A DNA stretch of 64,000 nucleotides from Thiomicrospira sp. XS5 (GTDB lineage: Bacteria; Pseudomonadota; Gammaproteobacteria; Thiomicrospirales; Thiomicrospiraceae), in NCBI RefSeq assembly GCF_001507555.1, contig NZ_LQBO01000001.1, positions 1,054,001 through 1,118,000 on the forward strand. Reading direction: 5' to 3'. Below are positions 1 to 64,000 of this stretch, piece by piece. The translations under genes were made by a program, and so were the position numbers. A model generated the notes under the pieces. That model saw nothing but the letters and a program-made list of their open reading frames with translations, had not been told where the DNA came from and did not search any database. The first letter of the stretch is position 1; the number at the start of each line of letters is the position of its first letter.

Positions 1-404
1 AAAATGCGTTGCATTTCTCCACCCGAGACCTGTTGAATGGGCTGGGTCAGTAACGGTTCCAACTTCAAGTCGTTGATGATTTCGTTAAGCTCTGTGGTAT
101 CATTCGCTTTTTTGGGCAGCCCCAACTGCAAAAAACGCAAAACCGTCAACGGCAGGGATGCATCCACCTGAATTTTTTGCGGCATGAAGCCGACACGCAA
201 CCCCGGTTTACGTTTAACGTCTCCGGAGGTCGGTTGAATCAGGTTCAATAAAATTTTGAGCAGGGTCGACTTGCCCGCACCGTTCGGACCGATCAGCGTG
301 ATGATTTCATTGGCGTGCAGCTCCAAGGAAATGTCGTTCAGGACATTTTTGGTACCGTAGGCATGACAAATGTGTCGGGCGGTAATTAGCGGTTCGTTAT
401 TCAT
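1..404 (-). CDS. znuC: Zinc ABC transporter ATP-binding protein, C-terminus cut by window edge
   Basis: This gene runs off the left edge; 134 codons from the ATG at 402-404 are visible. The translation has a Walker A motif (GPNGAGKST, about residues 35-43), a Q-loop (FMPQK) and the ABC signature SGGEMQR just before the edge. It would energise periplasmic Zn2+ import with ZnuA and ZnuB. It is divergent from znuA across about 100 bp, which is the usual znu arrangement. The zinc specificity is inferred from the neighbour znuA; by itself the fragment shows only a metal-type ABC ATPase. I saw no clear Zur operator in the 405-508 gap. Confidence 0.9.
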   Translation of the reverse strand, partial: MNNEPLITARHICHAYGTKNVLNDISLELHANEIITLIGPNGAGKSTLLKILLNLIQPTSGDVKRKPGLRVGFMPQKIQVDASLPLTVLRFLQLGLPKKANDTTELNEIINDLKLEPLLTQPIQQVSGGEMQRI

Positions 405-508
405 GATGCTTTATTCTAATTCATGAGCGGAAAAATAGGGCGGACTTTTTTACAGGATTCGGCAAGGGCGTCGGGCGTCATCAATTAAGAGAATCATAAG
501 GAGTTTCA

Positions 509-1468
509 GTGAAAGTACTGATGTTTGTTTTGACCGGGTTGGTGAGCTGGCAAGCTCACGCTCTGCAGGTAACGGTCACCATTCCACCGCTGGCGGCCAT
601 GGTGAAACCCTATTTATCCGGGGATGATACCTTGACCGTTCTATTGTCGCCGGGGGCGTCACCGCACGGTTTTCAATTTCGTCCATCGCATTTAACTGCC
701 TTGAATGAAGCGGATTTGATTTTAACGGTCGGCTCCGGTGTGGATCGCTGGGCGGATAAACCGATTCGACAAATCATGGCCGAAAAAGAGACTTCTTCCG
801 GTGAAACCCTACCGGTGTGGGTGGTGATGCAAAAACAACCAGGCCTGGTTGTTTTGCCGAAACGGGCGACGACGGGGTCGGCTCATTCGGCCTCGCATGA
901 TCATGAACATCACGAAGATGAGGCTGAAACTGAAACAAGCGGTGAATCGGTGGCGCCACTTAAAATGGATGGTCACACCTGGTTGTCGGTGCATAACGCC
1001 GGTTTAATGATTGAAGCCATTGGCGTGGCCATGGCTTCCTTAAAGCCGGAAGCCACTGAACAAATACGGGCTCAGCAACAGGCTAACCTGGCGGATATCA
1101 TGGCCGCCGATCAAACCATTCGAGCGCAATTGGAGCCGGTGGAAGAGGTGCCTTACTTGGTATTGCACGATGCGTTTCAGTATTTTGAAAAACGCTATCA
1201 CTTGAATAACCAAGGTGCAATTCAGGTGTCGGCGGAGGTGAAGCCGAGTGTGAAGCGGGTGTTGATGTTACGTCAACGCATTGAGCAGGATGGTATTCGC
1301 TGTGTGTTCAAAGAGCCGCAGTTTTCGGATAAGCAACTGCGTTACATTACGCGTGGTCTGGATGTCAAAATCGGTGAGCTGGACCCGTTGGGACGCAATC
1401 AATCACATCAATCCTACCCGGAATTTATTCAAGGTCTGGCGGCGCAATACCGAGCCTGTTTGGAGTGA
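509..1468 (+). CDS. znuA: Periplasmic zinc-binding protein of ZnuABC transporter
   Basis: The product is 319 aa, the usual size for ZnuA/TroA-family (cluster A-I) binding proteins. It starts at GTG 509, preceded by AAGGAG at 498-503, and opens with a signal peptide (MKVLMFVLTGLVSWQAHA). Conserved metal-site context is visible: SPHGFQFRPS with the first His ligand (about residue 53), DGHTWLS (about 154) and VLHDAFQYF (about 218). A His/Asp/Glu-rich loop (HSASHDHEHHEDE, about 125-137) is the ZnuA hallmark and argues for zinc rather than manganese. It delivers Zn2+ to the ZnuB permease. The loop is preceded by a QPGLV segment encoded by one copy of the iterated CCAGGCCTGG palindrome. Confidence 0.93.
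   Translation: MKVLMFVLTGLVSWQAHALQVTVTIPPLAAMVKPYLSGDDTLTVLLSPGASPHGFQFRPSHLTALNEADLILTVGSGVDRWADKPIRQIMAEKETSSGETLPVWVVMQKQPGLVVLPKRATTGSAHSASHDHEHHEDEAETETSGESVAPLKMDGHTWLSVHNAGLMIEAIGVAMASLKPEATEQIRAQQQANLADIMAADQTIRAQLEPVEEVPYLVLHDAFQYFEKRYHLNNQGAIQVSAEVKPSVKRVLMLRQRIEQDGIRCVFKEPQFSDKQLRYITRGLDVKIGELDPLGRNQSHQSYPEFIQGLAAQYRACLE
837..850. repeat. First copy of highly iterated palindrome CAGGCCTG
   Basis: This copy is extended to a 14-bp perfect palindrome, AACCAGGCCTGGTT. The 8-mer CAGGCCTG starts at 840, 1667, 1757, 7652, 10015, 17121, 17287, 17503, 19007, 21087, 23398, 23813, 25411, 31237, 38937, 39977, 44136, 46671, 48986, 50808, 52200, 56098, 60652 and 61930. That is 24 copies where about one is expected for a palindromic 8-mer in 64 kb. 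Twelve copies are the full CCAGGCCTGG. Most lie inside genes on either strand and are read as PGL/AGL or QAW/QAC. The function is unknown; see the findings. Confidence 0.9.
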
Positions 1469-1474
1469 TTTTGG

Positions 1475-2182
1475 ATGACGGACGCTATTCGGTTGATTGG
1501 TTTGCCAGGCAGTGGCAAAACCCGTTTTAAAAATGCGTTTCAAGCGGCTTTCCCCGAGGCTCTCATTGAAGAGGTGTCGACGGAAGACGCGCTGATACCG
1601 ACGTCACAGGCACAGCGTACTTGGTGTTTGATCGATGCTCGTCATCTGGTCGGCGATGATGAGGCGCAGGCCTGGTTAAAAGCCATGTTGCAAACGGCCA
1701 CCGGGGTGGTGTTCAGCTTTATGGACGCCGCCGATATGACGGTGCAGTCCCAATGGCAGGCCTGGCTAAAATCGGCTTTGCCACAGCCTTTGCCACGCTA
1801 TCGCTGGTTCAGTCATGCAGCATTGGGCGATTGGAACTGGCATGAATTTGATACGCCGGCGATCATTCCGTCAGTGGATTATTCGGCACCATCTCTGGAA
1901 AGCCTTTGTTTTGAATTTGATGGTGAGAGCCGTGCCTTAAATCTCGAACACCTCTTGTTTGGTTTGGATACGATGAAGCAGAATCTTGGCGCGCGGCTAT
2001 GGCGGGTGCAGGGGGTTGTGATGACGTCGGAGTATCAAAACCCGGTCGCCCTCGAAGGGCAAATCGATCGGTGGGATACTTATGCCGGCGAATTGAATGG
2101 TCCGGGCTATATCTGCATGCAAGGCCAAACCTTACAGCGTGATTTGCTACAAGAAATTATCGACGCCAGTGGCTTGTCCTAA
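1475..2182 (+). CDS. Shortened G3E/COG0523 (CobW-like) P-loop protein, zinc-locus linked
   Basis: The product is 235 aa. It begins with a P-loop (IRLIGLPGSGKT, about residues 5-16) and continues into a segment like the COG0523 Walker B strand (CLIDARHL, about 50-57). Its C-terminal half (LWRVQGVVMTSE, then VALEGQIDRW) resembles the CobW C-terminal domain. Typical members are over 300 aa and carry a CxCC metal motif, an ExSG motif and an NKxD guanine motif. None of these is present here; FSFMDAADM sits where NKxDL should be. About 90 residues between Walker A and B appear to be missing. It lies 6 bp after znuA, fitting a role in zinc handling. Whether it binds GTP or metal cannot be told; the family assignment is moderate. 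Confidence 0.6.
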   Translation: MTDAIRLIGLPGSGKTRFKNAFQAAFPEALIEEVSTEDALIPTSQAQRTWCLIDARHLVGDDEAQAWLKAMLQTATGVVFSFMDAADMTVQSQWQAWLKSALPQPLPRYRWFSHAALGDWNWHEFDTPAIIPSVDYSAPSLESLCFEFDGESRALNLEHLLFGLDTMKQNLGARLWRVQGVVMTSEYQNPVALEGQIDRWDTYAGELNGPGYICMQGQTLQRDLLQEIIDASGLS

Positions 2183-2274
2183 GCGGTGGAAATGGAGCGA
2201 ATTCGATTAAGGAAAAAATCGTATAAACGCTTTATAACCAGCGCTTTTCATCGATTTTAGAACGAAACAATCGC

Positions 2275-2303
2275 TGGACAAAAATGCAATTTCCGACTAG
2301 AAT
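2275..2303 (+). promoter_or_regulatory. Sigma-70-type promoter of the suf operon
   Basis: A -35 element TGGACA (2275-2280) is separated by 17 bp from a -10 element TAGAAT (2298-2303), 44 bp before the sufB start. The -10 hexamer lies inside the palindrome at 2289-2313, so a bound repressor would block the polymerase. Confidence 0.65.
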
Positions 2304-2313
2304 GGTCAGAAAT
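2289..2313. promoter_or_regulatory. Putative IscR type 1 operator upstream of sufB
   Basis: This 25-bp imperfect palindrome has half-sites ATTTCCGACT and GGTCAGAAAT around a 5-bp AT-rich centre. It resembles the E. coli IscR type 1 consensus (GACT and AGTC cores, outer ATA/TAT): the left core GACT is exact and the right core differs at one base. It overlaps the -10 element, as expected for repression by [2Fe-2S]-IscR. An IscR homologue with three spaced cysteines is encoded at 42697-43125. Binding is inferred from the sequence only. Confidence 0.6.
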
Positions 2314-2346
2314 TAAATGATTCACTTGGAAAACGAATAATAAACC

Positions 2347-3831
2347 ATGTCAGAAGCGACTCAATACCAAGAAATCAACGATTTGTTGAGCAAAAATCAA
2401 GGCTACAAGGAAGGCTTTTTTACGCAGACAACCGTTGAAACCTTTGAAAAGGGCTTGAACGAAGCGGTCATCCGAGCCATTTCGGCGAAGAAAAACGAGC
2501 CGGACTGGATGCTGGACTTTCGTTTGAAAGCGTTTGCGCATTGGCAGACCATGAAAGAGCCGCATTGGGCCAAGGCGGAATACGAGCCGCTGGATTATCA
2601 GGATTACAGTTATTATTCCGCGCCGGAGTGTTCGGTCTGCGGTGACCAGTGTGCGACGGACGAACCCGTCGAGCCGGAAATGGACCCGGAAGTGGCGAAG
2701 GCGTTTGCAGCCTTAGGCGTTCCGGTGTTCGGTGACGAAACGGCGGATAAAACCGATATCGCCGTGGATGCGATTTTCGATTCGGTGTCGGTCTCAACCA
2801 CCAAGCGTGAAGAGTTGTCCAAACTCGGCATTATCTTCTGTTCTTTCTCGGAAGCGGTTCAGGACCATCCTGAGTTGGTACAACAGTATTTGGGCACGGT
2901 GGTGCCGTATCACGATAACTATTTCGCGGCCTTGAATTCGGCGGTGGCATCCGATGGGACTTTTGTTTATATCCCGGAAGGCGTTCGTGCGCCGATGGAA
3001 TTGTCGACCTATTTCCGTATTAACGAAGCGAAAACAGGCCAGTTTGAACGAACGATCCTGATTGCCGACAAAAACAGTTATGTCAGTTACCTGGAAGGCT
3101 GTTCCGCACCGGTACGCGATTCGTACCAGTTGCATGCGGCGGTGGTGGAAGTCATCGTGCATGAGAATGCGGAAGTCAAGTATTCCACGGTTCAGAACTG
3201 GTATCCGGGGGATGAAGACTGTGAGGGCGGGATTCTGAATTTCGTGACCAAGCGCGGCGTGTGTGAAGGCAAAAATTCGAAGTTGTCTTGGACGCAAGCG
3301 GAAACCGGGTCGGCGATTACCTGGAAATATCCGAGCTGTGTTCTGAAAGGCGATAATTCCATCGGCGAATTCTATTCGGTGGCGTTAACCAATCGCCGCC
3401 AACAGGCCGATACCGGTACCAAGATGATTCACATCGGTAAGAATACCCGCAGCACCATTATTTCCAAAGGGTTGTCGGCCGGTAAATCCGATAACACTTA
3501 TCGTGGCTTGGTGAAAATTCTGCCGACAGCGGAAAATGCCCGGAACTTTACCCAGTGCGATTCCATGTTGATTGGCGACAAGTGCGGTGCACACACCTTC
3601 CCGTATATTGAGGTGGAAAACCCTACAGCTAAAATGGAGCACGAAGCCACCACCTCCCGGATTGGCGAGGACCAGCTGTTCTATTGCCAACAGCGGGGGA
3701 TCAGCGAACAAGATGCGATTTCCATGATTGTGAACGGCTTCTGTAAAGAGGTGTTCAGTGAGTTACCTTTGGAGTTCGCGCAGGAAGCGGAAGAGCTCCT
3801 GGCCGTTAGTCTGGAAGGCTCGGTCGGATAA
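2347..3831 (+). CDS. sufB: Fe-S cluster assembly scaffold SufB
   Basis: The product is 494 aa, normal for SufB, the main scaffold subunit of the SufBC2D complex on which clusters are assembled in the cytoplasm. The C-terminal half has the family pattern ([21 protein letters not shown], then [21 protein letters not shown], about residues 400-425), with the conserved Cys in DKCG near the cluster-nucleation site. It ends with the [21 protein letters not shown] motif shared with SufD. It is the first gene of sufBCDS. There is no sufA or sufE in the cluster; an A-type carrier (IscA) is encoded at 43144. The start is an ATG 44 bp after the promoter. Confidence 0.96.
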
Positions 3832-3913
3832 AATAAATAATAAATGTTTTAGACTGCAGTGAATTGAATTGGATCGTTTGAAAGGTGAACTTTCATCGAG
3901 TGAGAGAGATTAG

Positions 3914-4690
3914 ATGTTATTAAAAGTTGAAAACCTACATGCAGAAGTCGCTGATGACAGCGGCAAGCAAATCCTGAAGGGGCTGAACCTGGACGTCAAA
4001 CCAGGTGAAGTGCATGCCATTATGGGGCCGAACGGCGCTGGTAAAAGTACTTTGTCCAGTGTATTGGCGGGGCGAGAAGATTATGAAGTCACCGACGGTC
4101 AAGCGGTCTTTGACGGTGAAGATCTGTTGGATATGGACCCGGAAGAGCGTGCTCGTAAAGGTCTGTTCTTAGCGTTTCAATATCCGGTGGAAATTCCCGG
4201 TGTCAGTAACAAGCTCTTTATGCAAACGGCCGTGAATGCCATTCGTGAAGAAAAAGGCTTGCCGGCTTTGGATATGTTTGATTTCGACGAATACGCCCAA
4301 GCGAAAATCGATTTGTTGAATATGCGCAAAGATTTGTTGGACCGTTCCGTGAACGTCGGCTTTTCCGGCGGTGAAAAGAAACGTAATGATATTTTTCAGA
4401 TGGCGTTGTTGGAACCGAAGTTGTGTATCCTCGATGAAACGGATTCCGGCCTGGACATCGATGCCATGAAAGTGGTGGCGAATGGTGTGAATTCCTTGCG
4501 AGATGGTGAGCGAAGCTTTATTGTGGTGACGCACTATCAGCGCTTGCTGGATTACATTAAGCCGGATCATGTGCATGTGTTGTATGACGGTAAAATCGTT
4601 AAGTCCGGTGGCTTTGAGCTGGTGCATGAGCTTGAAGAAAAAGGCTACGATGACATCATTCAAAGCCATGATGCTTTCGGTTCGGAGTAA
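3914..4690 (+). CDS. sufC: SufC ABC-type ATPase
   Basis: The product is 258 aa, the standard SufC length. It has Walker A GPNGAGKS (about residues 38-45), the SufC-type signature GFSGGEKKRNDIFQM (about 150-164) and Walker B LCILDETDSGLDIDA. It powers conformational change in the SufBCD scaffold during Fe-S cluster assembly. Unlike transport ATPases it has no membrane partner nearby; its partners are the flanking sufB and sufD. It is 82 bp after sufB, the longest gap between the first three suf genes, and 8 bp before sufD, so it is almost certainly co-transcribed. Confidence 0.96.
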   Translation: MLLKVENLHAEVADDSGKQILKGLNLDVKPGEVHAIMGPNGAGKSTLSSVLAGREDYEVTDGQAVFDGEDLLDMDPEERARKGLFLAFQYPVEIPGVSNKLFMQTAVNAIREEKGLPALDMFDFDEYAQAKIDLLNMRKDLLDRSVNVGFSGGEKKRNDIFQMALLEPKLCILDETDSGLDIDAMKVVANGVNSLRDGERSFIVVTHYQRLLDYIKPDHVHVLYDGKIVKSGGFELVHELEEKGYDDIIQSHDAFGSE

Positions 4691-4698
4691 GGTGTCTC

Positions 4699-6012
4699 AT
4701 GACAGTAGCGGTTACCCCTAAAATGAGTCCTGCGGCGCGTCAAATGCTTGAACGTTTGGTCGCCGAATCCCATAAGTTGAACGATGACACCCAGGCCGAA
4801 GCGCTTGTTCAAAAGCGCCAGGAAGCTGAAAAGCGTTTGTTGGCCAAAGGGTTCCCGACCCGAAAAGATGAGGATTGGCAATATACCTCTTTGTTGCCAT
4901 GGATGCAGCATGCGTTTGAAATCAAAGCGCCGAGTGCCGAGCCCAGCTTAGAGGTTTTGCAGCCGCATTTGTTACCGGATACAGCGATTCGCCTGGTGTT
5001 TGTGGACGGTGTCTTTTCGGAAAATCTGTCGGCTGGGTTCGATTTGATTCCCGAGGCCTTGTCGATTGAAATGGCCGACGCCGATGCGATTCAAACCATT
5101 GCGCCGAAGGCGGAAGCCGACGCTTTTGAATGGATCAATGAGCTGGTTTTAGACCAGGGGCTGGCATTGCGCTTGGAAGACCAGGCGGCACTGGAAGTGC
5201 CTGTGTATGTCGTTCAGGTGCAGACTCAGTCTGAGCAGTTGACCAACCTGCGTATGCAGGTGACGGTGGGTGAAAATGCCGAAATGACGTTGATTCAGCA
5301 GTACCTTTGCTTAGAGGGCGCGGAATCGGTTTTTGTGAATGACTTGGCGCATTTGCATTTGGCCAAACACGCTCGCTTGAAGCAGGTTGTAATGCAAGAC
5401 TTGAGTTTGAACAGCTTTTATTTCAATCATCAATATTTCCAGCAAGCGGAAGCGTCCGATTTGTCGACGATTTATCTGGGGCTGGGGGCGGAAATTTCCC
5501 GGCATCAGAATCAAGTCGCCTTAACCGGAACTCATGCCGAATCTGAACAAAACTCCATTGGGTTTGGCGCGGGTAAACAGATCGTGGATTCCCGCACGGA
5601 AACCCTTCATCAAGTGGCGCATTGTAACAGCCGACAGTTGCACAAGTTTGTGCTGGATGGTCAGGCTCGTGGCGTTTTTAACGGCATGATTTATGTGGCG
5701 CAAGATGCCCAGAAAACCGATGGTCAAATGGATAATAAAAACCTGTTGTTGTCCAATGACGCCAAAATGGACACCAAACCACAGTTGGAAATTTATGCCG
5801 ATGATGTGAAGTGCTCTCATGGGTGTGCGTCCGGTCAAATGGATGAAAACCAATTGTTTTACGCTCAAGCCCGTGGCATTCGTAAAGCCCATGCCAAACG
5901 CTTGATTACCCAAGCGTTCTTGTTGGAACCGTTGGAAGCGGTTTCCAATGTGAAATGGCATCAATGGCTCGCGACGCAGGTGATGCGTAAATTAGATCAA
6001 GCCATGAAGTGA
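4699..6012 (+). CDS. sufD: SufD subunit of SufBCD scaffold
   Basis: The product is 437 aa, typical of SufD. The N-terminal helical region carries the family motif GFPTRKDEDWQYTSL (about residues 52-66). The C-terminal beta-helix contains DAKMDTKPQLEIYADDVKCSHGC (about 352-374) and DENQLFYAQARGI, the SufD counterparts of SufB motifs. SufD pairs with SufB and is needed for iron acquisition during assembly. It lies 8 bp after sufC and 58 bp before sufS, in the usual B-C-D-S order. Nothing looks truncated. Confidence 0.95.
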   Translation: MTVAVTPKMSPAARQMLERLVAESHKLNDDTQAEALVQKRQEAEKRLLAKGFPTRKDEDWQYTSLLPWMQHAFEIKAPSAEPSLEVLQPHLLPDTAIRLVFVDGVFSENLSAGFDLIPEALSIEMADADAIQTIAPKAEADAFEWINELVLDQGLALRLEDQAALEVPVYVVQVQTQSEQLTNLRMQVTVGENAEMTLIQQYLCLEGAESVFVNDLAHLHLAKHARLKQVVMQDLSLNSFYFNHQYFQQAEASDLSTIYLGLGAEISRHQNQVALTGTHAESEQNSIGFGAGKQIVDSRTETLHQVAHCNSRQLHKFVLDGQARGVFNGMIYVAQDAQKTDGQMDNKNLLLSNDAKMDTKPQLEIYADDVKCSHGCASGQMDENQLFYAQARGIRKAHAKRLITQAFLLEPLEAVSNVKWHQWLATQVMRKLDQAMK

Positions 6013-6070
6013 TTTTTGGCCGGTATTGACAGATGACACCTTCTTGTAACCCTCGATAATAAGAACGAAT

Positions 6071-7285
6071 ATGAATCTTTCGGACGTTAAAGACGCCTTT
6101 CCTATCCTGAAACAACTTGAAAACGGGCAGCCGCTGGTCTATCTGGACAGTGGTGCTACATCTCAGACACCGGTATCGGTTATTGATACCATTGCGCGTT
6201 ATTACCGTGAAGAAAACGCCAATGTGCATCGTGGGGTCTACGGTTTGAGTGAGCGTGCGACGGAAGCCTATGAGGGTGCGCGCAGTAAGGTTCGACAGTT
6301 CTTGAATGCGGCGTCGGATAAAGAAATTATCTTTGTGCGTGGAACGACCGAAGCGATTAACCTGGTTGCACAAACCTGGGGACGTCGTCACCTGAAAGCC
6401 GGGGATGAAGTGGTGATTACCGAAATGGAACACCACTCTAATATTGTGCCATGGCAATTGCTACGGGATGAAATCGGAATTAAGCTGGTGGTGGTGCCGA
6501 TGACGGATGACGGCGAAATCCGCTTGTCCGATTTCGAAGCGTGTCTGTCGCCGAAAACTCAATTTGTATCGGTGGTGCATATGTCCAATGCGCTGGGGAC
6601 CATTAACCCGGTGGCGGACATGGTTCAGGCCGCTAAAAACGTCGGAGCCAAAGTCTTGCTGGACGGCGCCCAAGCCGTACCGCACATGAGTGTGGATGTT
6701 CGAGCACTGGATTGCGATTTTTATGCGTTTTCCGGCCATAAACTGTACGGGCCAACGGGTATCGGCGTACTGTATGGTAAAGAAGCGCTTCTGGACGCCA
6801 TGCCGCCGTACCAAGCCGGTGGTGATATGATTTATTCCGTGACCTTTGATAAGACGGAATACAATGTGTTGCCATATAAGTTTGAAGCCGGTACGCCGAA
6901 CATTTCCGGTGCCATCGGTTTGGGCGCGGCCATTGATTTTGTTCAATCCATTGGCATGAATGCGATTGCTGACTACGAGCATGAGTTGCTGACCTATGCG
7001 ACACAGCAACTGCAAACCATTGAAGGACTGCGAATCATCGGAACGGCGCCGAACAAAGGTGGCGTCATCTCCTTTATTGTCGAGGGAGCACATCCGCACG
7101 ATATGGCGACATTGATGGACCAGGATGGAATCGCCGTCCGAGCCAGTCACCATTGTGCCATGCCCGTGATGCAGCATTTTGATGTGCCTGCCACGCTGAG
7201 AGCGTCTTTCGGCGTCTATAACATTCATGAGGATATTGACCGTCTGGTCGCGGCTGTTGAAGAAGCCCGAACTATGCTAGTATAG
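6071..7285 (+). CDS. sufS: Cysteine desulfurase SufS
   Basis: The product is 404 aa, a group II PLP-dependent cysteine desulfurase that supplies sulfur to SufBCD. Visible motifs are the aldolase-type lysine context FSGHKLYGPTGIGVLYG (about residues 219-236), EMEHHSNIVPW (about 119-129) and the active-site Cys in RASHHCAMPVM (about 357-367). The short cysteine loop is characteristic of SufS/CsdA rather than IscS. SufS normally needs SufE or SufU as activator; neither is encoded in this cluster. It is the last recognisable suf gene. Confidence 0.95.
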   Translation: MNLSDVKDAFPILKQLENGQPLVYLDSGATSQTPVSVIDTIARYYREENANVHRGVYGLSERATEAYEGARSKVRQFLNAASDKEIIFVRGTTEAINLVAQTWGRRHLKAGDEVVITEMEHHSNIVPWQLLRDEIGIKLVVVPMTDDGEIRLSDFEACLSPKTQFVSVVHMSNALGTINPVADMVQAAKNVGAKVLLDGAQAVPHMSVDVRALDCDFYAFSGHKLYGPTGIGVLYGKEALLDAMPPYQAGGDMIYSVTFDKTEYNVLPYKFEAGTPNISGAIGLGAAIDFVQSIGMNAIADYEHELLTYATQQLQTIEGLRIIGTAPNKGGVISFIVEGAHPHDMATLMDQDGIAVRASHHCAMPVMQHFDVPATLRASFGVYNIHEDIDRLVAAVEEARTMLV

Positions 7286-7347
7286 GGTCTGAACCTTAAT
7301 TTTTGGATAAGCCGTTCACTGTCTTTTCGGCTTGAGTGAGATGTTTT

Positions 7348-7689
7348 ATGAGCCCGTCAGACGAGTTGAACACAACTTCGGAACCGCTTCATTGGATTCG
7401 CTTGGAATTGGTCCCGTTGCCCGATTCCAATCACAGTGAAAAAACATTGTTTTGGAACCCGAGTACCGAGTCTCTATTGGGGGATGGTGCCGATGAAGTG
7501 CTGTCCTTAGTGGAGGAGGCGACCCAAGCCGGGCACTTGAACGGCGCCACTCTGTCTCACTTCGAAATTACCCAACCACTCAGTAAACCCTCCGAACTCG
7601 CCGCGATTCTCACCCAACATTACTGGGTGGTGCCGGAGCCTGTAAAAGAACCAGGCCTGGCAAATACTGAAACGGAATTGCTGCATTGA
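7348..7689 (+). CDS. Hypothetical protein between sufS and murC
   Basis: This 113-aa protein is not recognised. ATG 7348 is preferred because GAGTGAG lies 7 bp upstream; an in-frame GTG at 7336 would add four residues. It is acidic, has no cysteine from ATG 7348, no signal peptide and no membrane segment, so it is not a SufU, SufE or ferredoxin. It begins with a Trp-containing segment (LHWIRLELVPLP) and ends with YWVVPEPVKEPGL, where PGL comes from a CCAGGCCTGG copy. Position suggests co-transcription with suf, but I cannot assign a function. Confidence 0.55.
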   Translation: MSPSDELNTTSEPLHWIRLELVPLPDSNHSEKTLFWNPSTESLLGDGADEVLSLVEEATQAGHLNGATLSHFEITQPLSKPSELAAILTQHYWVVPEPVKEPGLANTETELLH

Positions 7690-7798
7690 AGCCGGCCCGA
7701 ATGGACGGATGGATTCCGACGGACTTTTTACCGAATTTCGTGAAAAAATACCCTGGAAGGCGGTATGATATGCCAGATTCAGAAGGGTTGTTTTTTTA

Positions 7799-9184
7799 AT
7801 GAAAGATCAAGTTAAACAAATTCATTTTGTCGGTATCGGCGGCGTGGGTATGGCCGGTATTGCAGAAGTCTGTCTGAACCTGGGGTTCACCGTTTCCGGT
7901 TCGGATTTGAAGGAAAATCCAACGGTGAATCGCCTGAAATCCCTCGGCGCGCTCATTCAAATCGGCCATGCCGCCGAACACGTTCAAAACAGTGATGTGG
8001 TTGTCGTTTCCACGGCCATTGCCCAAGATAACCCGGAAGTCAGCTTTGCTAAAGAAACCCGAATTCCCGTGATTCCGCGAGCGGCGATGTTGGCGGAATT
8101 GATGCGCATGCGATTCGGCATCGCCATTGCCGGTACCCACGGCAAAACCACCACCACGTCCTTAGCCGCAGCCATTTTGACTCAGGGCGGGTTGGATCCA
8201 ACCTTCGTGATCGGCGGTAAACTGAACCAGGTGGATTCCAATGCCCGCTTGGGTGGAAGTCAGTATTTGGTCGCCGAAGCGGATGAGTCCGACGCTTCTT
8301 TTTTGCATTTATCACCGATGATGTCAGTGGTCACCAATATCGACGAAGACCATATGGACACGTACCAGGGGGATTATCAAAACCTGGAAAACACTTTTGT
8401 TGAATTTATCCACCGCTTGCCCTTCTATGGTTTGGCGATTCTGTGCTATGAAGATTCGAACATTCGCGACATGTTGCCGAAGCTGTCGCGTAAAACCCGT
8501 ACTTATGGTTTTTCGGATCAGGCGGATGTGTATGCGTCCAATGTTCGGCACGACGGGCTGGCGATGTTGTTTGAGGTCCATGCCGAGAATAAACCGGTGT
8601 TTGAAGTCCGTTTGAATCAGCCGGGGCGCCATAATGTCCTGAATGCGCTCGCGGCCATTACCGTCGGTTTGGAATTGGATGTGTCGGTGGAGGCCATTCA
8701 ACAGGCGTTGGGCGAATTCGGAGGCGTGGGGCGTCGTTTTGAAGTTTATCCGCACCGCTGGATTGGCGGCAAAGACGTGACGTTGGTGGACGATTACGGT
8801 CACCATCCAACCGAATTAACGGCTACGATTTCCACGGCACGTCAGGCGTTTCCTAAGCGTCGTTTGGTATTGGTGTTTCAGCCGCATCGTTACAGCCGTA
8901 CGCGCGATTTGTTCGATGACTTTGTGCAAGCCTTGGTGGAGGCCGATTTGGTGGTATTGACGGATGTCTATGCCGCGGGCGAAGCGCCTTTGGCGGCTTT
9001 CGATTCCAAAGCCCTGTTGCAGGCGATGCGGTTGCGTGGGCATAAAGACAATCTGCACGTCGAATCCTTGGCAGAACTCAATGAGCTGATGACGCCGGTG
9101 TTGTTGGACGACGATGTGGTGCTGGTGATGGGCGCGGGCGATATCGGCCAAGTCGCGCGTCAATGGAAAGAACAATCTGCGTAA
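7799..9184 (+). CDS. murC: UDP-N-acetylmuramate--L-alanine ligase
   Basis: The product is 461 aa, normal for MurC, which adds L-Ala to UDP-MurNAc in cytoplasmic peptidoglycan synthesis. Diagnostic motifs are the N-terminal Rossmann glycine pattern (HFVGIGGVGMAGIAE, about residues 9-23), the ATP loop AGTHGKTTTTSLAA (about 111-124), EADESDASFLHL and DDYGHHPTEL (about 329-338). It opens the remnant of the dcw cluster. The usual order is murG-murC-murB-ddl; here murG is not upstream (suf is) and murB is absent between murC and ddl. The stop codon overlaps the first ATG available to ddl. Confidence 0.96.
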   Translation: MKDQVKQIHFVGIGGVGMAGIAEVCLNLGFTVSGSDLKENPTVNRLKSLGALIQIGHAAEHVQNSDVVVVSTAIAQDNPEVSFAKETRIPVIPRAAMLAELMRMRFGIAIAGTHGKTTTTSLAAAILTQGGLDPTFVIGGKLNQVDSNARLGGSQYLVAEADESDASFLHLSPMMSVVTNIDEDHMDTYQGDYQNLENTFVEFIHRLPFYGLAILCYEDSNIRDMLPKLSRKTRTYGFSDQADVYASNVRHDGLAMLFEVHAENKPVFEVRLNQPGRHNVLNALAAITVGLELDVSVEAIQQALGEFGGVGRRFEVYPHRWIGGKDVTLVDDYGHHPTELTATISTARQAFPKRRLVLVFQPHRYSRTRDLFDDFVQALVEADLVVLTDVYAAGEAPLAAFDSKALLQAMRLRGHKDNLHVESLAELNELMTPVLLDDDVVLVMGAGDIGQVARQWKEQSA

Positions 9185-9207
9185 TGCGCAACAAAGAGAT
9201 GGAAAGC

Positions 9208-10146
9208 ATGCAAGAATCTTGGAACAGAACCGATTTGAATGATGCCCTGGGGCGGGTCGCGGTCTTGATGGGCGGAACCGCTGCCGAACGTGATATTTCG
9301 TTGAAGAGCGGGACCGAAGTGACCAAGGCCTTGCAGCAAACCGGTGTAAATGCCACAGCCTGTGATGTGAAAAGTGTCCAGGACGTGTTGGCGGTCACCG
9401 AGCAGTACGATCGGGCTTTTATTGCGTTGCATGGGCGTTGGGGTGAAGACGGCGGTGTTCAAGCCTTGCTGGATGCGTTGGATTTTCCGTACACCGGCAG
9501 TCAAATGACGGCGTCGGCCCTGGCGATGGATAAGTTGCGCACCAAATGGTTATGGCAGGGCGTCGGTTTGCCAACGCCCGGCTTTCAAGTCGTGTCGCCG
9601 TCTCAACCCTTTGATAAAAGTGCATTCGAATTGCGCTTTCCGGTTATTGTGAAACCGAGTCATGAGGGTTCCAGTATCGGTATGCGGAAAGTCGACGATT
9701 TGGATGCGTTGGAAGAGGCCATTGCGTTTGCACAGGATTACGATACGGAAATTTTAATTGAGCAATGGGTGACCGGTCGGGAATACACCTGCGCCGTGTT
9801 GGGCGATTCCGCCTTGCCGATGATTCACTTGAAAACCGATCACGATTTTTACGATTTTGATGCCAAATACCAATCTTCGAGTACCCAATATATTTGCCCT
9901 TGTGGCTTGCCAGTCGAACAGGAAGCGGATATTCAAGCGTTGGTGGTGGAGGCGTTTCATGCCATTGGCGCACGGCACTGGGGGCGAGTGGATTTGATGT
10001 TGGATGAAAACGACCAGGCCTGGCTGATTGAGCTGAACAGCGTGCCTGGAATGACGGACCACAGCCTGGTGCCCATGGCGGCAAAGGCGGCAGGGATTGA
10101 CTTTCCGGAACTGGTGCGTCGCATTCTGTCGATGACCCTCGCGTAA
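9208..10146 (+). CDS. ddl: D-alanine--D-alanine ligase
   Basis: This ATP-grasp ligase makes D-Ala-D-Ala for peptidoglycan. It shows GRVAVLMGGTAAERDISLKSG near the N-terminus, ALHGRWGEDG, PVIVKPSHEGSSIGMRKV (ATP binding) and LIELNSVPGMTDHSLVPMAA (Mg and substrate). I place the start at ATG 9208 (312 aa, close to DdlB length), with AAAGAG at 9193-9198 as ribosome site. In-frame starts also exist at 9163, 9184 (overlapping the murC stop as TAATG) and 9199. The gene contains one CCAGGCCTGG copy at 10014, read as DQAWLIE. Confidence 0.93.
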   Translation: MQESWNRTDLNDALGRVAVLMGGTAAERDISLKSGTEVTKALQQTGVNATACDVKSVQDVLAVTEQYDRAFIALHGRWGEDGGVQALLDALDFPYTGSQMTASALAMDKLRTKWLWQGVGLPTPGFQVVSPSQPFDKSAFELRFPVIVKPSHEGSSIGMRKVDDLDALEEAIAFAQDYDTEILIEQWVTGREYTCAVLGDSALPMIHLKTDHDFYDFDAKYQSSSTQYICPCGLPVEQEADIQALVVEAFHAIGARHWGRVDLMLDENDQAWLIELNSVPGMTDHSLVPMAAKAAGIDFPELVRRILSMTLA

Positions 10147-10172
10147 CGAGACAATAGAGGCTAAGGCGTCAC

Positions 10173-10871
10173 GTGAAAAAAAATTTATCGTTAGCGCTGG
10201 GACTGGTTTTATTGGCTTTAATCACCGCTTGGGTCGCCTTTTCTCCGGCTCGAGTGATTACCGAGGTGCAGCTCAACGGGGATTTGGAGCGTCTGAAGCC
10301 CGCTGAAATTGAAGCGCTGGTGTCGCCTTATGTGGGGCAATCGTTTTGGCGTATTGATTTGGAACGCCTGCATGCCGATATCCTGCACTTGGATTGGGTG
10401 TATAAAGTTAAGGTCAAACGTCGTTGGCCGAATAAGTTGATTCTGGAGATTACCGAACAAAAACCTGTCGCTCGCTGGAGTGAGGACGGGTTGTTGAATC
10501 AGGAAGGGGATATTTTTTATCCTTATGATATTGATTCGTTTCAACGCATGGTGGTGTTGGACGGCTCGGCGATTCAGTCGCGCGCTTTGTTGCAAAAATT
10601 ACAGGTGTTTCAAGACGCTTTTTCAAGGTTGGATTGGACGATCGATTCCATGATGGCGCAACCCGACGGGGTGTGGCGAATTCACTTTCTGTCCGGCGCG
10701 ACATTATTGCTGGACAATGAAGACTGGCAGGGCAAGTTGGATCGTTTTATCCGGGCTTATCCAAAGACCCAACAGGACTTAAGAAAATTCGCACACGTAT
10801 TCGATTTACGCTATAGTAATGGCTTTGTAATTAAGCAAAAAACGCCGCAAAGTCGTCCGGCCTCTGAGTAA
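10173..10871 (+). CDS. ftsQ: Cell division protein FtsQ
   Basis: The product is 232 aa. It has a short cytoplasmic start and one membrane anchor (LSLALGLVLLALITAWVAF, about residues 4-22), followed by a POTRA domain (VITEVQLNGDLERLKPAEIEALV) and the FtsQ beta domain (WVYKVKVKRRWPNKLILEITEQKPVARW). FtsQ links cytoplasmic and periplasmic divisome parts with FtsB and FtsL. It starts at GTG 10173 with purine-rich AGAGG and AAGG upstream. It lies 26 bp after ddl and 57 bp before ftsA, in the usual order. Confidence 0.92.
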   Translation: MKKNLSLALGLVLLALITAWVAFSPARVITEVQLNGDLERLKPAEIEALVSPYVGQSFWRIDLERLHADILHLDWVYKVKVKRRWPNKLILEITEQKPVARWSEDGLLNQEGDIFYPYDIDSFQRMVVLDGSAIQSRALLQKLQVFQDAFSRLDWTIDSMMAQPDGVWRIHFLSGATLLLDNEDWQGKLDRFIRAYPKTQQDLRKFAHVFDLRYSNGFVIKQKTPQSRPASE

Positions 10872-10928
10872 CGAAAAATTCGCAAAAATGCGGTCTCGGC
10901 ATTATCCACAGAAAGGTGAAAAAAACGA

Positions 10929-12182
10929 ATGGCAAGAAAGCAGCAGACCCCTCATTCCAATATTGTGATCGGACTTGATATCGGGACGTCGAAAATCGCC
11001 GCGATTATCGGTAAAGTCAAACCGGACGGCGGGATTGAAGTCGTCGGAATGGGCACACACCCTTCAAAAGGTTTGAAAAAAGGGGTGGTTGTGAACATTG
11101 ATTCGACGGTTGAGTCGATTCAGCGTGCCATTGACGAGGCCGAAAGAATGTCCGGTATCAAAGCGGAATCGGTTTCGGTGGGCATTGCCGGCAGTCATAT
11201 CGGCAGCTTCAACTCTAACGGAATGGTCGCCATCAGCAACCAGGAAGTTCAGGAAGAAGACGTCCAACGTGTGATTGATGCGGCGCAAACCATTGCCATC
11301 CCAGGGGACCAGGAAGTACTGCACATTCTGCCGCAGGAGTTCATGATTGATAACCAGGGTGGCATTCGCGAGCCGATTGGCATGTCCGGTGTGCGTTTGG
11401 AAGCCAAGGTGCACATGGTGACCGGTTCGGTCAGCGCGGCCCAAAATATTACCAAATGCGTTGAACGCTGTTCTTTGAAAGTGGATAACCTGATTTTGGA
11501 ACAACTGGCGTCCTCGGAAGCGGTGTTGTCAGAAGATGAAAAAGAATTAGGCGTATGTCTGGTTGATATCGGTGGCGGCACCACCGACATCGCCATTTTC
11601 CAGAATGGCGCCATTCGTCATTCCGCTGTGATTCCGGTGGCGGGCGATCAAGTCACCAATGACATCGCTATGGCGTTACGCACACCGAAACAAGCCGCGG
11701 AAGACATCAAGAAGAAATACGCTTGCGCATTGCCTCAGTTGATTTCGCAGGATGAAGAAATTGAAGTGCCCAGTGTGGGCGATCGTCCGGCGCGATGCTT
11801 GTCCCGCCATACCTTGGTCGAAGTAATCGAACCGCGTTATGAAGAACTGTTTCAATTGATTCAAGCCGAGCTGCGTCGCACCGATTTTGAAAATAAAATC
11901 GCTGCGGGGATTGTGTTGACCGGTGGCAGTTCACTGGTTGAAGGTGCGGTGGAGTTGGCCGAGGAAGTGTTCCACATGCCGGTTCGTCTTGGCATGCCGT
12001 TGGAAGTTTCCGGTTTGAAGGAAGAGGTGCGAAGCCCGTCTTTTGCCACCACCGTCGGTTTGTTAATGTATGCGAAAGAGCATCAACCGACACCGGTTTC
12101 CGCTGAAAAACCACAAAAAACCAGCTCGGACAGAGAGTCGGTTCTGAACCGGATGAAAAACTGGTTTAGCAATAATTTTTAG
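10929..12182 (+). CDS. ftsA: Cell division protein FtsA
   Basis: The product is 417 aa, full length for this actin-like ATPase that tethers FtsZ polymers to the membrane. Phosphate-1 (GLDIGTSKIAAIIG, about residues 15-28), phosphate-2 (VDIGGGTTDIAIF) and adenosine (GIVLTGGSSLVEGA) motifs are intact. The C-terminus ends in an amphipathic helix (SVLNRMKNWFSNNF), the membrane-targeting sequence. Its normal downstream partner ftsZ is absent: only 71 bp separate it from lpxC. Nothing suggests that FtsA itself has decayed, so FtsZ is presumably encoded elsewhere in the genome. Confidence 0.95.
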   Translation: MARKQQTPHSNIVIGLDIGTSKIAAIIGKVKPDGGIEVVGMGTHPSKGLKKGVVVNIDSTVESIQRAIDEAERMSGIKAESVSVGIAGSHIGSFNSNGMVAISNQEVQEEDVQRVIDAAQTIAIPGDQEVLHILPQEFMIDNQGGIREPIGMSGVRLEAKVHMVTGSVSAAQNITKCVERCSLKVDNLILEQLASSEAVLSEDEKELGVCLVDIGGGTTDIAIFQNGAIRHSAVIPVAGDQVTNDIAMALRTPKQAAEDIKKKYACALPQLISQDEEIEVPSVGDRPARCLSRHTLVEVIEPRYEELFQLIQAELRRTDFENKIAAGIVLTGGSSLVEGAVELAEEVFHMPVRLGMPLEVSGLKEEVRSPSFATTVGLLMYAKEHQPTPVSAEKPQKTSSDRESVLNRMKNWFSNNF

Positions 12183-12202
12183 AATGGGCAATGTGACATT
12201 TG

Positions 12203-12211
12203 TGTTAAAAT
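12203..12211 (+). promoter_or_regulatory. Extended -10 promoter candidate for lpxC
   Basis: TGTTAAAAT fits the extended -10 form TGnTAnnnT and lies 42 bp before the lpxC start, in the only gap between ftsA and lpxC. The same TGTGTTA context recurs twice upstream of secA. No good -35 is visible. Confidence 0.4.
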
Positions 12212-12253
12212 TTCACGCTTGTCGTTTGATTAAGCAAAATTGAAGATAGTCAC

Positions 12254-13174
12254 GTGAAACAAAGAACGCTTGCCAATTCCATTAAAGCCAAAGGCGTGGG
12301 GCTGCACACCGGTCATAAGTCGGTAATGACGCTTCGTCCGGCGCCGGTGAATACCGGGGTCGTTTTCCGTCGGGTCGATTTGGACCCCGTCGTCGAGTTC
12401 CCGGTTTCGCCGGAACTGGTCAAAGAAACCACCTTGTGTACCACCATCGTCCAGGAGCAACAAGACAAGAGCATCAAAATCGCTACCATTGAGCATTTGA
12501 TGTCGGCGTTGGCCGGTGTCGGTATCGATAATCTCTACATCGACATTACCGCTGATGAAGTGCCGATTATGGACGGGAGTGCCTCGCATTTTATTTTCTT
12601 GTTGCAGTCGGCCGGCGTTGAGCTGCAGGATGCACCGAAAAAATTCATCCGCATTAAAAAGCCGGTTAAGGTCACGAATAATAAAGGCGGAGTTGCTCAG
12701 TTCGAACCTTATGACGGTTATCGATTGAACTTCTCGATTGAGTTTGACCATCCGGCGTTTGACCAGACGGCGGAAAAAATGACCTTGAGCTTTTCTTCGA
12801 CCGCCTATTTCAAAGAAGTCAGCCGTGCCCGTACCTTTGGGTTTATGAAAGACATGGAAAAACTGCGCGCACAGAACCTTGGTTTGGGCGCGGGGTTGCA
12901 CAATGCCATCGGTCTGGATGAGAACGGTGTCGTTAACCAGGAAGGGCTGCGTGACAAGGACGAATTCGTCCGTCATAAGATTTTGGATGCCGTTGGCGAT
13001 TTGTTTATGGCCGGTCATGCCATTATTGGTGAGTTTACCGCGCATAAATCGGGTCATGCGTTGAACAATCAATTGCTGCGCGCGTTGATTGCCGATCCGG
13101 AGGCTTATGAAGTGGTGACCTTCGAAAATGAAGAGCCGCCAGTTCAATATGGTAGCAGCAAAATCCTGTTGTAA
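12254..13174 (+). CDS. lpxC: UDP-3-O-acyl-N-acetylglucosamine deacetylase
   Basis: The product is 306 aa, standard for LpxC, the zinc hydrolase committing to lipid A synthesis. Zinc-ligand motifs are visible: TIEHLMSALAG (about residues 77-87), HKILDAVGDLFMAG (about 238-251) and GHALNNQLLRAL (about 265-276), with the conserved MDGSA near 107-111. It starts at GTG 12254. It normally follows ftsZ; here it follows ftsA directly. The C-terminus (VTFENEEPPVQY) is where FtsH-type turnover signals lie in some bacteria, but nothing can be said about that here. Confidence 0.96.
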   Translation: MKQRTLANSIKAKGVGLHTGHKSVMTLRPAPVNTGVVFRRVDLDPVVEFPVSPELVKETTLCTTIVQEQQDKSIKIATIEHLMSALAGVGIDNLYIDITADEVPIMDGSASHFIFLLQSAGVELQDAPKKFIRIKKPVKVTNNKGGVAQFEPYDGYRLNFSIEFDHPAFDQTAEKMTLSFSSTAYFKEVSRARTFGFMKDMEKLRAQNLGLGAGLHNAIGLDENGVVNQEGLRDKDEFVRHKILDAVGDLFMAGHAIIGEFTAHKSGHALNNQLLRALIADPEAYEVVTFENEEPPVQYGSSKILL

Positions 13175-13212
13175 TTCTCAAAAATGACAGCGCATTTCGT
13201 CCCTTTGGAATG

Positions 13213-13268
13213 TGTTAAAAATACTTAAAAGTTCCCTTCATTTTTCCGCCCTTGAAATGTGTTAGAAT
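13213..13268 (+). promoter_or_regulatory. Tandem extended -10 promoter candidates for secA
   Basis: Two similar segments occur in the 244-bp lpxC-secA gap. TGTTAAAAA is at 13213-13221 and TGTTAGAAT at 13260-13268, each preceded by a related AATG. The second is the better -10 (TAGAAT, 13263-13268). Downstream there is a long untranslated leader with a small GGCGT/ACGCC stem near 13361-13378. No SecM-like coding region was found. Confidence 0.4.
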
Positions 13269-13418
13269 TGTCCCCATTTAAAAGTGGGTTGTCAGGCTTT
13301 ACAAGTCCGTCTTAAGACGTAAACTGTGACAACACTGTAATCGTTAGACATCACTCCGGTGAGGCGTGCCGAACGACGCCGATCTGGTTTTTAAACTCTT
13401 TACTGGATTCAAGCGCTA

Positions 13419-16157
13419 ATGGCTCTTAACATTTTCAAAAAACTTTTCGGCAGTCGTAATGAGCGACTTCTCAAGCAGTATCGCAAAAAAGTACAGCAAA
13501 TCAACGCACTCGAAGATTCCTTCTCTCAACTCAGTGACGAAGACCTGAAGGCGAAAACCGATGCGTTCAAACAACAGATTGCCGACGGGGTGTCGTTGGA
13601 TCAGTTGTTGCCGGAAGCCTTTGCCGTGGTGCGTGAAGCCGGGAAACGGGTCATGGGCATGCGTCATTACGATGTTCAGTTGATTGGTGGGATGGCGCTG
13701 CATGACGGCAAAATTTCTGAAATGCGTACCGGGGAAGGGAAAACCCTGGTCGCGACCTTACCGGCCTATCTGAATGCTTTGGCCGGAAAAGGGGTGCACG
13801 TCATTACCGTCAACGATTACCTCGCCTCGCGTGATGCGGAATGGATGGGGCAGTTGTATGGCTTTTTGGGGTTGACCACCGGCGTGATTTTGTCCGGCCA
13901 GCCAGCCAATGAAAAACAAGCTGCTTACAATGCCGACATCACTTACGGTACCAATAACGAATTCGGTTTCGATTACCTGCGCGATAATATGGCGATCTTT
14001 GTGGAAGAGCGTGTGATGCGCGGCCAGCCATTCGCCATTGTGGATGAGGTCGACTCGATCCTGATTGACGAAGCGCGGACTCCGTTGATTATTTCCGGCC
14101 CGGCCGAAGACAAATCCGAGTTGTATCAGAAAATGAATCCACTGGTACAAGGCTTGGAGCGTGGTGAAGAAGATCTGGAAACGAAAACCGCCAGTGGCGA
14201 TTACACCATTGACGAAAAAACCAAACAAATCCACTTGACGGATGAAGGCCACTCGAAGGTCGAAGCCATGCTGGTGGAAATCGGCCTGCTGAACGAAGGC
14301 GATTCGCTTTACGACGCCGAACACATCAGCTTGATGAAATACGTTAATGCCTCTTTGCGTGCGCATCTGTTGTTTGAAAAGAACACCGATTACATTGTCC
14401 AAGACAACGAAGTGGTCATTATCGACGAATTCACCGGCCGTAAAATGACCGGACGTCGTTGGGGGGATGGTTTGCACCAAGCGGTGGAAGCCAAAGAGGG
14501 GGGCGCGATTCAGGCAGAAAGCCAAACTTACGCTTCCATCACCTTCCAGAATTATTTCCGTCAATACGACAAGCTGTCGGGCATGACCGGGACGGCCGAT
14601 ACCGAAGCCGGCGAATTCCTGTCCACCTATCAGTTGGAAGTGGTGGTGATTCCGCCGAATAAAGTGCCATCACGCCAAGATTTACCAGACCTGGTGTTTT
14701 TGGACATTGAAGGCAAGTTGAATGCGATTGTCCGAGATATTAAGGCGATGAAAGAAACCGGTCAACCGATTCTGGTCGGGACGGCTTCCATCGAGATGTC
14801 CGAAGTCTTGTCTTCCTTGTTTGACAAAGAAGGCATCAAACATAGCGTATTGAACGCCAAGCAGCATGAACGTGAAGCCAATATCATTGCCGACGCCGGG
14901 CGTCCGGGGGCCATCACCATTGCCACCAATATGGCTGGGCGCGGGACGGACATTGTGTTGGGCGGTAACCTGGAATCCGAGCTGGAAGCCTTGGACAATC
15001 CAACCGACGAGCAAATTGCGGAAGTCAAAGCGGCTTGGCAGAAGCGTCATGATGAAGTCTTGGAAAAAGGCGGCTTAATGGTGCTCGGTTCCGAACGACA
15101 CGAATCGCGTCGTATCGATAACCAGCTTCGCGGGCGTTCCGGTCGTCAAGGCGATCCGGGGGTGACGCGTTTCTATCTGTCATTGGACGATGACCTGATG
15201 CGTCGTTTTGCCTCGGAAAAAGTCAAAAATATGATGCGTCGCCTGGGCATGAAATCGGACGAAGCCATCGAACACAATATGGTTAGTAAGTCCATTGAGC
15301 GTGCTCAGAAACAGGTCGAGCGCATGCATCAGGACGAACGTGCTAACCTGTTGAAGTTTGATAACATCGCCAATGAACAACGTAAGGTGGTGTACTCACA
15401 ACGCAATGAATTGATGGAAGAGGAAGACGTCTCCGAAATCGTCGATTCCTTGCGTGCCAATGTGATTGAATCGATTATGGCGAACTTCATTCCGCCGGGC
15501 AGCATCGAAGAACAATGGGATGTGGCCGGATTGGAAAAACAGTTGCAGGACGATTTGGGCCACACATTACCGATTCAGCAGTGGTTGGACGAAGACAAAG
15601 GGTTGTTTGAAGAAAAACTACGCGAACGTTTGGTGGACGAGGTCAAAGCCCTTTATCAGACCAAAATGGCCGTGGTGGACGAAAAAACACGCCACCATTT
15701 CGAAAAAGAAGTGTTGCTGCGTACCATCGATAAACAGTGGCGTGAGCATTTAAACGAAATGGATTATTTGCGTCGCTGGATTCACTTGAAAGGCTTTGCT
15801 CAGAAAGATCCGTTCCAGGAATATCGTTCCACGGCGGCGGATATGTTTGAGGCCTTCCTGGATGAGGTGATGTTTGAAACGGTACAAACCTTGTCGATGG
15901 TTCAGATTCAAGGTGTGGACGATGTCGATGCCTATGAACAGCAGCAAATTGACGAGCGTCCGCAGGCGTTGGAAGCCACGCATCCGGCCGCGCAAGGCAT
16001 TGCCGATGCGATGGGCATGCCCTCGGACGAAGCCGAAGCAGATCAACCGGAAAAAGAAGGCACTTACCGACGTGAGGCGCCGAAAGTGGGGCGTAACGAT
16101 CCGTGCCCGTGTGGTTCCGGTAAGAAATATAAACAATGTTGCGGTAAATTGAGTTAA
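13419..16157 (+). CDS. secA: Preprotein translocase ATPase SecA
   Basis: The product is 912 aa, full length. It contains [20 protein letters not shown] (Walker A, about residues 101-120), the [19 protein letters not shown] helicase II/Walker B region (about 209-227), [11 protein letters not shown] (about 507-517) and a C-terminal zinc-binding tail [14 protein letters not shown], which binds SecB and phospholipid. It drives protein export through SecYEG at the inner membrane. The secA-argJ-mutT order downstream is known from pseudomonads; here a MITE separates secA and argJ, and hisC separates argJ from mutT. Confidence 0.97.
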
Positions 16158-16168
16158 TATTTACCGTA

Positions 16169-16431
16169 GGAACCTCTTATTGAATCGGTTTGATTTCTGG
16201 CAACGCCAAACTTTCCAGATCTAGGCGTGAAGTTGAAGCAATGTCTAGACCTTACAAGACTTCACAACGCAGAACTGGTAATTTTGGCTAAGCCCCTTCG
16301 GGCGGGGCTTAAAGCCCTCCTCTTCGTTGTTATGACTCTTGGCCTTAGAATGACTAAGGTCGGCGAGCCACGCCTAGAATAGGTAGGCTTTAAGTCCCGC
16401 AGAAGCTCAAACCGATTCAATCAGAGGTTCC
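16169..16431. mobile_element. 263-bp MITE-like element, whole-length imperfect palindrome
   Basis: The ends are 25-bp inverted repeats (16169-16193 and 16407-16431) matching at 24 of 25 positions; they begin GGAACCTCT and end GGTTTGA. A second inverted pair (CTAGGCGTG near 16221, CACGCCTAG near 16369) lies inside. An apex stem TAAGCCCC/GGGGCTTA (16289-16296 and 16304-16311) sits exactly at the centre of the element. No coding potential is visible. This is the form of a MITE mobilised in trans by a transposase with matching ends. TA flanks both sides, but a target duplication is not certain. It fills most of the 369-bp secA-argJ gap. Confidence 0.75.
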
Positions 16432-16444
16432 CTAATGGAGATTG

Positions 16445-16508
16445 AAAAAATCCACGTTGAGCGGAGTGTCGAGAAGCGATCGGACATTTCCATTCACGTG
16501 GATTTTTT
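16445..16508. terminator. Long hairpin with 13-bp perfect arms before argJ
   Basis: The arms AAAAAATCCACGT (16445-16457) and ACGTGGATTTTTT (16496-16508) are exactly complementary around a 38-base loop; the loop contains a weaker inner pairing. The A-tract and T-tract make it look like a bidirectional terminator. However, it ends only 6 bp before the argJ ribosome site, leaving no room for an argJ promoter downstream. It may be the original secA terminator, an attenuator for argJ, or another small repeat. Confidence 0.5.
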
Positions 16509-16526
16509 AGTTTGGAGAAAGAAAAC

Positions 16527-17735
16527 ATGTCGCAACAACGTTTGATTCATCCGGTGGCGGGAGTGTACTTGGGCGCCACTCAAGCGAAAATTAAAAAAGC
16601 CGACAAAACCGATTTTGTCGTGGTGTCTTTTGTTGAAGGAAGTCGCACGGCGGCGACCTTTACGCAAAACGCTTTCTGTGCCGCGCCGGTGACAGTCGCT
16701 AAGGCGCATTTGCAGGCGACCGCCTGCCAAGCCCTTGTGATTAATAGCGGCAACGCGAATGCCGGAACCGGTCAGCAAGGACTGAAGGACGCCACGCAAA
16801 CCTGCGAATGGGTGGCCAGTGAGTTAGGTTTGCCAACGGAAGCGGTATTGCCGTTCTCCACCGGTGTGATCGGTCAGAATCTGCCGATGGATAAAATTGA
16901 AACCGCCGTTCCGGATGCGATCGCCAATCAAGCGATTGATGGTTGGGATATGGCGGCGAAAGGCATTATGACCACCGATACCTGTGAAAAAATCGTCAGT
17001 CGTCAAATCGATATTGATGGGGCGTTGGTGACGGTGACCGGGATTTCCAAAGGTTCCGGCATGATTCACCCGAACATGGCAACCATGCTTGGCTTTGCGG
17101 CGACGGATGCCAAAATTTCCCAGGCCTGCCTGCAACAAGCACTCAGCGATGCCGTGAATGTCTCCTTTAACCGTATCACGGTGGATGGCGATACCTCCAC
17201 CAATGATGCTTGTACGTTGACGGCGACGCAACAGGCGGCGATGCCTGAAATCACCGAGACAAATTCGTCCGCCTATCAAGCCTTTGCAGGCCTGGTCAAA
17301 GAGGTCATGACCGAATTGGCGCAAATGATTATCCGCGACGGCGAAGGTGCAACCAAGTTCGTCACGGTGCAGGTGGAGGGCGGTCAAGATTCGGACGAAT
17401 GCTTAAAGGTGGCGCATGCCGTGGCCTTATCGCCATTGGTGAAGACCGCGTTGTTCGCGTCCGACCCGAACTGGGGGCGGATTCTCGCCGCGGTCGGCCG
17501 GGCAGGCCTGGTCGATTTGGATATCGACGCTTTGCAGATTTATCTGGGAGAGGTCTTGCTGGTGGAAAACGGCGGACGTGCCGATTCTTACACTGAAGAA
17601 GCCGGTCAAGCGGTGATGGATGAAACCGACATTTTAATTCGCATTGTTTTGAACCGGGGTGAGGCGATGGAAATTGTTTGGACCACTGACTTTTCATACG
17701 ACTATGTGAAAATCAATGCAGAGTATCGAACGTAA
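16527..17735 (+). CDS. argJ: Bifunctional ornithine acetyltransferase / N-acetylglutamate synthase
   Basis: The product is 402 aa from ATG 16527 (GGAGAAAG at 16514-16521; an upstream in-frame TTG is ignored). ArgJ transfers acetyl from N-acetylornithine to glutamate. The autoprocessing site is visible as KGSGMIHPNMATMLGF with the nucleophilic Thr near residue 187, and NSGNANAGTGQQG is the family N-terminal motif. The protein self-cleaves into alpha and beta chains. A separate N-acetylglutamate synthase (argA) is at 24465, so ArgJ may mainly recycle acetyl groups. Three CAGGCCTG copies fall within this gene (17121, 17287, 17503), the densest cluster in the window. Confidence 0.95.
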   Translation: MSQQRLIHPVAGVYLGATQAKIKKADKTDFVVVSFVEGSRTAATFTQNAFCAAPVTVAKAHLQATACQALVINSGNANAGTGQQGLKDATQTCEWVASELGLPTEAVLPFSTGVIGQNLPMDKIETAVPDAIANQAIDGWDMAAKGIMTTDTCEKIVSRQIDIDGALVTVTGISKGSGMIHPNMATMLGFAATDAKISQACLQQALSDAVNVSFNRITVDGDTSTNDACTLTATQQAAMPEITETNSSAYQAFAGLVKEVMTELAQMIIRDGEGATKFVTVQVEGGQDSDECLKVAHAVALSPLVKTALFASDPNWGRILAAVGRAGLVDLDIDALQIYLGEVLLVENGGRADSYTEEAGQAVMDETDILIRIVLNRGEAMEIVWTTDFSYDYVKINAEYRT

Positions 17736-17797
17736 TCGAACGTAAATTGAATCTAAACCCAACTTAATTAGAGTGGAAGTCCGTTCTAACGAATCAT

Positions 17798-17824
17798 AAA
17801 AAACGCCGGTTACGGCGTTTTTTT
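17798..17824. terminator. Bidirectional terminator between argJ and hisC
   Basis: The stem AAACGCCG/CGGCGTTT with a GTTA loop is flanked by A and T runs and lies between two convergent genes. It should end transcription from both sides. Confidence 0.85.
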
Positions 17825-17859
17825 GTTTTGGGGTATACGACGAACAAGTCGATACATTT

Positions 17860-18918
17860 TTAGGCCAGAATTTCCGTTAAGGCTTGGCACAAGGCATCGG
17901 TTTCTGCATCGGTACCGATGGTGATGCGCAGGTAGTCGTCAATACGCGGTTTATTGAAGTAACGCACGATAATGGCCTGCTCGCGTAAGGCTTGGGCAAT
18001 GTCGGCCGCGGCCTTATCCGGATGCGACGCAAACACGAAGTTGGCCGCCGAGGGGATGACCTGAAAGCCTTGTTGTTGCAGGAATTCGGTCAGACGATTT
18101 CGGGTGGCGATGATTTTATCGCAACTGGCTTCAAAGTAGCTTTCGTCTTCCATTGCGGCAACGGCACCGGCCACCGCCAGTCGATCCAGCGGGTAAGAAT
18201 TAAAGCTGTTTTTGACGCGCTCTAATGCCTCAATTAGGTCCGGATGACCCAGTGCGAAGCCCACACGTAATCCGGCCAAAGCGCGGGATTTCGAGAAGGT
18301 TTGCACCACCAGTAGATTAGGGTAGCGGTGAACCAGTTGCGCGGCGGATTCACCGCCAAAATCGATATAGGCTTCGTCCACGACGACGACCGAATTCGGG
18401 TTGCCCTGCAAAATTTGTTCAATGGCTTGCAATGGCAAGAGTCGGCCGGTCGGTGCATTCGGGTTTGGAAAAATAATCCCGCCGTTGTCGATTTGATAGT
18501 CGGCCGGTTGAATGGCAAATTCTTCATTGAGCGGTACGGTCTGGTACTCGACATCATACAGCCCACAATAAACCGGGTAGAAGCTGTAGGTGATGTCGGG
18601 AAACAGAATCGGTTTGTCCTGCTTCAGTAAGCCCATGAAAATGTGCGCCAGCACTTCGTCCGAGCCGTTGCCGACGAAAACCTGATTGCTTTCCAACTGG
18701 TAATAATGCGCCAACGAGTGTTTCAGCGCATCCGAATTTGGGTCCGGGTACAGGCGGAGTTTGTCGTTGACCTGTGCTGAAATGGCTTCCAATACTTTCG
18801 GCGACGGCGGATAGGGACTCTCATTGGTATTGAGCTTGATGAGATTGTCCACTTTCGGTTGTTCACCGGGAACGTAAGGGGTCAGTTGATGAACGCGTTG
18901 GCTCCAGAATTGACTCAT
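17860..18918 (-). CDS. hisC: Histidinol-phosphate aminotransferase
   Basis: The product is 352 aa. It is a fold-type I PLP aminotransferase converting imidazole-acetol phosphate to histidinol phosphate. It shows [14 protein letters not shown] (about residues 28-41), [23 protein letters not shown] (about 160-172) and the PLP-lysine motif [17 protein letters not shown] (about 204-220). The other his genes are not here. It interrupts the argJ-mutT neighbourhood seen in relatives and is transcribed in the opposite direction. Specificity for histidinol phosphate rather than an aromatic amino acid is inferred from overall similarity. Confidence 0.9.
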
Positions 18919-19073
18919 GGCGTGTTTCCGTTTGATTTTTTTGAATTGATTAATGTTGGCTATTTTAACGTTTATCGATTATGGCTTCATGAAAAATGAA
19001 TACTTTCAGGCCTGGCCGTTTTTTGCCAAAATAGAAGCATTCGAACCAAGGTTTCATAAAGGAAAAGACACGA

Positions 19074-20024
19074 ATGAGTGAAAGACTTCAGATTGCCATC
19101 GGCGTTTTACGGCGGGGGAAACAGGTGTTGTTGGCGCGCCGTCAGTCTCACCAGCATTTGGCCGGTTTTTGGGAATTTCCGGGCGGAAAGTTGGAAGCGG
19201 GCGAAACGCCCGAAGCCGCGTTAACGCGTGAATTTGAGGAAGAGGTCGGGGTGACGACGAGAGATTGGCAACCATTGATTCAAATTCCGTGGGATTATGA
19301 AAAGGTCTCCGTGTTGTTGAATGTCTATGAAACCGAGCAGTTTGATGGTGAGCCGCATGGTGCCGAAGGCCAAACGGTGCAATGGGCATCTATTTCCGAG
19401 TTAAGCCATTTTGAATTCCCCGGCGCCAATCGAGGTTTGGTGCAGGCCTTGCAGTTGCCCGAGCATTATATGATTTCCGGTGGTTTTCACGATGCCGACG
19501 ATGCGCTCAGTCGATTGAAAGCGGCGCTGGACGAAGGCATTCGTTTGGTGCAATTGCGGGCCAAAACCTTGGATGAATCGGCGTTCCAAGCGCTGGCGAA
19601 ACAGGCCGTGGCGTTAACGCATCGTTATGCGGGCGCGCGGATTGTGTTGAATGGCAAACCGGAGGACTTGCAGGCGGTGCCGGACGCGGACGGCTTGCAA
19701 TTGGCTTCAACGGCGATTATGGGATTGACGGAACGTCCGATTCCGGATGACAAATTGTTGGGCGTATCCACTCACAGCGATGTTGAAATCGCGAAAGCGT
19801 TGGAATTGAACGCCGATTTTATTCTGCTGTCGCCGGTGAAAAAAACCCAATCGCATCCGGAACTTGAGGGGTTGGGCTGGCCGACATTTGCCGAGCAAGT
19901 GGCAAATGTGCCGGTGCCGGTTTTTGCGTTGGGCGGCATGAAACCAACGGATGTTGGTGAAGCACGTCAGAATGGCGGCCAAGGTATTGCCGCCATTTCC
20001 GGTTTGTGGCCGGAACCGATTTAA
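19074..20024 (+). CDS. MutT (Nudix) hydrolase fused to ThiE-like domain
   Basis: The product is 316 aa. Residues 1-130 form a Nudix domain with the full box (GGKLEAGETPEAALTREFEEEVG, about 40-62), of the MutT type that removes 8-oxo-dGTP. Residues 135-316 resemble thiamine-phosphate synthase (ALDEGIRLVQLRAKTLDESAF, then SPVKKTQSHPELEGLGW and FALGGM). This fusion is widespread in gammaproteobacteria near secA-argJ, which matches this position. The ThiE-like half lacks obvious proof of thiamine activity; its substrate in such fusions is not clear. The gene is convergent with the next one. Confidence 0.88.
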   Translation: MSERLQIAIGVLRRGKQVLLARRQSHQHLAGFWEFPGGKLEAGETPEAALTREFEEEVGVTTRDWQPLIQIPWDYEKVSVLLNVYETEQFDGEPHGAEGQTVQWASISELSHFEFPGANRGLVQALQLPEHYMISGGFHDADDALSRLKAALDEGIRLVQLRAKTLDESAFQALAKQAVALTHRYAGARIVLNGKPEDLQAVPDADGLQLASTAIMGLTERPIPDDKLLGVSTHSDVEIAKALELNADFILLSPVKKTQSHPELEGLGWPTFAEQVANVPVPVFALGGMKPTDVGEARQNGGQGIAAISGLWPEPI

Positions 20025-20052
20025 TTCTCTAAGATTTAATTTTCTAATGTAT

Positions 20053-20478
20053 CTAAGTGCCCAGTTGCGCCCGTTCGGCATCGGAAAGCGGGGTTTTGGT
20101 CTTGAGGCTGTGGCTGATGTCCCGGCTTTTGATGGTGGTGACTTCAATGCGGTAAGCGGCGAGCGCTAGAGTCATTTTTTGCCAGTTGAGGCTTGAGACG
20201 GTCCAGTTGGTGTGAAAGTACATGCGTTCGTTGTTTTTCAAACAAAGGCTTTCGTAAATCAAGTCCATTTCCGGGTGGATTTCCACCAGTTCCAGATAAG
20301 CGGCTTCGTCCAGAATGTGGGCCGGGCTCAGTTCGCTGTCGTGCACCACTTGTTTAAATTCGTTGAGAGTGAGCCCCAGGTCCGCCAGAAACTTGATGAT
20401 GGTGTAGGCCAGTTCGCGTCTGGGGACGATGGCGGTGTAGCGGTAGTTGTCTCGAATGGATGTGACTTGATAAGGCAT
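20053..20478 (-). CDS. Hypothetical protein, 141 aa
   Basis: Not recognised. The sequence is soluble in character: no signal peptide, no membrane segment, one cysteine, many acidic residues, and a mixed alpha/beta look (YRYTAIVPRRELAYTIIKFLADLGLTLNEF, with LELVEIHPEMDLIYESLC). It starts at ATG 20478 and lies between the MutT/ThiE gene and coaE, 28 bp from the former. In relatives this neighbourhood can hold yacG or zapD, but the sequence has no YacG zinc motif and does not look like ZapD. Codon use matches its neighbours, so I think it is a genuine gene. Confidence 0.6.
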   Translation of the reverse strand: MPYQVTSIRDNYRYTAIVPRRELAYTIIKFLADLGLTLNEFKQVVHDSELSPAHILDEAAYLELVEIHPEMDLIYESLCLKNNERMYFHTNWTVSSLNWQKMTLALAAYRIEVTTIKSRDISHSLKTKTPLSDAERAQLGT

Positions 20479-20633
20479 AAAAGGCCTCGTTTAAACCCGC
20501 GTTAAGAGGATTGGATCGCTCGGTAAAAGCTCGGCAATGTATTTCGAATCGACTCTGTTTGGTTCGCATTACTTCGAATAGCTTAACTCGAAAACCAGCT
20601 TAACAGATTTGAAATACTCTGAATAGAGTAAGT

Positions 20634-21224
20634 TTAATTGTGATCTTCGAGTAAGGTTTGCAGGGTTTGCTTGATGCGTTCAAGCGGTTGGTCGGTGCGG
20701 ATAACATGGTCGGCAATGGCTAAGCGCGCCTCTCGTGAAGCCTGGTTTTCCATCAGGCGTCGAATGTCCGCCTCGGGCAGGGTGTCGCGTTGTAATGCAC
20801 GTTGCAACTGCATGGCTTCCGGCAAATCCAGTACGATGGTTTCGTCAATGTAATCGGGTTTTCCGGTTTCGGCCAGCAGTGGGATTTCCACTACTATGGC
20901 CGGAGGATTTTGCCGACGAAGCTGTTCAATGGCTGTTTGAGTGCGTTCGCGAATCAACGGATGCAGAATGGCTTCCAGCTTGTGCTTGGCGTCTGGATCT
21001 TCGAGTATGCGTTGCCGTAACGCGGCGCGATTCAGTTCGCCCTGTTCCGTCAAAATATCGGAACCGAACGCTTGCACGATTTTGACCAGGCCTGGCTGAT
21101 TGGGCGCCACCAGCTCTCTTCCGATGGCATCGGCATCCAAGGTCGGAATGCCGAGTGCTTCAATGAGTTGTCGGATGGTGGTTTTACCACTGCCGATGCC
21201 GCCGGTGAGTCCGTATACTTTCAT
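20634..21224 (-). CDS. coaE: Dephospho-CoA kinase
   Basis: The product is 196 aa from ATG 21224. A longer frame reaching 21311 is rejected because the family begins with MKVYGLTGGIGSGKTT, whose P-loop GGIGSGKT is at residues 8-15. CoaE phosphorylates dephospho-CoA in the last step of CoA synthesis. LDADAIGRELV (about 33-43) and the lid region (QLQRALQRDTLPEADIRRLMENQASREARLAIADHVI) are conserved. In many relatives coaE follows pilD; no pilus gene is nearby here. NQPGLV near residue 47 is encoded by a CCAGGCCTGG copy. Confidence 0.93.
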   Translation of the reverse strand: MKVYGLTGGIGSGKTTIRQLIEALGIPTLDADAIGRELVAPNQPGLVKIVQAFGSDILTEQGELNRAALRQRILEDPDAKHKLEAILHPLIRERTQTAIEQLRRQNPPAIVVEIPLLAETGKPDYIDETIVLDLPEAMQLQRALQRDTLPEADIRRLMENQASREARLAIADHVIRTDQPLERIKQTLQTLLEDHN

Positions 21225-21446
21225 AATTGACCGATATGGGTTGGGAACGAAGCGCAAAATCGTAACGAAATCGCTTTTGGCGACTTTAAAGTGTCCGGCG
21301 GAAAGAGTCAATAATTTGCAGCCGGATTCGTTAAAATAGAGCCCCTTTGATTCGACCGTCTTTTCAATAGAGGTGCCCTAGCATCAAAGACGAATCGGAA
21401 AACTCAGACAAAGGCATAAACAGGTAAGCAGCAGGTAAAAAACTCT

Positions 21447-23264
21447 ATGTGCGGAATTTGCGGAGAAATCTATTGGGACGGCCAACTATCCAGTGAAGCC
21501 GGATTGCGCCCGATGTTGTGCGAAATGGAACGTCGTGGCCCGGATGATGGCGGCACTTGGGTGCAAAACCATGTCGGTTTGGGGCATCGCCGCTTGTCGA
21601 TTATCGATTTATCCGATGCCGGGCATCAACCGATGGTCGACGACGAATTGACCTTGGTGTTCAATGGCTGCATTTACAATTACGAAGCGCTGCGCTCGGA
21701 ACTGATCGAGCTGGGTCATGATTTCCGGTCGCACTCCGATACCGAAGTGATTTTGAAAGCCTACCGTCAATGGGGCATGGACTGCGTCACCCGTTTTGAA
21801 GGCATGTTTGCGTTTGCGATTTGGGACGATCATCAGCACCAGTTATTGTTGGCACGCGATCGCTTCGGCATCAAGCCGCTGTATTATGCACCGGTCAAAG
21901 GCGGGGTGAAATTCGCGTCCAATACCCAGGCGTTGTTGGCGTCGGGCGGTATCGATACCGAAATCGACCCGGTGGGGTTGCACCACCAATTCACACTGCA
22001 TGCCGTGATTCCGGCACCGCACACTATTTTGAAAGGCATTCGTAAGCTGGAACCGGGGCATTGGATGATTGTGAACCCGGACGGTCAAATCTTTAAGAAG
22101 GCATATTGGCACTTGACGGCACAACGACCACAAACGCCGGAGGCGCCGCAAACCGAGCAGGAATGGGTGGATGCGGTTCACGAGTCGCTGAAACAGGCGG
22201 TACATAAGCGTTTGACGGCGGCCGACGTGCCGGTGGGGGTACTGCTGTCCGGCGGGTTGGACTCCAGTTTGATTGTCGCCTTGTTGGCCGAAGCGGGTGT
22301 GGAAAATATCCGCACCTTCTCCATCGGGTTCGAAGACGTGCCGGAAGAAAAAGGCAGCGAGTTTGAATATTCCGATCAGGTGGTCGAACGCTACCAGACC
22401 CAGCATCAAAAATACTTGATTCCGAATGAGACGGTGTTGCCGAGATTGACCGAAGCGGTGGATGCCATGGCGGAGCCGATGTTCGGCCAGGATGCGGTGG
22501 CGTTCTATCTATTGTCGGAACAGGTTTCGCAAGATGTGAAAGTGGTGATGTCCGGACAGGGCGCGGACGAAGTGTTTGGCGGCTATTTCTGGTATCCGCT
22601 GATGGCAAAAGCGGCGGCGGAATTGCCGGAAGGGGCCGACCCGGTCGACGCTTTTGCGCCGTTCTATTTTGATCGCAGTCATGCAGAATGGCTGGAAATG
22701 ATTGAAGACGATTACCATGTCACGGATGTGACCCGAGCCTTGATTAACGACCGTTTATCTGAAGAAGGCGCGGAGACCTATTTGGATCAAGTTTTGCGTT
22801 TGGATACGACCACGCTGATTGTCGACGACCCGGTGAAGCGTGTCGATAATATGACCATGGCATGGGGGCTGGAAGCGCGTGTGCCGTTTTTGGACCATAA
22901 GCTGGTGGAGTTGGCGATGTCGGCGCCGGCGGAATTGAAGTTGAAAGACTTTAAGCACTTATTGAAAAAAATTGCCCGCGGATTGGTACCGGATTCGGTG
23001 ATCGATCGTCCGAAAGGTTATTTCCCGATGCCGGCTCTGAAATATGTGCGTGGTCCGTTTTACGACATGATGAAACGCGTATTGACCGCCCCGGAAGCTC
23101 AGGCGCGCGGTATCTTTAAGCCGGACTACATTCAGCGCTTGCTGGATGCGCCGGAAGCGGAAGAAAATTTCACCGCCATTAAAGGCAGTAAGTTGTGGCA
23201 TGCGGCGTTATTGGAGCTGTGGTTGCAACGACACGTTGATCCGTATCGCGATATTAATAATTGA
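21447..23264 (+). CDS. Asparagine-synthase-family amidotransferase, N-acetylglutaminylglutamine type
   Basis: The product is 605 aa. Cys2 (MCGICGEI) is the glutaminase nucleophile of an N-terminal class II amidotransferase domain with RRGPDDGG and FNGCIYNYEALR. The C-terminal synthetase domain has the PP-loop LLSGGLDSSL (about residues 268-277). The opening MCGICGEI, HRRLSIIDLSDAGHQPM and the long C-terminus resemble the amidotransferases that make the osmolyte N-acetylglutaminylglutamine amide more than AsnB. The usual partner, an ATP-grasp/acetyltransferase synthetase, is not beside it, so plain asparagine synthetase remains possible. Neighbours are coaE (divergent) and grxD. Confidence 0.75.
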   Translation: MCGICGEIYWDGQLSSEAGLRPMLCEMERRGPDDGGTWVQNHVGLGHRRLSIIDLSDAGHQPMVDDELTLVFNGCIYNYEALRSELIELGHDFRSHSDTEVILKAYRQWGMDCVTRFEGMFAFAIWDDHQHQLLLARDRFGIKPLYYAPVKGGVKFASNTQALLASGGIDTEIDPVGLHHQFTLHAVIPAPHTILKGIRKLEPGHWMIVNPDGQIFKKAYWHLTAQRPQTPEAPQTEQEWVDAVHESLKQAVHKRLTAADVPVGVLLSGGLDSSLIVALLAEAGVENIRTFSIGFEDVPEEKGSEFEYSDQVVERYQTQHQKYLIPNETVLPRLTEAVDAMAEPMFGQDAVAFYLLSEQVSQDVKVVMSGQGADEVFGGYFWYPLMAKAAAELPEGADPVDAFAPFYFDRSHAEWLEMIEDDYHVTDVTRALINDRLSEEGAETYLDQVLRLDTTTLIVDDPVKRVDNMTMAWGLEARVPFLDHKLVELAMSAPAELKLKDFKHLLKKIARGLVPDSVIDRPKGYFPMPALKYVRGPFYDMMKRVLTAPEAQARGIFKPDYIQRLLDAPEAEENFTAIKGSKLWHAALLELWLQRHVDPYRDINN

Positions 23265-23352
23265 AGGATTGATGATTGCCCGAGTCGGAGTTCAAATACC
23301 GGTCTTATCCAATGGACAAGGTGAAATCCGGCCTCGATTTTTGAGCGGACTT

Positions 23353-23361
23353 TGTTATAAT
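23353..23361 (+). promoter_or_regulatory. Extended -10 promoter of grxD
   Basis: TGTTATAAT is an exact TGn-TATAAT extended -10 with a consensus hexamer at 23356-23361, 60 bp before grxD. A CAGGCCTG copy (23398) lies between it and the start codon. Confidence 0.6.
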
Positions 23362-23421
23362 AACCCAGCAAACAACTCAGGTATTGGCTAAAACGCCCAG
23401 GCCTGACTTTAGGAGAACAGA

Positions 23422-23769
23422 ATGGAAAATCAAGAAACCGAAACCCTTGCGAGAATTCACGAACAAGTCAGTCAGAACCCGGTCGTGCTGTATATGAAAG
23501 GTACGCCGCAAATGCCATCTTGCGGTTTTTCAAGCCGTACGGCAGAAGCCTTGGTGCAAACCGGTGAAAAATTTGCCTTTGTGAATGTCTTGGCGGATCC
23601 GATGATTTTTGAATTTTTGCCGAAATATCAAGATTGGCCAACCTTTCCGCAATTGTATATCGGTGGTGAACTGCAAGGCGGTTGTGACATCACTTTGGAG
23701 CTGGCCGAATCCGGTGAGCTGAAGAAAATGATGGCCGACGCTAACGCGCAAGCAACACAAGACGCTTAA
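23422..23769 (+). CDS. grxD: Monothiol glutaredoxin, Grx4 type
   Basis: The product is 115 aa. It carries the monothiol active site CGFS (SCGFSSRTAEAL, about residues 33-44), the glutathione-binding WPTFPQLYIGGELQGGCDI (about 72-90) and a preceding KGTPQMP. Grx4-type proteins bind a glutathione-ligated [2Fe-2S] cluster and act in iron-sulfur trafficking rather than disulfide reduction, which would tie it to the Suf/IscA machinery. It is convergent with rnt; grxD and rnt are also near neighbours in E. coli. It ends at a perfect palindromic terminator. Confidence 0.95.
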   Translation: MENQETETLARIHEQVSQNPVVLYMKGTPQMPSCGFSSRTAEALVQTGEKFAFVNVLADPMIFEFLPKYQDWPTFPQLYIGGELQGGCDITLELAESGELKKMMADANAQATQDA

Positions 23770-23801
23770 GTGTTTTGAGCGGTAACCACGGTTGCCGAAC
23801 T

Positions 23802-23831
23802 AAAAAAACCGCCAGGCCTGGCGGTTTTTTT
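23802..23831. terminator. 30-bp perfectly palindromic bidirectional terminator
   Basis: The sequence is seven A, then CCGCCAGG, then its exact complement and seven T, with no unpaired centre in DNA. It lies between convergent grxD and rnt. Its core is a CCAGGCCTGG copy, so the iterated palindrome serves here as the terminator stem. Confidence 0.88.
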
Positions 23832-23851
23832 GTCGATGGAATTTTGGCTAT

Positions 23852-24472
23852 TTAGAGGCCGGATGGCAAATTTAGCGGCCATTGATTGACGATTTTGCAA
23901 AACAAATCGGCGGTTTTGATGGTGTCGTATTCGGCTGAATGCGCTTTGCTGTTGTCCCAGTCGATTTCCGCCATCTTGACGGCTTTAGCCAGCACGGTCT
24001 GACCATAAGCCAGGCCCGCCAGCGAAACGGTATCGAAGGTGCTGAACTCGTGAAACGGTGATTTGACTTTGCAACGTTCGGCGGCCGCTTTGACAAAACT
24101 TAAATCGAAAAACGCATTGTGCCCGACCAGAATGGCTCGGCTGCAAGCGGTTTCCTTTAAGCGCTGCCGAATCGGTTGGAAGCATTTTTCCAAAGCGTCC
24201 TTTTCGGAGACGGCCATGCGAAACGGGTGGGTCGGATCTTCGACACCGATGAACTTTAATGCGCTGGGGTCCAGTTTGGAGCCTTTAAACGGTAGCACAT
24301 TGGCTTGGACGGTTTGATCGCGTTCCAGGTGTCCGTCAGCGTTCATTTTTAAGGTGACGACGGCGATTTCGATGAGGGCGTTTTCCTGTGGATCGAACCC
24401 GGCGGTCTCGACATCGACGACGACCGGCAAGAAACCGCGGAAACGGTCTTTGATGTGTATCACGTTATTCAT
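23852..24472 (-). CDS. rnt: Ribonuclease T
   Basis: The product is 206 aa from ATG 24472 (MNNVIHIKDRF); a longer frame into argA is rejected. RNase T is a DEDD 3'-5' exoribonuclease that trims tRNA and other stable RNA ends. Exo I appears as VVDVETAGFDPQENALIEIA, Exo II as LVGHNAFFDLSFV and Exo III as HSAEYDTIKTADLF, giving the DEDDh residues. The start overlaps the end of argA by 8 bp, so translation is probably coupled. DnaQ-family relatives are similar, but the length and the grxD neighbour favour RNase T. Confidence 0.9.
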   Translation of the reverse strand: MNNVIHIKDRFRGFLPVVVDVETAGFDPQENALIEIAVVTLKMNADGHLERDQTVQANVLPFKGSKLDPSALKFIGVEDPTHPFRMAVSEKDALEKCFQPIRQRLKETACSRAILVGHNAFFDLSFVKAAAERCKVKSPFHEFSTFDTVSLAGLAYGQTVLAKAVKMAEIDWDNSKAHSAEYDTIKTADLFCKIVNQWPLNLPSGL

Positions 24473-25757
24473 GTAGCGTTTTTTGTAAGACCTTTGACTG
24501 TCTTTGATGGTTGTAAAAAGATTTGCGGTTGACCGGTAAACTGTCCGGAGACGTTTCGCTAAACCCATGGCCGATAAACCAGTGGTGGGTGTGCGTGGTC
24601 AGCAAAAAGAGCGTATTGATTCCAGATTGAAGCGCCTTGGTTTGGATGGCTTGCAATAATTCTTGGCCCAGCAACATTTTCTGGTAGGCGGCATCAACGG
24701 CCAAACAAGCCAGTTCGCCATTGCGTTCGTCAATTGGGTAAAGGGCGGCGCACCCGATAATCTGCTGATCGATTTCGATGACGAAAAAGTTGTCGATTTC
24801 CAGTTCGAGATTTTCGCGCGATCGCTTGGTGAGAATACCTTGTTCTTCCAGCGGCGCAATCAGCGTGAGGATGCCGGCCACGTCTTCGATTTGTGCCGGG
24901 CGCAACTGATGGTAACGATCGGTGTAAATCAAAGTGCCGGAACCGTCGCGGCTGAAGAGTTCCAGTAACAGGGCGTTTGGGTTGCTTTCTGCCATCAAAT
25001 GAATGCGCTTGATGTGTTGGCCTTGAGTCTGTGCCAAGCTGAGAATGCGCTGCGATTCGCTGGCCGGATTCGCATCCAGGTGATCTGGAATGTCTTTGAG
25101 TGACATGGCTTGCGGTAAGGAAGCGAGTGTTTCATCGGCCGAGAAGAGCATCAGTTTGTCGGCTTGTAAGGCCGATGCAATGGCAAACGCCTGTTCCAAA
25201 GTGTTGAGGTTGAACACCTCGCCGGTCAGGGAATAAGCCAAGGGCGTTAATAGCGGGATTTGCCCGGCGTTCAGCAGGTTTTCCACGGCGGTATTGTTGA
25301 TTTTGCGCAGAATGCCGGTGTGTTGGAAGTCGACGCCTTGAATCACGCCTTTGGGTTGAGCGATGACCCAATTGCCGGACACAATCGGTAGATGCAGGTG
25401 GTGTTCGGCGCAGGCCTGGCTAAAAGCGGCTTCAAGTTGCGAGCGAACGTAACCGATGGTTTCCTGGAAGGTTTGAAGGTGTTCTCGTGCCGTGATGCGC
25501 ACGTTTTGATGACTTTCCCACTGAAGCTCTTTGGCTTCGAAAGCCTGGTCGATTTGGTGCGTGGCGCCCAGCGTCAAGACCACTTTCAAACCAAGATTGT
25601 TGAGCAGCACGCAATCCTTGGCCAGCTGCAGCAAGGCAGCCGAATGCGAAATGAGTTCGCCCGGCAGGTAGATCACGATGGTTTTATTGCGATGCTTGGC
25701 GATATAAGGCGAAGCTTGCCGCAAGTTATTCGTAAAATCTAATTCAGATTGCTGCAT
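24465..25757 (-). CDS. argA: N-acetylglutamate synthase
   Basis: The product is 430 aa, the classical ArgA form: an N-terminal amino-acid-kinase-like domain (about residues 1-290) and a C-terminal GNAT acetyltransferase domain (about 290-430, with ELACLAVDAAYQKMLLGQELLQAIQTKA as acetyl-CoA site). It makes N-acetylglutamate, the first step of arginine synthesis, and is normally feedback-inhibited by arginine through the kinase-like domain. It coexists with argJ at 16527. Its 3' end overlaps rnt. A CAGGCCTG copy (25411) is read as SQAC on the coding strand. Confidence 0.94.
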   Translation of the reverse strand: MQQSELDFTNNLRQASPYIAKHRNKTIVIYLPGELISHSAALLQLAKDCVLLNNLGLKVVLTLGATHQIDQAFEAKELQWESHQNVRITAREHLQTFQETIGYVRSQLEAAFSQACAEHHLHLPIVSGNWVIAQPKGVIQGVDFQHTGILRKINNTAVENLLNAGQIPLLTPLAYSLTGEVFNLNTLEQAFAIASALQADKLMLFSADETLASLPQAMSLKDIPDHLDANPASESQRILSLAQTQGQHIKRIHLMAESNPNALLLELFSRDGSGTLIYTDRYHQLRPAQIEDVAGILTLIAPLEEQGILTKRSRENLELEIDNFFVIEIDQQIIGCAALYPIDERNGELACLAVDAAYQKMLLGQELLQAIQTKALQSGINTLFLLTTHTHHWFIGHGFSETSPDSLPVNRKSFYNHQRQSKVLQKTLHE

Positions 25758-25854
25758 AGATATGAGAAAATGTTGAAATTATAATTATATAAGTATAACA
25801 GGCCCGCACGAAAAACGACACAGTCTGCGCGCCTGTGGGAGTAAGGAGAAAATA

Positions 25855-27708
25855 ATGCCGGAATATCGCTCAAAAACGAGTACCCATGGACGTAACATGG
25901 CAGGCGCACGCGCTTTGTGGCGTGCGACCGGAATGACAACGGAAGATTTTGGAAAACCGATTATCGCGGTGGCGAATTCGTTTACCCAATTCGTGCCGGG
26001 GCACGTTCACCTGAAAGACATGGGGCAGCTGGTGGCTGGCGTGATTGAGCAGTCCGGCGGGATAGCCAAAGAATTCAATACCATTGCGGTCGATGACGGT
26101 ATTGCAATGGGGCATGACGGGATGTTGTATTCGTTGCCGTCGCGTGATTTGATTGCGGATTCGGTCGAGTACATGTGCAATGCGCACTGTGCCGATGCCT
26201 TGGTGTGTATTTCCAACTGTGACAAAATCACTCCGGGCATGATGATGGCGGCGATGCGTTTGAACATTCCGACCATTTTCGTGACCGGCGGGCCAATGGA
26301 GTCCGGAAAAACCGTTTTGGGCGGTACCGAAATCAAACTGGATTTGGTGGATGCCATGGTCATGGCCGCCGATGAACATTGCTCGGATTCGGATGTGGAC
26401 GATGTGGAGATTTCCGCTTGCCCAACCTGTGGATCCTGTTCCGGGATGTTTACCGCCAACTCCATGAACTGTTTGGCGGAAGCCTTGGGGATCGCATTGC
26501 CGGGGAACGGTACAACACTGGCCACGCATGCGGATCGTAAACACTTGTTTGAAGAAGCCGGGCGACGCATTGTTGAGCTGGCCAAGCAGTATTACGAAAA
26601 AGACGATGCGTCGGTGTTGCCACGCTCGATTGCGACTTTGGAAGCGTTTGAAAATGCGATGGCGCTGGATGTGGCCATGGGCGGTTCCACCAATACGGTT
26701 CTGCATTTGTTGGCAATTGCGCGTGAAGCGAATGTGAATTTCAGCATGGCCGATATTGATCGCATTTCTCGTAATGTCCCGTGTTTGTCGAAAGTGGCAC
26801 CGAATTCGAAAATCTTCCATATGGAAGACGTTCACCGTGCCGGTGGGATTATGCGCATCTTGGGTGAGTTGGATCGCGGTGGGTTAATTAACCGTGATGT
26901 GTCGACGGTTCATGCTTCGTCCATGGGGGCGGCGTTGGAGTTGTGGGACATTACCCGTACTGACGATGAAGCGGTGCAGACTTTCTTTAAAGCCGCGCCG
27001 GGCAATGTGCGTACTACAGAAGCTTTCAGTCAGAACAAGCGTTGGAAAGAGCTGGATGACGACGATGAAAATGGCTGTATCCGCAGCGTGGAGCATGCGT
27101 ACACCAAAGAAGGTGGTTTGGCCGTGTTGTACGGTAATATCGCGCTGGATGGCTGTATTGTTAAAACCGCTGGTGTGGATGAGGAAATTTTCAAATTCTC
27201 CGGGCCGGCTCGCATTTACGAGAGTCAGGATGCGGCGGTCAGCGGTATTTTGGACGGTGAGGTGAAATCGGGCGAAGTGGTTTTGATTCGCTATGAAGGG
27301 CCGAAAGGCGGGCCGGGGATGCAGGAAATGCTGTACCCAACCAGTTATTTGAAATCGAAAGGCTTGGGCAAAGAGTGTGCCTTGCTGACCGATGGTCGTT
27401 TTTCCGGCGGGACATCCGGTCTGTCGATTGGGCATTGTTCGCCGGAAGCCGCGGAAGGCGGGAACATCGGTTTGGTTGAAGCCGGTGACATCATCGAAAT
27501 CGATATTCCAAACCGTACGATTAACGTCAATTTAACAGATGAAGAATTGGCCGAGAGACGTCAGGCCATGGTGGCGAAAGGCAAAGCGGCCTGGAAGCCT
27601 GCCCAGCCAAGAGAGCGTAAAGTCAGTGCCGCTTTGAGAGCCTATGCGGCCATGACGACCAGCGCGGCGTTTGGTGCTGTGCGTGATGTCGAACAGATTG
27701 AACACTGA
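25855..27708 (+). CDS. ilvD: Dihydroxy-acid dehydratase
   Basis: The product is 617 aa, full length for IlvD, which dehydrates dihydroxy acids in isoleucine, leucine and valine synthesis. Fe-S cysteines appear as [10 protein letters not shown] (about residues 120-129) and [19 protein letters not shown] (about 193-211); [28 protein letters not shown] is the C-terminal signature. The cluster connects it to the Fe-S assembly genes in the window. The gene is divergent from argA, with an AT-rich upstream region containing TTGAAA (25773) and TATAAC (25794), a weak promoter with 15-bp spacing. Confidence 0.96.
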
Positions 27709-27755
27709 GCGTTTTAGAGATTTAATTAATTACATTGATTTAAAGGATTAAGACC

Positions 27756-28154
27756 ATGTTTGCAGACCGATTGACATCAGAACAGCGTCAGGCTGTATTT
27801 GATTTGACCGTGTTGCTCGCTCATGCCGACCACGATGTGTCGGAAGAGGAGCAGCAGTATTTGAAGAATTTCAGTGATGCCTTTGGGATTGAGTACGATC
27901 TGGATAAGTCGACACTGAATATTGATGATACGTTGACGGCCTTTCATGATAAACAGTCTAAAATTATTTTGCTGCAAGAGTTGGTGAAGCTGTCTTATAA
28001 AGATGGTCACTTCGGTGAAGAAGAGCAGGAAAATGTGTTTATGATTGCGCAAAAAGTCGGCCTAAATGACCCTGAGTTGATTATTCGTATTGAACGATGG
28101 GTTCGACAAGGCTTTGATTGGGTCTATGAAGGTGAGCAAATGCTGGAAGCTTAA
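27756..28154 (+). CDS. TerB-like domain protein
   Basis: The product is 132 aa and all-helical. The pattern LTSEQRQAVFDLTVLLAHADHDVSEEEQQYLKNFSDAFGI followed by KIILLQELVKLSYKDGHFGEEEQENVFMIAQKVGL matches the two-repeat acidic helical TerB/DUF533 fold, where Asp/Glu residues after each helix may bind metal. Such proteins occur widely outside tellurite-resistance clusters, so no resistance function should be read from this. It follows ilvD by 47 bp and is closed by strong terminators. Confidence 0.7.
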   Translation: MFADRLTSEQRQAVFDLTVLLAHADHDVSEEEQQYLKNFSDAFGIEYDLDKSTLNIDDTLTAFHDKQSKIILLQELVKLSYKDGHFGEEEQENVFMIAQKVGLNDPELIIRIERWVRQGFDWVYEGEQMLEA

Positions 28155-28180
28155 TCGGTTCTAGTTGTCTTGTAAGCTGA

Positions 28181-28206
28181 AAAACGCCCATGCCTGGGCG
28201 TTTTTT
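28181..28206. terminator. Terminator after TerB-like gene (first of three)
   Basis: The stem AAAACGCCCA/TGGGCGTTTT has a TGCC loop and is followed by more T. The apex CCATGCCTGG differs from the iterated CCAGGCCTGG palindrome by one base. Confidence 0.85.
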
Positions 28207-28223
28207 ATGGCCTAAATAAAAGG

Positions 28224-28246
28224 AAGCCGCGTCTGCGGCTTTTTTG
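28224..28246 (+). terminator. Second terminator in series
   Basis: The stem AAGCCGC/GCGGCTT has a GTCT loop followed by a T-run. It lies between the other two terminators in the gap separating the convergent TerB-like gene and soxA. Confidence 0.8.
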
Positions 28247-28286
28247 ATGTCTGCCGGGGGAAGGGAGGCTATTTATTTCAGGCAAT

Positions 28287-28311
28287 AAAAAACCCGCCGT
28301 AGCGGGTTTTT
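28287..28311. terminator. Third terminator, downstream of soxA
   Basis: The stem AACCCGC/GCGGGTT has a CGTA loop with A and T runs on the two sides. It works in either direction and sits 18 bp after the soxA stop on the minus strand. Confidence 0.85.
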
Positions 28312-28328
28312 GTTTAAGCGGGTAAAGC

Positions 28329-29159
28329 TTATTCGCGATAACCAGGTCCGTCGATTTCCAGGCCGTTTGACATATAGGCTTGGAAGAACTCTAGGTTACG
28401 ATAAGTTTCGCTTTGTGCTTTAGCTGGCTTGGCACGCATGTTTTTGTTACAACCACCGTAACGACGGTGTAGCGTACCCAATTCTTGCCATTTCGCACGG
28501 AAAACCGGGAAGTGAGTCGTGTGACCCAACGCTGGCGAAAGGATGTTCGCACGCGCTTTACGACCGGCATTGTATACGTGACATTTGGCGCAAGACAAGT
28601 TTAGCTGACCACGTGGTTTGATGAAAAACTCTTGGCCGGCTTCAAAGGCTTTACGAGCACCTTCGGAGCTGATTTTAACATCAATTTTTTGGCCACGAGC
28701 ACTGTAAGCGTAGTAAGCGGATAGTTTAGCAATATCGCCTTTCTTCCACTTGAATGCTTTCAAACCAGCGTCGGTACGACATTTGTTGATTTGCTGTTCC
28801 AGCGTTTCAACTTGTTGTGTCTTTTCGTTGAAAAGAGGGTATTTCACACGTACTTTAGAAACGTCTGAACCAAAGCATTTGTCGTAAACCGCTTTGTCTT
28901 TGTTGTAAAGGGCTTCACCCGCATCAACGGCATCTAGATACGGAGGGAATTCTTCAACCGATTCCCATTGCGCCATTTTGTCTTCAGAGTAATTATAGGC
29001 ACCGAGTCTATAATCTTCGAATTTGATATTTGGATTCTTTGCTTTGAAATAGTCAACGAATTGTTTGTGACTTTGCTCAGGATCCACGTTACCTGCGACA
29101 GCTAGGTTAGCTGTTGCTGTTGCACCTAATGTTAAGGCGACTAGCAATGTTTTCTTCAT
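28329..29159 (-). CDS. soxA: SoxA, diheme/monoheme cytochrome subunit of SoxAX
   Basis: The product is 276 aa with signal peptide (MKKTLLVALTLGATATANLAVAG). SoxAX joins thiosulfate to the cysteine of SoxY in the periplasm. One heme motif is present (CAKCH, about residue 194) and the conserved RYGGCNKNM (about 234-242) supplies the cysteine that ligates the active heme. The N-terminal region has paired cysteines (DKCFGSD, INKCRTD) but no second CxxCH, so this is a monoheme SoxA. It is the last gene of soxXYZA and ends in GPGYRE before a terminator. Confidence 0.94.
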   Translation of the reverse strand: MKKTLLVALTLGATATANLAVAGNVDPEQSHKQFVDYFKAKNPNIKFEDYRLGAYNYSEDKMAQWESVEEFPPYLDAVDAGEALYNKDKAVYDKCFGSDVSKVRVKYPLFNEKTQQVETLEQQINKCRTDAGLKAFKWKKGDIAKLSAYYAYSARGQKIDVKISSEGARKAFEAGQEFFIKPRGQLNLSCAKCHVYNAGRKARANILSPALGHTTHFPVFRAKWQELGTLHRRYGGCNKNMRAKPAKAQSETYRNLEFFQAYMSNGLEIDGPGYRE

Positions 29160-29264
29160 CCCATTCCTCCGTCCGAGAACTCTTTATTTATAAAGTATTA
29201 TTATATGTAATATTTGTTTTAAACGACCCTTCCCTTTGGAAAGGGCCGTGGGACAATCAGTTGC

Positions 29265-29576
29265 TTATCTTAGCTTGATTGTTTCAGTACCTTTAGCACC
29301 AGTGTTGTCAGCAATGTTTAGAGTGACTTCGTCACCTTTGTTTGCTTTAACCATAACACCCATGTAAGGGTTAGCGGAAACCGCACCAGACCATTGTGAA
29401 TCGATGGCTTTTGTTCCGTTTACCAAAACTTCAACGCTGTTGATGAACTCAGCTGGATATGGCTTACCAGTTTTTTTGTTCATACGAGCACCAGATTCCA
29501 TTTTGTGCTTGATTAGTGCTTTAACTTCAGCAACGCCACCTTTTGATTTTCCACGCATTCTGATTTTAATTGACAT
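29265..29576 (-). CDS. soxZ: SoxZ, sulfur-carrier partner
   Basis: The product is 103 aa. It is a small immunoglobulin-like protein with the SoxZ start MSIKIRMRGKSKGGVAEVKALIKHKMESG and the conserved GKPYPAEFINSVEVLVNG. It has no signal peptide and no cysteine; SoxZ is exported together with SoxY by the Tat system. SoxYZ carries sulfur intermediates bound to the SoxY cysteine. It lies between soxY and soxA with gaps of 64 and 105 bp, in the usual order. Confidence 0.95.
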   Translation of the reverse strand: MSIKIRMRGKSKGGVAEVKALIKHKMESGARMNKKTGKPYPAEFINSVEVLVNGTKAIDSQWSGAVSANPYMGVMVKANKGDEVTLNIADNTGAKGTETIKLR

Positions 29577-29640
29577 GTTATTTCCTTTAAATTTTGTTTG
29601 CAGTATTCAAATTTCTAAGTAACTGGGTTACAGGGATGGA

Positions 29641-30108
29641 TTAACCACCACAACCACCGATTGTTACTTTAACTTCTTGTTCTGCTTTGTATAGTTTTCC
29701 GCCTGCTTTTACGATAGCGATAACGTTTTGAGTTTCACCCATTTTGATACGAGTGGAAACATAACCCATAGCAGGACCAGAGAAGCTGTATTCGCAAACC
29801 AAAGGCATTGGGTTTTTAGCGGCCAAGATAGAGATGGATTCAACACCAGACATTTTAGTTGCGTCAACTTTGATTGGTGTAACCGCACCGTTTTCCGCGA
29901 TGGCTGGAGCACCTAGATCGATGTCGCCAGACTTAGCTGCAGATGCACTTCCATATACTGCATTTAGAGCGTCATCAGTTGATTTTGCTTCGAAAGCTTT
30001 TTTATTCCATGCTGCCAAAACAGTTGAAGGTGTTAGAAGACCAGCGTTCACTGCAACAGCAGCTGCACCAGTTGCAAGGGTACCTTTAAGGAAAGATCTA
30101 CGTTTCAT
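29641..30108 (-). CDS. soxY: SoxY, sulfur-carrier protein
   Basis: The product is 155 aa. A twin-arginine signal (MKRRSFLKGTLATGAAAVAV) directs folded export. The C-terminus is VTIGGCGG, the SoxY swinging arm whose Cys is covalently loaded with thiosulfate sulfane and processed through the Sox cycle. The central domain (VDATKMSGVESISILAAKNPMPLVCEYSF) is immunoglobulin-like. It follows soxX by 38 bp. SoxB and SoxCD, needed to release sulfate and oxidise the sulfane, are not in this window. Confidence 0.95.
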   Translation of the reverse strand: MKRRSFLKGTLATGAAAVAVNAGLLTPSTVLAAWNKKAFEAKSTDDALNAVYGSASAAKSGDIDLGAPAIAENGAVTPIKVDATKMSGVESISILAAKNPMPLVCEYSFSGPAMGYVSTRIKMGETQNVIAIVKAGGKLYKAEQEVKVTIGGCGG

Positions 30109-30146
30109 AAGGTTTAAAACTCCCGGTTAAGGTTTAAAATAAAAGA

Positions 30147-30521
30147 TTATAGTGTGTACATGAAATCAACAATTTTTGCGATTTCATCATCCGACAAGAT
30201 TCCGTTTTGTCCGAACGGAGGCATCATGCTGTCTGGAATCTGAGTTTCAGGTTTACCCCAAATTTTGTCATATAGCTTTTGTTTATCAGGGTAGCGTAAT
30301 TTCATAGCAATTAACGCTGGACCGATATTACCTGGCAGATTCCCTCCTGGAACCATGTGGCAAGCTAAGCAGTTTCCTTTCGAGCGACTAAAAGCCAATT
30401 CTTTACCTGCTTCAACGTTGCTCGCACCTTTATCGGCGGCTTGAGTCGCTAGAGGTGCTGAGACCATTGCTGTCGAGATAGTCAAAGCAGTTAACAATTG
30501 CTTCATTTTCGTTTTCAACAT
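30147..30521 (-). CDS. soxX: SoxX, monoheme cytochrome c subunit of SoxAX
   Basis: The product is 124 aa. It starts at ATG 30521, backed by AGGAGGA five bases upstream (30527-30533 on this strand); an internal ATG at 30506 has no such site. A signal peptide ends near QAADKG. One heme site is visible (NCLACHMVPGG, about residues 51-61) and the axial Met is in DSMMPPFGQNGILSDDEIAKIVDFMYTL. It transfers electrons from SoxA to downstream cytochromes. It is first in the operon, so the promoter lies in the 183-bp AT-rich gap at 30522-30704; I could not fix it. Confidence 0.94.
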   Translation of the reverse strand: MLKTKMKQLLTALTISTAMVSAPLATQAADKGASNVEAGKELAFSRSKGNCLACHMVPGGNLPGNIGPALIAMKLRYPDKQKLYDKIWGKPETQIPDSMMPPFGQNGILSDDEIAKIVDFMYTL

Positions 30522-30704
30522 TCTTATCCTCCTAAAAAAAGCTTTCGCTTTTCTAATATATTCTTCCCTATTATGGGTAGTTATTTTTGAGCACTTATCG
30601 CTCTTAGAAGCATAGGTTACTCATATAAACGAGTTTCGCAAGTTTTTTGTGGTCTATCGTCTATAGCAATATTTAATGCTGATTAAATTATTATTTATGA
30701 CGCC

Positions 30705-32120
30705 TTAAGGCGACGGTTGTTTTTTCTCCAGCGGCTCCAGCTCGGTTGTGAGGCGTTTGATCTTTTCGATGAGTTTTGTGTCCTTGATTGAGAGGTTTTG
30801 CTTAGCCTGTTTGAGTAGGTAAATGGTTTTGGCTGTGTTGCCGATGTTGTAGCTGGCCAGAGCATCGTAATAATAAGTTCGGCCGTGGTCTTGTTTGGCG
30901 GCATAGAGTTTCGCCAGTTCTGAATACAACAGGTATTGGTAATGAAAGTTGGGCGTTTGCGTTTTAAGCAGTTTGATCGCTTGGTTCGTATCGCCTAATG
31001 ACGAAAGGGCTTTGGCGTGCAAATACACGATACTGAAATCCGACGGATAAATGGCTTCAAGGTAATCGTAGTCTTTCAGCGCCGATTTGTCGTTCTGAGC
31101 GACTTTGACCTGCGCTTTCAAGAGTCGGTACAGGCGCTCGTTAGGATGCCGCTGGATGGCCGCGTTCAAGCACGCCTGGTTGAATGCGGTTTTTTGGTTT
31201 TGGTAGGTGTGAAGTGCTTTTAGGTTGTTTAAATAGCAGGCCTGGTCATTTGTCAGGTTTTTAATTTTGAAGTGGTCGACTGTCGTACGCGTGGTGAAGT
31301 TCAAGCGCAATTGAATCAGCGTTAAGGTTTCATTTTTTTCTTTGCGTGTGGCTTCGTGAAATTGCCTGGCTCGGTCGTCGGCCTTTGCCAGTCGGTTGGC
31401 GGTGACTGGGTGGGTCGACAGGATTTCAGGTATGGTGCCTTCATAAATTTGGGCCTCCTTGGAAAGGCGCGCAAAGAAGTCCCCCATGGCGTAAGGGTTG
31501 TAGCCTGCGTTGTTGAGGTATTCGATGCCGAAATAATCGGCTTCGTTTTCGTGGATGCGGGAGTTTTTAAGTTGTTGCTGAATGCTTAACCCCATGCCGC
31601 CCATGTAGGTGGCAATCCCCGCACTGGGGTCTTGCGTGCCAATTAAGACGGCCGCAATCAGTGAAGCGATGCTGGTCATATTGATTTCGCTTTGGTATTC
31701 ATAGGTGCGCGACAAATGGCGCTGAGTGACGTGAGCGACCTCGTGGGCGATGACGGAAGCCAGTTCGTCCTCGGAGCGGGCGTTGGCGATTAAGCCTGTG
31801 TGAATGCCGATAATGCCATTGGGGCCAGCGAAGGCGTTGATCTGCGAGTTATCAATGACGAAGAAGTTGAAATAACGGCTTTTACCTGTATGACTGGTGA
31901 TTTTTTCCCCGATACGGCGAATGTAGCTCAGGGTTTCCGGGTCGTAATCCAGGTCGTAATAAGTGTGCAGCGCCGTTGAAAAGGCTTGACCCAGCTGAGT
32001 TTCGGTTTGTGCATCGTAATCTTTAAGGTCAGGGGCGCCCAGGTCGGGTAAATTATTGGCGGCCCAACCGGTTGGTGTGATGAAGAGCAGAAGAAAAACG
32101 ACCCTGAAAAGCTTGTTCAT
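30705..32120 (-). CDS. bepA: Periplasmic M48 metalloprotease with TPR tail, BepA-like
   Basis: The product is 471 aa with signal peptide (LFRVVFLLLFITPTGWAANN). It has the zinc motif HEVAH (VIAHEVAHVTQRH, about residues 123-135) and third ligand context ENEADYFGIEYLNNAGY. The C-terminal half is helical with TPR-like repeats, as in BepA (YfgC), which helps or degrades outer-membrane beta-barrel proteins at the BAM complex. It is divergent from the TusA-like gene. BepA and LoiP are similar; the TPR tail favours BepA. A CAGGCCTG copy at 31237 falls in the linker. Confidence 0.85.
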   Translation of the reverse strand: MNKLFRVVFLLLFITPTGWAANNLPDLGAPDLKDYDAQTETQLGQAFSTALHTYYDLDYDPETLSYIRRIGEKITSHTGKSRYFNFFVIDNSQINAFAGPNGIIGIHTGLIANARSEDELASVIAHEVAHVTQRHLSRTYEYQSEINMTSIASLIAAVLIGTQDPSAGIATYMGGMGLSIQQQLKNSRIHENEADYFGIEYLNNAGYNPYAMGDFFARLSKEAQIYEGTIPEILSTHPVTANRLAKADDRARQFHEATRKEKNETLTLIQLRLNFTTRTTVDHFKIKNLTNDQACYLNNLKALHTYQNQKTAFNQACLNAAIQRHPNERLYRLLKAQVKVAQNDKSALKDYDYLEAIYPSDFSIVYLHAKALSSLGDTNQAIKLLKTQTPNFHYQYLLYSELAKLYAAKQDHGRTYYYDALASYNIGNTAKTIYLLKQAKQNLSIKDTKLIEKIKRLTTELEPLEKKQPSP

Positions 32121-32196
32121 AGTTGATTTGAATATATTTTATGACGTCATGCTATTGTAAGATAAGTCCATTAGGATTGCATTGAAAGGAGTATGA

Positions 32197-32427
32197 ATGA
32201 AATCTGAACCCGATGTGCTGGACGTTTCCGGTTTGCCTTGCCCCATGCCATTGGTGAAGCTGAAGAAATATTTATCGCAAAACCCCGAGGCAAGCACCGT
32301 GACCTTGATAGCAACCGATAAAGGCGCGTTGAAAGATATTCCGGCGTTTTGCCAGGTATACGGTTTGTCATGTGAGCTTGTTTCTCAGGAGGAAAAAATT
32401 ACGTTTTTGATTGCGTCGAAAAACTAA
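32197..32427 (+). CDS. TusA/SirA-family sulfurtransferase
   Basis: The product is 76 aa. It has the family core VLDVSGLPCPMPLVKLKKYL with the CPxP motif (Cys about residue 13), which takes up persulfide sulfur. TusA serves tRNA thiolation; related proteins shuttle sulfur in lithotrophic sulfur oxidation. In this sulfur-oxidising context either is possible; neighbours (bepA-like, galU) do not decide. The adjacency of a BepA/YfgC-type protease and a SirA/TusA gene is seen in other gammaproteobacteria. Confidence 0.85.
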   Translation: MKSEPDVLDVSGLPCPMPLVKLKKYLSQNPEASTVTLIATDKGALKDIPAFCQVYGLSCELVSQEEKITFLIASKN

Positions 32428-32511
32428 TTCCCACTTTCATTTTAGGTATTGCGTATTTTCGATTAGAATGTCAAAGAGAGATTTAGAAAATAAAAGAGTT
32501 GAAGAGTTTAT

Positions 32512-33390
32512 ATGGCCTATAAAAAACTGACCAAAGCTGTCATCCCCGTTGCCGGTCTCGGCACTCGCTTTCTTCCCGCGACTAAAGCCATTCCAAAGGA
32601 AATGTTGACCGTTGTCGATAAGCCTTTAATCCAATACATTATCCATGAAGCGGCGGAAGCCGGCATCACCGATATTATCTTGGTCACGCACTCCAGTAAG
32701 GGGGCTATCGAAAACCATTTCGACAAGCATTATGAGTTGGAAAACGAGTTGGCGGTAAGAGGTAAAGAGGATCGTATGATTCCTCTCAAGGAAATTACCC
32801 CGAAAGGGGTGCGTATTGTGAGCGTGCGTCAGCCGGAAGCCTTGGGGCTCGGTCATGCCATCTTGTGCGCGTCGCCGATTATTGCCGATAACGAACCTTT
32901 TGCGGTTTTGTTGCCGGACGTTCTGATGTACCACCCGAAAAAAGGCTGCTTGGCTCAAATGGCGGAGCAATATCGGAAAATGCACACCAGCGTGGTTGCG
33001 TTGGAAGCGGTGCCGGAAGATCAGGTGGAAAAGTACGGTATTGCCTCGGTCAAAGGTCCAGACTTGCGTATCATCGAATTGGTTGAAAAGCCGAAACCGT
33101 CCGAAGCGCCATCGAACTTATCCGTGGTCGGGCGTTACATTTTCACCCCGAGAGTCATGGAAATCCTGAAAACGACCAAGCCTGGCGCGGGCGGTGAAAT
33201 CCAGTTGACCGACGCCATGGACGAACTGTTGAGTGAAGAGGTCATGTTTGGGTTCGAATTCAAAAACGGCAAGACTTACGACTGCGGCGATAAGCTGGGT
33301 TATTTGCAAGCCAATGTCGAATACGCCTTGAGAGATAAAAAACTGGGCGGTGATTTTAAAAAATACCTGAAAGCACTCGAATTGAAATAA
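32512..33390 (+). CDS. galU: UTP--glucose-1-phosphate uridylyltransferase
   Basis: The product is 292 aa, full length. The nucleotidyltransferase signature AVIPVAGLGTRFLPATKAIPKEML (about residues 9-32) and VDKPLIQYIIHEA are intact, as is the EKPKPSEAPSNLSVVGRYIF region. It makes UDP-glucose, used for polysaccharide, lipopolysaccharide and glycogen-like routes. It begins a likely operon galU-pgi-(UGDH-like), with 60 bp to pgi. Confidence 0.95.
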   Translation: MAYKKLTKAVIPVAGLGTRFLPATKAIPKEMLTVVDKPLIQYIIHEAAEAGITDIILVTHSSKGAIENHFDKHYELENELAVRGKEDRMIPLKEITPKGVRIVSVRQPEALGLGHAILCASPIIADNEPFAVLLPDVLMYHPKKGCLAQMAEQYRKMHTSVVALEAVPEDQVEKYGIASVKGPDLRIIELVEKPKPSEAPSNLSVVGRYIFTPRVMEILKTTKPGAGGEIQLTDAMDELLSEEVMFGFEFKNGKTYDCGDKLGYLQANVEYALRDKKLGGDFKKYLKALELK

Positions 33391-33450
33391 GCTCCAAAAT
33401 GGCCTCAAAAGGCTGACTGAATGAAAAAACAATAAGAATGAGAGGATTGG

Positions 33451-35082
33451 ATGGGCGTTGAAACATCATCAGCATGGCAAGCACTGCAATTGCATTGCGA
33501 CTCCGGAATGGGCGCGATGCATTTGTCCAGTTTGTTTGACGAAACCGATCGGGTCGAACGGTTTTCACTGGAGCTCGACGAGCTTTACATCGATTTTTCC
33601 AAGAACCGTATCACTGAAGAGACCTTGAGTCTGTTGCAATCGCTGGCCGAACAGCAAGGTCTCAAGCACGAAATTGAACGATTGTTGGTCGGTGAAGAGG
33701 TCAATGACACCGAAGAGCGACCAGCGCTTCATTCGGCTCTTCGCGCACAAGGACAAGATGTTTCCGGTGTGGCAGAGCAGGTGCAAGGCGATGTGGAAGC
33801 GGTTTTGCAAAACATGACGCAAATGGTCGATAAGATTCGTGCGGGCCACTGGCGAGGTTACAGCGGCAAGCCGATTACGGATGTCGTGAATATTGGTGTC
33901 GGGGGGTCCGATTTGGGGCCGTTGATGATTACGCACAGTTTGCAAACCGTCCATTCACCCGTCAATTTACATTTCATTTCCTCGATTGACGGTACGCAAA
34001 CCTCTAATTTACTGCGCAGCTTAAACCAAGAAACCACGCTGTTTATCCTAGCTTCTAAATCTTTTACCACGATTGATACCTTGTCGAATGCCGAAACGGC
34101 TAAAGACTGGCTGAGAGAGTGCATTAAGAGTGACGAAGTGATTCATTCTCAGCATTTTATTGGGGTGTCAACCAAGCCCGATAAAATGACAGAGTGGGGA
34201 ATTCCACCTGAGAATCAATTATTGTTTTGGGATTGGGTTGGCGGCCGTTATTCGCTTTGGTCATCCATCGGCTTTCCAATCGCCTTGCAAATCGGTATGA
34301 GCGGATTCCGGGAATTGTTGCAAGGAGCGCATTTGATGGATAACCATTTCGCCACCGCGCCGTTGGATCAAAACATTCCGGTTGTTTTGGGGTTGATCGA
34401 TGTTTGGAATATCAATTTTTTAAATATCCACGACAAAGCGATTTTGCCGTATGACGCGCGCCTGAAATACCTACCGTCTTATTTGGAACAGCTGGTGATG
34501 GAGAGCAACGGTAAATCGGTGGCTAAAAGCGGTGAAAGTGTCGCCTATAAAACCTGCCCCGTTCTGTGGGGCGAGGTCGGCCCCAACGCACAACATGCTT
34601 TTTATCAACTGTTACACCAAGGCACTCAGGCGGTTATGTGCGACTTTATCGCGCCGGTGGAACGGGATGACTTTGATGCAACATCCCACGCGGAAAAAGA
34701 CGAAAGTTTACGCCATCAACACGAGTTGGCTTTGGCTAATTGTTTTGCCCAGTCTCGGGTGTTGATGTTGGGGGATGGCGCGATCCCTGAAAGCTTAAAA
34801 GCCAGTTTTGATTCGCCCTTTAAACATTATCCGGGAAATCAGCCGTCCAATACGATTCTCATGAAAACCATTTCTCCGAAAACGTTGGGGATGCTGGTCG
34901 CGATGTATGAGCATAAAACCTATGTCGAAGGCGTGATCTGGGGGATTAACTCATTTGATCAATGGGGGGTTGAACTCGGGAAATTGATTGCCAAGGAAAC
35001 TTTCAGTGCGATTAAAGAAAAAACATTGGCCGAGCGTTTTGACAGCTCGACGAAAGCATTAATTGATAGGGTGGCGAAATGA
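33451..35082 (+). CDS. pgi: Glucose-6-phosphate isomerase
   Basis: The product is 543 aa, typical Pgi. Signature 1 is similar to DxFGGRYSLWS (DWVGGRYSLWSSIGFPIALQIG, about residues 267-288), and the catalytic region contains GVGGSDLGPLM and EQLVMESNGKS. Signature 2 is visible as GINSFDQWGVELGK near residue 500. It interconverts glucose-6-P and fructose-6-P, feeding galU via glucose-1-P. Its last four bases overlap the start of the next gene (ATGA), indicating coupled translation. Confidence 0.95.
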   Translation: MGVETSSAWQALQLHCDSGMGAMHLSSLFDETDRVERFSLELDELYIDFSKNRITEETLSLLQSLAEQQGLKHEIERLLVGEEVNDTEERPALHSALRAQGQDVSGVAEQVQGDVEAVLQNMTQMVDKIRAGHWRGYSGKPITDVVNIGVGGSDLGPLMITHSLQTVHSPVNLHFISSIDGTQTSNLLRSLNQETTLFILASKSFTTIDTLSNAETAKDWLRECIKSDEVIHSQHFIGVSTKPDKMTEWGIPPENQLLFWDWVGGRYSLWSSIGFPIALQIGMSGFRELLQGAHLMDNHFATAPLDQNIPVVLGLIDVWNINFLNIHDKAILPYDARLKYLPSYLEQLVMESNGKSVAKSGESVAYKTCPVLWGEVGPNAQHAFYQLLHQGTQAVMCDFIAPVERDDFDATSHAEKDESLRHQHELALANCFAQSRVLMLGDGAIPESLKASFDSPFKHYPGNQPSNTILMKTISPKTLGMLVAMYEHKTYVEGVIWGINSFDQWGVELGKLIAKETFSAIKEKTLAERFDSSTKALIDRVAK

Positions 35083-36389
35083 GAATAACCGTTTTTGGAT
35101 GTGAGTTGAGCGGTTTGGTAACCGCCGGATCATTAGCGCATACCGGCAATGAAGTGTTGGCGTTGCCGATTGGCAATTTGAAAGTCGAGGATTTGCGGCA
35201 AGGAATTTTGCCGCGCGATGAGCCCGGTTTGGATCAATTGATTTTAAGTCAGTTAAAAGAAGGGCGCTTGGCGTTTTCCGATGATTGGAAAGCGGGCATC
35301 GAACACGGCGAAATTTATATGTTGAGTATGCCGTCCTGGCGAGCCGATCGAGCGGAACTGGTGATTGATGAAATCGGAAAACAGGCGCAAGGCGATGTGT
35401 TGGTGGTCAATCAGAGTTCTTTTCCAATCGGTACCGCCGACCGTTTTGAAGCGTCCATTAAATTGGCGTTTGCCGAGCGCGGGTTGGTGGCGAAAGTATC
35501 GGTGGTGTCCATGCCGGAATTTATCAGTGAAGGGTCGGCGATTAATGATTTTTCCAAGCCGTCACGGGTGGTGCTGGGAAGCCATGATGACGAAGCCATT
35601 GCGATTATGCGGGACTTAATGCGGCCGTTCAATCACGTGACCGACCAGGTTAAAGTGATGTCGACGCGCGCCGCCGAATACACTAAGTACGCCGTCAATG
35701 CACTCTTGGCAACGCGCATCAGTCTGGTGAATGAGCTGGCCAATAACGCCGAACATTTCAATATTGATATGGAAGAAGTGCGTCAGGGGTTGGGGTCCGA
35801 TTCGCGTATTGGATTCAGTTATCTGTTTCCAGGGTGTGGCTTCGGTGGGCCGAACTTCGCCGCCGACGTACAAGCTTTGGTGGGGACCCTGCAGTCCAAA
35901 GGCTATGATGCCGATTTGTTGAAAGCGGTGCTGCAAAACAATGAAGTGCAGAAAGAGGTGCTGTTCCGCAAAGCCTGGCGTTATTTCAAAAACGATTTAC
36001 GCGGTTTGAAAATCGGTATTTGGGGCTTGTCCTTTAAACCGAATACCGCGACGGTTGATAATGCGCCCAGTGTCAAAACCATTGAAGCCTTGGTCGCGCA
36101 AGGGGCGGAAGTCGTGGCGTATGATCCGAAAGCCAATCCGTCGTTTAAATCTTACTGGGGTGATCGTAATAGTGTCACCTTGGTGGATGACATGTATGAA
36201 GCTTTGGATCAAGTGGATGCCTTAATGATTCTGACCGAATGGCGCCGTTTTTGGAGCCCGGATTATCAGAGAATGTTCGATTTGATGAAACGTCCGGTGA
36301 TTTTTGATGGTCGAAATATTTATGAGCATGATGTCATGGTTCAGCATGGCTTCCGGCACTTCGGTGTTGGTCGCGGCGAAGTCATCTGA
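35079..36389 (+). CDS. UDP-glucose/GDP-mannose dehydrogenase-fold protein lacking catalytic residues
   Basis: The product is 436 aa and aligns over its whole length with UDP-glucose 6-dehydrogenase: MPEFISEGSAINDFSKPSRVVLG, STRAAEYTKYAVNALLATRISLVNE and LKIGIWGLSFKPNT are clear. Three key sites are altered. The Rossmann GxGYVG is GCELSG, with Glu at the middle glycine. The NAD-ribose DID is PIG. The catalytic CFPKD region reads GFGGPNFAADV, with Asn in place of the nucleophilic Cys (about residue 256). I therefore infer that it is not a normal dehydrogenase. It overlaps pgi by 4 bp in a galU operon and shows no frameshift or stop, so it appears maintained. Confidence 0.8.
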   Translation: MRITVFGCELSGLVTAGSLAHTGNEVLALPIGNLKVEDLRQGILPRDEPGLDQLILSQLKEGRLAFSDDWKAGIEHGEIYMLSMPSWRADRAELVIDEIGKQAQGDVLVVNQSSFPIGTADRFEASIKLAFAERGLVAKVSVVSMPEFISEGSAINDFSKPSRVVLGSHDDEAIAIMRDLMRPFNHVTDQVKVMSTRAAEYTKYAVNALLATRISLVNELANNAEHFNIDMEEVRQGLGSDSRIGFSYLFPGCGFGGPNFAADVQALVGTLQSKGYDADLLKAVLQNNEVQKEVLFRKAWRYFKNDLRGLKIGIWGLSFKPNTATVDNAPSVKTIEALVAQGAEVVAYDPKANPSFKSYWGDRNSVTLVDDMYEALDQVDALMILTEWRRFWSPDYQRMFDLMKRPVIFDGRNIYEHDVMVQHGFRHFGVGRGEVI

Positions 36390-36403
36390 TGGCAACGCCT
36401 CAG

Positions 36404-36423
36404 AAAGCCCCGAAAGGGGCTTT
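36404..36423 (+). terminator. Terminator after galU-pgi-UGDH-like operon
   Basis: The stem AAAGCCCC/GGGGCTTT has a GAAA tetraloop and ends in T, 15 bp after the stop codon at 36389. Confidence 0.85.
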
Positions 36424-36515
36424 TCTGTTTTGGAAAGGCGTTTAGCGGTTGTCTGACCGTGGGATTGTTTATAAAATGGTTCTTTACCTTCTAATTAATT
36501 AGCACACAGGATTTT

Positions 36516-37322
36516 ATGAAACCTTTTGAGAAAGGCATTTATTTATTGCCGAACCTAATGACGACTCTGGCGCTGTTCGCGGGTTTTTATGCGGTGATTG
36601 CCGGGATGAACGGGCAGTTTGAGTTGGGCGCCATTGCGATTTTTGTTGCCATGATTTTCGACGGTTTGGACGGTCGTGTGGCGAGAATGACCAATTCCTG
36701 CAGTGCTTTCGGTGCGGAATATGACAGTTTGGCCGATATGGTTTCGTTCGGTTTGGCCCCGGCGTTATTGGTGTACCAATGGGCGTTGCAGGATTTCGGT
36801 AAACTGGGATGGCTAGTGGCGTTCATTTTCACGGTGGGGGCGGCCCTGCGTTTAGCGCGTTTCAACACTCAGGTTGGGATTGCCGATAAGCGGTATTTTC
36901 AAGGCTTGCCAAGCCCGGCCGCCGCAGCTTTGTTGGCCGGCTTTGTGTGGATGATTGAAACCAATCATATTGAAACCAATCTTGCTCCTCTGGTTGTGTT
37001 GTTCCTGACATTGGTGGCCGGGTTGATGATGGTGAGTAATATTCGATTCAGTTCGTTTAAAGAATTGAACCTGAAAGATAAAGTCCCGTTTGTCACCTTG
37101 TTGGTGGTGGTGCTGGTCTTTGTGGTGATCACCTTGAAGCCGGCGATGATTTTGTTCATTCTGTTTTTTGGTTACACCTTATCCGGCCCGATTATGACGT
37201 TAAAACAGTTGCAGGCCAAACGGGCGCAGCGGCGAAAAAGCAAGAAAACGCAGGCCAAGCAGGATGACGCGACGGAAACAACGCAAGACAAGACATTAAA
37301 CGAAGAATCTTCAAAAGAGTAA
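36516..37322 (+). CDS. pssA: CDP-diacylglycerol--serine O-phosphatidyltransferase
   Basis: The product is 268 aa, a type II membrane-integral phosphatidylserine synthase. The CDP-alcohol phosphotransferase motif is complete: [26 protein letters not shown] (about residues 49-74), giving DG-x2-AR-x8-G-x3-D-x3-D. Several hydrophobic segments follow and the tail after residue 230 is strongly basic, then acidic and polar. It makes phosphatidylserine for phosphatidylethanolamine. pssA-leuA behind ilv genes is a common proteobacterial order; here ilvB is instead at 63384. Confidence 0.93.
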
Positions 37323-37329
37323 ATCATTG

Positions 37330-38874
37330 ATGAAAGAAGAATTGGTCATTTTCGACACCACTTTGCGCGACGGTGAACAAAGTCCGGGCGCGTCCATGAC
37401 AAAAGAAGAAAAAATCCGTATTGCCAAGCAATTGGAAAAACTGCGGGTCAATGTCATTGAAGCCGGTTTCCCGGCGGCCAGTATTGGAGATTTTGAGTCG
37501 GTCAAGGCGGTCGCTTCCACGGTGAAAGATTCCACGGTGTGTGGTTTGGCGCGAGCGGTTGAAAATGATATTGTGCGAGCGGGCGAAGCGATTCAACCGG
37601 CAAACTCCGGTCGTATTCATACCTTTATTGCGACCTCGCCGATTCATATGGAAAAGAAGCTGAAAATGACACCGGATGAAGTGGTCGAGCGAGCGGTTTG
37701 GGCCGTGAAGCGAGCTCGGGACTTTACCGATAATGTTGAGTTTTCACCGGAAGATGCCGGACGTTCTGATGTTGATTTCCTATGCCGAGTGATTGAAGCG
37801 GTGATCGATGCCGGGGCCACGACCATCAATATTCCGGATACCGTTGGTTACAACATTCCCGAACAGTTCGGCGACTTGTTTCATCAGTTGCTAACGCGCA
37901 TTCCAAATTCCGATAAGGCCATTTTCTCAGCGCATTGTCATAACGATTTGGGGTTGGCCGTCGCGAATTCTTTGGCAGCCGTCAAGGCCGGAGCGCGCCA
38001 AGTGGAATGTACGATTAACGGCCTGGGCGAACGGGCCGGCAACACGGCTTTGGAAGAAGTGGTGATGGCCGTGCGGACGCGTCAGGATATGTTTGACGTT
38101 GACACGCGTATCGAGACACCGGAAATTTTGGCGGCTTCCCGTTTGGTGGCAGGGATTACCGGTTTTGCCGTACAGCCGAATAAAGCGATTGTCGGAACCA
38201 ATGCCTTTTCACATGAATCGGGCATTCATCAGGACGGTGTGTTGAAGCACCGTGAAACCTATGAAATTATGCGAGCGGAAGATGTGGGCTGGACCACCAA
38301 TAAAATGGTGTTGGGCAAGCACTCCGGTCGCAGTGCTTTTCGCTCCCGTTTAAAAGAACTCGGCATTGAGTTTGAAACCGAGCAGGAATTAAGTGAAGCC
38401 TTTGTGAGCTTTAAAGAGCTGGCCGACCGCAAGCATGAAATTTACGACGAAGATTTGCAAGCGCTGGTGACCGATAACAATACCCGGCGTGTTGAAAACG
38501 AGACCTTTCGCCTGGTTGCATTGAAAGTGGGGACTCAGACTGGCGACTCGCCAACGGCCGAAGTCACTCTGTGGATTGACGGTGAAGAACAAACCGCCTT
38601 TTCGGAAGGCGGCGGGGTGGTGGATGCCACCTTTAAGGCGATTGAAAAACTGGTCAATTCCGGGGCCAGTCTGGAATTGTATTCGGTGAGTAATGTCACG
38701 AATGGGACCGACTCGCTTGGCGAAACCACGGTGCGAATGGAAAAAGCCGGCCGCATTGTCAATGGCCAGGGCGCGGATACCGACATTGTGACCGCTTCGG
38801 CCAAAGCCTACATCAATGCGTTGAATAAGCTGCAGGATGCGGCCAGCAAAGCACACCCTCAAGCGGATGTATGA
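37330..38874 (+). CDS. leuA: 2-isopropylmalate synthase
   Basis: The product is 514 aa from ATG 37330 (an in-frame TTG three bases earlier is ignored), 7 bp after pssA. The DRE-TIM barrel signature [20 protein letters not shown] opens the protein; metal-binding HCHNDLG and [27 protein letters not shown] are present (about 203-240). The C-terminal regulatory domain gives leucine feedback (LEG/LEL-type strands near 420-500). It condenses acetyl-CoA and 2-ketoisovalerate in leucine synthesis. Its stop is immediately followed by the possible start of the next gene. Confidence 0.95.
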
Positions 38875-39456
38875 TTGGTGGGCGTTTCGGTGCACTCGGG
38901 TATGTTGAACACACTTGGCTTGACGGCTTGGCAGGCCAGGCCTGGTTATTTTGCCAAGTCGGTTCCAAAAGCGGAACCGGCTCCGGCTTCTATGGCTTCC
39001 GTTTCAGAAACGATGTCGGGCGCATCTCCGGATGCCCAGGAAGCGGACATGAACCCTGCGGTACCGGAAGGAAATATGGCGCCGGAAACTGCTGAGGTGC
39101 CGCAAGCGGTGTTTGTTTTGGTGGGCGCGGGCTTGGACGATATTTGGCAAAATGAAACGTCCGTGCAATGGGCGTTGATGTTGAATATTTTGAAAGCCTT
39201 TCAACTGTCTGAAGAGCAGTTACGTTTTTTTGATACGGCGCATGCTGTAACCGATGAAGCGGTGTTTGCCTCCATTGAAGAAGTCATCGACTTAGGCGTA
39301 GAAACGGTCTTTGCCTTTGAGGAAAGTTCGCCATTGATTGAGCAGTTGGAAGAAGGTCTGCAGGTGGTGTTTTTACCGTCTTTGGATGAAATGCTGCAAC
39401 GCGGCCAAGCCAAGCGCGAAACCTTTGAAATCTTGTCTCATGTAATATCTGTCTGA
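38875..39456 (+). CDS. holD: Probable DNA polymerase III psi subunit, HolD-like
   Basis: This protein is up to 193 aa. The start is uncertain: TTG 38875, GTG 38878 or ATG 38902. The N-terminal LGLTAWQARPGYFA resembles the start of E. coli psi (LGITQWSLRRPG), the part that holds chi (HolC). An Ala/Pro/Glu-rich linker (about residues 30-75) is followed by a folded domain (VFVLVGAGLDDIW, ending in PSLDEMLQRGQAKRETFEIL) that follows the psi pattern. The next gene is rimI, as in E. coli holD-rimI. Psi connects clamp loader to SSB through chi. The ARPG codons carry a CCAGGCCTGG copy in the rare third frame. Confidence 0.6.
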   Translation: MVGVSVHSGMLNTLGLTAWQARPGYFAKSVPKAEPAPASMASVSETMSGASPDAQEADMNPAVPEGNMAPETAEVPQAVFVLVGAGLDDIWQNETSVQWALMLNILKAFQLSEEQLRFFDTAHAVTDEAVFASIEEVIDLGVETVFAFEESSPLIEQLEEGLQVVFLPSLDEMLQRGQAKRETFEILSHVISV

Positions 39457-39467
39457 CGGAATGCCCC

Positions 39468-39944
39468 GTGTCTTCTCCTTATAGTTATTTTCGACCGATG
39501 GATGAATCCGACTTGGATTGGGTCATGGGCGTCGAAACATCCGCTTATGATTTTCCTTGGTCCCATCAAGGGTTTGAAAAAGCATTGGACGATGGGCTGA
39601 GCTACGTCTTCTGCGATGCGAACCAGCAGCCATTGGGCTACGCTTGTTTTTTATCGGTGCTGGACGAAGTGCATTTGCTGAATCTGTGTATTGATCCGAA
39701 ATTTCATCGCAAAGGTGTTGGGGCGAAAGCCTTGAAAGCTTTGACGGCCCACTTTCAATCCGCTGATTTTGCAGTGATGTTTTTGGAGGTCAGACAATCC
39801 AATCCGGCGGTTCGGCTGTATAAAAAGTTGGGGTTTGTCGAAGACGGTGTGCGTCCGAATTATTATCCGGTGAAAACGTTGAACAACGCTGAGAAGACGT
39901 CTCAACGCGAAGATGCGATTTTAATGTCGTGTCGTTTGGATTGA
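39468..39944 (+). CDS. rimI: Ribosomal protein S18-alanine N-acetyltransferase
   Basis: The product is 158 aa. It is a GNAT enzyme with RimI features: an early MDESDLDWVMGVETSAYDFPWS, the acetyl-CoA site LLNLCIDPKFHRKGVGAKALKAL (about residues 68-90) and VRQSNPAVRLYKKLGFVEDGVRPNYYP, with the family N-x3-LY-x-LGF pattern. It acetylates the N-terminal alanine of S18. It starts at GTG 39468, 11 bp after the holD-like gene. The holD-rimI pairing supports both assignments. Confidence 0.9.
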   Translation: MSSPYSYFRPMDESDLDWVMGVETSAYDFPWSHQGFEKALDDGLSYVFCDANQQPLGYACFLSVLDEVHLLNLCIDPKFHRKGVGAKALKALTAHFQSADFAVMFLEVRQSNPAVRLYKKLGFVEDGVRPNYYPVKTLNNAEKTSQREDAILMSCRLD

Positions 39945-39968
39945 TTCCGGGCTGATCTTGGATTGATG

Positions 39969-39992
39969 AAAACGGCCAGGCCTGGCCGTTTT
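39969..39992. terminator. 24-bp perfectly palindromic bidirectional terminator
   Basis: Four A, then CGGCCAGG and its exact complement, then four T. It lies between convergent rimI and suhB. Like the terminator at 23802, it is built around a CCAGGCCTGG copy. Confidence 0.8.
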
Positions 39993-40018
39993 GGGTTTGG
40001 CTCTGATTTCGTCGCCCT

Positions 40019-40819
40019 TTAGTTTCGGAACTCTTCCGGAATGGTTTTGCCGATGATTTTCGCCATTTCTTTGAGCATTTTGCCGTTGGCAGCAATCAGG
40101 TTGCCGGATTCCAGATATTTGTCGCCCCCTTTAAAGTCGGTGACCATACCGCCGGCTTCAGTCACAATCAAGGCACCGGCCGCAATGTCCCAGGGTTGCA
40201 ACCGCATTTCCCAATAACCATCCACGCGTCCGCAAGCAACATAAGCTAAGTCCAAGGCTGCGGACCCTGCACGGCGGATGCCGGCGGTGGTCAGCATGAA
40301 TTGCTTCAAGCTTTCCAGGTAAGCATCGACGTATTCAAAATCGTAGAAGGGGATGCCGGTGGCCATCAGTGCGTTTTGCAGGGTTTTCTGCTCACTGACC
40401 CGGATGCGGTAATTATTGAGGCGAGCGCCGGCTCCACGGCTGGCGGAGAAGAGTTCGTCCCGTAATGGGTCGTAAACCACGCCGTGCATCAGGCGGCCTT
40501 TTTCGGTCACCGCGATGGACACCGCGAATTGCGGGAACTGGTGTAAAAAGTTGGTGGTGCCGTCCAGCGGGTCGATAATCCATTCAAAATCCGAATCGGT
40601 TTGGTGGTGTCCGCTTTCTTCGGCTTTGATGCTGTGATCCGGGTGGTATTTTCGAATGGTGTCGATAATGATGCGCTCAGCGTGTTTGTCCACTTCGCTG
40701 ACATAATCGTTGCGCCCTTTTTCTTCAATATCGAGCCGATCAATGTGCTCAAGCTGGTTGGCGATGAATTCACCGGCTTCTTTCGCCGCAATGGTGGCAA
40801 TATTTAAAATAGGATGCAT
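40019..40819 (-). CDS. suhB: Inositol-1-monophosphatase family protein SuhB
   Basis: The product is 266 aa. Both family signatures are present: the metal-binding WIDPLDGTTNFLHQFPQFAVSIA (about residues 83-105) and AGSAALDLAYVACGRVDGYWEMRLQPWDIAAGALIVTEAGG (about 184-224). SuhB hydrolyses inositol phosphates and also acts in rRNA antitermination complexes in E. coli. It is divergent from trmJ, as in E. coli, with 65 bp between. It ends near the palindromic terminator. Confidence 0.93.
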   Translation of the reverse strand: MHPILNIATIAAKEAGEFIANQLEHIDRLDIEEKGRNDYVSEVDKHAERIIIDTIRKYHPDHSIKAEESGHHQTDSDFEWIIDPLDGTTNFLHQFPQFAVSIAVTEKGRLMHGVVYDPLRDELFSASRGAGARLNNYRIRVSEQKTLQNALMATGIPFYDFEYVDAYLESLKQFMLTTAGIRRAGSAALDLAYVACGRVDGYWEMRLQPWDIAAGALIVTEAGGMVTDFKGGDKYLESGNLIAANGKMLKEMAKIIGKTIPEEFRN

Positions 40820-40884
40820 AAGTTCAGTTCCAGTTGTTAGAATAATCGGTTATTCGAATATAGGCGCATTATAGCGGAAAAAGC

Positions 40885-41670
40885 ATGGTAGAAGATTACA
40901 GAACGCACCCGAATTTAGCAAAGATTAAAATTGTTTTGGTGGCCACCTCGCACCCAGGCAATATCGGGGCGGTTGCACGTGCCATGAAGAACATGGGATT
41001 GAGTCAATTGGTGCTGGTGAATCCCAAGGAATTCCCGAGTCAAGTGGCGTCGGTACGGGCGTCGGGCGCGGCCGATGTGTTGAATGACGCGCAAGTGGTG
41101 GCGAATTTGGACGATGCCATCGCGGATTGTCAGGTCGTCGTTGGCGCCAGTGCGCGGATGCGAAAAGTGTCCTGGCCACAACTGGATGTGCGTCAGACGG
41201 CGCAACTGGCCATGGAGATGGCCGCCGCAGACGACCAAGCCCAGGTGGCCATTCTATTTGGCCGTGAGGATTCGGGCCTGAGTAATGCGGAGATGGATAA
41301 ATGCCATTATCTGGCGCACATTCCAACCAATCCGACATACAGTTCGCTGAATATCGCGGCGGCGGTGCAAGTGTTTGTGTATGAGTTGCTGATGGCGACG
41401 GATATTCAAAGTGTCCACCAAGCCGAAGGGTATCGACACCAATTGGCCAGTGCGGAGCAGTTGGAAGGGTTTTACGATCATTTGTATCAGGCGTTGCAAG
41501 ACATCGCGTTTTTGGACCCGGCGAAGAATGCCCGTTTTATGCGCCGCATGCGCCGATTGTTCAATCGCAGCCAGTTGGATGTGAAAGAAATTGATATTCT
41601 CAGAGGAATTCTAACCGCCGCGCAGCGCCAGTCGCAGCAGTTGGAAAGCTTGACGCGTGATGCCGATTAA
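40885..41670 (+). CDS. trmJ: tRNA (cytidine/uridine-2'-O-)-methyltransferase TrmJ
   Basis: The product is 261 aa, a SPOUT methyltransferase for position 32 of tRNA. It opens with KIKIVLVATSHPGNIGAVARAMKNMGLSQLVLVNP (substrate and motif 1) and has the SAM-binding knot region VAILFGREDSGLSNAEMDKCHYLAHIPTNPTYSSLNIAAAV (about residues 117-157). A basic C-terminal helix domain follows. The suhB-trmJ-cysE-iscR order matches the E. coli region around isc, supporting the assignment. Confidence 0.94.
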   Translation: MVEDYRTHPNLAKIKIVLVATSHPGNIGAVARAMKNMGLSQLVLVNPKEFPSQVASVRASGAADVLNDAQVVANLDDAIADCQVVVGASARMRKVSWPQLDVRQTAQLAMEMAAADDQAQVAILFGREDSGLSNAEMDKCHYLAHIPTNPTYSSLNIAAAVQVFVYELLMATDIQSVHQAEGYRHQLASAEQLEGFYDHLYQALQDIAFLDPAKNARFMRRMRRLFNRSQLDVKEIDILRGILTAAQRQSQQLESLTRDAD

Positions 41671-41739
41671 CGAGTCATTCGAGTTTACATTTATTTTGCT
41701 TTGAGCTTGGTTCGGCTCGCAGATACTTGAGGAAAAAGC

Positions 41740-42543
41740 ATGTTCAAAAGAATCAAAGAAGACATTCAATCCGTATTTGATCGCGATCCGGCGGCACGGA
41801 ACAGTTTTGAAGTCCTGACGACCTATCCAGGGTTGCATGCGGTTCTATGGTATCGTCTGTCGCACTGGCTTTGGGGGTTGGGCCTGAAATGGCTGGCGCG
41901 TTTTATTTCCGGTTTGGCGCGTTGGTTCACCGGTATTGAAATCCATCCGGCTGCGAAAATCGGCCACCGTTTCTTTATTGACCACGGCATGGGGGTGGTC
42001 ATTGGGGAAACCGCGGAAATTGGGGATGATTGTACCCTGTATCATGGCGTGACCTTGGGGGGCACCAGTTGGAATGAAGGTAAGCGTCATCCGACTCTGG
42101 GCAATCGCGTGGTGGTTGGCGCGGGGGCCAAAGTGTTAGGGCCGATTGAAATCGGTGACGATGCTCGTATCGGCTCTAATGCGGTGGTGATTAAGTCCGT
42201 TCCTAATAACCGCACGGTGGTCGGGATTCCGGGGCGCGTGGTGGAAACCAATTTGAGCGCCAAAGAAAAACGTCGCCAGAAAATGGCACAGAAAATCGGC
42301 TTTGATGCCTATGGGGTGGGACAGGATGTGGAAGATCCGGTAGAAAAGGCGATTTACAGTTTGCTGGATCATGTGCAGAGCCAGGATGAACAATTGGAGC
42401 GATTAAACGAACAAGTTCAGAAATTGGGCGGGGCCGATACGTATGTTGAGCTGCCGAGTTTGGACGATGCGGTGTTGGAACCGGATGATCCGGAGCAGCG
42501 TGCACATGTAAAGCCCCATGAAGCTGAGGGTGCGTCTAAATAG
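41740..42543 (+). CDS. cysE: Serine acetyltransferase
   Basis: The product is 267 aa, with a left-handed beta-helix of hexapeptide repeats (about residues 68-170: [44 protein letters not shown]). It makes O-acetylserine, the precursor of cysteine. The N-terminal domain is short and the C-terminus has an extra coiled-coil-like acidic tail ([25 protein letters not shown]), so this is the epsilon-type seen upstream of iscR. Cysteine is the sulfur donor for SufS, so its place next to iscR is meaningful. Confidence 0.92.
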
Positions 42544-42577
42544 AACCCTGGATAAATGCTTGAAATTGGTCTAATTC

Positions 42578-42606
42578 TTGAGTTGTTTGCTAGGTTATTG
42601 TACAAT
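42578..42606 (+). promoter_or_regulatory. Promoter of iscR-iscA
   Basis: TTGAGT (42578-42583), a 17-bp spacer and TACAAT (42601-42606) form a good sigma-70 promoter 91 bp before iscR. Unlike the suf promoter, I see no GACT/AGTC-type palindrome over it, so IscR autoregulation of the type 1 kind is not evident. Confidence 0.6.
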
Positions 42607-42696
42607 GTTACAATTCATTAACAATTGAGTGGCGGTTTCATTCTCATTTAGCGGAGAGGGCGCGGTCACCAAGCATTTGCAAAAGGGTTGATAGTT

Positions 42697-43125
42697 ATGA
42701 AGCTCACGTCAAAAGGACGATATGCGGTAACAGCGATGCTGGATATCGCCTTGAATCAGTCCAAAGGTCCGATCACTTTGGCGATGATTTCCGAACGACA
42801 GGATATTTCACTGTCCTATCTGGAGCAGATTTTCGCTAAACTGAAAAAAGCGGATCTGGTCTTGAGCGCCAGAGGGCCGGGTGGTGGTTATCGCCTCAGT
42901 CGCGATGCCGATGACATCACGGTCAGTCAAGTCATTTCTGCGGTAAATGAAGACCTGGAACCAAGGCGTTGCCGTGGGCAGTCTAACTGTCAAAACGGTA
43001 TGCAATGTTTGTCGCATGAACTGTGGGCGGACTTAAGTGATATGATTCAAGGCTTCCTCAGTGGCGTGACGTTGCAGCAAATTATTGACGGGCGTTCCGT
43101 TGCCAAGGAAATTCAGTTGGCCTAA
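42697..43125 (+). CDS. iscR: Rrf2-family Fe-S regulator IscR
   Basis: The product is 142 aa from ATG 42697 (MKLTSKGRYAVTAMLDIALN); an in-frame TTG nine bases earlier is ignored. It has a winged helix (LSYLEQIFAKLKKADLVLSARGPGGGYRL, about residues 34-62) and three cysteines in CRGQSNCQNGMQC (about 92-104), with the IscR spacing C-x5-C-x5-C for a [2Fe-2S] cluster. It would sense Fe-S supply and control cluster genes; the sufB palindrome is its likely target. iscS and iscU, which normally follow, are missing. Confidence 0.94.
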   Translation: MKLTSKGRYAVTAMLDIALNQSKGPITLAMISERQDISLSYLEQIFAKLKKADLVLSARGPGGGYRLSRDADDITVSQVISAVNEDLEPRRCRGQSNCQNGMQCLSHELWADLSDMIQGFLSGVTLQQIIDGRSVAKEIQLA

Positions 43126-43143
43126 AACGGAAATGGAGTAAGT

Positions 43144-43470
43144 ATGGCAGTAACATTGACAGAAGCAGCCGCACAACGAGTTAAAACCATGTTGGAAAAA
43201 CGCGGACACGGCATCGGGCTGAAGGTTTCGACCAAAGTCAGTGGGTGTACCGGGTTTGCTTATGTGGTGGACTATGCGGACGAAATTAGCGACGACGACG
43301 ATGTGTATGAAAGCTTTGGCGTTCAGGTCGTGGTGCCGAAAAAAAGTTTGGAACAAATTGACGGGATGGAATTGGATTACGTCAAGGAAAGTCTCTTGAA
43401 CGAAGGGTTTGAGTTTAATAATCCGAACGTCAAAGATTCTTGTGGGTGTGGCGAGTCGTTCAGCGTATAA
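43144..43470 (+). CDS. iscA: A-type Fe-S carrier IscA
   Basis: The product is 108 aa. Its three conserved cysteines are visible: SGCTGFAY (about residue 35) and the C-terminal CGCGESFSV (about 101 and 103). The whole sequence, including AAAQRVKTMLEKRGHGIGLKV and NEGFEFNNPNVKDSCGCGESF, is closest in style to IscA rather than SufA or ErpA. It carries clusters from the scaffold to apo-proteins. It lies 18 bp after iscR, where iscS-iscU would normally intervene, and probably works with SufBCDS. Confidence 0.93.
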   Translation: MAVTLTEAAAQRVKTMLEKRGHGIGLKVSTKVSGCTGFAYVVDYADEISDDDDVYESFGVQVVVPKKSLEQIDGMELDYVKESLLNEGFEFNNPNVKDSCGCGESFSV

Positions 43471-43493
43471 ACGACGTCGTCTTGTCACGCTTG

Positions 43494-43527
43494 AAAAAGG
43501 CCTCGGAACTTCCGGGGCTTTTTTTTT
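43494..43527 (+). terminator. Terminator after iscA
   Basis: The stem pairs AAAAAGGCC-TCGGAA with TTCCGGGGCTTTTT, with small mismatches, followed by more T. It separates iscR-iscA from ndk. Confidence 0.75.
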
Positions 43528-43627
43528 CGCAAAGGCGCTTTTGGGTGGATTTAAAAACCTTTTTTCTGCAATGTTTTTATGAGATTGTTAAAATAAGCTA
43601 ATTCTAAAATATTGGGTAGTGAGTATC

Positions 43628-44053
43628 ATGCTGGAAAGGACCTTTTCCATTATTAAACCGGATGCGGTGAAGCGTAATTTGATTGGTGAGATTTTGTCTC
43701 GCTTGGAACAAAATGGTTTGAAAGTCGTGGCGTCGAAAATGCTGTTTTTGACACGTGACGAAGCCGAAGGGTTTTATGCCGAGCACAAAGGTAAGCCGTT
43801 TTACGAGACGCTGGTCAATAACATGACCGCCGGGCCGATTGTTGTGCAAGTGTTGGAAGGCGAAGACGCCATTGCGAAAAACCGTCAGGTGATGGGAACG
43901 ACCGATCCGGAAAAAGCGGACGCTGGTACGATTCGTAAAGATTTCGCGGTGTCCATGCAACAAAACTCGGTTCACGGTTCCGATTCGCCGGAAAGTGCGG
44001 CGCGCGAAATCGGATACTTTTTCAGTGAAATTGAAATTTTTCCAAGCAGTTAA
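43628..44053 (+). CDS. ndk: Nucleoside diphosphate kinase
   Basis: The product is 141 aa from ATG 43628, which matches the usual Ndk start ([14 protein letters not shown]); an in-frame GTG at 43619 would add three residues. The phosphohistidine site is [21 protein letters not shown] (His about residue 117). It balances NTP pools. It begins the ndk-rlmN-rodZ-hisS-yfgM-bamB-der neighbourhood conserved in gammaproteobacteria, after a terminator, with 12 bp to rlmN. Confidence 0.95.
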
Positions 44054-44065
44054 CACAGGCTGAAT

Positions 44066-45199
44066 ATGACTCAAACGGATTTGCAAGCAACGGAACAGGT
44101 CGATCATAAAACCGACTTGCTGGGCATGGACATGGCAGGCCTGGCGGAATTCTTCACTCAGATTGGGGAGAAGCCGTTTCGTGCTGCGCAGGTGATGAAA
44201 TGGATTCATCAGTTCGGTGTCAGTGATTTCGATGAGATGACCAACCTCAGCAAAGCCTTGCGCGAAAAGCTGAAACAAAAAGCCGTGATCCGTACCCCGA
44301 AAATCGTTTCCGAACAACGCTCGGAGGATGGCACTATCAAGTGGTTGCTGGAAGTGGATAACCACAATAGTGTGGAAACCGTCTTCATTCCGGAAAAAAC
44401 ACGCGGTACCTTGTGTATCTCTTCCCAGGTGGGCTGTGCGTTGGAATGCAGTTTCTGTTCCACCGGTCAGCAAGGCTTTAACCGTAACCTGGAAAACTGG
44501 GAAATCATCGCGCAGATGTGGGTTGCCAATAAGGCGCTAGGGTGCAAGCCGAAAGAAGAGCGTGTTATTTCCAATGTCGTGTTTATGGGAATGGGGGAGC
44601 CGTTATTAAATGTAACGCACACCTTTCCGACCGCGCGCATTCTGATGGACGACAATGCTTATGGTTTGTCGAAGCGTCGCGTGACCATCAGTACGGCTGG
44701 GGTGGTACCGGCCATCGATAAAATTAAATCGTCTGTCGATGTCAGCTTGGCCATTTCATTGCATGCACCGAATAATGCGTTGCGGGATGAGTTGGTACCG
44801 ATTAACCAAAAATACCCATTGGAAGTGTTGATGCCCGCTTTGCACCGTTTTGTGGAAGGCGGCCACAGTAAAAAACATGTGACGGTTGAGTATGTGATGT
44901 TGGATCAGGTCAATGACCGCCCGGAACACGCGCGTCAGTTGATTGAATTGTTGGGCGACCTACCCTGTAAAGTGAACCTGATTCCGTTTAACCCTTTCCC
45001 GAATGCACCTTATAAGCGTTCTTCCAATAATGCGGTACACCGTTTTCAAGACGCCTTGATGAAAGCCGGCGTTAATTGTACGGTACGACGTACACGCGGG
45101 GATGACATTGATGCCGCCTGTGGCCAGTTGGCCGGGAAAGTGAAGGATCGTACCAAACGTACTTTGCAAACCGTTAATTTGGATAGATTACATGGCTAG
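44066..45199 (+). CDS. rlmN: Dual-specificity 23S rRNA/tRNA methyltransferase RlmN
   Basis: The product is 377 aa. It is a radical SAM enzyme methylating C2 of A2503 in 23S rRNA and A37 of some tRNAs. The cluster motif is CxxxCxxC ([19 protein letters not shown], about residues 125-143), with GMGEPLLN and the second catalytic Cys in a C-terminal context ([21 protein letters not shown]). It overlaps the next gene by 8 bp. One CAGGCCTG copy (44136) is read as MAGLAE. Confidence 0.95.
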
Positions 45200-45608
45200 T
45201 TCGGAAATGGAAGAAGAAAACGTCGCGCACGATGGGTTGTTATCCCGTGAACTCGGGCAAAAACTTCTGGCGGCGCGTGAGCAAAAAGCCTTGTCGATTA
45301 GCGATGTGGCGGATCAGTTGAAAATCGCCCAACAGCACATTGAGCACTTTGAGAGTGAGGGGTTTGATTTGCAATCGTTGGATCCTTTTCAGCGTGGTTA
45401 TATTCGTAATTACGCCGAGCTGATGAATGTGGATCTGGCCGACTACGAACATTTGTTTCCGGAAGCCATTCAGATTGGTTCCAGCCTGCAATCGGTTGAC
45501 TTGGAAGAACAAACAGGCAAACCGTTGCTGTCCATTGCCGGTATGCGCATCATTACCGTACTGTTAATTATTGCCGTTGTGGCCATCCTCGTCACCATCA
45601 ATGTTTAA
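45192..45608 (+). CDS. rodZ: RodZ-like HTH membrane protein lacking the periplasmic domain
   Basis: The product is 138 aa. Residues 15-90 form the RodZ helix-turn-helix domain ([34 protein letters not shown], then [25 protein letters not shown]), which binds MreB. One membrane segment follows ([19 protein letters not shown]) and the protein stops at once. Normal RodZ has about 200 further periplasmic residues. The stop is followed by hisS after 41 bp, so this is not an undetected extension. The position after rlmN supports RodZ; ispG, usually next, is missing. Confidence 0.8.
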
Positions 45609-45649
45609 CGTTTCGATCACCTAAAACTAATAAGAGAAAAAATTCAGCT

Positions 45650-46921
45650 ATGTCAAAACAAATTACGGCTATTCGCGGCATGAACGACTTATACGGCGAA
45701 CAGGCGGAAGCGTTTGATTATCTGGTCAATACGGCGCAATCGGTTCTGAATCAATATGGCTTTTCATCCATTCGACTGCCGTTGGTTGAAAAGACCGAGC
45801 TGTTCGCGCGCTCCATCGGGGAAGTCACCGACATCGTCGAAAAAGAAATGTACACGTTCGACGACCGCAATGGCGATAGCTTGACCTTGCGCCCGGAAGG
45901 CACGGCCGGTTGTGTTCGCGCCGTGATTCAAAATGGTTTAGCACACAACCAGGTTCAAAAACTGTATTACACTGGGCCGATGTTCCGCTACGAGCGTCCG
46001 CAAAAAGGCCGTTACCGCCAGTTTCACCAATTTGGTGTGGAAGTCTTCGGACTGGATTCGGTGGATATTGATGCCGAACTCATTGTCTTGTCGGCCCGTC
46101 TTTGGGAACGGCTCGGGCTGGAAAATCTGGAGCTGCAAATCAACTCTTTGGGCAGCCAAGAAGCGCGTCAAGCCTATCGCGATTTGCTGGTTGAGTATTT
46201 ACAAGCGCACAAGTCGGAATTGGATGAAGACAGTTTGCGTCGCTTAGATACCAATCCATTGCGGATTTTGGACACCAAAAATCCCGATATGAAAGCCGTG
46301 GTCGATGGGGCACCGAAATTGATCGATCATCTCGATGCCGAATCAAAACAACATTACGATGAGCTGAAAGTCTATTTGGACGATGTGGGGATTCCGTATA
46401 CGGAAAACCCGAACTTGGTTCGTGGTTTGGATTACTATAACCGCACCGTCTTTGAGTGGGTGACCACGGAACTGGGCGCTCAGGGAACCGTTTGTGCCGG
46501 TGGCCGCTACGATGGTTTGGTGGAACAAATCGGCGGTAAGCCGACACCGGCGGTTGGCTTCGCCATGGGCATTGAACGCCTGATGGCGTTGCTGATTGAC
46601 AAAGCGTTGGTTGATCACAGCGCGGCACCGGATGTGTATTTGGTGCTGGCCGGTGAAGCGGCCAAACGCCCAGGCCTGGTGATTTCCGAGCAAATTCGTG
46701 ATTATCTGCCTGAATTGACAGTTCAGATGAACTGCGGGGGCGGCAGCTTCAAGAGTCAGTTCAAGAAAGCCGATAAATCCGGCGCGCGTGTGGCGCTGGT
46801 GTTGGGTGAAGACGAAGTGCAACAGCAGAAAATCGCCGTGAAATATTTGCGAGAAGATCGCGAGCAAGCGTTGATGGATTGGTCAGACTTATTGACCCAT
46901 TTGTCCGATGTCTTTCAATAA
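45650..46921 (+). CDS. hisS: Histidyl-tRNA synthetase
   Basis: The product is 423 aa, a class II synthetase. Motif 1 (about residues 45-60), motif 2 ([26 protein letters not shown], about 106-131) and motif 3 ([13 protein letters not shown], about 305-317) are intact, and the HisA-type signature [14 protein letters not shown] is visible. The anticodon-binding domain fills the C-terminus ([17 protein letters not shown] onward). RPGLV near residue 342 is encoded by a CCAGGCCTGG copy. Confidence 0.96.
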
Positions 46922-46978
46922 ATCGAATTAAAATATTGATTACAATTAACACCGTTTAGCCTCAATTAGGATGAAATT

Positions 46979-47620
46979 ATGAGTCGTTACGAAACAGATG
47001 AAGAACAAGTCGCTGCACTGAAAAGCTGGTGGAAAAAGAATGGCACTCAGTTGTTGTCCGGTATTTTGGTCATCGTACTGGCCTGGACCGGTTGGACTTA
47101 TTGGAGCAATGCCAAGTTAGCCGAAGCCATGAACGCCTCGGCCGTCTTTGAAGTGATGCAATCCAAGCAACAGCAAGGCGCTTTGGGGGATGTGTTGCGT
47201 GATGGCCTGAAGCTGATGGAAGAGCAGCCGAGCAGTCCTTATTCTTCGGGTGTCGCGTTGATGATTGCCAAGCATTATTTCGAAGAAGGCAATATGGATA
47301 AAGCCGTCGAAAACTACAACTGGGTGGTGGAACATGCACCGGGGCAAGCGATTCAATTCATCGCCCAATTGCGTTTGGTGGAATTGTATATCCAGAAAAA
47401 AGAATTCGGGGCCGCGCAAACCACCTTGAACACGGTTGCGACCGATTCCTTAAGCCCGATCGAAAAGGGTAGCTTTGACTTTCAGAGTGCTGAATTGGCA
47501 TTAGCCGAAGGCGAAGTGGATCAAGCGAAAACAGCCTTTCAAAAAGTGCTGGACAACAATGATGCGCCACAAGGGCTGCATAACCTGGCCAGATTGAAAT
47601 TGGATGACTTGGCCGGTTAA
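46979..47620 (+). CDS. yfgM: YfgM-like ancillary SecYEG translocon subunit
   Basis: The product is 213 aa. A short cytoplasmic start (YETDEEQVAALKSWWKKNG) precedes one membrane anchor (TQLLSGILVIVLAWTGWTYW, about residues 21-40), then a periplasmic helical TPR-like domain (AKHYFEEGNMDKAVENYNWVVEHAPG; LALAEGEVDQAKTAFQKVL). YfgM associates with the SecYEG translocon and periplasmic chaperones. The hisS-yfgM-bamB-der order is strongly conserved and supports the name. Confidence 0.9.
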   Translation: MSRYETDEEQVAALKSWWKKNGTQLLSGILVIVLAWTGWTYWSNAKLAEAMNASAVFEVMQSKQQQGALGDVLRDGLKLMEEQPSSPYSSGVALMIAKHYFEEGNMDKAVENYNWVVEHAPGQAIQFIAQLRLVELYIQKKEFGAAQTTLNTVATDSLSPIEKGSFDFQSAELALAEGEVDQAKTAFQKVLDNNDAPQGLHNLARLKLDDLAG

Positions 47621-47641
47621 ACGAGAGGTTAGAGAGTTTAC

Positions 47642-48886
47642 GTGAGAATGGATTGGTTAAAGCTGGGGGTGGCCGCTGTGCTGGCGGCTCAACTGGTGGC
47701 GTGTTCCTCGCCGAAGGTGGTTCGAGTTCCGGCACCGTTGATTGAAATGTCATCGCCTTATCAAGCGCATAAGGATTGGCAGCTTCAGGTGGATGGATTT
47801 AAATATTCCGACAGTGAAGGATTGTACTTCGCTAATGACGGTGAATCGATTTATTTTGGTGTGCCGTCCGGAAACATCACCAAAGCTTTAACAAAGCCGC
47901 AAGGGCGTTGGACCGACCAGGTTCTTTGGCAGAAGAAATTAAACGAACCGGTGGTATCTGGGCCGACGCTTTATGAAGATGTTCTGATTATCGGTACCTC
48001 TAAGGCACATATTATGGCCTTGTCGCAAGAGGATGGGCATATTGTTTGGCAGACGCCCGTATCCAGTGAGGTGCTGAGTCGCGCCGTCGTCGTGGATGGT
48101 CAGGCTTTCGTGCGCACCGTGGACGGCAAACTGTATTCCGTGAATGCGACGTCCGGTAAAATTAACTGGGTCGTCGAACACCAATTGCCGAACCTGTCAT
48201 TGCGCGGCCTGGCACCGGTTACCTATGATGACGGTACCTTGTATGTTGGCTGGGAAAGCGGTAAAGTCGAAGCTTTAGATGCGGCCACCGGCGAACGTCG
48301 CTGGCAGGTACAGGTGGTCATTCCGAAAGGTCGAACCGACTTGGAGCGCATGGTCGATATCCAAGCGGCTTTGATTATGAAAGGCGGTCGTCTGTTTGTT
48401 CTAGGGTATCAGGGAAAATTGGTGGCGCTGAACCCGGAAAACGGCAATTTGTATTGGGCTAAAGATATTTCCGGTTTCCGCGATTTCTTAATTGATCAAC
48501 AGGCGCTTTACATCGTCGATGAAGACGATATTGTCTACGCCATCGATTATGTGAACGGCACCCAGCTTTGGAAGCAAGACCGCTTCAAATACAGACAGTT
48601 GGCCGACCCGGTTTTCTATGGCTCGAATCAGATTCTTCTGGCGGACGATTTGGGCTACATCCATTGGATTGATAAAGTGGATGGGACCGCAGTGGCACGC
48701 GTCGAAGTCGGCAGCGAATACGGTACCAGTGATCGCATCGTCCGAGTGAATGTGGCCGGAAAACGGATTTACGTTCAGGATAACGACGGTTTCAATACCG
48801 CTTATACCATTCAACCTTCCGACTGGTATGAGTTCAACCATCCGGAAGACCCATTGGGCATTATCGAACAAAAGGAAACACCGTGA
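47642..48886 (+). CDS. bamB: Outer-membrane assembly lipoprotein BamB
   Basis: The product is 414 aa from GTG 47642, with AGAGAG at 47631-47636; an ATG six bases later is also possible. The lipobox is LVAC (Cys about residue 21), so the mature form is lipidated. The rest is a PQQ-like eight-blade beta-propeller with repeated segments such as DGHIVWQTPVSSEVLSRAVV, TSGKINWVVEHQ and ENGNLYWAKDISG. It supports beta-barrel insertion by BamA. It overlaps der by 4 bp. Confidence 0.93.
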   Translation: MRMDWLKLGVAAVLAAQLVACSSPKVVRVPAPLIEMSSPYQAHKDWQLQVDGFKYSDSEGLYFANDGESIYFGVPSGNITKALTKPQGRWTDQVLWQKKLNEPVVSGPTLYEDVLIIGTSKAHIMALSQEDGHIVWQTPVSSEVLSRAVVVDGQAFVRTVDGKLYSVNATSGKINWVVEHQLPNLSLRGLAPVTYDDGTLYVGWESGKVEALDAATGERRWQVQVVIPKGRTDLERMVDIQAALIMKGGRLFVLGYQGKLVALNPENGNLYWAKDISGFRDFLIDQQALYIVDEDDIVYAIDYVNGTQLWKQDRFKYRQLADPVFYGSNQILLADDLGYIHWIDKVDGTAVARVEVGSEYGTSDRIVRVNVAGKRIYVQDNDGFNTAYTIQPSDWYEFNHPEDPLGIIEQKETP

Positions 48887-50325
48887 GTAAAACGGTCATT
48901 GCGCTGGTTGGGCGCCCGAATGTCGGAAAATCGACCCTATTCAATCGTTTAACGCGTTCACGCGATGCGATTGTCGCCGACTACCCAGGCCTGACCCGAG
49001 ATCGGCAGTACGGCACGGGCCGTGTCGGCTCTAAGCCGTATATCGTGGTCGATACCGGTGGTTTGAGCGGTGAACAAGAAGGCGTCGATCCATTGATGGC
49101 CGGGCAAGTTCAGGCGGCGATTTCCGAAGCGGATGCTGTATTGTTTTTGGTCGACGGCCGTTCCGGTTTGATCCCCGCTGATGAAACCATTGCCGGTTAC
49201 ATTCGTCACTTCGATAAACCGGTTTATCTTCTGGTAAATAAAGCCGAAGGCCATGACAAAATGATGATGGCCAGCGACTTCTATCAGATGGGGTTGGGGG
49301 ACCCTTATGTGATTTCGTCGGCTCACGGCGATAATGTCAATGAAGTCATGGAAACTATCTTGGCGGACGTCGGGCATGACGAAGAAGACGAAGATGAACT
49401 GGATCTGGATAAGCATCCCGGTATTCGTGTTGCGGTCATCGGACGCCCGAATGTAGGCAAGTCCACGCTCATTAATCGCATGATCGGCGAAGAACGCGTG
49501 GTCGCGTTCGACATGCCGGGTACCACGCGCGACAGTATCTATGTGCCGTTTGAGCGGGCCGGACAGCTCTATACTCTCATTGACACGGCCGGGGTGCGTC
49601 GCCGTAAGAACATCAAAGAAAAAATCGAAAAATTCAGTATTGTCAAAGCCATCGAGGCCATGGAATCTTCCAATGTCGTGGTTTTGGTGATTGACGGTTC
49701 CGAAGGCATTACCGATCAGGATTTAACCTTGTTGGGGTTGGCGCTGGAATCGGGTCGCGGTTTGATTCTCGCCATTAATAAATGGGATAACCTATCGCAA
49801 GACCAACGTGATAAGATTAAGCACGAATTGGAATACAAATTGCATTTTGTCGATTATGCCAAAAAGCATTTAATTTCCGCTTTGCACGGCACGGGCGTCG
49901 GCGATTTGTTCAAGACCATTGGCGCCGTTTACAGTGCCGCGATGAAGCAGGTGTCGACCTCGGATCTGAACCGTGTGCTGACGCAAGCGGTGCTGGACCA
50001 CCAGCCACCATTGATTGGCGGTCGTCGTGTGAAGTTGCGCTACGCCCACTTGGGTGGCTTGAACCCGCCGCGTGTGATTATTCACGGAACACAAGTCGAT
50101 AAACTGCCGCAAGCTTATACCAAATATTTAATGAACGTGTTCCGCAAAGCGTTCAAGTGGGTGGGCACGCCGGTGATGATCGAATACAAAGTGACAGCCA
50201 ATCCCTACGAGAACCGTAAGTCTAACTTCACTTACCGTCGTGGCAAGTCGGAATCTCAGGCGGAGAATGCTTATTTGAAACGTAAAAAGAAGAAAAAGCC
50301 ACAGCAGAAACGGCGTACCAATTGA
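48883..50325 (+). CDS. der: Ribosome-associated GTPase Der (EngA)
   Basis: The product is 480 aa with the two tandem GTPase domains unique to Der: G1 at GRPNVGKSTLFNRL (about residues 9-22) and again at GRPNVGKSTLINRM (about 187-200), with DTGG/DTAG switch motifs and NKAE/NKWD specificity motifs. A KH-like domain and basic tail (YLKRKKKKKPQQKRRTN) follow. It is needed for 50S subunit assembly. It starts at GTG 48883 inside the end of bamB. Confidence 0.96.
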   Translation: MSKTVIALVGRPNVGKSTLFNRLTRSRDAIVADYPGLTRDRQYGTGRVGSKPYIVVDTGGLSGEQEGVDPLMAGQVQAAISEADAVLFLVDGRSGLIPADETIAGYIRHFDKPVYLLVNKAEGHDKMMMASDFYQMGLGDPYVISSAHGDNVNEVMETILADVGHDEEDEDELDLDKHPGIRVAVIGRPNVGKSTLINRMIGEERVVAFDMPGTTRDSIYVPFERAGQLYTLIDTAGVRRRKNIKEKIEKFSIVKAIEAMESSNVVVLVIDGSEGITDQDLTLLGLALESGRGLILAINKWDNLSQDQRDKIKHELEYKLHFVDYAKKHLISALHGTGVGDLFKTIGAVYSAAMKQVSTSDLNRVLTQAVLDHQPPLIGGRRVKLRYAHLGGLNPPRVIIHGTQVDKLPQAYTKYLMNVFRKAFKWVGTPVMIEYKVTANPYENRKSNFTYRRGKSESQAENAYLKRKKKKKPQQKRRTN

Positions 50326-50367
50326 TGTCTAATGGATGATAAGTTGGACGACGGTCGTACAAAACAG

Positions 50368-50391
50368 AAAACCCGCCTTTGGCGGGTTTTT
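50368..50391. terminator. Bidirectional terminator between der and the FAD dehydrogenase
   Basis: The stem AAAACCCGCC/GGCGGGTTTT has a TTT loop, with T after it. The flanking genes converge. Confidence 0.87.
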
Positions 50392-50395
50392 GCAT

Positions 50396-53197
50396 TTAGG
50401 CTCGGTTGCACACCGCTTGGTGGAAGATTTCTGCCGGGTGCAACGCGTGTTTCTCCGCGAAGTCTTCCAACTGGTGGCGACAGCTGGTGCCGGTGGCAAT
50501 CACCAAATCGTCGTCTTGCGATTTTTCCAAGGTCGGCAATAGGGTTTGATTGGCGATTTTCAACGAGACGTCGTAATTCTTATAACCAAATTCCCCAGAC
50601 ATGCCGCAACAACCGGAGTTGATGTATTGAATCTGCAGCTCCGGAATCAGGTTCAAGGCTTTCACGGCTTCCTGAGCTTGTGCCAGGGATTTTTGATGGC
50701 AATGCACGTGCAACCAGGCGGTACGCGGCACTGGGCCGAGATTCAAGTCCATTTGCGCGTGGAGCTTTAACATTAACTCCTCAAACAATAACACCGACGA
50801 AAACGCCCAGGCCTGGTTGTTTTGGTCAATCAAGTCTTTGGCTTCGTCGCGCCAGACCAAGGTGTCAGAGGGTTCAATGCCGACGATGTAATCGGATTCG
50901 GCCACATCTTTTAATTGCTGTTGAATGTCGGTCAATGCCTGTTTGGCTTCCTTGAGCAGGCCTTGGCTGAGCAACGCACGCGGCGATGATTTTAAAAACA
51001 CCGGTTTGACGTTAAAGCCCAGCTTTTGAAGCGTTTGGATGGCGGCTTGGCCGATTTTGGGTTCCTGATACTGGATGTATAGGTCTGCCAGCACCCAAAT
51101 GGTGTGATGGGTGTTTTGCGGTGCTTCAGGGGCCATTTTCGAATGTTGCTTCCACCAAGCCGGCAACGACTGTTTTTCCAGCGTTGGTAGAGTGCGGCGC
51201 ACATCGACGCCCATGACTTTTTTCACTAGGGACCGATTTTGTGTCCAGTTATAGATGGCTGGGAAAATCGCGCCCAGACGCATGAGTTCACCGTAGAATT
51301 TAATCGACAGTTTGCTCAAGGAAAAGCGATTGATTTGATACAGCACTTCCGATTTCAAACGCGCCATGTCGACACTCGCCGGGCATTCGGTTTTACAGGC
51401 TTTACAGCCCAGGCACAAGGATAGGGCGTCTTGCAGCTCGTCCTGGTTCAAGGCTTTGACCGGGTTTGGCTCGGTCAGGGCGTGGCGCAATAAGTTGCTG
51501 CGGCCGCGTGTGGAATAATTTTCTTCACGAGTTGCTTGGTAAGACGGGCACATGGTGCCGCTGCCAGCGGATTTGCGGCAAGCGCCAGCCCCGTTGCATT
51601 TTTCCACGGCATCCATCAACGACAGGTCTTTTGACCAATCGTAACCTGGACTGAGCAATTGTTTGGGTTGGCGGTTGGCGCGCAAGTTGGCGGTAATCGG
51701 CGCATCGCCGATAATCACGCCTGGATTGAACAGGTTTTCCGGATCAAATGCCCGCTTGAGTTGCACCAGATAGCTGTAGACCGCTTCGCCGACTTGTTCT
51801 TTGATGAAAGGCGCGCGGATACGGCCGTCGCCGTGTTCGCCGGAAATTGCACCGCGGTATTTTTTAACCAGTTGTGAACTGCGCTCGGCCACCGTCTGGA
51901 AGGTACGACGACCTTCTTCTGTGGCCAGGTCCATCTCCGGGCGGACGTGAATCAAACCGACCGAGGCATGACCGTAGTAGACGCAGCCGATGCCCAGTTC
52001 GCTCATCAGCTGTTGCGTGTCTTGATAAAAATCCGGTAAGGCTTTGACGGGGATGGCGGCATCTTCAATCACCGCAACGGCTTTCTGACGCGTCGGTTTC
52101 CCCATCAAAAGGCCCAAGCCGGCTTTGCGCAGGTTCCAGACTTTGCCGCTGTCTTGCGGTTCGATAACCGGGCAGGCATAGGCGCCTTGCGCCAGCATCC
52201 AGGCCTGGCCACTTTTTAGGCGTTCTTGTAAGCGCTCGGCGTCTTCATCAAATAGTTCCACCACCAGAACTGCTTCGGGGTCTTCTTTCACCCAAAAACG
52301 GTTGTGGGTTTGTTCGACATTGTTTTTGGTGCCGTCCAGGGTGGCTTTGTCGATGATTTCAATCGCCGCCGGGTCGTATTGCAGGTATTCCGGTACGGCT
52401 TTCATGGCGGTGGACACCGAATCGAAATGGGCGCAAAACAGTTGGCGGTGCGTCGGCAAATCCACTAGGTTCAACGTGGCTTGGGTAATCACGCCCAAGG
52501 TGCCTTCGCTGCCGCAAATCAACGGTGTTAGGTTGAACGGTTTGCCGTCCGGATTGAAGGGCTGATAATCGGTGTAAAGTACGTCCAGGGCATAGCCGGT
52601 GGTGCGGCGCACAATCGACGGGTCGGGGAAGTGTTCGACGATTTCCGGACCGTGCTTTTCCAGCAGGTCGATGACCGTGCGGTAAATTTCGCCTTCCAGT
52701 GTTTGCAGGTTCAGTTTGTCGTGCAGTTGTTCGGCGCTCAAGTCGTCGAAACGTACCTGTGAGCCGTCGGCGAGAATCATTTCCACGGCTTTGACGTGAT
52801 CGCGGGTGGTGCCGTAATACACCGAGTAGGAGCCGCAGGAGTTGTTGCCGATCATGCCGCCGATCATGGCGCGATTAGATGTAGAGGTATCCGGTGCGAA
52901 ACGCAGGTTATCCTGTTTGACAAAGGCATTCAGGTCATCCTGAATGACACCGGGTTCGACGTCGACTTCTTTTTGCTCCGGGCGATAGTCCAGGATGCGG
53001 GTTAGGTGTTTGGAAATATCGACCAATAAGCCGGAACCGATGGCTTGCCCGCCCAATGAGGTGCCCCCGGCACGCATGGTGATGGGTTGCTTTTTTTGCA
53101 AGGCTGCCTGAATGCGTTGGCGAAGGGCATCGGTATCCGTCGGATAGATAAACTCTTCGGGAAAAATTTCAAAAACGGAAGCATCAGTCGAAATCAT
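50396..53197 (-). CDS. FAD/Fe-S D-2-hydroxyacid dehydrogenase, YdiJ-like
   Basis: The product is 933 aa. The N-terminal half is a PCMH-type FAD domain (MRAGGTSLGGQAIGSGLLVDIS, about residues 41-62; GGMIGNNSCGSYSVYYGTTRDHV, about 113-135) with a FAD-oxidase C-terminal domain containing GEHGDGRIRAPF. It is fused to a Fe-S part with CLGCKACKTECP (about 596-607) and cysteine-rich CCG repeats (HVHCHQKS, SGCCGMSGEFGY). This is the GlcD-GlcF/YdiJ architecture. YdiJ-type enzymes oxidise D-2-hydroxyglutarate. The neighbour serA supports that substrate, but D-lactate or glycolate cannot be excluded. Confidence 0.85.
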   Translation of the reverse strand: MISTDASVFEIFPEEFIYPTDTDALRQRIQAALQKKQPITMRAGGTSLGGQAIGSGLLVDISKHLTRILDYRPEQKEVDVEPGVIQDDLNAFVKQDNLRFAPDTSTSNRAMIGGMIGNNSCGSYSVYYGTTRDHVKAVEMILADGSQVRFDDLSAEQLHDKLNLQTLEGEIYRTVIDLLEKHGPEIVEHFPDPSIVRRTTGYALDVLYTDYQPFNPDGKPFNLTPLICGSEGTLGVITQATLNLVDLPTHRQLFCAHFDSVSTAMKAVPEYLQYDPAAIEIIDKATLDGTKNNVEQTHNRFWVKEDPEAVLVVELFDEDAERLQERLKSGQAWMLAQGAYACPVIEPQDSGKVWNLRKAGLGLLMGKPTRQKAVAVIEDAAIPVKALPDFYQDTQQLMSELGIGCVYYGHASVGLIHVRPEMDLATEEGRRTFQTVAERSSQLVKKYRGAISGEHGDGRIRAPFIKEQVGEAVYSYLVQLKRAFDPENLFNPGVIIGDAPITANLRANRQPKQLLSPGYDWSKDLSLMDAVEKCNGAGACRKSAGSGTMCPSYQATREENYSTRGRSNLLRHALTEPNPVKALNQDELQDALSLCLGCKACKTECPASVDMARLKSEVLYQINRFSLSKLSIKFYGELMRLGAIFPAIYNWTQNRSLVKKVMGVDVRRTLPTLEKQSLPAWWKQHSKMAPEAPQNTHHTIWVLADLYIQYQEPKIGQAAIQTLQKLGFNVKPVFLKSSPRALLSQGLLKEAKQALTDIQQQLKDVAESDYIVGIEPSDTLVWRDEAKDLIDQNNQAWAFSSVLLFEELMLKLHAQMDLNLGPVPRTAWLHVHCHQKSLAQAQEAVKALNLIPELQIQYINSGCCGMSGEFGYKNYDVSLKIANQTLLPTLEKSQDDDLVIATGTSCRHQLEDFAEKHALHPAEIFHQAVCNRA

Positions 53198-53319
53198 GAA
53201 ATAACCTTGGAAAAAAACGGGAAAACAAACGTTAGGAGGCGCTTATTTTAATGGATTCCGTTTGATATTGCAGGATTTTTAGCGACCGTGGAACAGGTCG
53301 GAAGTATGGGCGGGGAAAA

Positions 53320-53346
53320 CTTTCCGGCTTTAAGGAAGCCGGAAAG
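53320..53346 (-). terminator. Terminator after serA
   Basis: The 11-bp arms CTTTCCGGCTT and AAGCCGGAAAG are exact, with a 5-base loop. On the minus strand the hairpin is followed by a short T-run. It lies 9 bp past the serA stop. Confidence 0.7.
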
Positions 53347-53354
53347 ATCGGGGG

Positions 53355-54593
53355 TTAACCGTGAATGGCGCGGATACGAATGGTGCCGTCAATGGCTTTT
53401 AATTCTTTCATGCCGGTTTCTCGGTCTTTCGAATCCAGGTCGATAACCACATAACCAATTTCCGAGTTGGTTTGCAGGTACTGTGCCGCAATGTTGATTT
53501 CATGCTGCCCGAAGGATTCGTTGATTTGCGTCATGATGCCCGGTTGGTTGCGGTGAATGTGCAACAGACGACTGCGGTTTTTGTGTTCCGGTAGAGAGAC
53601 CTCCGGGAAGTTTTTGGCCGACAAGGTCGTGCCAGTGTCGGAGTAGCGAACCAGTTTGGTGGCCACTTCCTGACCGATGTTTTCCTGGGCTTCTTCGGTG
53701 CTGCCACCGATGTGCGGTGTCAGAATCACATTGTCGAGTCCACGCAAAGGGGAGACGAATTCTTCTTTGTTGGACTTGGGTTCTTGTGGGAAAACGTCAA
53801 TGGCGGCTCCGGCCAGGTGACCGGATTTGATCGCGCCGGCCAACGCATCGATATCGACAACGGTACCGCGAGCCGCGTTAATGAAAATCGCGCCTTTTTT
53901 CATTTTGGCAAACTCGGCTTCGCCCATCATGTTTTTGGTTTCGTCCGTTTCCGGAACGTGCAGGGAAACGACATCCGACATTTGCAGCAGGTCATCCAGC
54001 GATTTCACCTGGCGAGCGTTGCTCAAGGGCAGTTTGGTTTCGATGTCGTAGAAGTTGACACGCATGCCGATGCTTTCCGCCATGATGCTCAATTGCGTCC
54101 CGATGTGCCCGTATCCGATGATGCCCAAGGTTTTGCCTCGGACTTCCACGGAACCGGTGGCGGATTTATCCCATTCGCCACGGTGGACTTTGGCGTTTTT
54201 CGCCGGAATGTCGCGTGACAATAGAAGCAGTTCGCCCAAAACCAATTCGGCTACGGAACGGGTGTTGGAGAAAGGGGCGTTGAAAACCGGAATGCCCTTC
54301 ATCATGGCGGCGTGTAAATCCACTTGGTTGGTGCCGATGCAGAAGCAGCCGATGCCGACCAGTTTCTTGGCGGCGTCCAAAACGTCAGCCGTTAAATTGG
54401 TGCGTGAACGGATACCGATGAAGTGGACGTCGGCGATTTTAGCTTTCAGCTCGTCACCGGATAGGGAGCCTTTGTGGTATTCGATGTTGTAGTAGCCGTT
54501 TTCATTGAATACGTCAGTGGCGGTTTGGTGTGGGCCTTCCAATAGAAGGATTTTGATTTTATCTTTGGCAAGAGATTTGGATTTATCGCTCAT
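53355..54593 (-). CDS. serA: D-3-phosphoglycerate dehydrogenase
   Basis: The product is 412 aa, the E. coli-like SerA form. The NAD Rossmann motif is GKTLGIIGYGHIGTQLSIMAE (about residues 153-173), the catalytic Arg is in FINAARGTVVD and the His in ILTPHIGGSTEEAQENIG. A C-terminal ACT domain (about 335-412) normally gives serine feedback inhibition. It begins serine synthesis; the E. coli-type enzyme also reduces 2-oxoglutarate to D-2-hydroxyglutarate, which an adjacent dehydrogenase could re-oxidise. A terminator separates it from that gene. Confidence 0.95.
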   Translation of the reverse strand: MSDKSKSLAKDKIKILLLEGPHQTATDVFNENGYYNIEYHKGSLSGDELKAKIADVHFIGIRSRTNLTADVLDAAKKLVGIGCFCIGTNQVDLHAAMMKGIPVFNAPFSNTRSVAELVLGELLLLSRDIPAKNAKVHRGEWDKSATGSVEVRGKTLGIIGYGHIGTQLSIMAESIGMRVNFYDIETKLPLSNARQVKSLDDLLQMSDVVSLHVPETDETKNMMGEAEFAKMKKGAIFINAARGTVVDIDALAGAIKSGHLAGAAIDVFPQEPKSNKEEFVSPLRGLDNVILTPHIGGSTEEAQENIGQEVATKLVRYSDTGTTLSAKNFPEVSLPEHKNRSRLLHIHRNQPGIMTQINESFGQHEINIAAQYLQTNSEIGYVVIDLDSKDRETGMKELKAIDGTIRIRAIHG

Positions 54594-54783
54594 CGGGTTT
54601 TCATCGCCTTACATTCAAAAGAGAAATTATAAAAGATTCGTTTTGAATTGTTGAGAGAACTCAAACAATTTCAGGGTGTTATGTTTTTCCGGCCGCTTTT
54701 TGCAAGCAACCGGTGTTTGTCGGTTTCCGTCCGAGTTATAAAAGGAGAGATGAACGGGAGACGGAAGCCGTATCGTTGTTGGC

Positions 54784-55083
54784 TTACTTGGCTTTTTGAG
54801 AAGCGTAGTAGTCCGCCAGTTCTTTGATTTCTTTGTCGCTCAGGTTTTTCGCGAAAGCTTGCATCGTCGCGTCCTTGCGGAAACCATCTCTAAAGTCCTT
54901 CAGTGCTTTTTCAAGGTACTGAGCGTGCTGTCCGGCCAATTTCGGGAAATTGGGAACAACGCTGTTTCCATCCACGCCATGACAGCCGACGCAGGTCTTC
55001 GCTTTGGCCGGCATGTCGGCTGAAAAAGCGGCCTGGCTGAACAATAGGCCGGAGGAGAAGGCGATTAAAAATAGTTTTTTCAT
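54784..55083 (-). CDS. Small periplasmic cytochrome c (class I)
   Basis: The product is 99 aa from ATG 55083; a longer frame to 55206 is rejected because the signal peptide MKKLFLIAFSSGLLFSQAAFSA begins here. One heme site, CVGCH (about residues 32-36), is followed by GVDGNSVVPNFPKLAGQHAQYLEKALKDFRDG and an axial Met in MQAFAKNLSDKEIKELADYY. This is a cytochrome c-553/c4-half type electron carrier, plausibly linking Sox to a terminal oxidase. That partner is inferred. Confidence 0.9.
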   Translation of the reverse strand: MKKLFLIAFSSGLLFSQAAFSADMPAKAKTCVGCHGVDGNSVVPNFPKLAGQHAQYLEKALKDFRDGFRKDATMQAFAKNLSDKEIKELADYYASQKAK

Positions 55084-55192
55084 AGCTTTAACTCGCTTTG
55101 ATTGTTTTTGGATGCGCTTATTAAAAACGATTCCGGCGGTCAGGTCAAGAAAGACGGGACAGGGCGAAATCGCTTGCGCAAAATACACAAAC

Positions 55193-55221
55193 AAAAAAAG
55201 CCGCATAAGAGCGGCTTTTTT
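55193..55221 (-). terminator. Terminator between the two cytochrome c genes
   Basis: The stem AAAAAAAGCCGC/GCGGCTTTTTT has an ATAAGA loop, with T on both strands. It follows the upstream cytochrome (stop at 55243), so the two are probably separate transcripts. Confidence 0.85.
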
Positions 55222-55242
55222 GACTTTAAGTAGCGGAGCTAA

Positions 55243-55551
55243 TTAAAGCGTTGCAACGTAAGCCGCGATGTTTTCAATGTCAGCGTCAGAAAGACCCGCA
55301 GCCATTGGCGCCATCATGGAAGTCATCGGTCCGACTTGTTCTCCTGCGCGGTATTTTTTCAATAACTCGATCGTTTTAGCAGGAGCGTGACCCGCTAGTT
55401 TTGGTCCAACACCACCTTCACCGGCAGCACCGTGACAACCTACGCAAGTAGAGTAAGCGGCTTGACCAGCTGTAGCGTCACCTGCTGCGTTGGCAGCAGA
55501 ACCGAAAGCAATCAAAGAAGTTGCAGATAATGCAAGTAGTAATTTTTTCAT
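55243..55551 (-). CDS. Small periplasmic cytochrome c (c5/c-553-like)
   Basis: The product is 102 aa. The signal peptide is MKKLLLALSATSLIAFGSAANA and the heme site CVGCHGAAGEGGVGPKLAGH (Cys about residue 36). An axial Met probably lies in GPMTSMMAPMAAGLSDADIENIAAYVATL. It is similar in size to the cytochrome downstream but differs in detail, so the pair is not a recent tandem duplicate. A good ribosome site (GGAGAG) precedes ATG 55551. It is expected to carry electrons in the periplasm. Confidence 0.92.
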   Translation of the reverse strand: MKKLLLALSATSLIAFGSAANAAGDATAGQAAYSTCVGCHGAAGEGGVGPKLAGHAPAKTIELLKKYRAGEQVGPMTSMMAPMAAGLSDADIENIAAYVATL

Positions 55552-55849
55552 TTTTGTACTCTCCTAAGCACGATAAAAAAAGTCGGGTTTTACCCTGGGT
55601 GCAATTACAAACGAATTCATAACATTAGTCAAGCCTAAAACCTTAAGGAAGCTTGAATGAGCGCCAATAAATGGAGCATTGCTGCTGTTTTTGGATTAAC
55701 TCTTGAGAAAGTATGGATGAAAGTTTGTTTAAGCTTATATGAAAGGATGTTTGGGTTAAAGAAAGCTTCCATGCAATGGGAAAATAAGCGTTCATTCGGT
55801 CAGATATGGTATAACGTTATCGATTTACAGGAAAGCGGAGTTCTCCGAG

Positions 55850-56026
55850 ATGATTATAAAAGTTTGGTTGTTTATCATTTTGTTGACGATAGCCAGTTGG
55901 TATGTGCTGAAGTTGGCAGGAAAGCCCTATCACATCGGTTGGGTGTTTCTATTTTGGGTGGTCGCGATTTTGGGCGGAACGGCTTTCTTTTATATGATTT
56001 CCGTTTGGTTCGTGTCGAATCAGTGA
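55850..56026 (+). CDS. Small two-segment membrane protein, unknown
   Basis: This 58-aa frame starts at ATG 55850 with GGAG nine bases upstream. The translation is almost entirely hydrophobic: segment 1 is about residues 4-19 (KVWLFIILLTIASWYV) and segment 2 about residues 30-57 (GWVFLFWVVAILGGTAFFYM onward), with a short basic loop (KLAGKPYH). It does not match anything I know. It stops 30 bp before the fbpB stop on the opposite strand. The upstream stretch 55552-55849 is AT-rich, with no gene I trust. A different-frame reading from 55657 is less convincing. Confidence 0.5.
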   Translation: MIIKVWLFIILLTIASWYVLKLAGKPYHIGWVFLFWVVAILGGTAFFYMISVWFVSNQ

Positions 56027-56055
56027 TGTTTCATTTGGCAACATCGTTTTGCGGG

Positions 56056-57675
56056 CTAGCGTTTTTCGGTATGTGCCCGCAAGACTTCAATAATGACCAG
56101 GCCTGCCAGGCCGATGCCCATTAACACCAAGGCCGGTAATGCGGCCGCTTCATATAAGCCTTCCGTACTGAGTTCAAAGGTCCGCACCGCCAAAGTATCC
56201 CATCCGAACGGGCGTAATAAGTAGGTCGCCGGTAATTCTTTCAAAATGTCCAAGGTTACTAAGAATAAAGCCGTTAATAGGCCGGGCGTCAGTAGCGGCC
56301 AATAGATACGTTTGACCAGTTCAAAAGGCGTGGCGCCGAGGCTTCTGGCGGCTTCACTGATGGACGGTTTGATGGTTTTAAAGCTGCTTTCCACCGGGCC
56401 GAAGGCCACCGCCATAAAGCGCACCATGTAAGCGATAATAAGCGCAAAGAGTCCGCTGCTGAACCATAAGGCGCCGTTAAACAGTTCGTCCACCTCAAAC
56501 AGGAACAGCATGACGCCCACCGCCAATACCGAACCGGGCAGGGCGTAGCCGAGGGTGGTGAAACGGATTCCGAACCGTTGCAGTTGGTTAAGAGGTTGAT
56601 TGTGGATAATGGCATTGAGTGTGAGTGCAATCAGTACGGTTAGGAGAGCTGAAGACACCGCCAAGATTAAACTGTTTCCGATCCAGTCGGTAAGGCGCGG
56701 ATCCCATCCGGTAAAGGATTCCAGACTCCAGAGTGACAGTTGCACTAACGGAAGGCCAAAAGCCAATACCAGCACCCCGGACAGATACACCCAAGTGACC
56801 ACGGCTTTAAAGCCGGTTAAGTGGTAGCGCGTTTGTTCCCTGGGAAGGCCGCTGTGGAAGGCGCGTTTGCCACGCTGGTAATGTTCCAACGCAATCAGCG
56901 TAGCCGCGATGATGAGTAGCAAGGTCGACAGTTGAGCCGCGGTTTCCAGTGAGCGATAGTCTACCCAGCTGGAGTAAATGGCGGTGGTAAAGGTGTCGTA
57001 GTTAAAAATGGCGACGGTACCGAAATCGGCCAGCACTTCCATTAGGGCAAGCGACAAACCCGCGATGATGGCGGGGCGTGCCAGCGGTAACGACACTCGT
57101 AAGAAAGCGCGAAAGGGCGAGTCGCCGAGGTTGCGGGCCGCCTCGGTATAGCTGGGGGGTTGGGCGAGAAACGCGCTGCGTGCCAGGAGGTATACGTAGG
57201 GGTAAAACACCAGGCTCATGATCATGGCGACGCCCCAGACGCCTTCGCGGATATCGATACCGCCTTGTAGTTGGAAGGTGTTGCGGAAGAGAGACTGTAC
57301 CGGGCCGGCATAATCGAACAGGCCTAAAAAGACAAATGCCAGCACGTAGGCCGGTACGGCAAACGGTAAAAACAGCAACCATTCAAACCAGCGTCTGCCG
57401 GGGAATTCGCAGCGAGTGACCAGCCAGGCCAAGCTGATGCCCAGCAGGCCGGTGCCGATGGCCACACCCAATAACAGTTGGAAAGTGTTTCCAAGTAATT
57501 CGAACAACAGGTTGTCCGAAAGATGTTGCCAAAGCCCTTCGTCAATGCTGTGCCAGGAAAATCCGAGGCTGAGAATGGGGAGAGAAATGAGCAGGATTAA
57601 GGCCCAAAGCGCCAGCTTGGAAAAGAGGGTAAAGGGTTTCAAAGGTGGCCTTTTGGTATTTATCATTGGGTTCAT
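56056..57675 (-). CDS. fbpB: Fe(III) ABC transporter permease
   Basis: The product is 539 aa with about 12 hydrophobic segments and two permease halves, each with an EAA-type loop (YTEAARNLGDSPFRAFLRVSLPLARPAI, about residues 177-204; ISEAARSLGATPFELVKRIYWPLLTPGLL, about 437-465). That is the FbpB/SfuB fused form. It carries Fe3+ through the inner membrane. It is the last gene in an unusual order fbpC-fbpA-fbpB, with a terminator between fbpA and fbpB. LAGLVI near the C-terminus is encoded by a CAGGCCTG copy. Confidence 0.92.
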   Translation of the reverse strand: MNPMINTKRPPLKPFTLFSKLALWALILLISLPILSLGFSWHSIDEGLWQHLSDNLLFELLGNTFQLLLGVAIGTGLLGISLAWLVTRCEFPGRRWFEWLLFLPFAVPAYVLAFVFLGLFDYAGPVQSLFRNTFQLQGGIDIREGVWGVAMIMSLVFYPYVYLLARSAFLAQPPSYTEAARNLGDSPFRAFLRVSLPLARPAIIAGLSLALMEVLADFGTVAIFNYDTFTTAIYSSWVDYRSLETAAQLSTLLLIIAATLIALEHYQRGKRAFHSGLPREQTRYHLTGFKAVVTWVYLSGVLVLAFGLPLVQLSLWSLESFTGWDPRLTDWIGNSLILAVSSALLTVLIALTLNAIIHNQPLNQLQRFGIRFTTLGYALPGSVLAVGVMLFLFEVDELFNGALWFSSGLFALIIAYMVRFMAVAFGPVESSFKTIKPSISEAARSLGATPFELVKRIYWPLLTPGLLTALFLVTLDILKELPATYLLRPFGWDTLAVRTFELSTEGLYEAAALPALVLMGIGLAGLVIIEVLRAHTEKR

Positions 57676-57728
57676 CTTTGCATTTGCGAATCGGCTTTAA
57701 CCGATGAGCGTTATTTTAATCGGATCAG

Positions 57729-57754
57729 CCATGGAATCCTATGATTTTCCATGG
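57729..57754. repeat. Inverted repeat in the fbpA-fbpB gap
   Basis: The arms CCATGGAA (57729-57736) and TTCCATGG (57747-57754) are exact, with a 10-base spacer, 54 bp upstream of fbpB. It could be an operator or a processing hairpin; nothing decides between them. Confidence 0.4.
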
Positions 57755-57793
57755 TTTTCATCTTTTTTGGGTTCTAGGCCTGGGCATGCGGGC

Positions 57794-57821
57794 AAAAAAA
57801 AGCCCTTTTGAAGAAAGGGCT
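57794..57821 (-). terminator. Terminator downstream of fbpA
   Basis: On the minus strand AGCCCTTT pairs with AAAGGGCT and is followed by eight T. It lies 29 bp after the fbpA stop and before fbpB, so it should reduce permease relative to binding protein expression. Confidence 0.75.
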
Positions 57822-57849
57822 CAATGTCTTAGGAGAGGGTGTCGAGGCT

Positions 57850-58878
57850 CTATTTATAGTGAGCCTTTTGCATTAACTTGACCGCTTCGGCCTGACGTTT
57901 TCCAACGATGGCCAGATTTAGGTCGTCGGCTTTAAACTTGCCCCAGCTGGCGACTTGCGGGTCCAGTGGAACAGATGGGTTGGCCGGGTATTCTTTATTG
58001 GCGCCGCCGAATTGTTTTTGCGCTTTGTCGGACGCTAGCCAGTTCAAGAGTGTTTGCGCGGCTTTCTGGTGTTTGGCGTGTTTGAGGATGCCGGCGCCTG
58101 AAACATTAATGTGCGTGCCGTAACTTTTTTGGTTGGCCCAGAAGAGTTTAACCTTTGTTTGCGGGTTTTTATCTTGCATGCGACCGTAGTAGTAGGTGTT
58201 GACGATGCCAACATCACATTGACCGGCTTCAATCGCTTTGAGTACTTGCGAGTCTTTGGCTTGAGGCTTCGCCGCCAAGTTGCTTACCCAGCCCGTCAGC
58301 ACTTGTTCGGTTTTGGCCGCGCCGTCGTGGTCAATCATCGCCGCCACTAACGATTTGTTATAGACCTTCTTTGAGGTGCGCAGGCACAGTTTGCCTTGCC
58401 AGTTTTTGTCGGCTAAGGCCTCATAGCTTGACAGCTCGGAGGGTTGAACGCGCTCTGAGTGGTAAACGATGGTTCTGGCGCGCACGGATAAACCGGTCCA
58501 AAGATCGTTCGGATCTCTCAGGTGGGCCGGAATGCGTGATTGAATTTGTTCCATGTTCATGGGGTGGAATAAGCCTTGTTGGGCCGCATACCAAAGGTTA
58601 CCGGCGTCAACGGTCATGAATATGTCCGCTTGCGTACGGTCGCCTTCGGCTTTTAAACGCTCAATCAGGGCGTTGGCTTTGCCGGTTTGCAGCGTGACCG
58701 GGATGCCGGTTTCCTTGGTGAATTGGTCGAACAAGGGCTTGATTAAATGTTCTTTTCGGGACGAGTAAACCACCAGATCGTCATCAGCATAAGCCAGGTT
58801 TGATGTGCTTAGCATGGCCAGGCAGCTCATGGAAAGCAGGGTGGTGATGAAAGCGTTTTTCAGTCCAAGTCGTTTCAC
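57850..58878 (-). CDS. fbpA: Fe(III)-binding periplasmic protein
   Basis: The product is 342 aa from GTG 58878, with AGGAGA five bases upstream; a longer frame to 59007 is rejected. The signal peptide is LKNAFITTLLSMSCLAMLSTSNLAYA. The mature protein opens with DDLVVYSSRKEHLIKPLFDQFTKETGIPV, typical of FbpA/FutA-type ferric transferrin-like proteins. A paired-tyrosine iron-site region (NTYYYGRM, about residue 220) is present. It binds Fe3+ in the periplasm for FbpB/FbpC. Confidence 0.92.
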   Translation of the reverse strand: MKRLGLKNAFITTLLSMSCLAMLSTSNLAYADDDLVVYSSRKEHLIKPLFDQFTKETGIPVTLQTGKANALIERLKAEGDRTQADIFMTVDAGNLWYAAQQGLFHPMNMEQIQSRIPAHLRDPNDLWTGLSVRARTIVYHSERVQPSELSSYEALADKNWQGKLCLRTSKKVYNKSLVAAMIDHDGAAKTEQVLTGWVSNLAAKPQAKDSQVLKAIEAGQCDVGIVNTYYYGRMQDKNPQTKVKLFWANQKSYGTHINVSGAGILKHAKHQKAAQTLLNWLASDKAQKQFGGANKEYPANPSVPLDPQVASWGKFKADDLNLAIVGKRQAEAVKLMQKAHYK

Positions 58879-58930
58879 GAAGGTCTCCTGATGTGTTTGG
58901 GGATAGTGTGGTTTTAAGAGGCCCGCCATG

Positions 58931-59605
58931 TTAGGCGGCCGTCGGCTTGGTGAATTGAATTTTCGATTCGGTGAGTGTGCCGTAATGGTCGCACAGCGTT
59001 TGCGCATCGGTTTCGTCGTGCGTGACCAGTAACGCCGGTGTGTTTTCTTGCTTCAACCATTGGCGGGTTTCTTCCGCCAAACGGTGGCGCAAGGCTGGGT
59101 CGAGGTTGGAGAAAGGTTCGTCCAATAATACCAACGCCGGTTTCGGTGCCAAGGCACGAGCCAGGGCAACGCGCTGTTGTTGGCCACCGGAAATTTCGTG
59201 CGGGTAACGGTTCGCCAAGTCGTTCAAGTGGATCATGGTCAAGAGTTCGTCGACACGGCGGCGCTGTTCGGCTTTGGATTGGTCGCGCAAACCGAAGGCG
59301 ATGTTTTCGGCAACCGTTAGATGTGGAAAGAGGGCGTGATCTTGGAACACCATGCTGATATTACGCTTTTCCGGCGGCAAGGATTGGCCATCGCACGCCA
59401 GGCATCGGTCGTTGACGGTGATGACACCGGATTGAATCGGCGTGAAACCGGCAATGGAACGCAATAGGGTCGTTTTGCCACAGCCACTCGGACCCAGTAG
59501 CCCGATGATTTCACCGGCGGCAAACGAGAGCGTGAATTCCTTAAATAAGGATTGCTGACCTAAATTAATGCAGACTTTATCCAGTTCGACCATATGCGAT
59601 TCCAT
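58931..59605 (-). CDS. fbpC: Fe(III) ABC transporter ATP-binding protein
   Basis: The product is 224 aa from ATG 59605 (ATG 59593 is also possible; a longer frame is rejected). It has Walker A LLGPSGCGKTTLL (about residues 37-49), Q-loop VFQDHALFPHLTVAENIAFGL, signature EISGGQQQRVALARAL (about 139-154) and Walker B LVLLDEPFSNLD. At 224 aa it lacks most of the C-terminal regulatory beta domain of full-length FbpC (about 350 aa), so it is a short form. It is first in the operon, behind a Fur-like box. Confidence 0.9.
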   Translation of the reverse strand: MESHMVELDKVCINLGQQSLFKEFTLSFAAGEIIGLLGPSGCGKTTLLRSIAGFTPIQSGVITVNDRCLACDGQSLPPEKRNISMVFQDHALFPHLTVAENIAFGLRDQSKAEQRRRVDELLTMIHLNDLANRYPHEISGGQQQRVALARALAPKPALVLLDEPFSNLDPALRHRLAEETRQWLKQENTPALLVTHDETDAQTLCDHYGTLTESKIQFTKPTAA

Positions 59606-59649
59606 TCTCAATAAAAAATCACGAAAGTTGGTAACAATATTAAAGAAAA

Positions 59650-59664
59650 TGAGAGTAATTTTCA
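59650..59664. promoter_or_regulatory. Fur-like box upstream of fbpC
   Basis: TGAGAGTAATTTTCA matches the 7-1-7 Fur core (TGATAAT-n-ATTATCA) at 11 of the 14 arm positions. It lies 45 bp before the fbpC start in an AT-rich gap. Iron repression of the fbpCAB genes is the natural reading. Confidence 0.5.
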
Positions 59665-59745
59665 ATATCAAAAAGAATAAAAGTTTTTAAAGGTGGATAA
59701 GCAGATCTTGGGAAGGTTTCAATGGGTCCGGTCTTGTGTGGCCGA

Positions 59746-60771
59746 TCAGTGCGTTTCGGTGGCGAACTCTTCGCGTAATCGTTGGAAGCTTTGGTAGCGG
59801 GAATAGTGCAGTTCGCCATCTTCAACCGCTTGGCGGATGGCGCAGTTGGGTTCGGTGGTGTGGGTGCAATTATTGAATTTGCACTGGCCTAGAAAGGGCG
59901 CGAAATCCGGGTAAGCGGCTTCCAGTTCGTGCAGTTCACACGGCGTGGGGCTGAACTGACGCACGCCGGGTGAGTCGATAATGTTACCGGCGCGACCGGG
60001 GTGAACATCGTTTTCCACCGGTAAATGGTACAAAATACTGTTGGTGGTCGTGTGCTTGCCTAAGCCGGTGGATTCCGACAGTTCGCTGGTTTTGATGTCG
60101 ATATCGGGAATCAGGGCTTTAATGAGTGAGGATTTCCCAGCGCCCGATGGACCGACAAACACACTGTTTTTGCCGGTTAAAAGCGCTCTTAACTCGTCAA
60201 TGCCGTCGCCGCTTTCGGCGGATACCGGCAAAATGTCGAGTTCCAGCTCATCGTAAGGAATTAATAATTCGGCAATGGCTTCCCAGTGTTCCTCGGAGGC
60301 CATCAGGTCGATTTTATTGATTAATATCAGCACCGGTAATTGCATTTGATGTGCGGTGACCAGATAACGGTCAATCATATCGGGATGGACGCCGGGTTCG
60401 ATGGGCGCGACAATGCCCAAGAGGTCGATGTTGGCCGCCACCATGCGCTTTTGACCGCGAAAACCGGGACGGCTGAGTTCTTGATGGCGCGGATCGGTGG
60501 CGATGACCACGCCGGTGTTGGGTTCCCGATCGGCTTGCCAAGTAACGGTGTCGCCGGCCACCAGCTTGCCTAGGTGTTGGCGTACGGCACAATTATAAAG
60601 TTGGCCGTCTTCGGACTCCACCAACAGGCGTTTGCCAAAGTTGGTAATGACCAGGCCTGGCTGTTTTTCACCCAGCTGGGAGTCGCCGACGGCTTCCGTG
60701 GCGGTGCGCTCCTGATGTTGCTTTTGCTTCACCCGGCGCTGTTGTTGTTGATTGAGTTTGCGTTTTGCCAC
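59746..60771 (-). CDS. rsgA: Small ribosomal subunit biogenesis GTPase RsgA
   Basis: The product is 341 aa. It is a circularly permuted GTPase: G4 (LILINKIDL, about residues 149-157) comes before G1 (VFVGPSGAGKSSLIKAL, about 204-220) and G3 (IIDSPGVRQF). A zinc motif follows (GQCKFNNCTHTTEPNC), with an OB fold near the N-terminus. It checks 30S maturation. In E. coli it is next to orn; here a pterin dehydratase and an M48 protease separate them. KQPGLV near residue 38 carries a CCAGGCCTGG copy. Confidence 0.95.
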   Translation of the reverse strand: MAKRKLNQQQQRRVKQKQHQERTATEAVGDSQLGEKQPGLVITNFGKRLLVESEDGQLYNCAVRQHLGKLVAGDTVTWQADREPNTGVVIATDPRHQELSRPGFRGQKRMVAANIDLLGIVAPIEPGVHPDMIDRYLVTAHQMQLPVLILINKIDLMASEEHWEAIAELLIPYDELELDILPVSAESGDGIDELRALLTGKNSVFVGPSGAGKSSLIKALIPDIDIKTSELSESTGLGKHTTTNSILYHLPVENDVHPGRAGNIIDSPGVRQFSPTPCELHELEAAYPDFAPFLGQCKFNNCTHTTEPNCAIRQAVEDGELHYSRYQSFQRLREEFATETH

Positions 60772-60796
60772 GAAGGTTTCTTTGGTTGGAGGTGGG

Positions 60797-61138
60797 TTAA
60801 GCCAGCAAAGCGTCGATTTTGGCCGCCAGAATAAAATCGTTTTGACTCAGTCCTTTGATATTGTGGGTGGTCAGAGTGATTTTGCATTGATTATACCCAA
60901 AGCAAATCTCAGGGTGGTGGTCTTCTTTGTGTGCTACCCAGGTGACGGCGTTCACAAACGCTACGGTTTGGTGGTAGTTTTTGAAGGCATACGTTTTGGT
61001 CAAGGTTTGGTAGTCCAACGGCACATCCCAGCCCGGCATTTGTGAGAGATAGCTCTCAATGGTGGGGATGATGAGTGGCTTGCTGCCTTTTTCAATCTCG
61101 GTGCAGGATTGGTCTTTCAGTGGCAATTCGTGTGTCAT
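60797..61138 (-). CDS. phhB: Pterin-4a-carbinolamine dehydratase
   Basis: The product is 113 aa. It has the family pattern SYLSQMPGWDVPLDYQTLTKTYAFKNYHQTVAFVNAVTWVAHKEDHHPEICFGYNQCKITLTTHNIKGLSQNDF, of which EDHHP (about residues 72-76) and the later TTH form the active site. It regenerates quinonoid dihydropterin after aromatic hydroxylation. No phenylalanine hydroxylase is nearby; in many bacteria the enzyme occurs alone and may serve molybdopterin or other roles. It is 25 bp before rsgA on the same strand. Confidence 0.92.
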   Translation of the reverse strand: MTHELPLKDQSCTEIEKGSKPLIIPTIESYLSQMPGWDVPLDYQTLTKTYAFKNYHQTVAFVNAVTWVAHKEDHHPEICFGYNQCKITLTTHNIKGLSQNDFILAAKIDALLA

Positions 61139-61208
61139 AAACTACGGTTCCTGTGTTTGATCTCGTTAATAACGTTGCGCTTGCCCGCTTTCAATAGGGG
61201 CTGGCACT

Positions 61209-62492
61209 TTATTTTTCAAGCGACTTTAAATGGTCGATGCGGATTTTCGCCGGTGGATGACTGTCGTGATACGCTGAATAAGTCGGATCCGGGGTCAGGC
61301 TGCTGGCATTGTCGCGATACATTTTCAGTAGCGCGGAAATCAACGGGGCCGAACCGGTGGTTTGTGATGCGAAGGCATCGGCTTCAAATTCGTGCTTGCG
61401 GCTTTTGAAGGCGGCAATCGGCCCGAAGAAAAAGAACATCACCGGAATGGCGGTCATAAACAGCAATAACGCGGCGGCCGGCGTTTCCGATGTCATGCCC
61501 AGGCCTTGGTAAAACGCCGGTAATTGCGTCAGCCAGCCCAGGACGAACAAGCCGGCAAAGCTCAAGGCAAAGGACTCGATCATGCGTTTTTTGATGTGGC
61601 CGTGTTTAAAGTGCCCCAGTTCATGTGCCAGCACCGCTTCGACCTCTTCCGGCGTCAGCGATTCCAGCAAGGTGTCGAAAAAGACGATGCGTTTGTTTTT
61701 GCCAAACCCGGTGAAATAAGCGTTGCCGTGACCAGAGCGCGAGGAACCGTCCATGACGAAAATGCCGTTGGATTCGAACCCAGTGCGTTCCAGCAGGGCT
61801 TCGATGCGCTGTTTCATTTCGCCGTCTTCCAGCGGGGTGAACTTGTTGAAAATCGGCGCAATCCATTTCGGATAAGCCCAAAGCAAAACAAGGTTGAACG
61901 CCACCCAAAGCACCCAGGTGTAAAACCACCAGGCCTGGTCGAAATAGGCATTCATAATCGACAACACGGCCCAAGCCAATGGCAGGCCGATCACCAAGCC
62001 AAGCAACCATTGTTTGACAAGGTCGGAAATGAATTTGCCGACGGTCATTTTATTAAAGCCGAAAGCCTCTTCGATTTTAAAGGTGGAGATGATGGCGAAC
62101 GGAATGTGCAGTAAGGACAAAAACCAGAAGGTCGACAATAAGTAACCGACATCGCGCCAGATTGGCGATAACTCCGTCGCGAGCCAGTAATTGTAAATTT
62201 CTTGAAACCCGCCGCCGAGCGTCATGAACAATAAGACGGCGGCGTCGAAAAATAAGACGAATCGTGAGAGTTGCAGTTTGGCGCGGCTGTAGTCGGCGGC
62301 TTTGTGGTGTGCTTCTTCGGTGACAACACTTTGGAAGTCTTCCGGCACTTGGTTGCGGTGGGTGCCGATGTGAAATTGGTTTTTGATGTTGAGCCACAGC
62401 TCGATGACCAGGTTAAGAATCAGGGTGGTTGCAAATAATACGGTAATCCAATTCATGGAAGCGGTGCCTTGTTTGGTTGTTTGTTCAGCCAC
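61209..62492 (-). CDS. Ste24/HtpX-like M48 membrane metalloprotease
   Basis: The product is up to 427 aa; ATG 62456 (MNWITVLF) is an equally plausible start. It has several hydrophobic segments and the zinc motif HELGH (EAVLAHELGHFKHGHIKKRM, about residue 290), with ESNGIFVMDGSSRSGHGNAYFTGFGKNKRIVFFDTLLESL before it and EFEADAFASQ as third ligand. This is the CAAX-protease-1/Ste24 type widespread in bacteria; there it is not a prenyl protease but probably a membrane quality-control enzyme. It is divergent from orn. FDQAWW carries a CCAGGCCTGG copy. Confidence 0.88.
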   Translation of the reverse strand: MAEQTTKQGTASMNWITVLFATTLILNLVIELWLNIKNQFHIGTHRNQVPEDFQSVVTEEAHHKAADYSRAKLQLSRFVLFFDAAVLLFMTLGGGFQEIYNYWLATELSPIWRDVGYLLSTFWFLSLLHIPFAIISTFKIEEAFGFNKMTVGKFISDLVKQWLLGLVIGLPLAWAVLSIMNAYFDQAWWFYTWVLWVAFNLVLLWAYPKWIAPIFNKFTPLEDGEMKQRIEALLERTGFESNGIFVMDGSSRSGHGNAYFTGFGKNKRIVFFDTLLESLTPEEVEAVLAHELGHFKHGHIKKRMIESFALSFAGLFVLGWLTQLPAFYQGLGMTSETPAAALLLFMTAIPVMFFFFGPIAAFKSRKHEFEADAFASQTTGSAPLISALLKMYRDNASSLTPDPTYSAYHDSHPPAKIRIDHLKSLEK

Positions 62493-62606
62493 GCCGTTCT
62501 GTTTGGTCGCCGGAGAGGTGTTGAATTCCGCATTTCCGGCGTTGTGCGCGTTGAGGCTGGCTCGAATAAAGTTTAAACTAGCGCCTATTCTAGTTTAAAA
62601 GGTTCA

Positions 62607-63170
62607 ATGAGTGTAGTGATGAAGTCTGAAAATAATTTGATTTGGATTGATCTGGAGATGACCGGTTTAGACCATAAAACCGATCAGATTATCGAAATTG
62701 CCACGGTGGTAACGGATGCCGAATTGAATGTGTTGGGAGAAGGGCCAGTGATTGCGATTCAGACGGAACAGCATTACCTGGACGGAATGGATGAATGGTG
62801 TACGACGCACCACGGTAATTCCGGCCTGACCAAGCGCGTGCAGGAAAGCAATATTTCGATGCGCGAATCGGAGTTGCAGACGCTTGAGTTTTTGAAAGAC
62901 TTTGTGCCGAAAGGTAAATCGCCGATGTGTGGCAACACCATTTGCCAGGATCGCCGTTTTTTGATTGAACAGATGCCGGAATTGGAAGCGTTTTTCCATT
63001 ACCGAAATCTGGATGTGTCCAGTTTGAAAGAATTGGCCCGACGCTGGGCGCCAAGCGTGTATTCTTCCCACAAGAAAAAAGGCGCACACTTGGCGCTGGA
63101 CGATATTTACGAATCGATTGAAGAATTGAAACACTATCGCCAAAACCTGTTTTTACCGGAGTTTCGTTAA
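62607..63170 (+). CDS. orn: Oligoribonuclease
   Basis: The product is 187 aa (an internal ATG at 62619 would give 183). It is a DEDDh exonuclease: [22 protein letters not shown] (Exo I), [15 protein letters not shown] (Exo II) and [20 protein letters not shown] (Exo III). It degrades 2-5-mer RNA, including pGpG from cyclic-di-GMP turnover. It is divergent from the Ste24-like gene and near rsgA, in line with the orn-rsgA neighbourhood of other gammaproteobacteria. Confidence 0.95.
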
Positions 63171-63229
63171 GCGCCGTTCGGCGCAGCCCATTCCGGTGGT
63201 TTTCAAACCGATTAATTTCAACTTATGGG

Positions 63230-63258
63230 TTTATAAAAGCGCCTAAGTTCGTTATAAT
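63230..63258 (+). promoter_or_regulatory. Promoter of ilvB
   Basis: A consensus -10 TATAAT (63253-63258) is preceded at 17 bp by a weak -35 TTTATA (63230-63235). The start of transcription would fall near 63265, leaving a leader of about 120 bases. Confidence 0.6.
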
Positions 63259-63268
63259 CGCCTGCTTA

Positions 63269-63296
63269 CCCTGCGAAACTGCAGGGCTTTGTTTTT
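63269..63296 (+). terminator. Possible attenuator hairpin at the start of the ilvB leader
   Basis: The stem CCCTGC/GCAGGG (63269-63274, 63281-63286) with a GAAACT loop is followed at once by CTTTGTTTTT. It has the shape of an intrinsic terminator, only a few bases after the predicted transcription start and upstream of ilvB. Confidence 0.45.
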
Positions 63297-63312
63297 AAAG
63301 TTATTTTTAAAC

Positions 63313-63363
63313 GTCGCAAGGCTGTCGAACCGCTAAAACAACCAGGTTTCGGAGCTTTGCGAC
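63313..63363 (+). promoter_or_regulatory. Long hairpin in the ilvB leader
   Basis: The arms GTCGCAAGGCT (63313-63323) and AGCTTTGCGAC (63353-63363) pair with one mismatch. Inside, CGAACC pairs approximately with GGTTTCG. It ends 6 bases before the GGAGGA ribosome site of ilvB, so it may control translation or RNA stability. Confidence 0.45.
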
Positions 63364-63383
63364 CAAAACGGAGGACCGTTGTT

Positions 63384-64000
63384 GTGGAATTAACTGGTGC
63401 CCAGATTCTTGTTCATTATTTGGAAGATGAGGGCGTAGAGCATATTTGGGGGTATCCTGGAGGGGCGGCTTTGCCTATCTATGATGCTCTGGATACGGAC
63501 GCACGTAAAATGAAACACGTGCTGGTCCGTCATGAACAGGCTGCGGTTCACGCAGCGGACGGGTTCGCGCGCTCTACAGGTAAACCAGGGGTCGCTCTTG
63601 TAACATCCGGGCCGGGTGCCACCAATACCGTTACCGGTATTGCGACAGCTTATATGGATTCGATTCCAATGGTTGTCATTACCGGCCAGGTTGCCACCAA
63701 TATGATTGGCCTGGATGCCTTCCAGGAAATCGATACGGTAGGCATTACAAGACCGATCGTCAAACACAACTTCTTGGTCAAGGATGTCAATGACCTCGCG
63801 ATGACGCTCAAAAAAGCGTTTTATATCGCAACGACCGGTAGACCCGGTCCGGTCGTGGTCGACATCCCGAAAGATGTCCAAAATGCCAAAAGCTCTTATG
63901 AATATCCACAAGAAGTCAGTTTGCGCTCCTATGTACCTGTAACGAAAGGCCATAGCGGACAAATTAAAAAAGCCATCGATATGATGCTGAAAGCGAAAAA
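63384..64000 (+). CDS. ilvB: Acetolactate synthase large subunit, cut by right edge
   Basis: The first 205 codons are visible from GTG 63384, with GGAGGA at 63370-63375. The N-terminal ThDP pyrimidine domain is clear: [32 protein letters not shown], the catalytic Glu in [20 protein letters not shown] (about residue 50), and [35 protein letters not shown]. The enzyme makes acetolactate for branched-chain amino acids. Which isozyme (ilvB, ilvI or ilvG) cannot be decided; a small subunit and ilvC probably follow, since pssA-leuA lie elsewhere. Confidence 0.92.

Follow-up and report, generated by a model that had tools for sequence, protein, structure and literature searches.

An abundant palindrome of Thiomicrospira sp. 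XS5 and its replacement words in relatives point to a probable DNA uptake sequence with dialects

The palindromic octamer CAGGCCTG occurs 962 times in the genome of Thiomicrospira sp. XS5, compared with 28 occurrences of the reversed-word control. We propose that CAGGCCTG is probably a DNA uptake sequence with dialects, comparable to the DUS and USS but in a third family; uptake and the receptor are inferred here. The abundance of CAGGCCTG and the replacement words in relatives fit a "self" tag for incoming DNA.

The window (the whole 64-kb stretch that was analyzed) contains exactly 24 copies of CAGGCCTG, as counted in an earlier note on this DNA. An order-3 Markov model predicts 1.4 copies and orders 1 to 4 give 0.6 to 2.0, in agreement with the note's estimate of about one. 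The expectation rises to 10.7 at order 5 and 20.0 at order 6 because those models already hold most of CAGGCCTG. The second most frequent palindromic octamer in the window has 7 copies. A recount also reproduced the 12 copies that extend to CCAGGCCTGG, which is two abutting CCWGG sites, and the share of AGGCCT hexamers with C...G flanks (24 of 35, reported as about two-thirds).

Nineteen of the 24 window sites are genic and 5 are intergenic, close to the roughly 20 genic copies noted before. Nine are read in the QAW/QAC frame. Two of these, 1667-1674 (intact in the nearest relative, G010, despite a differing left flank) and 1757-1764, are QAW sites in gene 1475-2182, which has no Pfam match. 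The others are 10015-10022 (QAW, CCAGGCCTGG; D-Ala-D-Ala ligase-like gene 9163-10146; intact in G010 and G007), 17121-17128 (QAC; argJ-like gene 16512-17735; intact in G010, G001, G005, and G002), 25411-25418 (QAC; amino-acid kinase/acetyltransferase gene 24465-25757, minus strand), 31237-31244 (QAC; M48 peptidase-like gene 30705-32120, minus strand), 50808-50815 and 52200-52207 (both QAW and CCAGGCCTGG; FAD-oxidase/4Fe-4S gene 50396-53197, minus strand), and 61930-61937 (QAW, CCAGGCCTGG; M48 peptidase-like gene 61209-62492, minus strand). Nine more are read as PGL or AGL. The PGL sites are 840-847 (CCAGGCCTGG; ZnuA-like gene 509-1468; intact in G010), 21087-21094 (CCAGGCCTGG; CoaE-like gene 20634-21311, minus strand; intact in G010, G001, and G002), 46671-46678 (CCAGGCCTGG; histidyl-tRNA synthetase-like gene 45650-46921), 48986-48993 (EngA/Der-like GTPase gene 48883-50325; changed in G010), and 60652-60659 (CCAGGCCTGG; RsgA-like gene 59746-60771, minus strand). 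The AGL sites are 17287-17294 and 17503-17510 in the argJ-like gene (both intact in G010, the latter also in G007), 44136-44143 (RlmN-like gene 44066-45199; changed in G010), and 56098-56105 (transport permease-like gene 56056-57675, minus strand). The frame requiring an AGG codon (ARPG) is used at only one site, 38937-38944 (CCAGGCCTGG; gene 38875-39456), as the earlier note had seen. The intergenic sites are 7652-7659 (CCAGGCCTGG; between 6071-7285 and 7799-9184), 19007-19014 (between 17860-18918 on the minus and 19074-20024 on the plus strand; intact in G010 and G001), 23398-23405 (between 21447-23264, plus, and 23852-24568, minus), 23813-23820, at the center of a terminator-like inverted repeat, and 39977-39984 (CCAGGCCTGG), in a hairpin-forming inverted repeat; the last two have convergent genes on either side.

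The excess extends through the genome. In a 464-kb sample consisting of the window and 20 stretches of 20 kb each, 206 copies of CAGGCCTG were found versus 11.2 expected (order 3); the earlier note had named a count close to a Markov expectation as evidence against the word. CRISPR repeats account for at least 36 of the 962 genomic copies; once the array is taken out and the background model is built with the motif masked, the sample still holds 169 copies versus 7.3 expected. Nineteen of the 20 stretches carry 4 to 14 copies each, and the one with the CRISPR array carries 43. The note had reasoned that an excess common to all CCWGG or GGCC sites would speak against a special word. The GGCC class was observed 2,649 times versus 2,143 (order 1) and 3,188 (order 2) expected, and the CCAGG class 564.5 times per strand versus 353, 487, and 612 (orders 1 to 3). 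These classes thus exceed even the loosest model by at most 1.2- to 1.6-fold, versus about 18-fold for CAGGCCTG. Genic sites in the sample use all three phases (59, 41, and 11 sites), mostly as QAW/QAC and PGL/AGL/SGL, and with the CRISPR array left out sites are denser in intergenic DNA (59 in about 82 kb) than in genes (111 in about 382 kb). Both results support the earlier view that the word is not explained by codon bias.

The element extends beyond 8 bp, with an A-tract outside CCAGG that is seen at genic sites as well: at least 3 of 5 positions on one side are A/T at 70% of the 111 genic sites versus 22% of 2,156 other genic GGCC sites. The extended form CCAGGCCTGG makes up 114 of the 206 sampled copies. 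One-base variants show no overall excess (164 seen versus 172.6 expected), which is a point against the uptake reading, since more partly decayed copies might remain under transformation drive; first-base variants are the most frequent, with AAGGCCTG at twice its expectation. Stems extend for at least 7 bp at 18 of 59 intergenic copies versus 2 of 111 genic ones. The RNA hairpin at 23813 folds at -20.5 kcal/mol (z = -3.95) and was not among the hits of a simple terminator scan; in G001 both of its stem arms differ and the pairing is retained. The hairpin at 39977 folds at -16.4 kcal/mol (z = -1.84).

Comparison of orthologous sites, also suggested in the earlier note, showed that the word is conserved between species. 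In G010, which is 88.7% identical, 22 of the 24 window sites are intact, versus 463 of 1,216 (38%) 8-mers of the same composition (p = 6.6e-8); 43% of 315 other GGCC 8-mers and 10 to 15 of 24 flanking 8-mers were kept. In relatives at 72 to 74% identity, sites were kept at 10 of 26 positions in genomes with the same word versus 0 of 25 in genomes with another word (p = 0.0007), in a test that pools genomes, so that its cells are nonindependent, and in which the controls differ threefold (158 of 2,054, or 7.7%, versus 52 of 2,020, or 2.6%). Across 62 genomes of the order, CAGGCCTG occurs 236 to 1,173 times in 32 and 0 to 74 times in 30. The 9 genomes of genus g6 have 840 to 1,128 copies, and G031, at 39.5% GC, has 1,133. 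On a SecA tree covering 30 of the 62 genomes, the high- or low-copy state switches at least five times.

Other words replace CAGGCCTG in some relatives. Among 10 low-copy genomes sampled, 6 have a different enriched word: CCAGGCTGGG in G003, CCAGGTTGGG in G004 and G008, CCGGCCGG in G026, ACAGGCCGGGT in G022, and, as the weakest case, CCAGGGGTGG in G009 (11 copies in 66 kb). No comparable motif was detected in 100-kb samples of G029, G030, and G051 or in an 87-kb sample of G042. CCAGGYTGGG occurs 331, 371, and 403 times in the whole genomes of G003, G004, and G008, respectively, and at most 15 times in any of the other 59. Across the six forms, the inner core CCAGG is kept in XS5, G003, G004, G008, and G009, with only AGG/GGCC kept in G022 and only GGCC in G026. 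Upstream of CCAGG, G003, G004, and G008 have AAAATCT[A/G], and their element is asymmetric, with a mean of 3.8 to 3.9 A of 5 on the AAAATCT side and 0.9 to 1.8 T of 5 on the far side. At the place aligned with the 39977 site, G003 carries CCAGGCTGGG, its own word.

PF00145 (C5 methylase) and PF01555 have no match in this genome, which is 99.99% complete, and 13 of the 32 high-copy genomes, this one included, lack both families. Copy number was not associated with PF00145 (Fisher p = 0.60) or PF01555 (p = 0.80), and PF00145 was found in 0 of 9 genomes of genus g6. Methylation as the basis of the motif is thus weakly supported with respect to the two families searched. ComEC (PF03772) is present here and in 56 of the 62 genomes overall. 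It does not discriminate, being present in the motif-less G029, G030, G042, and G051 and missing from G035, a genome of 82% completeness with 236 copies of CAGGCCTG. Prepilin clusters were found. ComP_DUS (PF16732) was above cutoff in 0 of 62 genomes and likewise in 0 of 14 control genomes, so the sensitivity of this search is unproven; a subcutoff match (1 of 62, E = 9.9e-4) was in a motif-less genome. ComP defines the Neisseriaceae form and not uptake words generally.

The site pattern alone is compatible with an uptake receptor or another chromosome-wide DNA-binding protein and cannot separate them. A Chi-, KOPS-, or matS-like site, bound by a protein of chromosome architecture, segregation, or recombination whose specificity has drifted, would suit the spread of copies through genes and intergenic DNA across the 20 stretches and a conserved core, with dialects possible by drift of any DNA-binding protein. 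Strand bias is expected of Chi and KOPS, yet the nonpalindromic words have none (of 91 copies, 51 lie on the G-rich strand; p = 0.29, in 20-kb samples of modest power). A change of specificity should also be rare, yet the state changed at least five times among 30 genomes, and 4 sampled genomes have no such motif. We consider this explanation unlikely, and we give about the same small weight to a HIP-like system in which an orphan methylase recognizes the word and methylation-dependent repair creates and keeps the sites (Elhai's HIP1 model). Like HIP1, CAGGCCTG is a dense, GC-rich palindromic octamer in great excess that is swapped for other palindromes in some relatives, including the GC-rich CCGGCCGG of G026; alternate HIP palindromes in relatives and a predominance of first-base variants are described in PMC4390886. 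The presence of the motif in the CRISPR repeat recalls the HIP1-related methylated motifs described for a Synechocystis repeat (PMC6604393). However, PMC4390886 describes a putative methylase for each highly overrepresented word in the cyanobacteria studied, whereas here PF00145 and PF01555 are both missing, as in 12 other high-copy genomes, and do not track the word. Furthermore, some replacement words are nonpalindromic, unlike HIPs, and these dialects and an A-tract beyond the core are ill suited to a type II methylase site.

Two further explanations are very improbable. Dcm-type methylation at abutting CCWGG sites, with very-short-patch repair making CCAGGCCTGG, was an alternative in the earlier note and would match the structure of CCAGGCCTGG, but PF00145 is absent here and from all of genus g6 despite its high copy numbers, the CCAGG class stays below its order-3 expectation, and just over half of the sampled copies are CCAGGCCTGG; this reading is contradicted as it stands and would call for a working C5 methylase from a family other than PF00145. 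A side effect of biased codon or dipeptide use, or of terminator hairpins, would fit the prevalence of QAW/QAC and PGL/AGL/SGL and the 18 of 59 intergenic copies in long inverted repeats. Nevertheless, two unrelated frames are heavily used and the third is used also, 111 of the 170 non-CRISPR copies are genic, the order-3 expectation for all copies is 7.3, and a terminator requires base pairing, not CAGGCCTG specifically. Among the precedents named earlier (HIP1, uptake sequences, and Dcm), the uptake analogy came out best supported, through the excess, conserved core, related replacement words, A-tract, and terminator-like hairpins, and the Dcm and methylation alternatives were weakened.

In the uptake reading, an element some 24 bp long (approximately AAAWYNR-CCAGGCCTGG-YNRWTTT), with CAGGCCTG as its core, would serve natural transformation. 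Its receptor would be a DNA-binding component of the competence pilus, most likely a minor pilin, with a preference for DNA bearing the element, so that self DNA would enter and recombine more often. Biased uptake and recombination would then keep old copies and spread further ones, giving a density of about 0.37 per kb. A shift in receptor preference in some relatives may have rewritten the genome to another word, with the half-site of an A-tract followed by CCAGG retained in several of them. More tentatively, and with not quite even prospects, this may be a third, independently evolved system in which an ancestral palindrome of two abutting half-sites was read symmetrically by a competence receptor, at least one lineage turned to one-sided, nonpalindromic words, and dialects act as gene-exchange barriers between sister species.

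In the Neisseriaceae, the receptor ComP and the effect of the DUS on uptake have been tested experimentally, whereas here both are inferred from sequence; for the Pasteurellaceae USS, the predicted receptor is ComN/PpdA. Neisseriaceae genomes are described as carrying the DUS in hundreds to thousands of copies, with several dialects in the family that share CTG and some members without an abundant word (PMC3630211). The present word is similar in its high copy number, in dialects sharing an inner part (mostly CCAGG), and in its motif-less members, and differs in its palindromic commonest core, its A-tract flank, and the lack of PF16732 matches over the cutoff. The Pasteurellaceae USS, a nonpalindromic word with an AT-rich region beside its core according to PMC12616744, and in Haemophilus influenzae used as inverted pairs in terminators according to PMC5217627, shares with CAGGCCTG a GC-containing core adjoining AT-rich DNA and a putative use in terminators, although the words are unrelated and only ours is palindromic. 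As in uptake-sequence-based Rho-independent terminators, copies between convergent genes (23813 and 39977) fold strongly; here a single palindromic copy forms the stem, rather than two inverted copies, and termination is predicted.

To our knowledge, "self" uptake tags have so far been documented in two bacterial families only. A third family with within-genus dialects, if confirmed, would make it possible to test independently how such words originate, spread, and change and whether they isolate species, and the map of word presence and identity is a resource for testing receptor candidates. We also argue that a palindrome may be highly iterated without relying on a DNA methylase.

The palindromic octamer CAGGCCTG occurs exactly 24 times in the window (main contig, bases 1054001-1118000; genome size 2.63 Mb), the number that the earlier note had given, versus 0.6 to 2.0 copies expected under Markov models of orders 1 to 4. 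Models of orders 5 and 6 gave expectations of 10.7 and 20.0 because they hold most of the word. The note's other two counts also stood: 12 of the 24 copies read CCAGGCCTGG, the extended form, and the C..G flanks claimed for about two thirds of AGGCCT hexamers are present in 24/35. The genome-wide count that had been proposed as a check yielded 962 copies, compared with 28 of the word read backwards. We read the window and 409 kb of stretches from this genome; in 464 kb (the window plus 20 stretches of 20 kb), 36 of 206 copies are CRISPR repeats of one array, so the CRISPR-free genome count is about 925 or fewer. Once the array was removed and the background was computed with the motif masked, the 464 kb gave 169 copies against 7.3 expected. 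The note had also said that an excess common to CCWGG or GGCC sites would count against a special word; neither the GGCC nor the CCAGG class has a comparable excess. One-base variants showed no overall excess in this genome (164 seen, 172.6 expected), with AAGGCCTG at double its expectation and CATGCCTG nearly missing. The spacing of copies has a coefficient of variation of 1.05, but this value is dominated by the CRISPR array (42 intervals below 100 bp). That array (L158:8963-11176, in a stretch of contig 1, about 858963-861176) lies beside the genes encoding Cas1, Cas2, and a Cas12a-like protein (Pfam RuvC_1, REC1, NUC, and PI). In Synechocystis, the presence of motifs related to HIP1 in a CRISPR repeat is described as an oddity in the available part of one source (PMC6604393).

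Outside the CRISPR array, the 464 kb contain 170 copies, 111 in predicted genes and 59 elsewhere (19 and 5 in the window), or about 0.29 per kb genic versus about 0.72 per kb intergenic, with genes predicted by our own script and densities worked out by hand. The word could be a by-product of codon or dipeptide bias or of terminator hairpins, a reading that we consider highly improbable. The 111 genic copies fall in the three reading frames 59, 41, and 11 times. Stems extended past the core by 7 bp or more at 18/59 intergenic versus 2/111 genic copies. Two window copies between convergent genes form strong hairpins, at 23813 (-20.5 kcal/mol, z -3.95) and at 39977 (-16.4 kcal/mol, z -1.84); both were missing from a simple terminator scan, and folding placed no hairpin on the motif at two other intergenic window copies. 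In this genome, 77% of copies have the outer C..G around the core, with left-hand A and right-hand T farther out. One side has A (if left) or T (if right) at three or more of five positions in 70% of the 111 genic sites, compared with 22% of 2156 other genic GGCC. Because the A-tract is enriched at genic sites too, it is not merely a terminator effect.

The consensus consists of two inverted half-sites, each an A-tract, a few bases, and CCAGG. In three genomes of the order that carry other words (G003, G004, and G008), the A-tract is kept on the CCAGG side alone (mean 3.8 to 3.9 of 5, with far-side T at 0.9 to 1.8), so these dialects resemble a one-sided version of the element, and the palindrome a half-site that has been doubled. 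The A-tract was not visible in another genome, G052; the flank therefore differs between lineages.

We compared 62 genomes of the order, all from one family, and they form two copy-number groups: 32 with 236 to 1173 copies and 30 with 0 to 74. Judging by gene content, this is probably the family to which Hydrogenovibrio, Thiomicrorhabdus, and Thiomicrospira belong. One nine-genome genus is high throughout (840 to 1128 copies), and two genera are mixed, including the window's own (7/11 high). A quick-method SecA tree covering 30 of these 62 genomes, supported by SH-aLRT alone, requires five or more changes of state. In genus g4 (G016 to G019), there is a weak excess of CAGGCCTG (35 to 67 copies) over the reversed word (7 to 31), perhaps a decaying or starting system.

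Eleven of the 30 low-copy genomes were sampled, one of them (G016, two short contigs) too small to use, leaving 20 of the 30 without a usable sample. After 22-mers occurring twice were masked, six of the sampled genomes had another strongly enriched word: CCAGGCTGGG in G003, CCAGGTTGGG in both G004 and G008, ACAGGCCGGGT in G022, CCGGCCGG in G026 (47 copies in 100 kb, of which masking left 44), and, the weakest, CCAGGGGTGG in G009 (11 copies in 66 kb, its 10-mer 7 after masking). Whole-genome counts of CCAGGYTGGG were 331, 371, and 403 in G003, G004, and G008, which form one clade within the window's own genus on the SecA tree; none of the remaining 59 genomes had more than 15. Samples of 87 to 100 kb each from G029, G030, G042, and G051 (L181-L200 and L228-L232) contained no comparable word; the system may have been lost there, or the motif may be looser. 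Weak candidates were CAAGGCCAAG in G029 (7 copies), CTGCCCAG in G030 (10), and CAGTCTGG in G051 (15).

The suggested comparison of orthologous sites showed the word to be conserved. In the nearest relative, G010, which is 88.7% identical across the window, 22/24 sites are intact, and 22/24 in the reverse direction. Controls intact were 463/1216 8-mers of the same composition, 43% of 315 other GGCC 8-mers, and 10 to 15 of 24 flanking 8-mers; at 1667-1674 the core is unchanged although the left flank has diverged. At 72 to 74% identity, relatives with the same word kept 10/26 aligned sites versus 0/25 in relatives with another word (P = 0.0007, a guide only, with sites pooled across genomes); control words were kept at 158/2054 and 52/2020 sites, respectively. 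There is one in-place dialect swap, at 39977-39984, where the aligned G003 DNA reads that genome's own word. For 61 sites of G003, G004, and G008 and 11 of G009, no orthologous DNA in which to look for further swaps was present in 464 kb.

Because related genomes carry related but different words in similar numbers and lose the old one, the word is, judging from these comparisons, an element read by a protein. We think it probably a DNA uptake sequence. This reading is favored because the pattern resembles DUS and USS, and because HIP1 words come with a matching methylase, each abundant word being so accompanied in the portion of the HIP1 source available (PMC4390886). As far as the available text of the sources goes, the likeness to the DUS of Neisseriaceae lies in dialects around a common inner part, spread in genes, use within terminator-like repeats, and some relatives lacking the word (PMC3630211), and the USS of Pasteurellaceae have the same pattern (PMC12616744). 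A HIP-like methylation element is unlikely: neither PF00145 nor PF01555 has a match in this genome. Counting sub-cutoff matches (PF00145 in G032; PF01555 in G005, G015, and G056), each family occurs in 24/62 genomes (PF00145 in 11/32 high and 13/30 low, PF01555 in 13/32 and 11/30), and 13/32 high genomes lack both. With both families absent here and no association with the word across the 62 genomes, we rejected Dcm-, HaeIII-, or N4-type methylation as the cause. The note's alternative, Dcm-type methylation or very-short-patch repair, fails on the same absence and on the CCAGG class having no comparable excess, and we give it hardly any credence. Some other chromosome-wide binding protein is a minor possibility, on a par with the HIP-like element; the nonpalindromic words have no strand polarity (51/91).

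If the word is an uptake sequence, a receptor would be expected to read it. ComEC is present in 56/62 genomes, including this one and the motif-less G029, G030, G042, and G051; G035, which has 236 copies and is incomplete, lacks it. ComP was rejected as the receptor, with 0/62 genomes above the model cutoff. GspH/FimT (PF12019) matched in 3/62, all low copy (G040, G042, and G051). The G051 match sits among four prepilin genes, and the matching cluster here has five (154, 201, 135, 225, and ~323 amino acids); this candidate was rejected because we take the cluster to encode type II secretion pseudopilins. Prepilin genes of this genome form two clusters, one beside miaB. In that at L296:1445-6465, open reading frames resembling a response regulator and a histidine kinase are inserted before a small pilin and miaB. 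This small prepilin (L296:5860-6465) was found in all eight genomes whose cluster was read, with a nearly invariant N terminus and a fast-changing C-terminal part 20 to 75% identical. C-terminal identity peaks within a dialect (G004-G008, 75%; G000-G001, 54%), which the tree alone could explain. This prepilin is a candidate receptor only.

Among the matches listed, no publication dealt with the word, nor did any treat uptake words from this group, and the available part of a 2025 paper gives DNA uptake bias by words as known in two families only (PMC12616744). By analogy, we infer that the word described here may bias DNA uptake.
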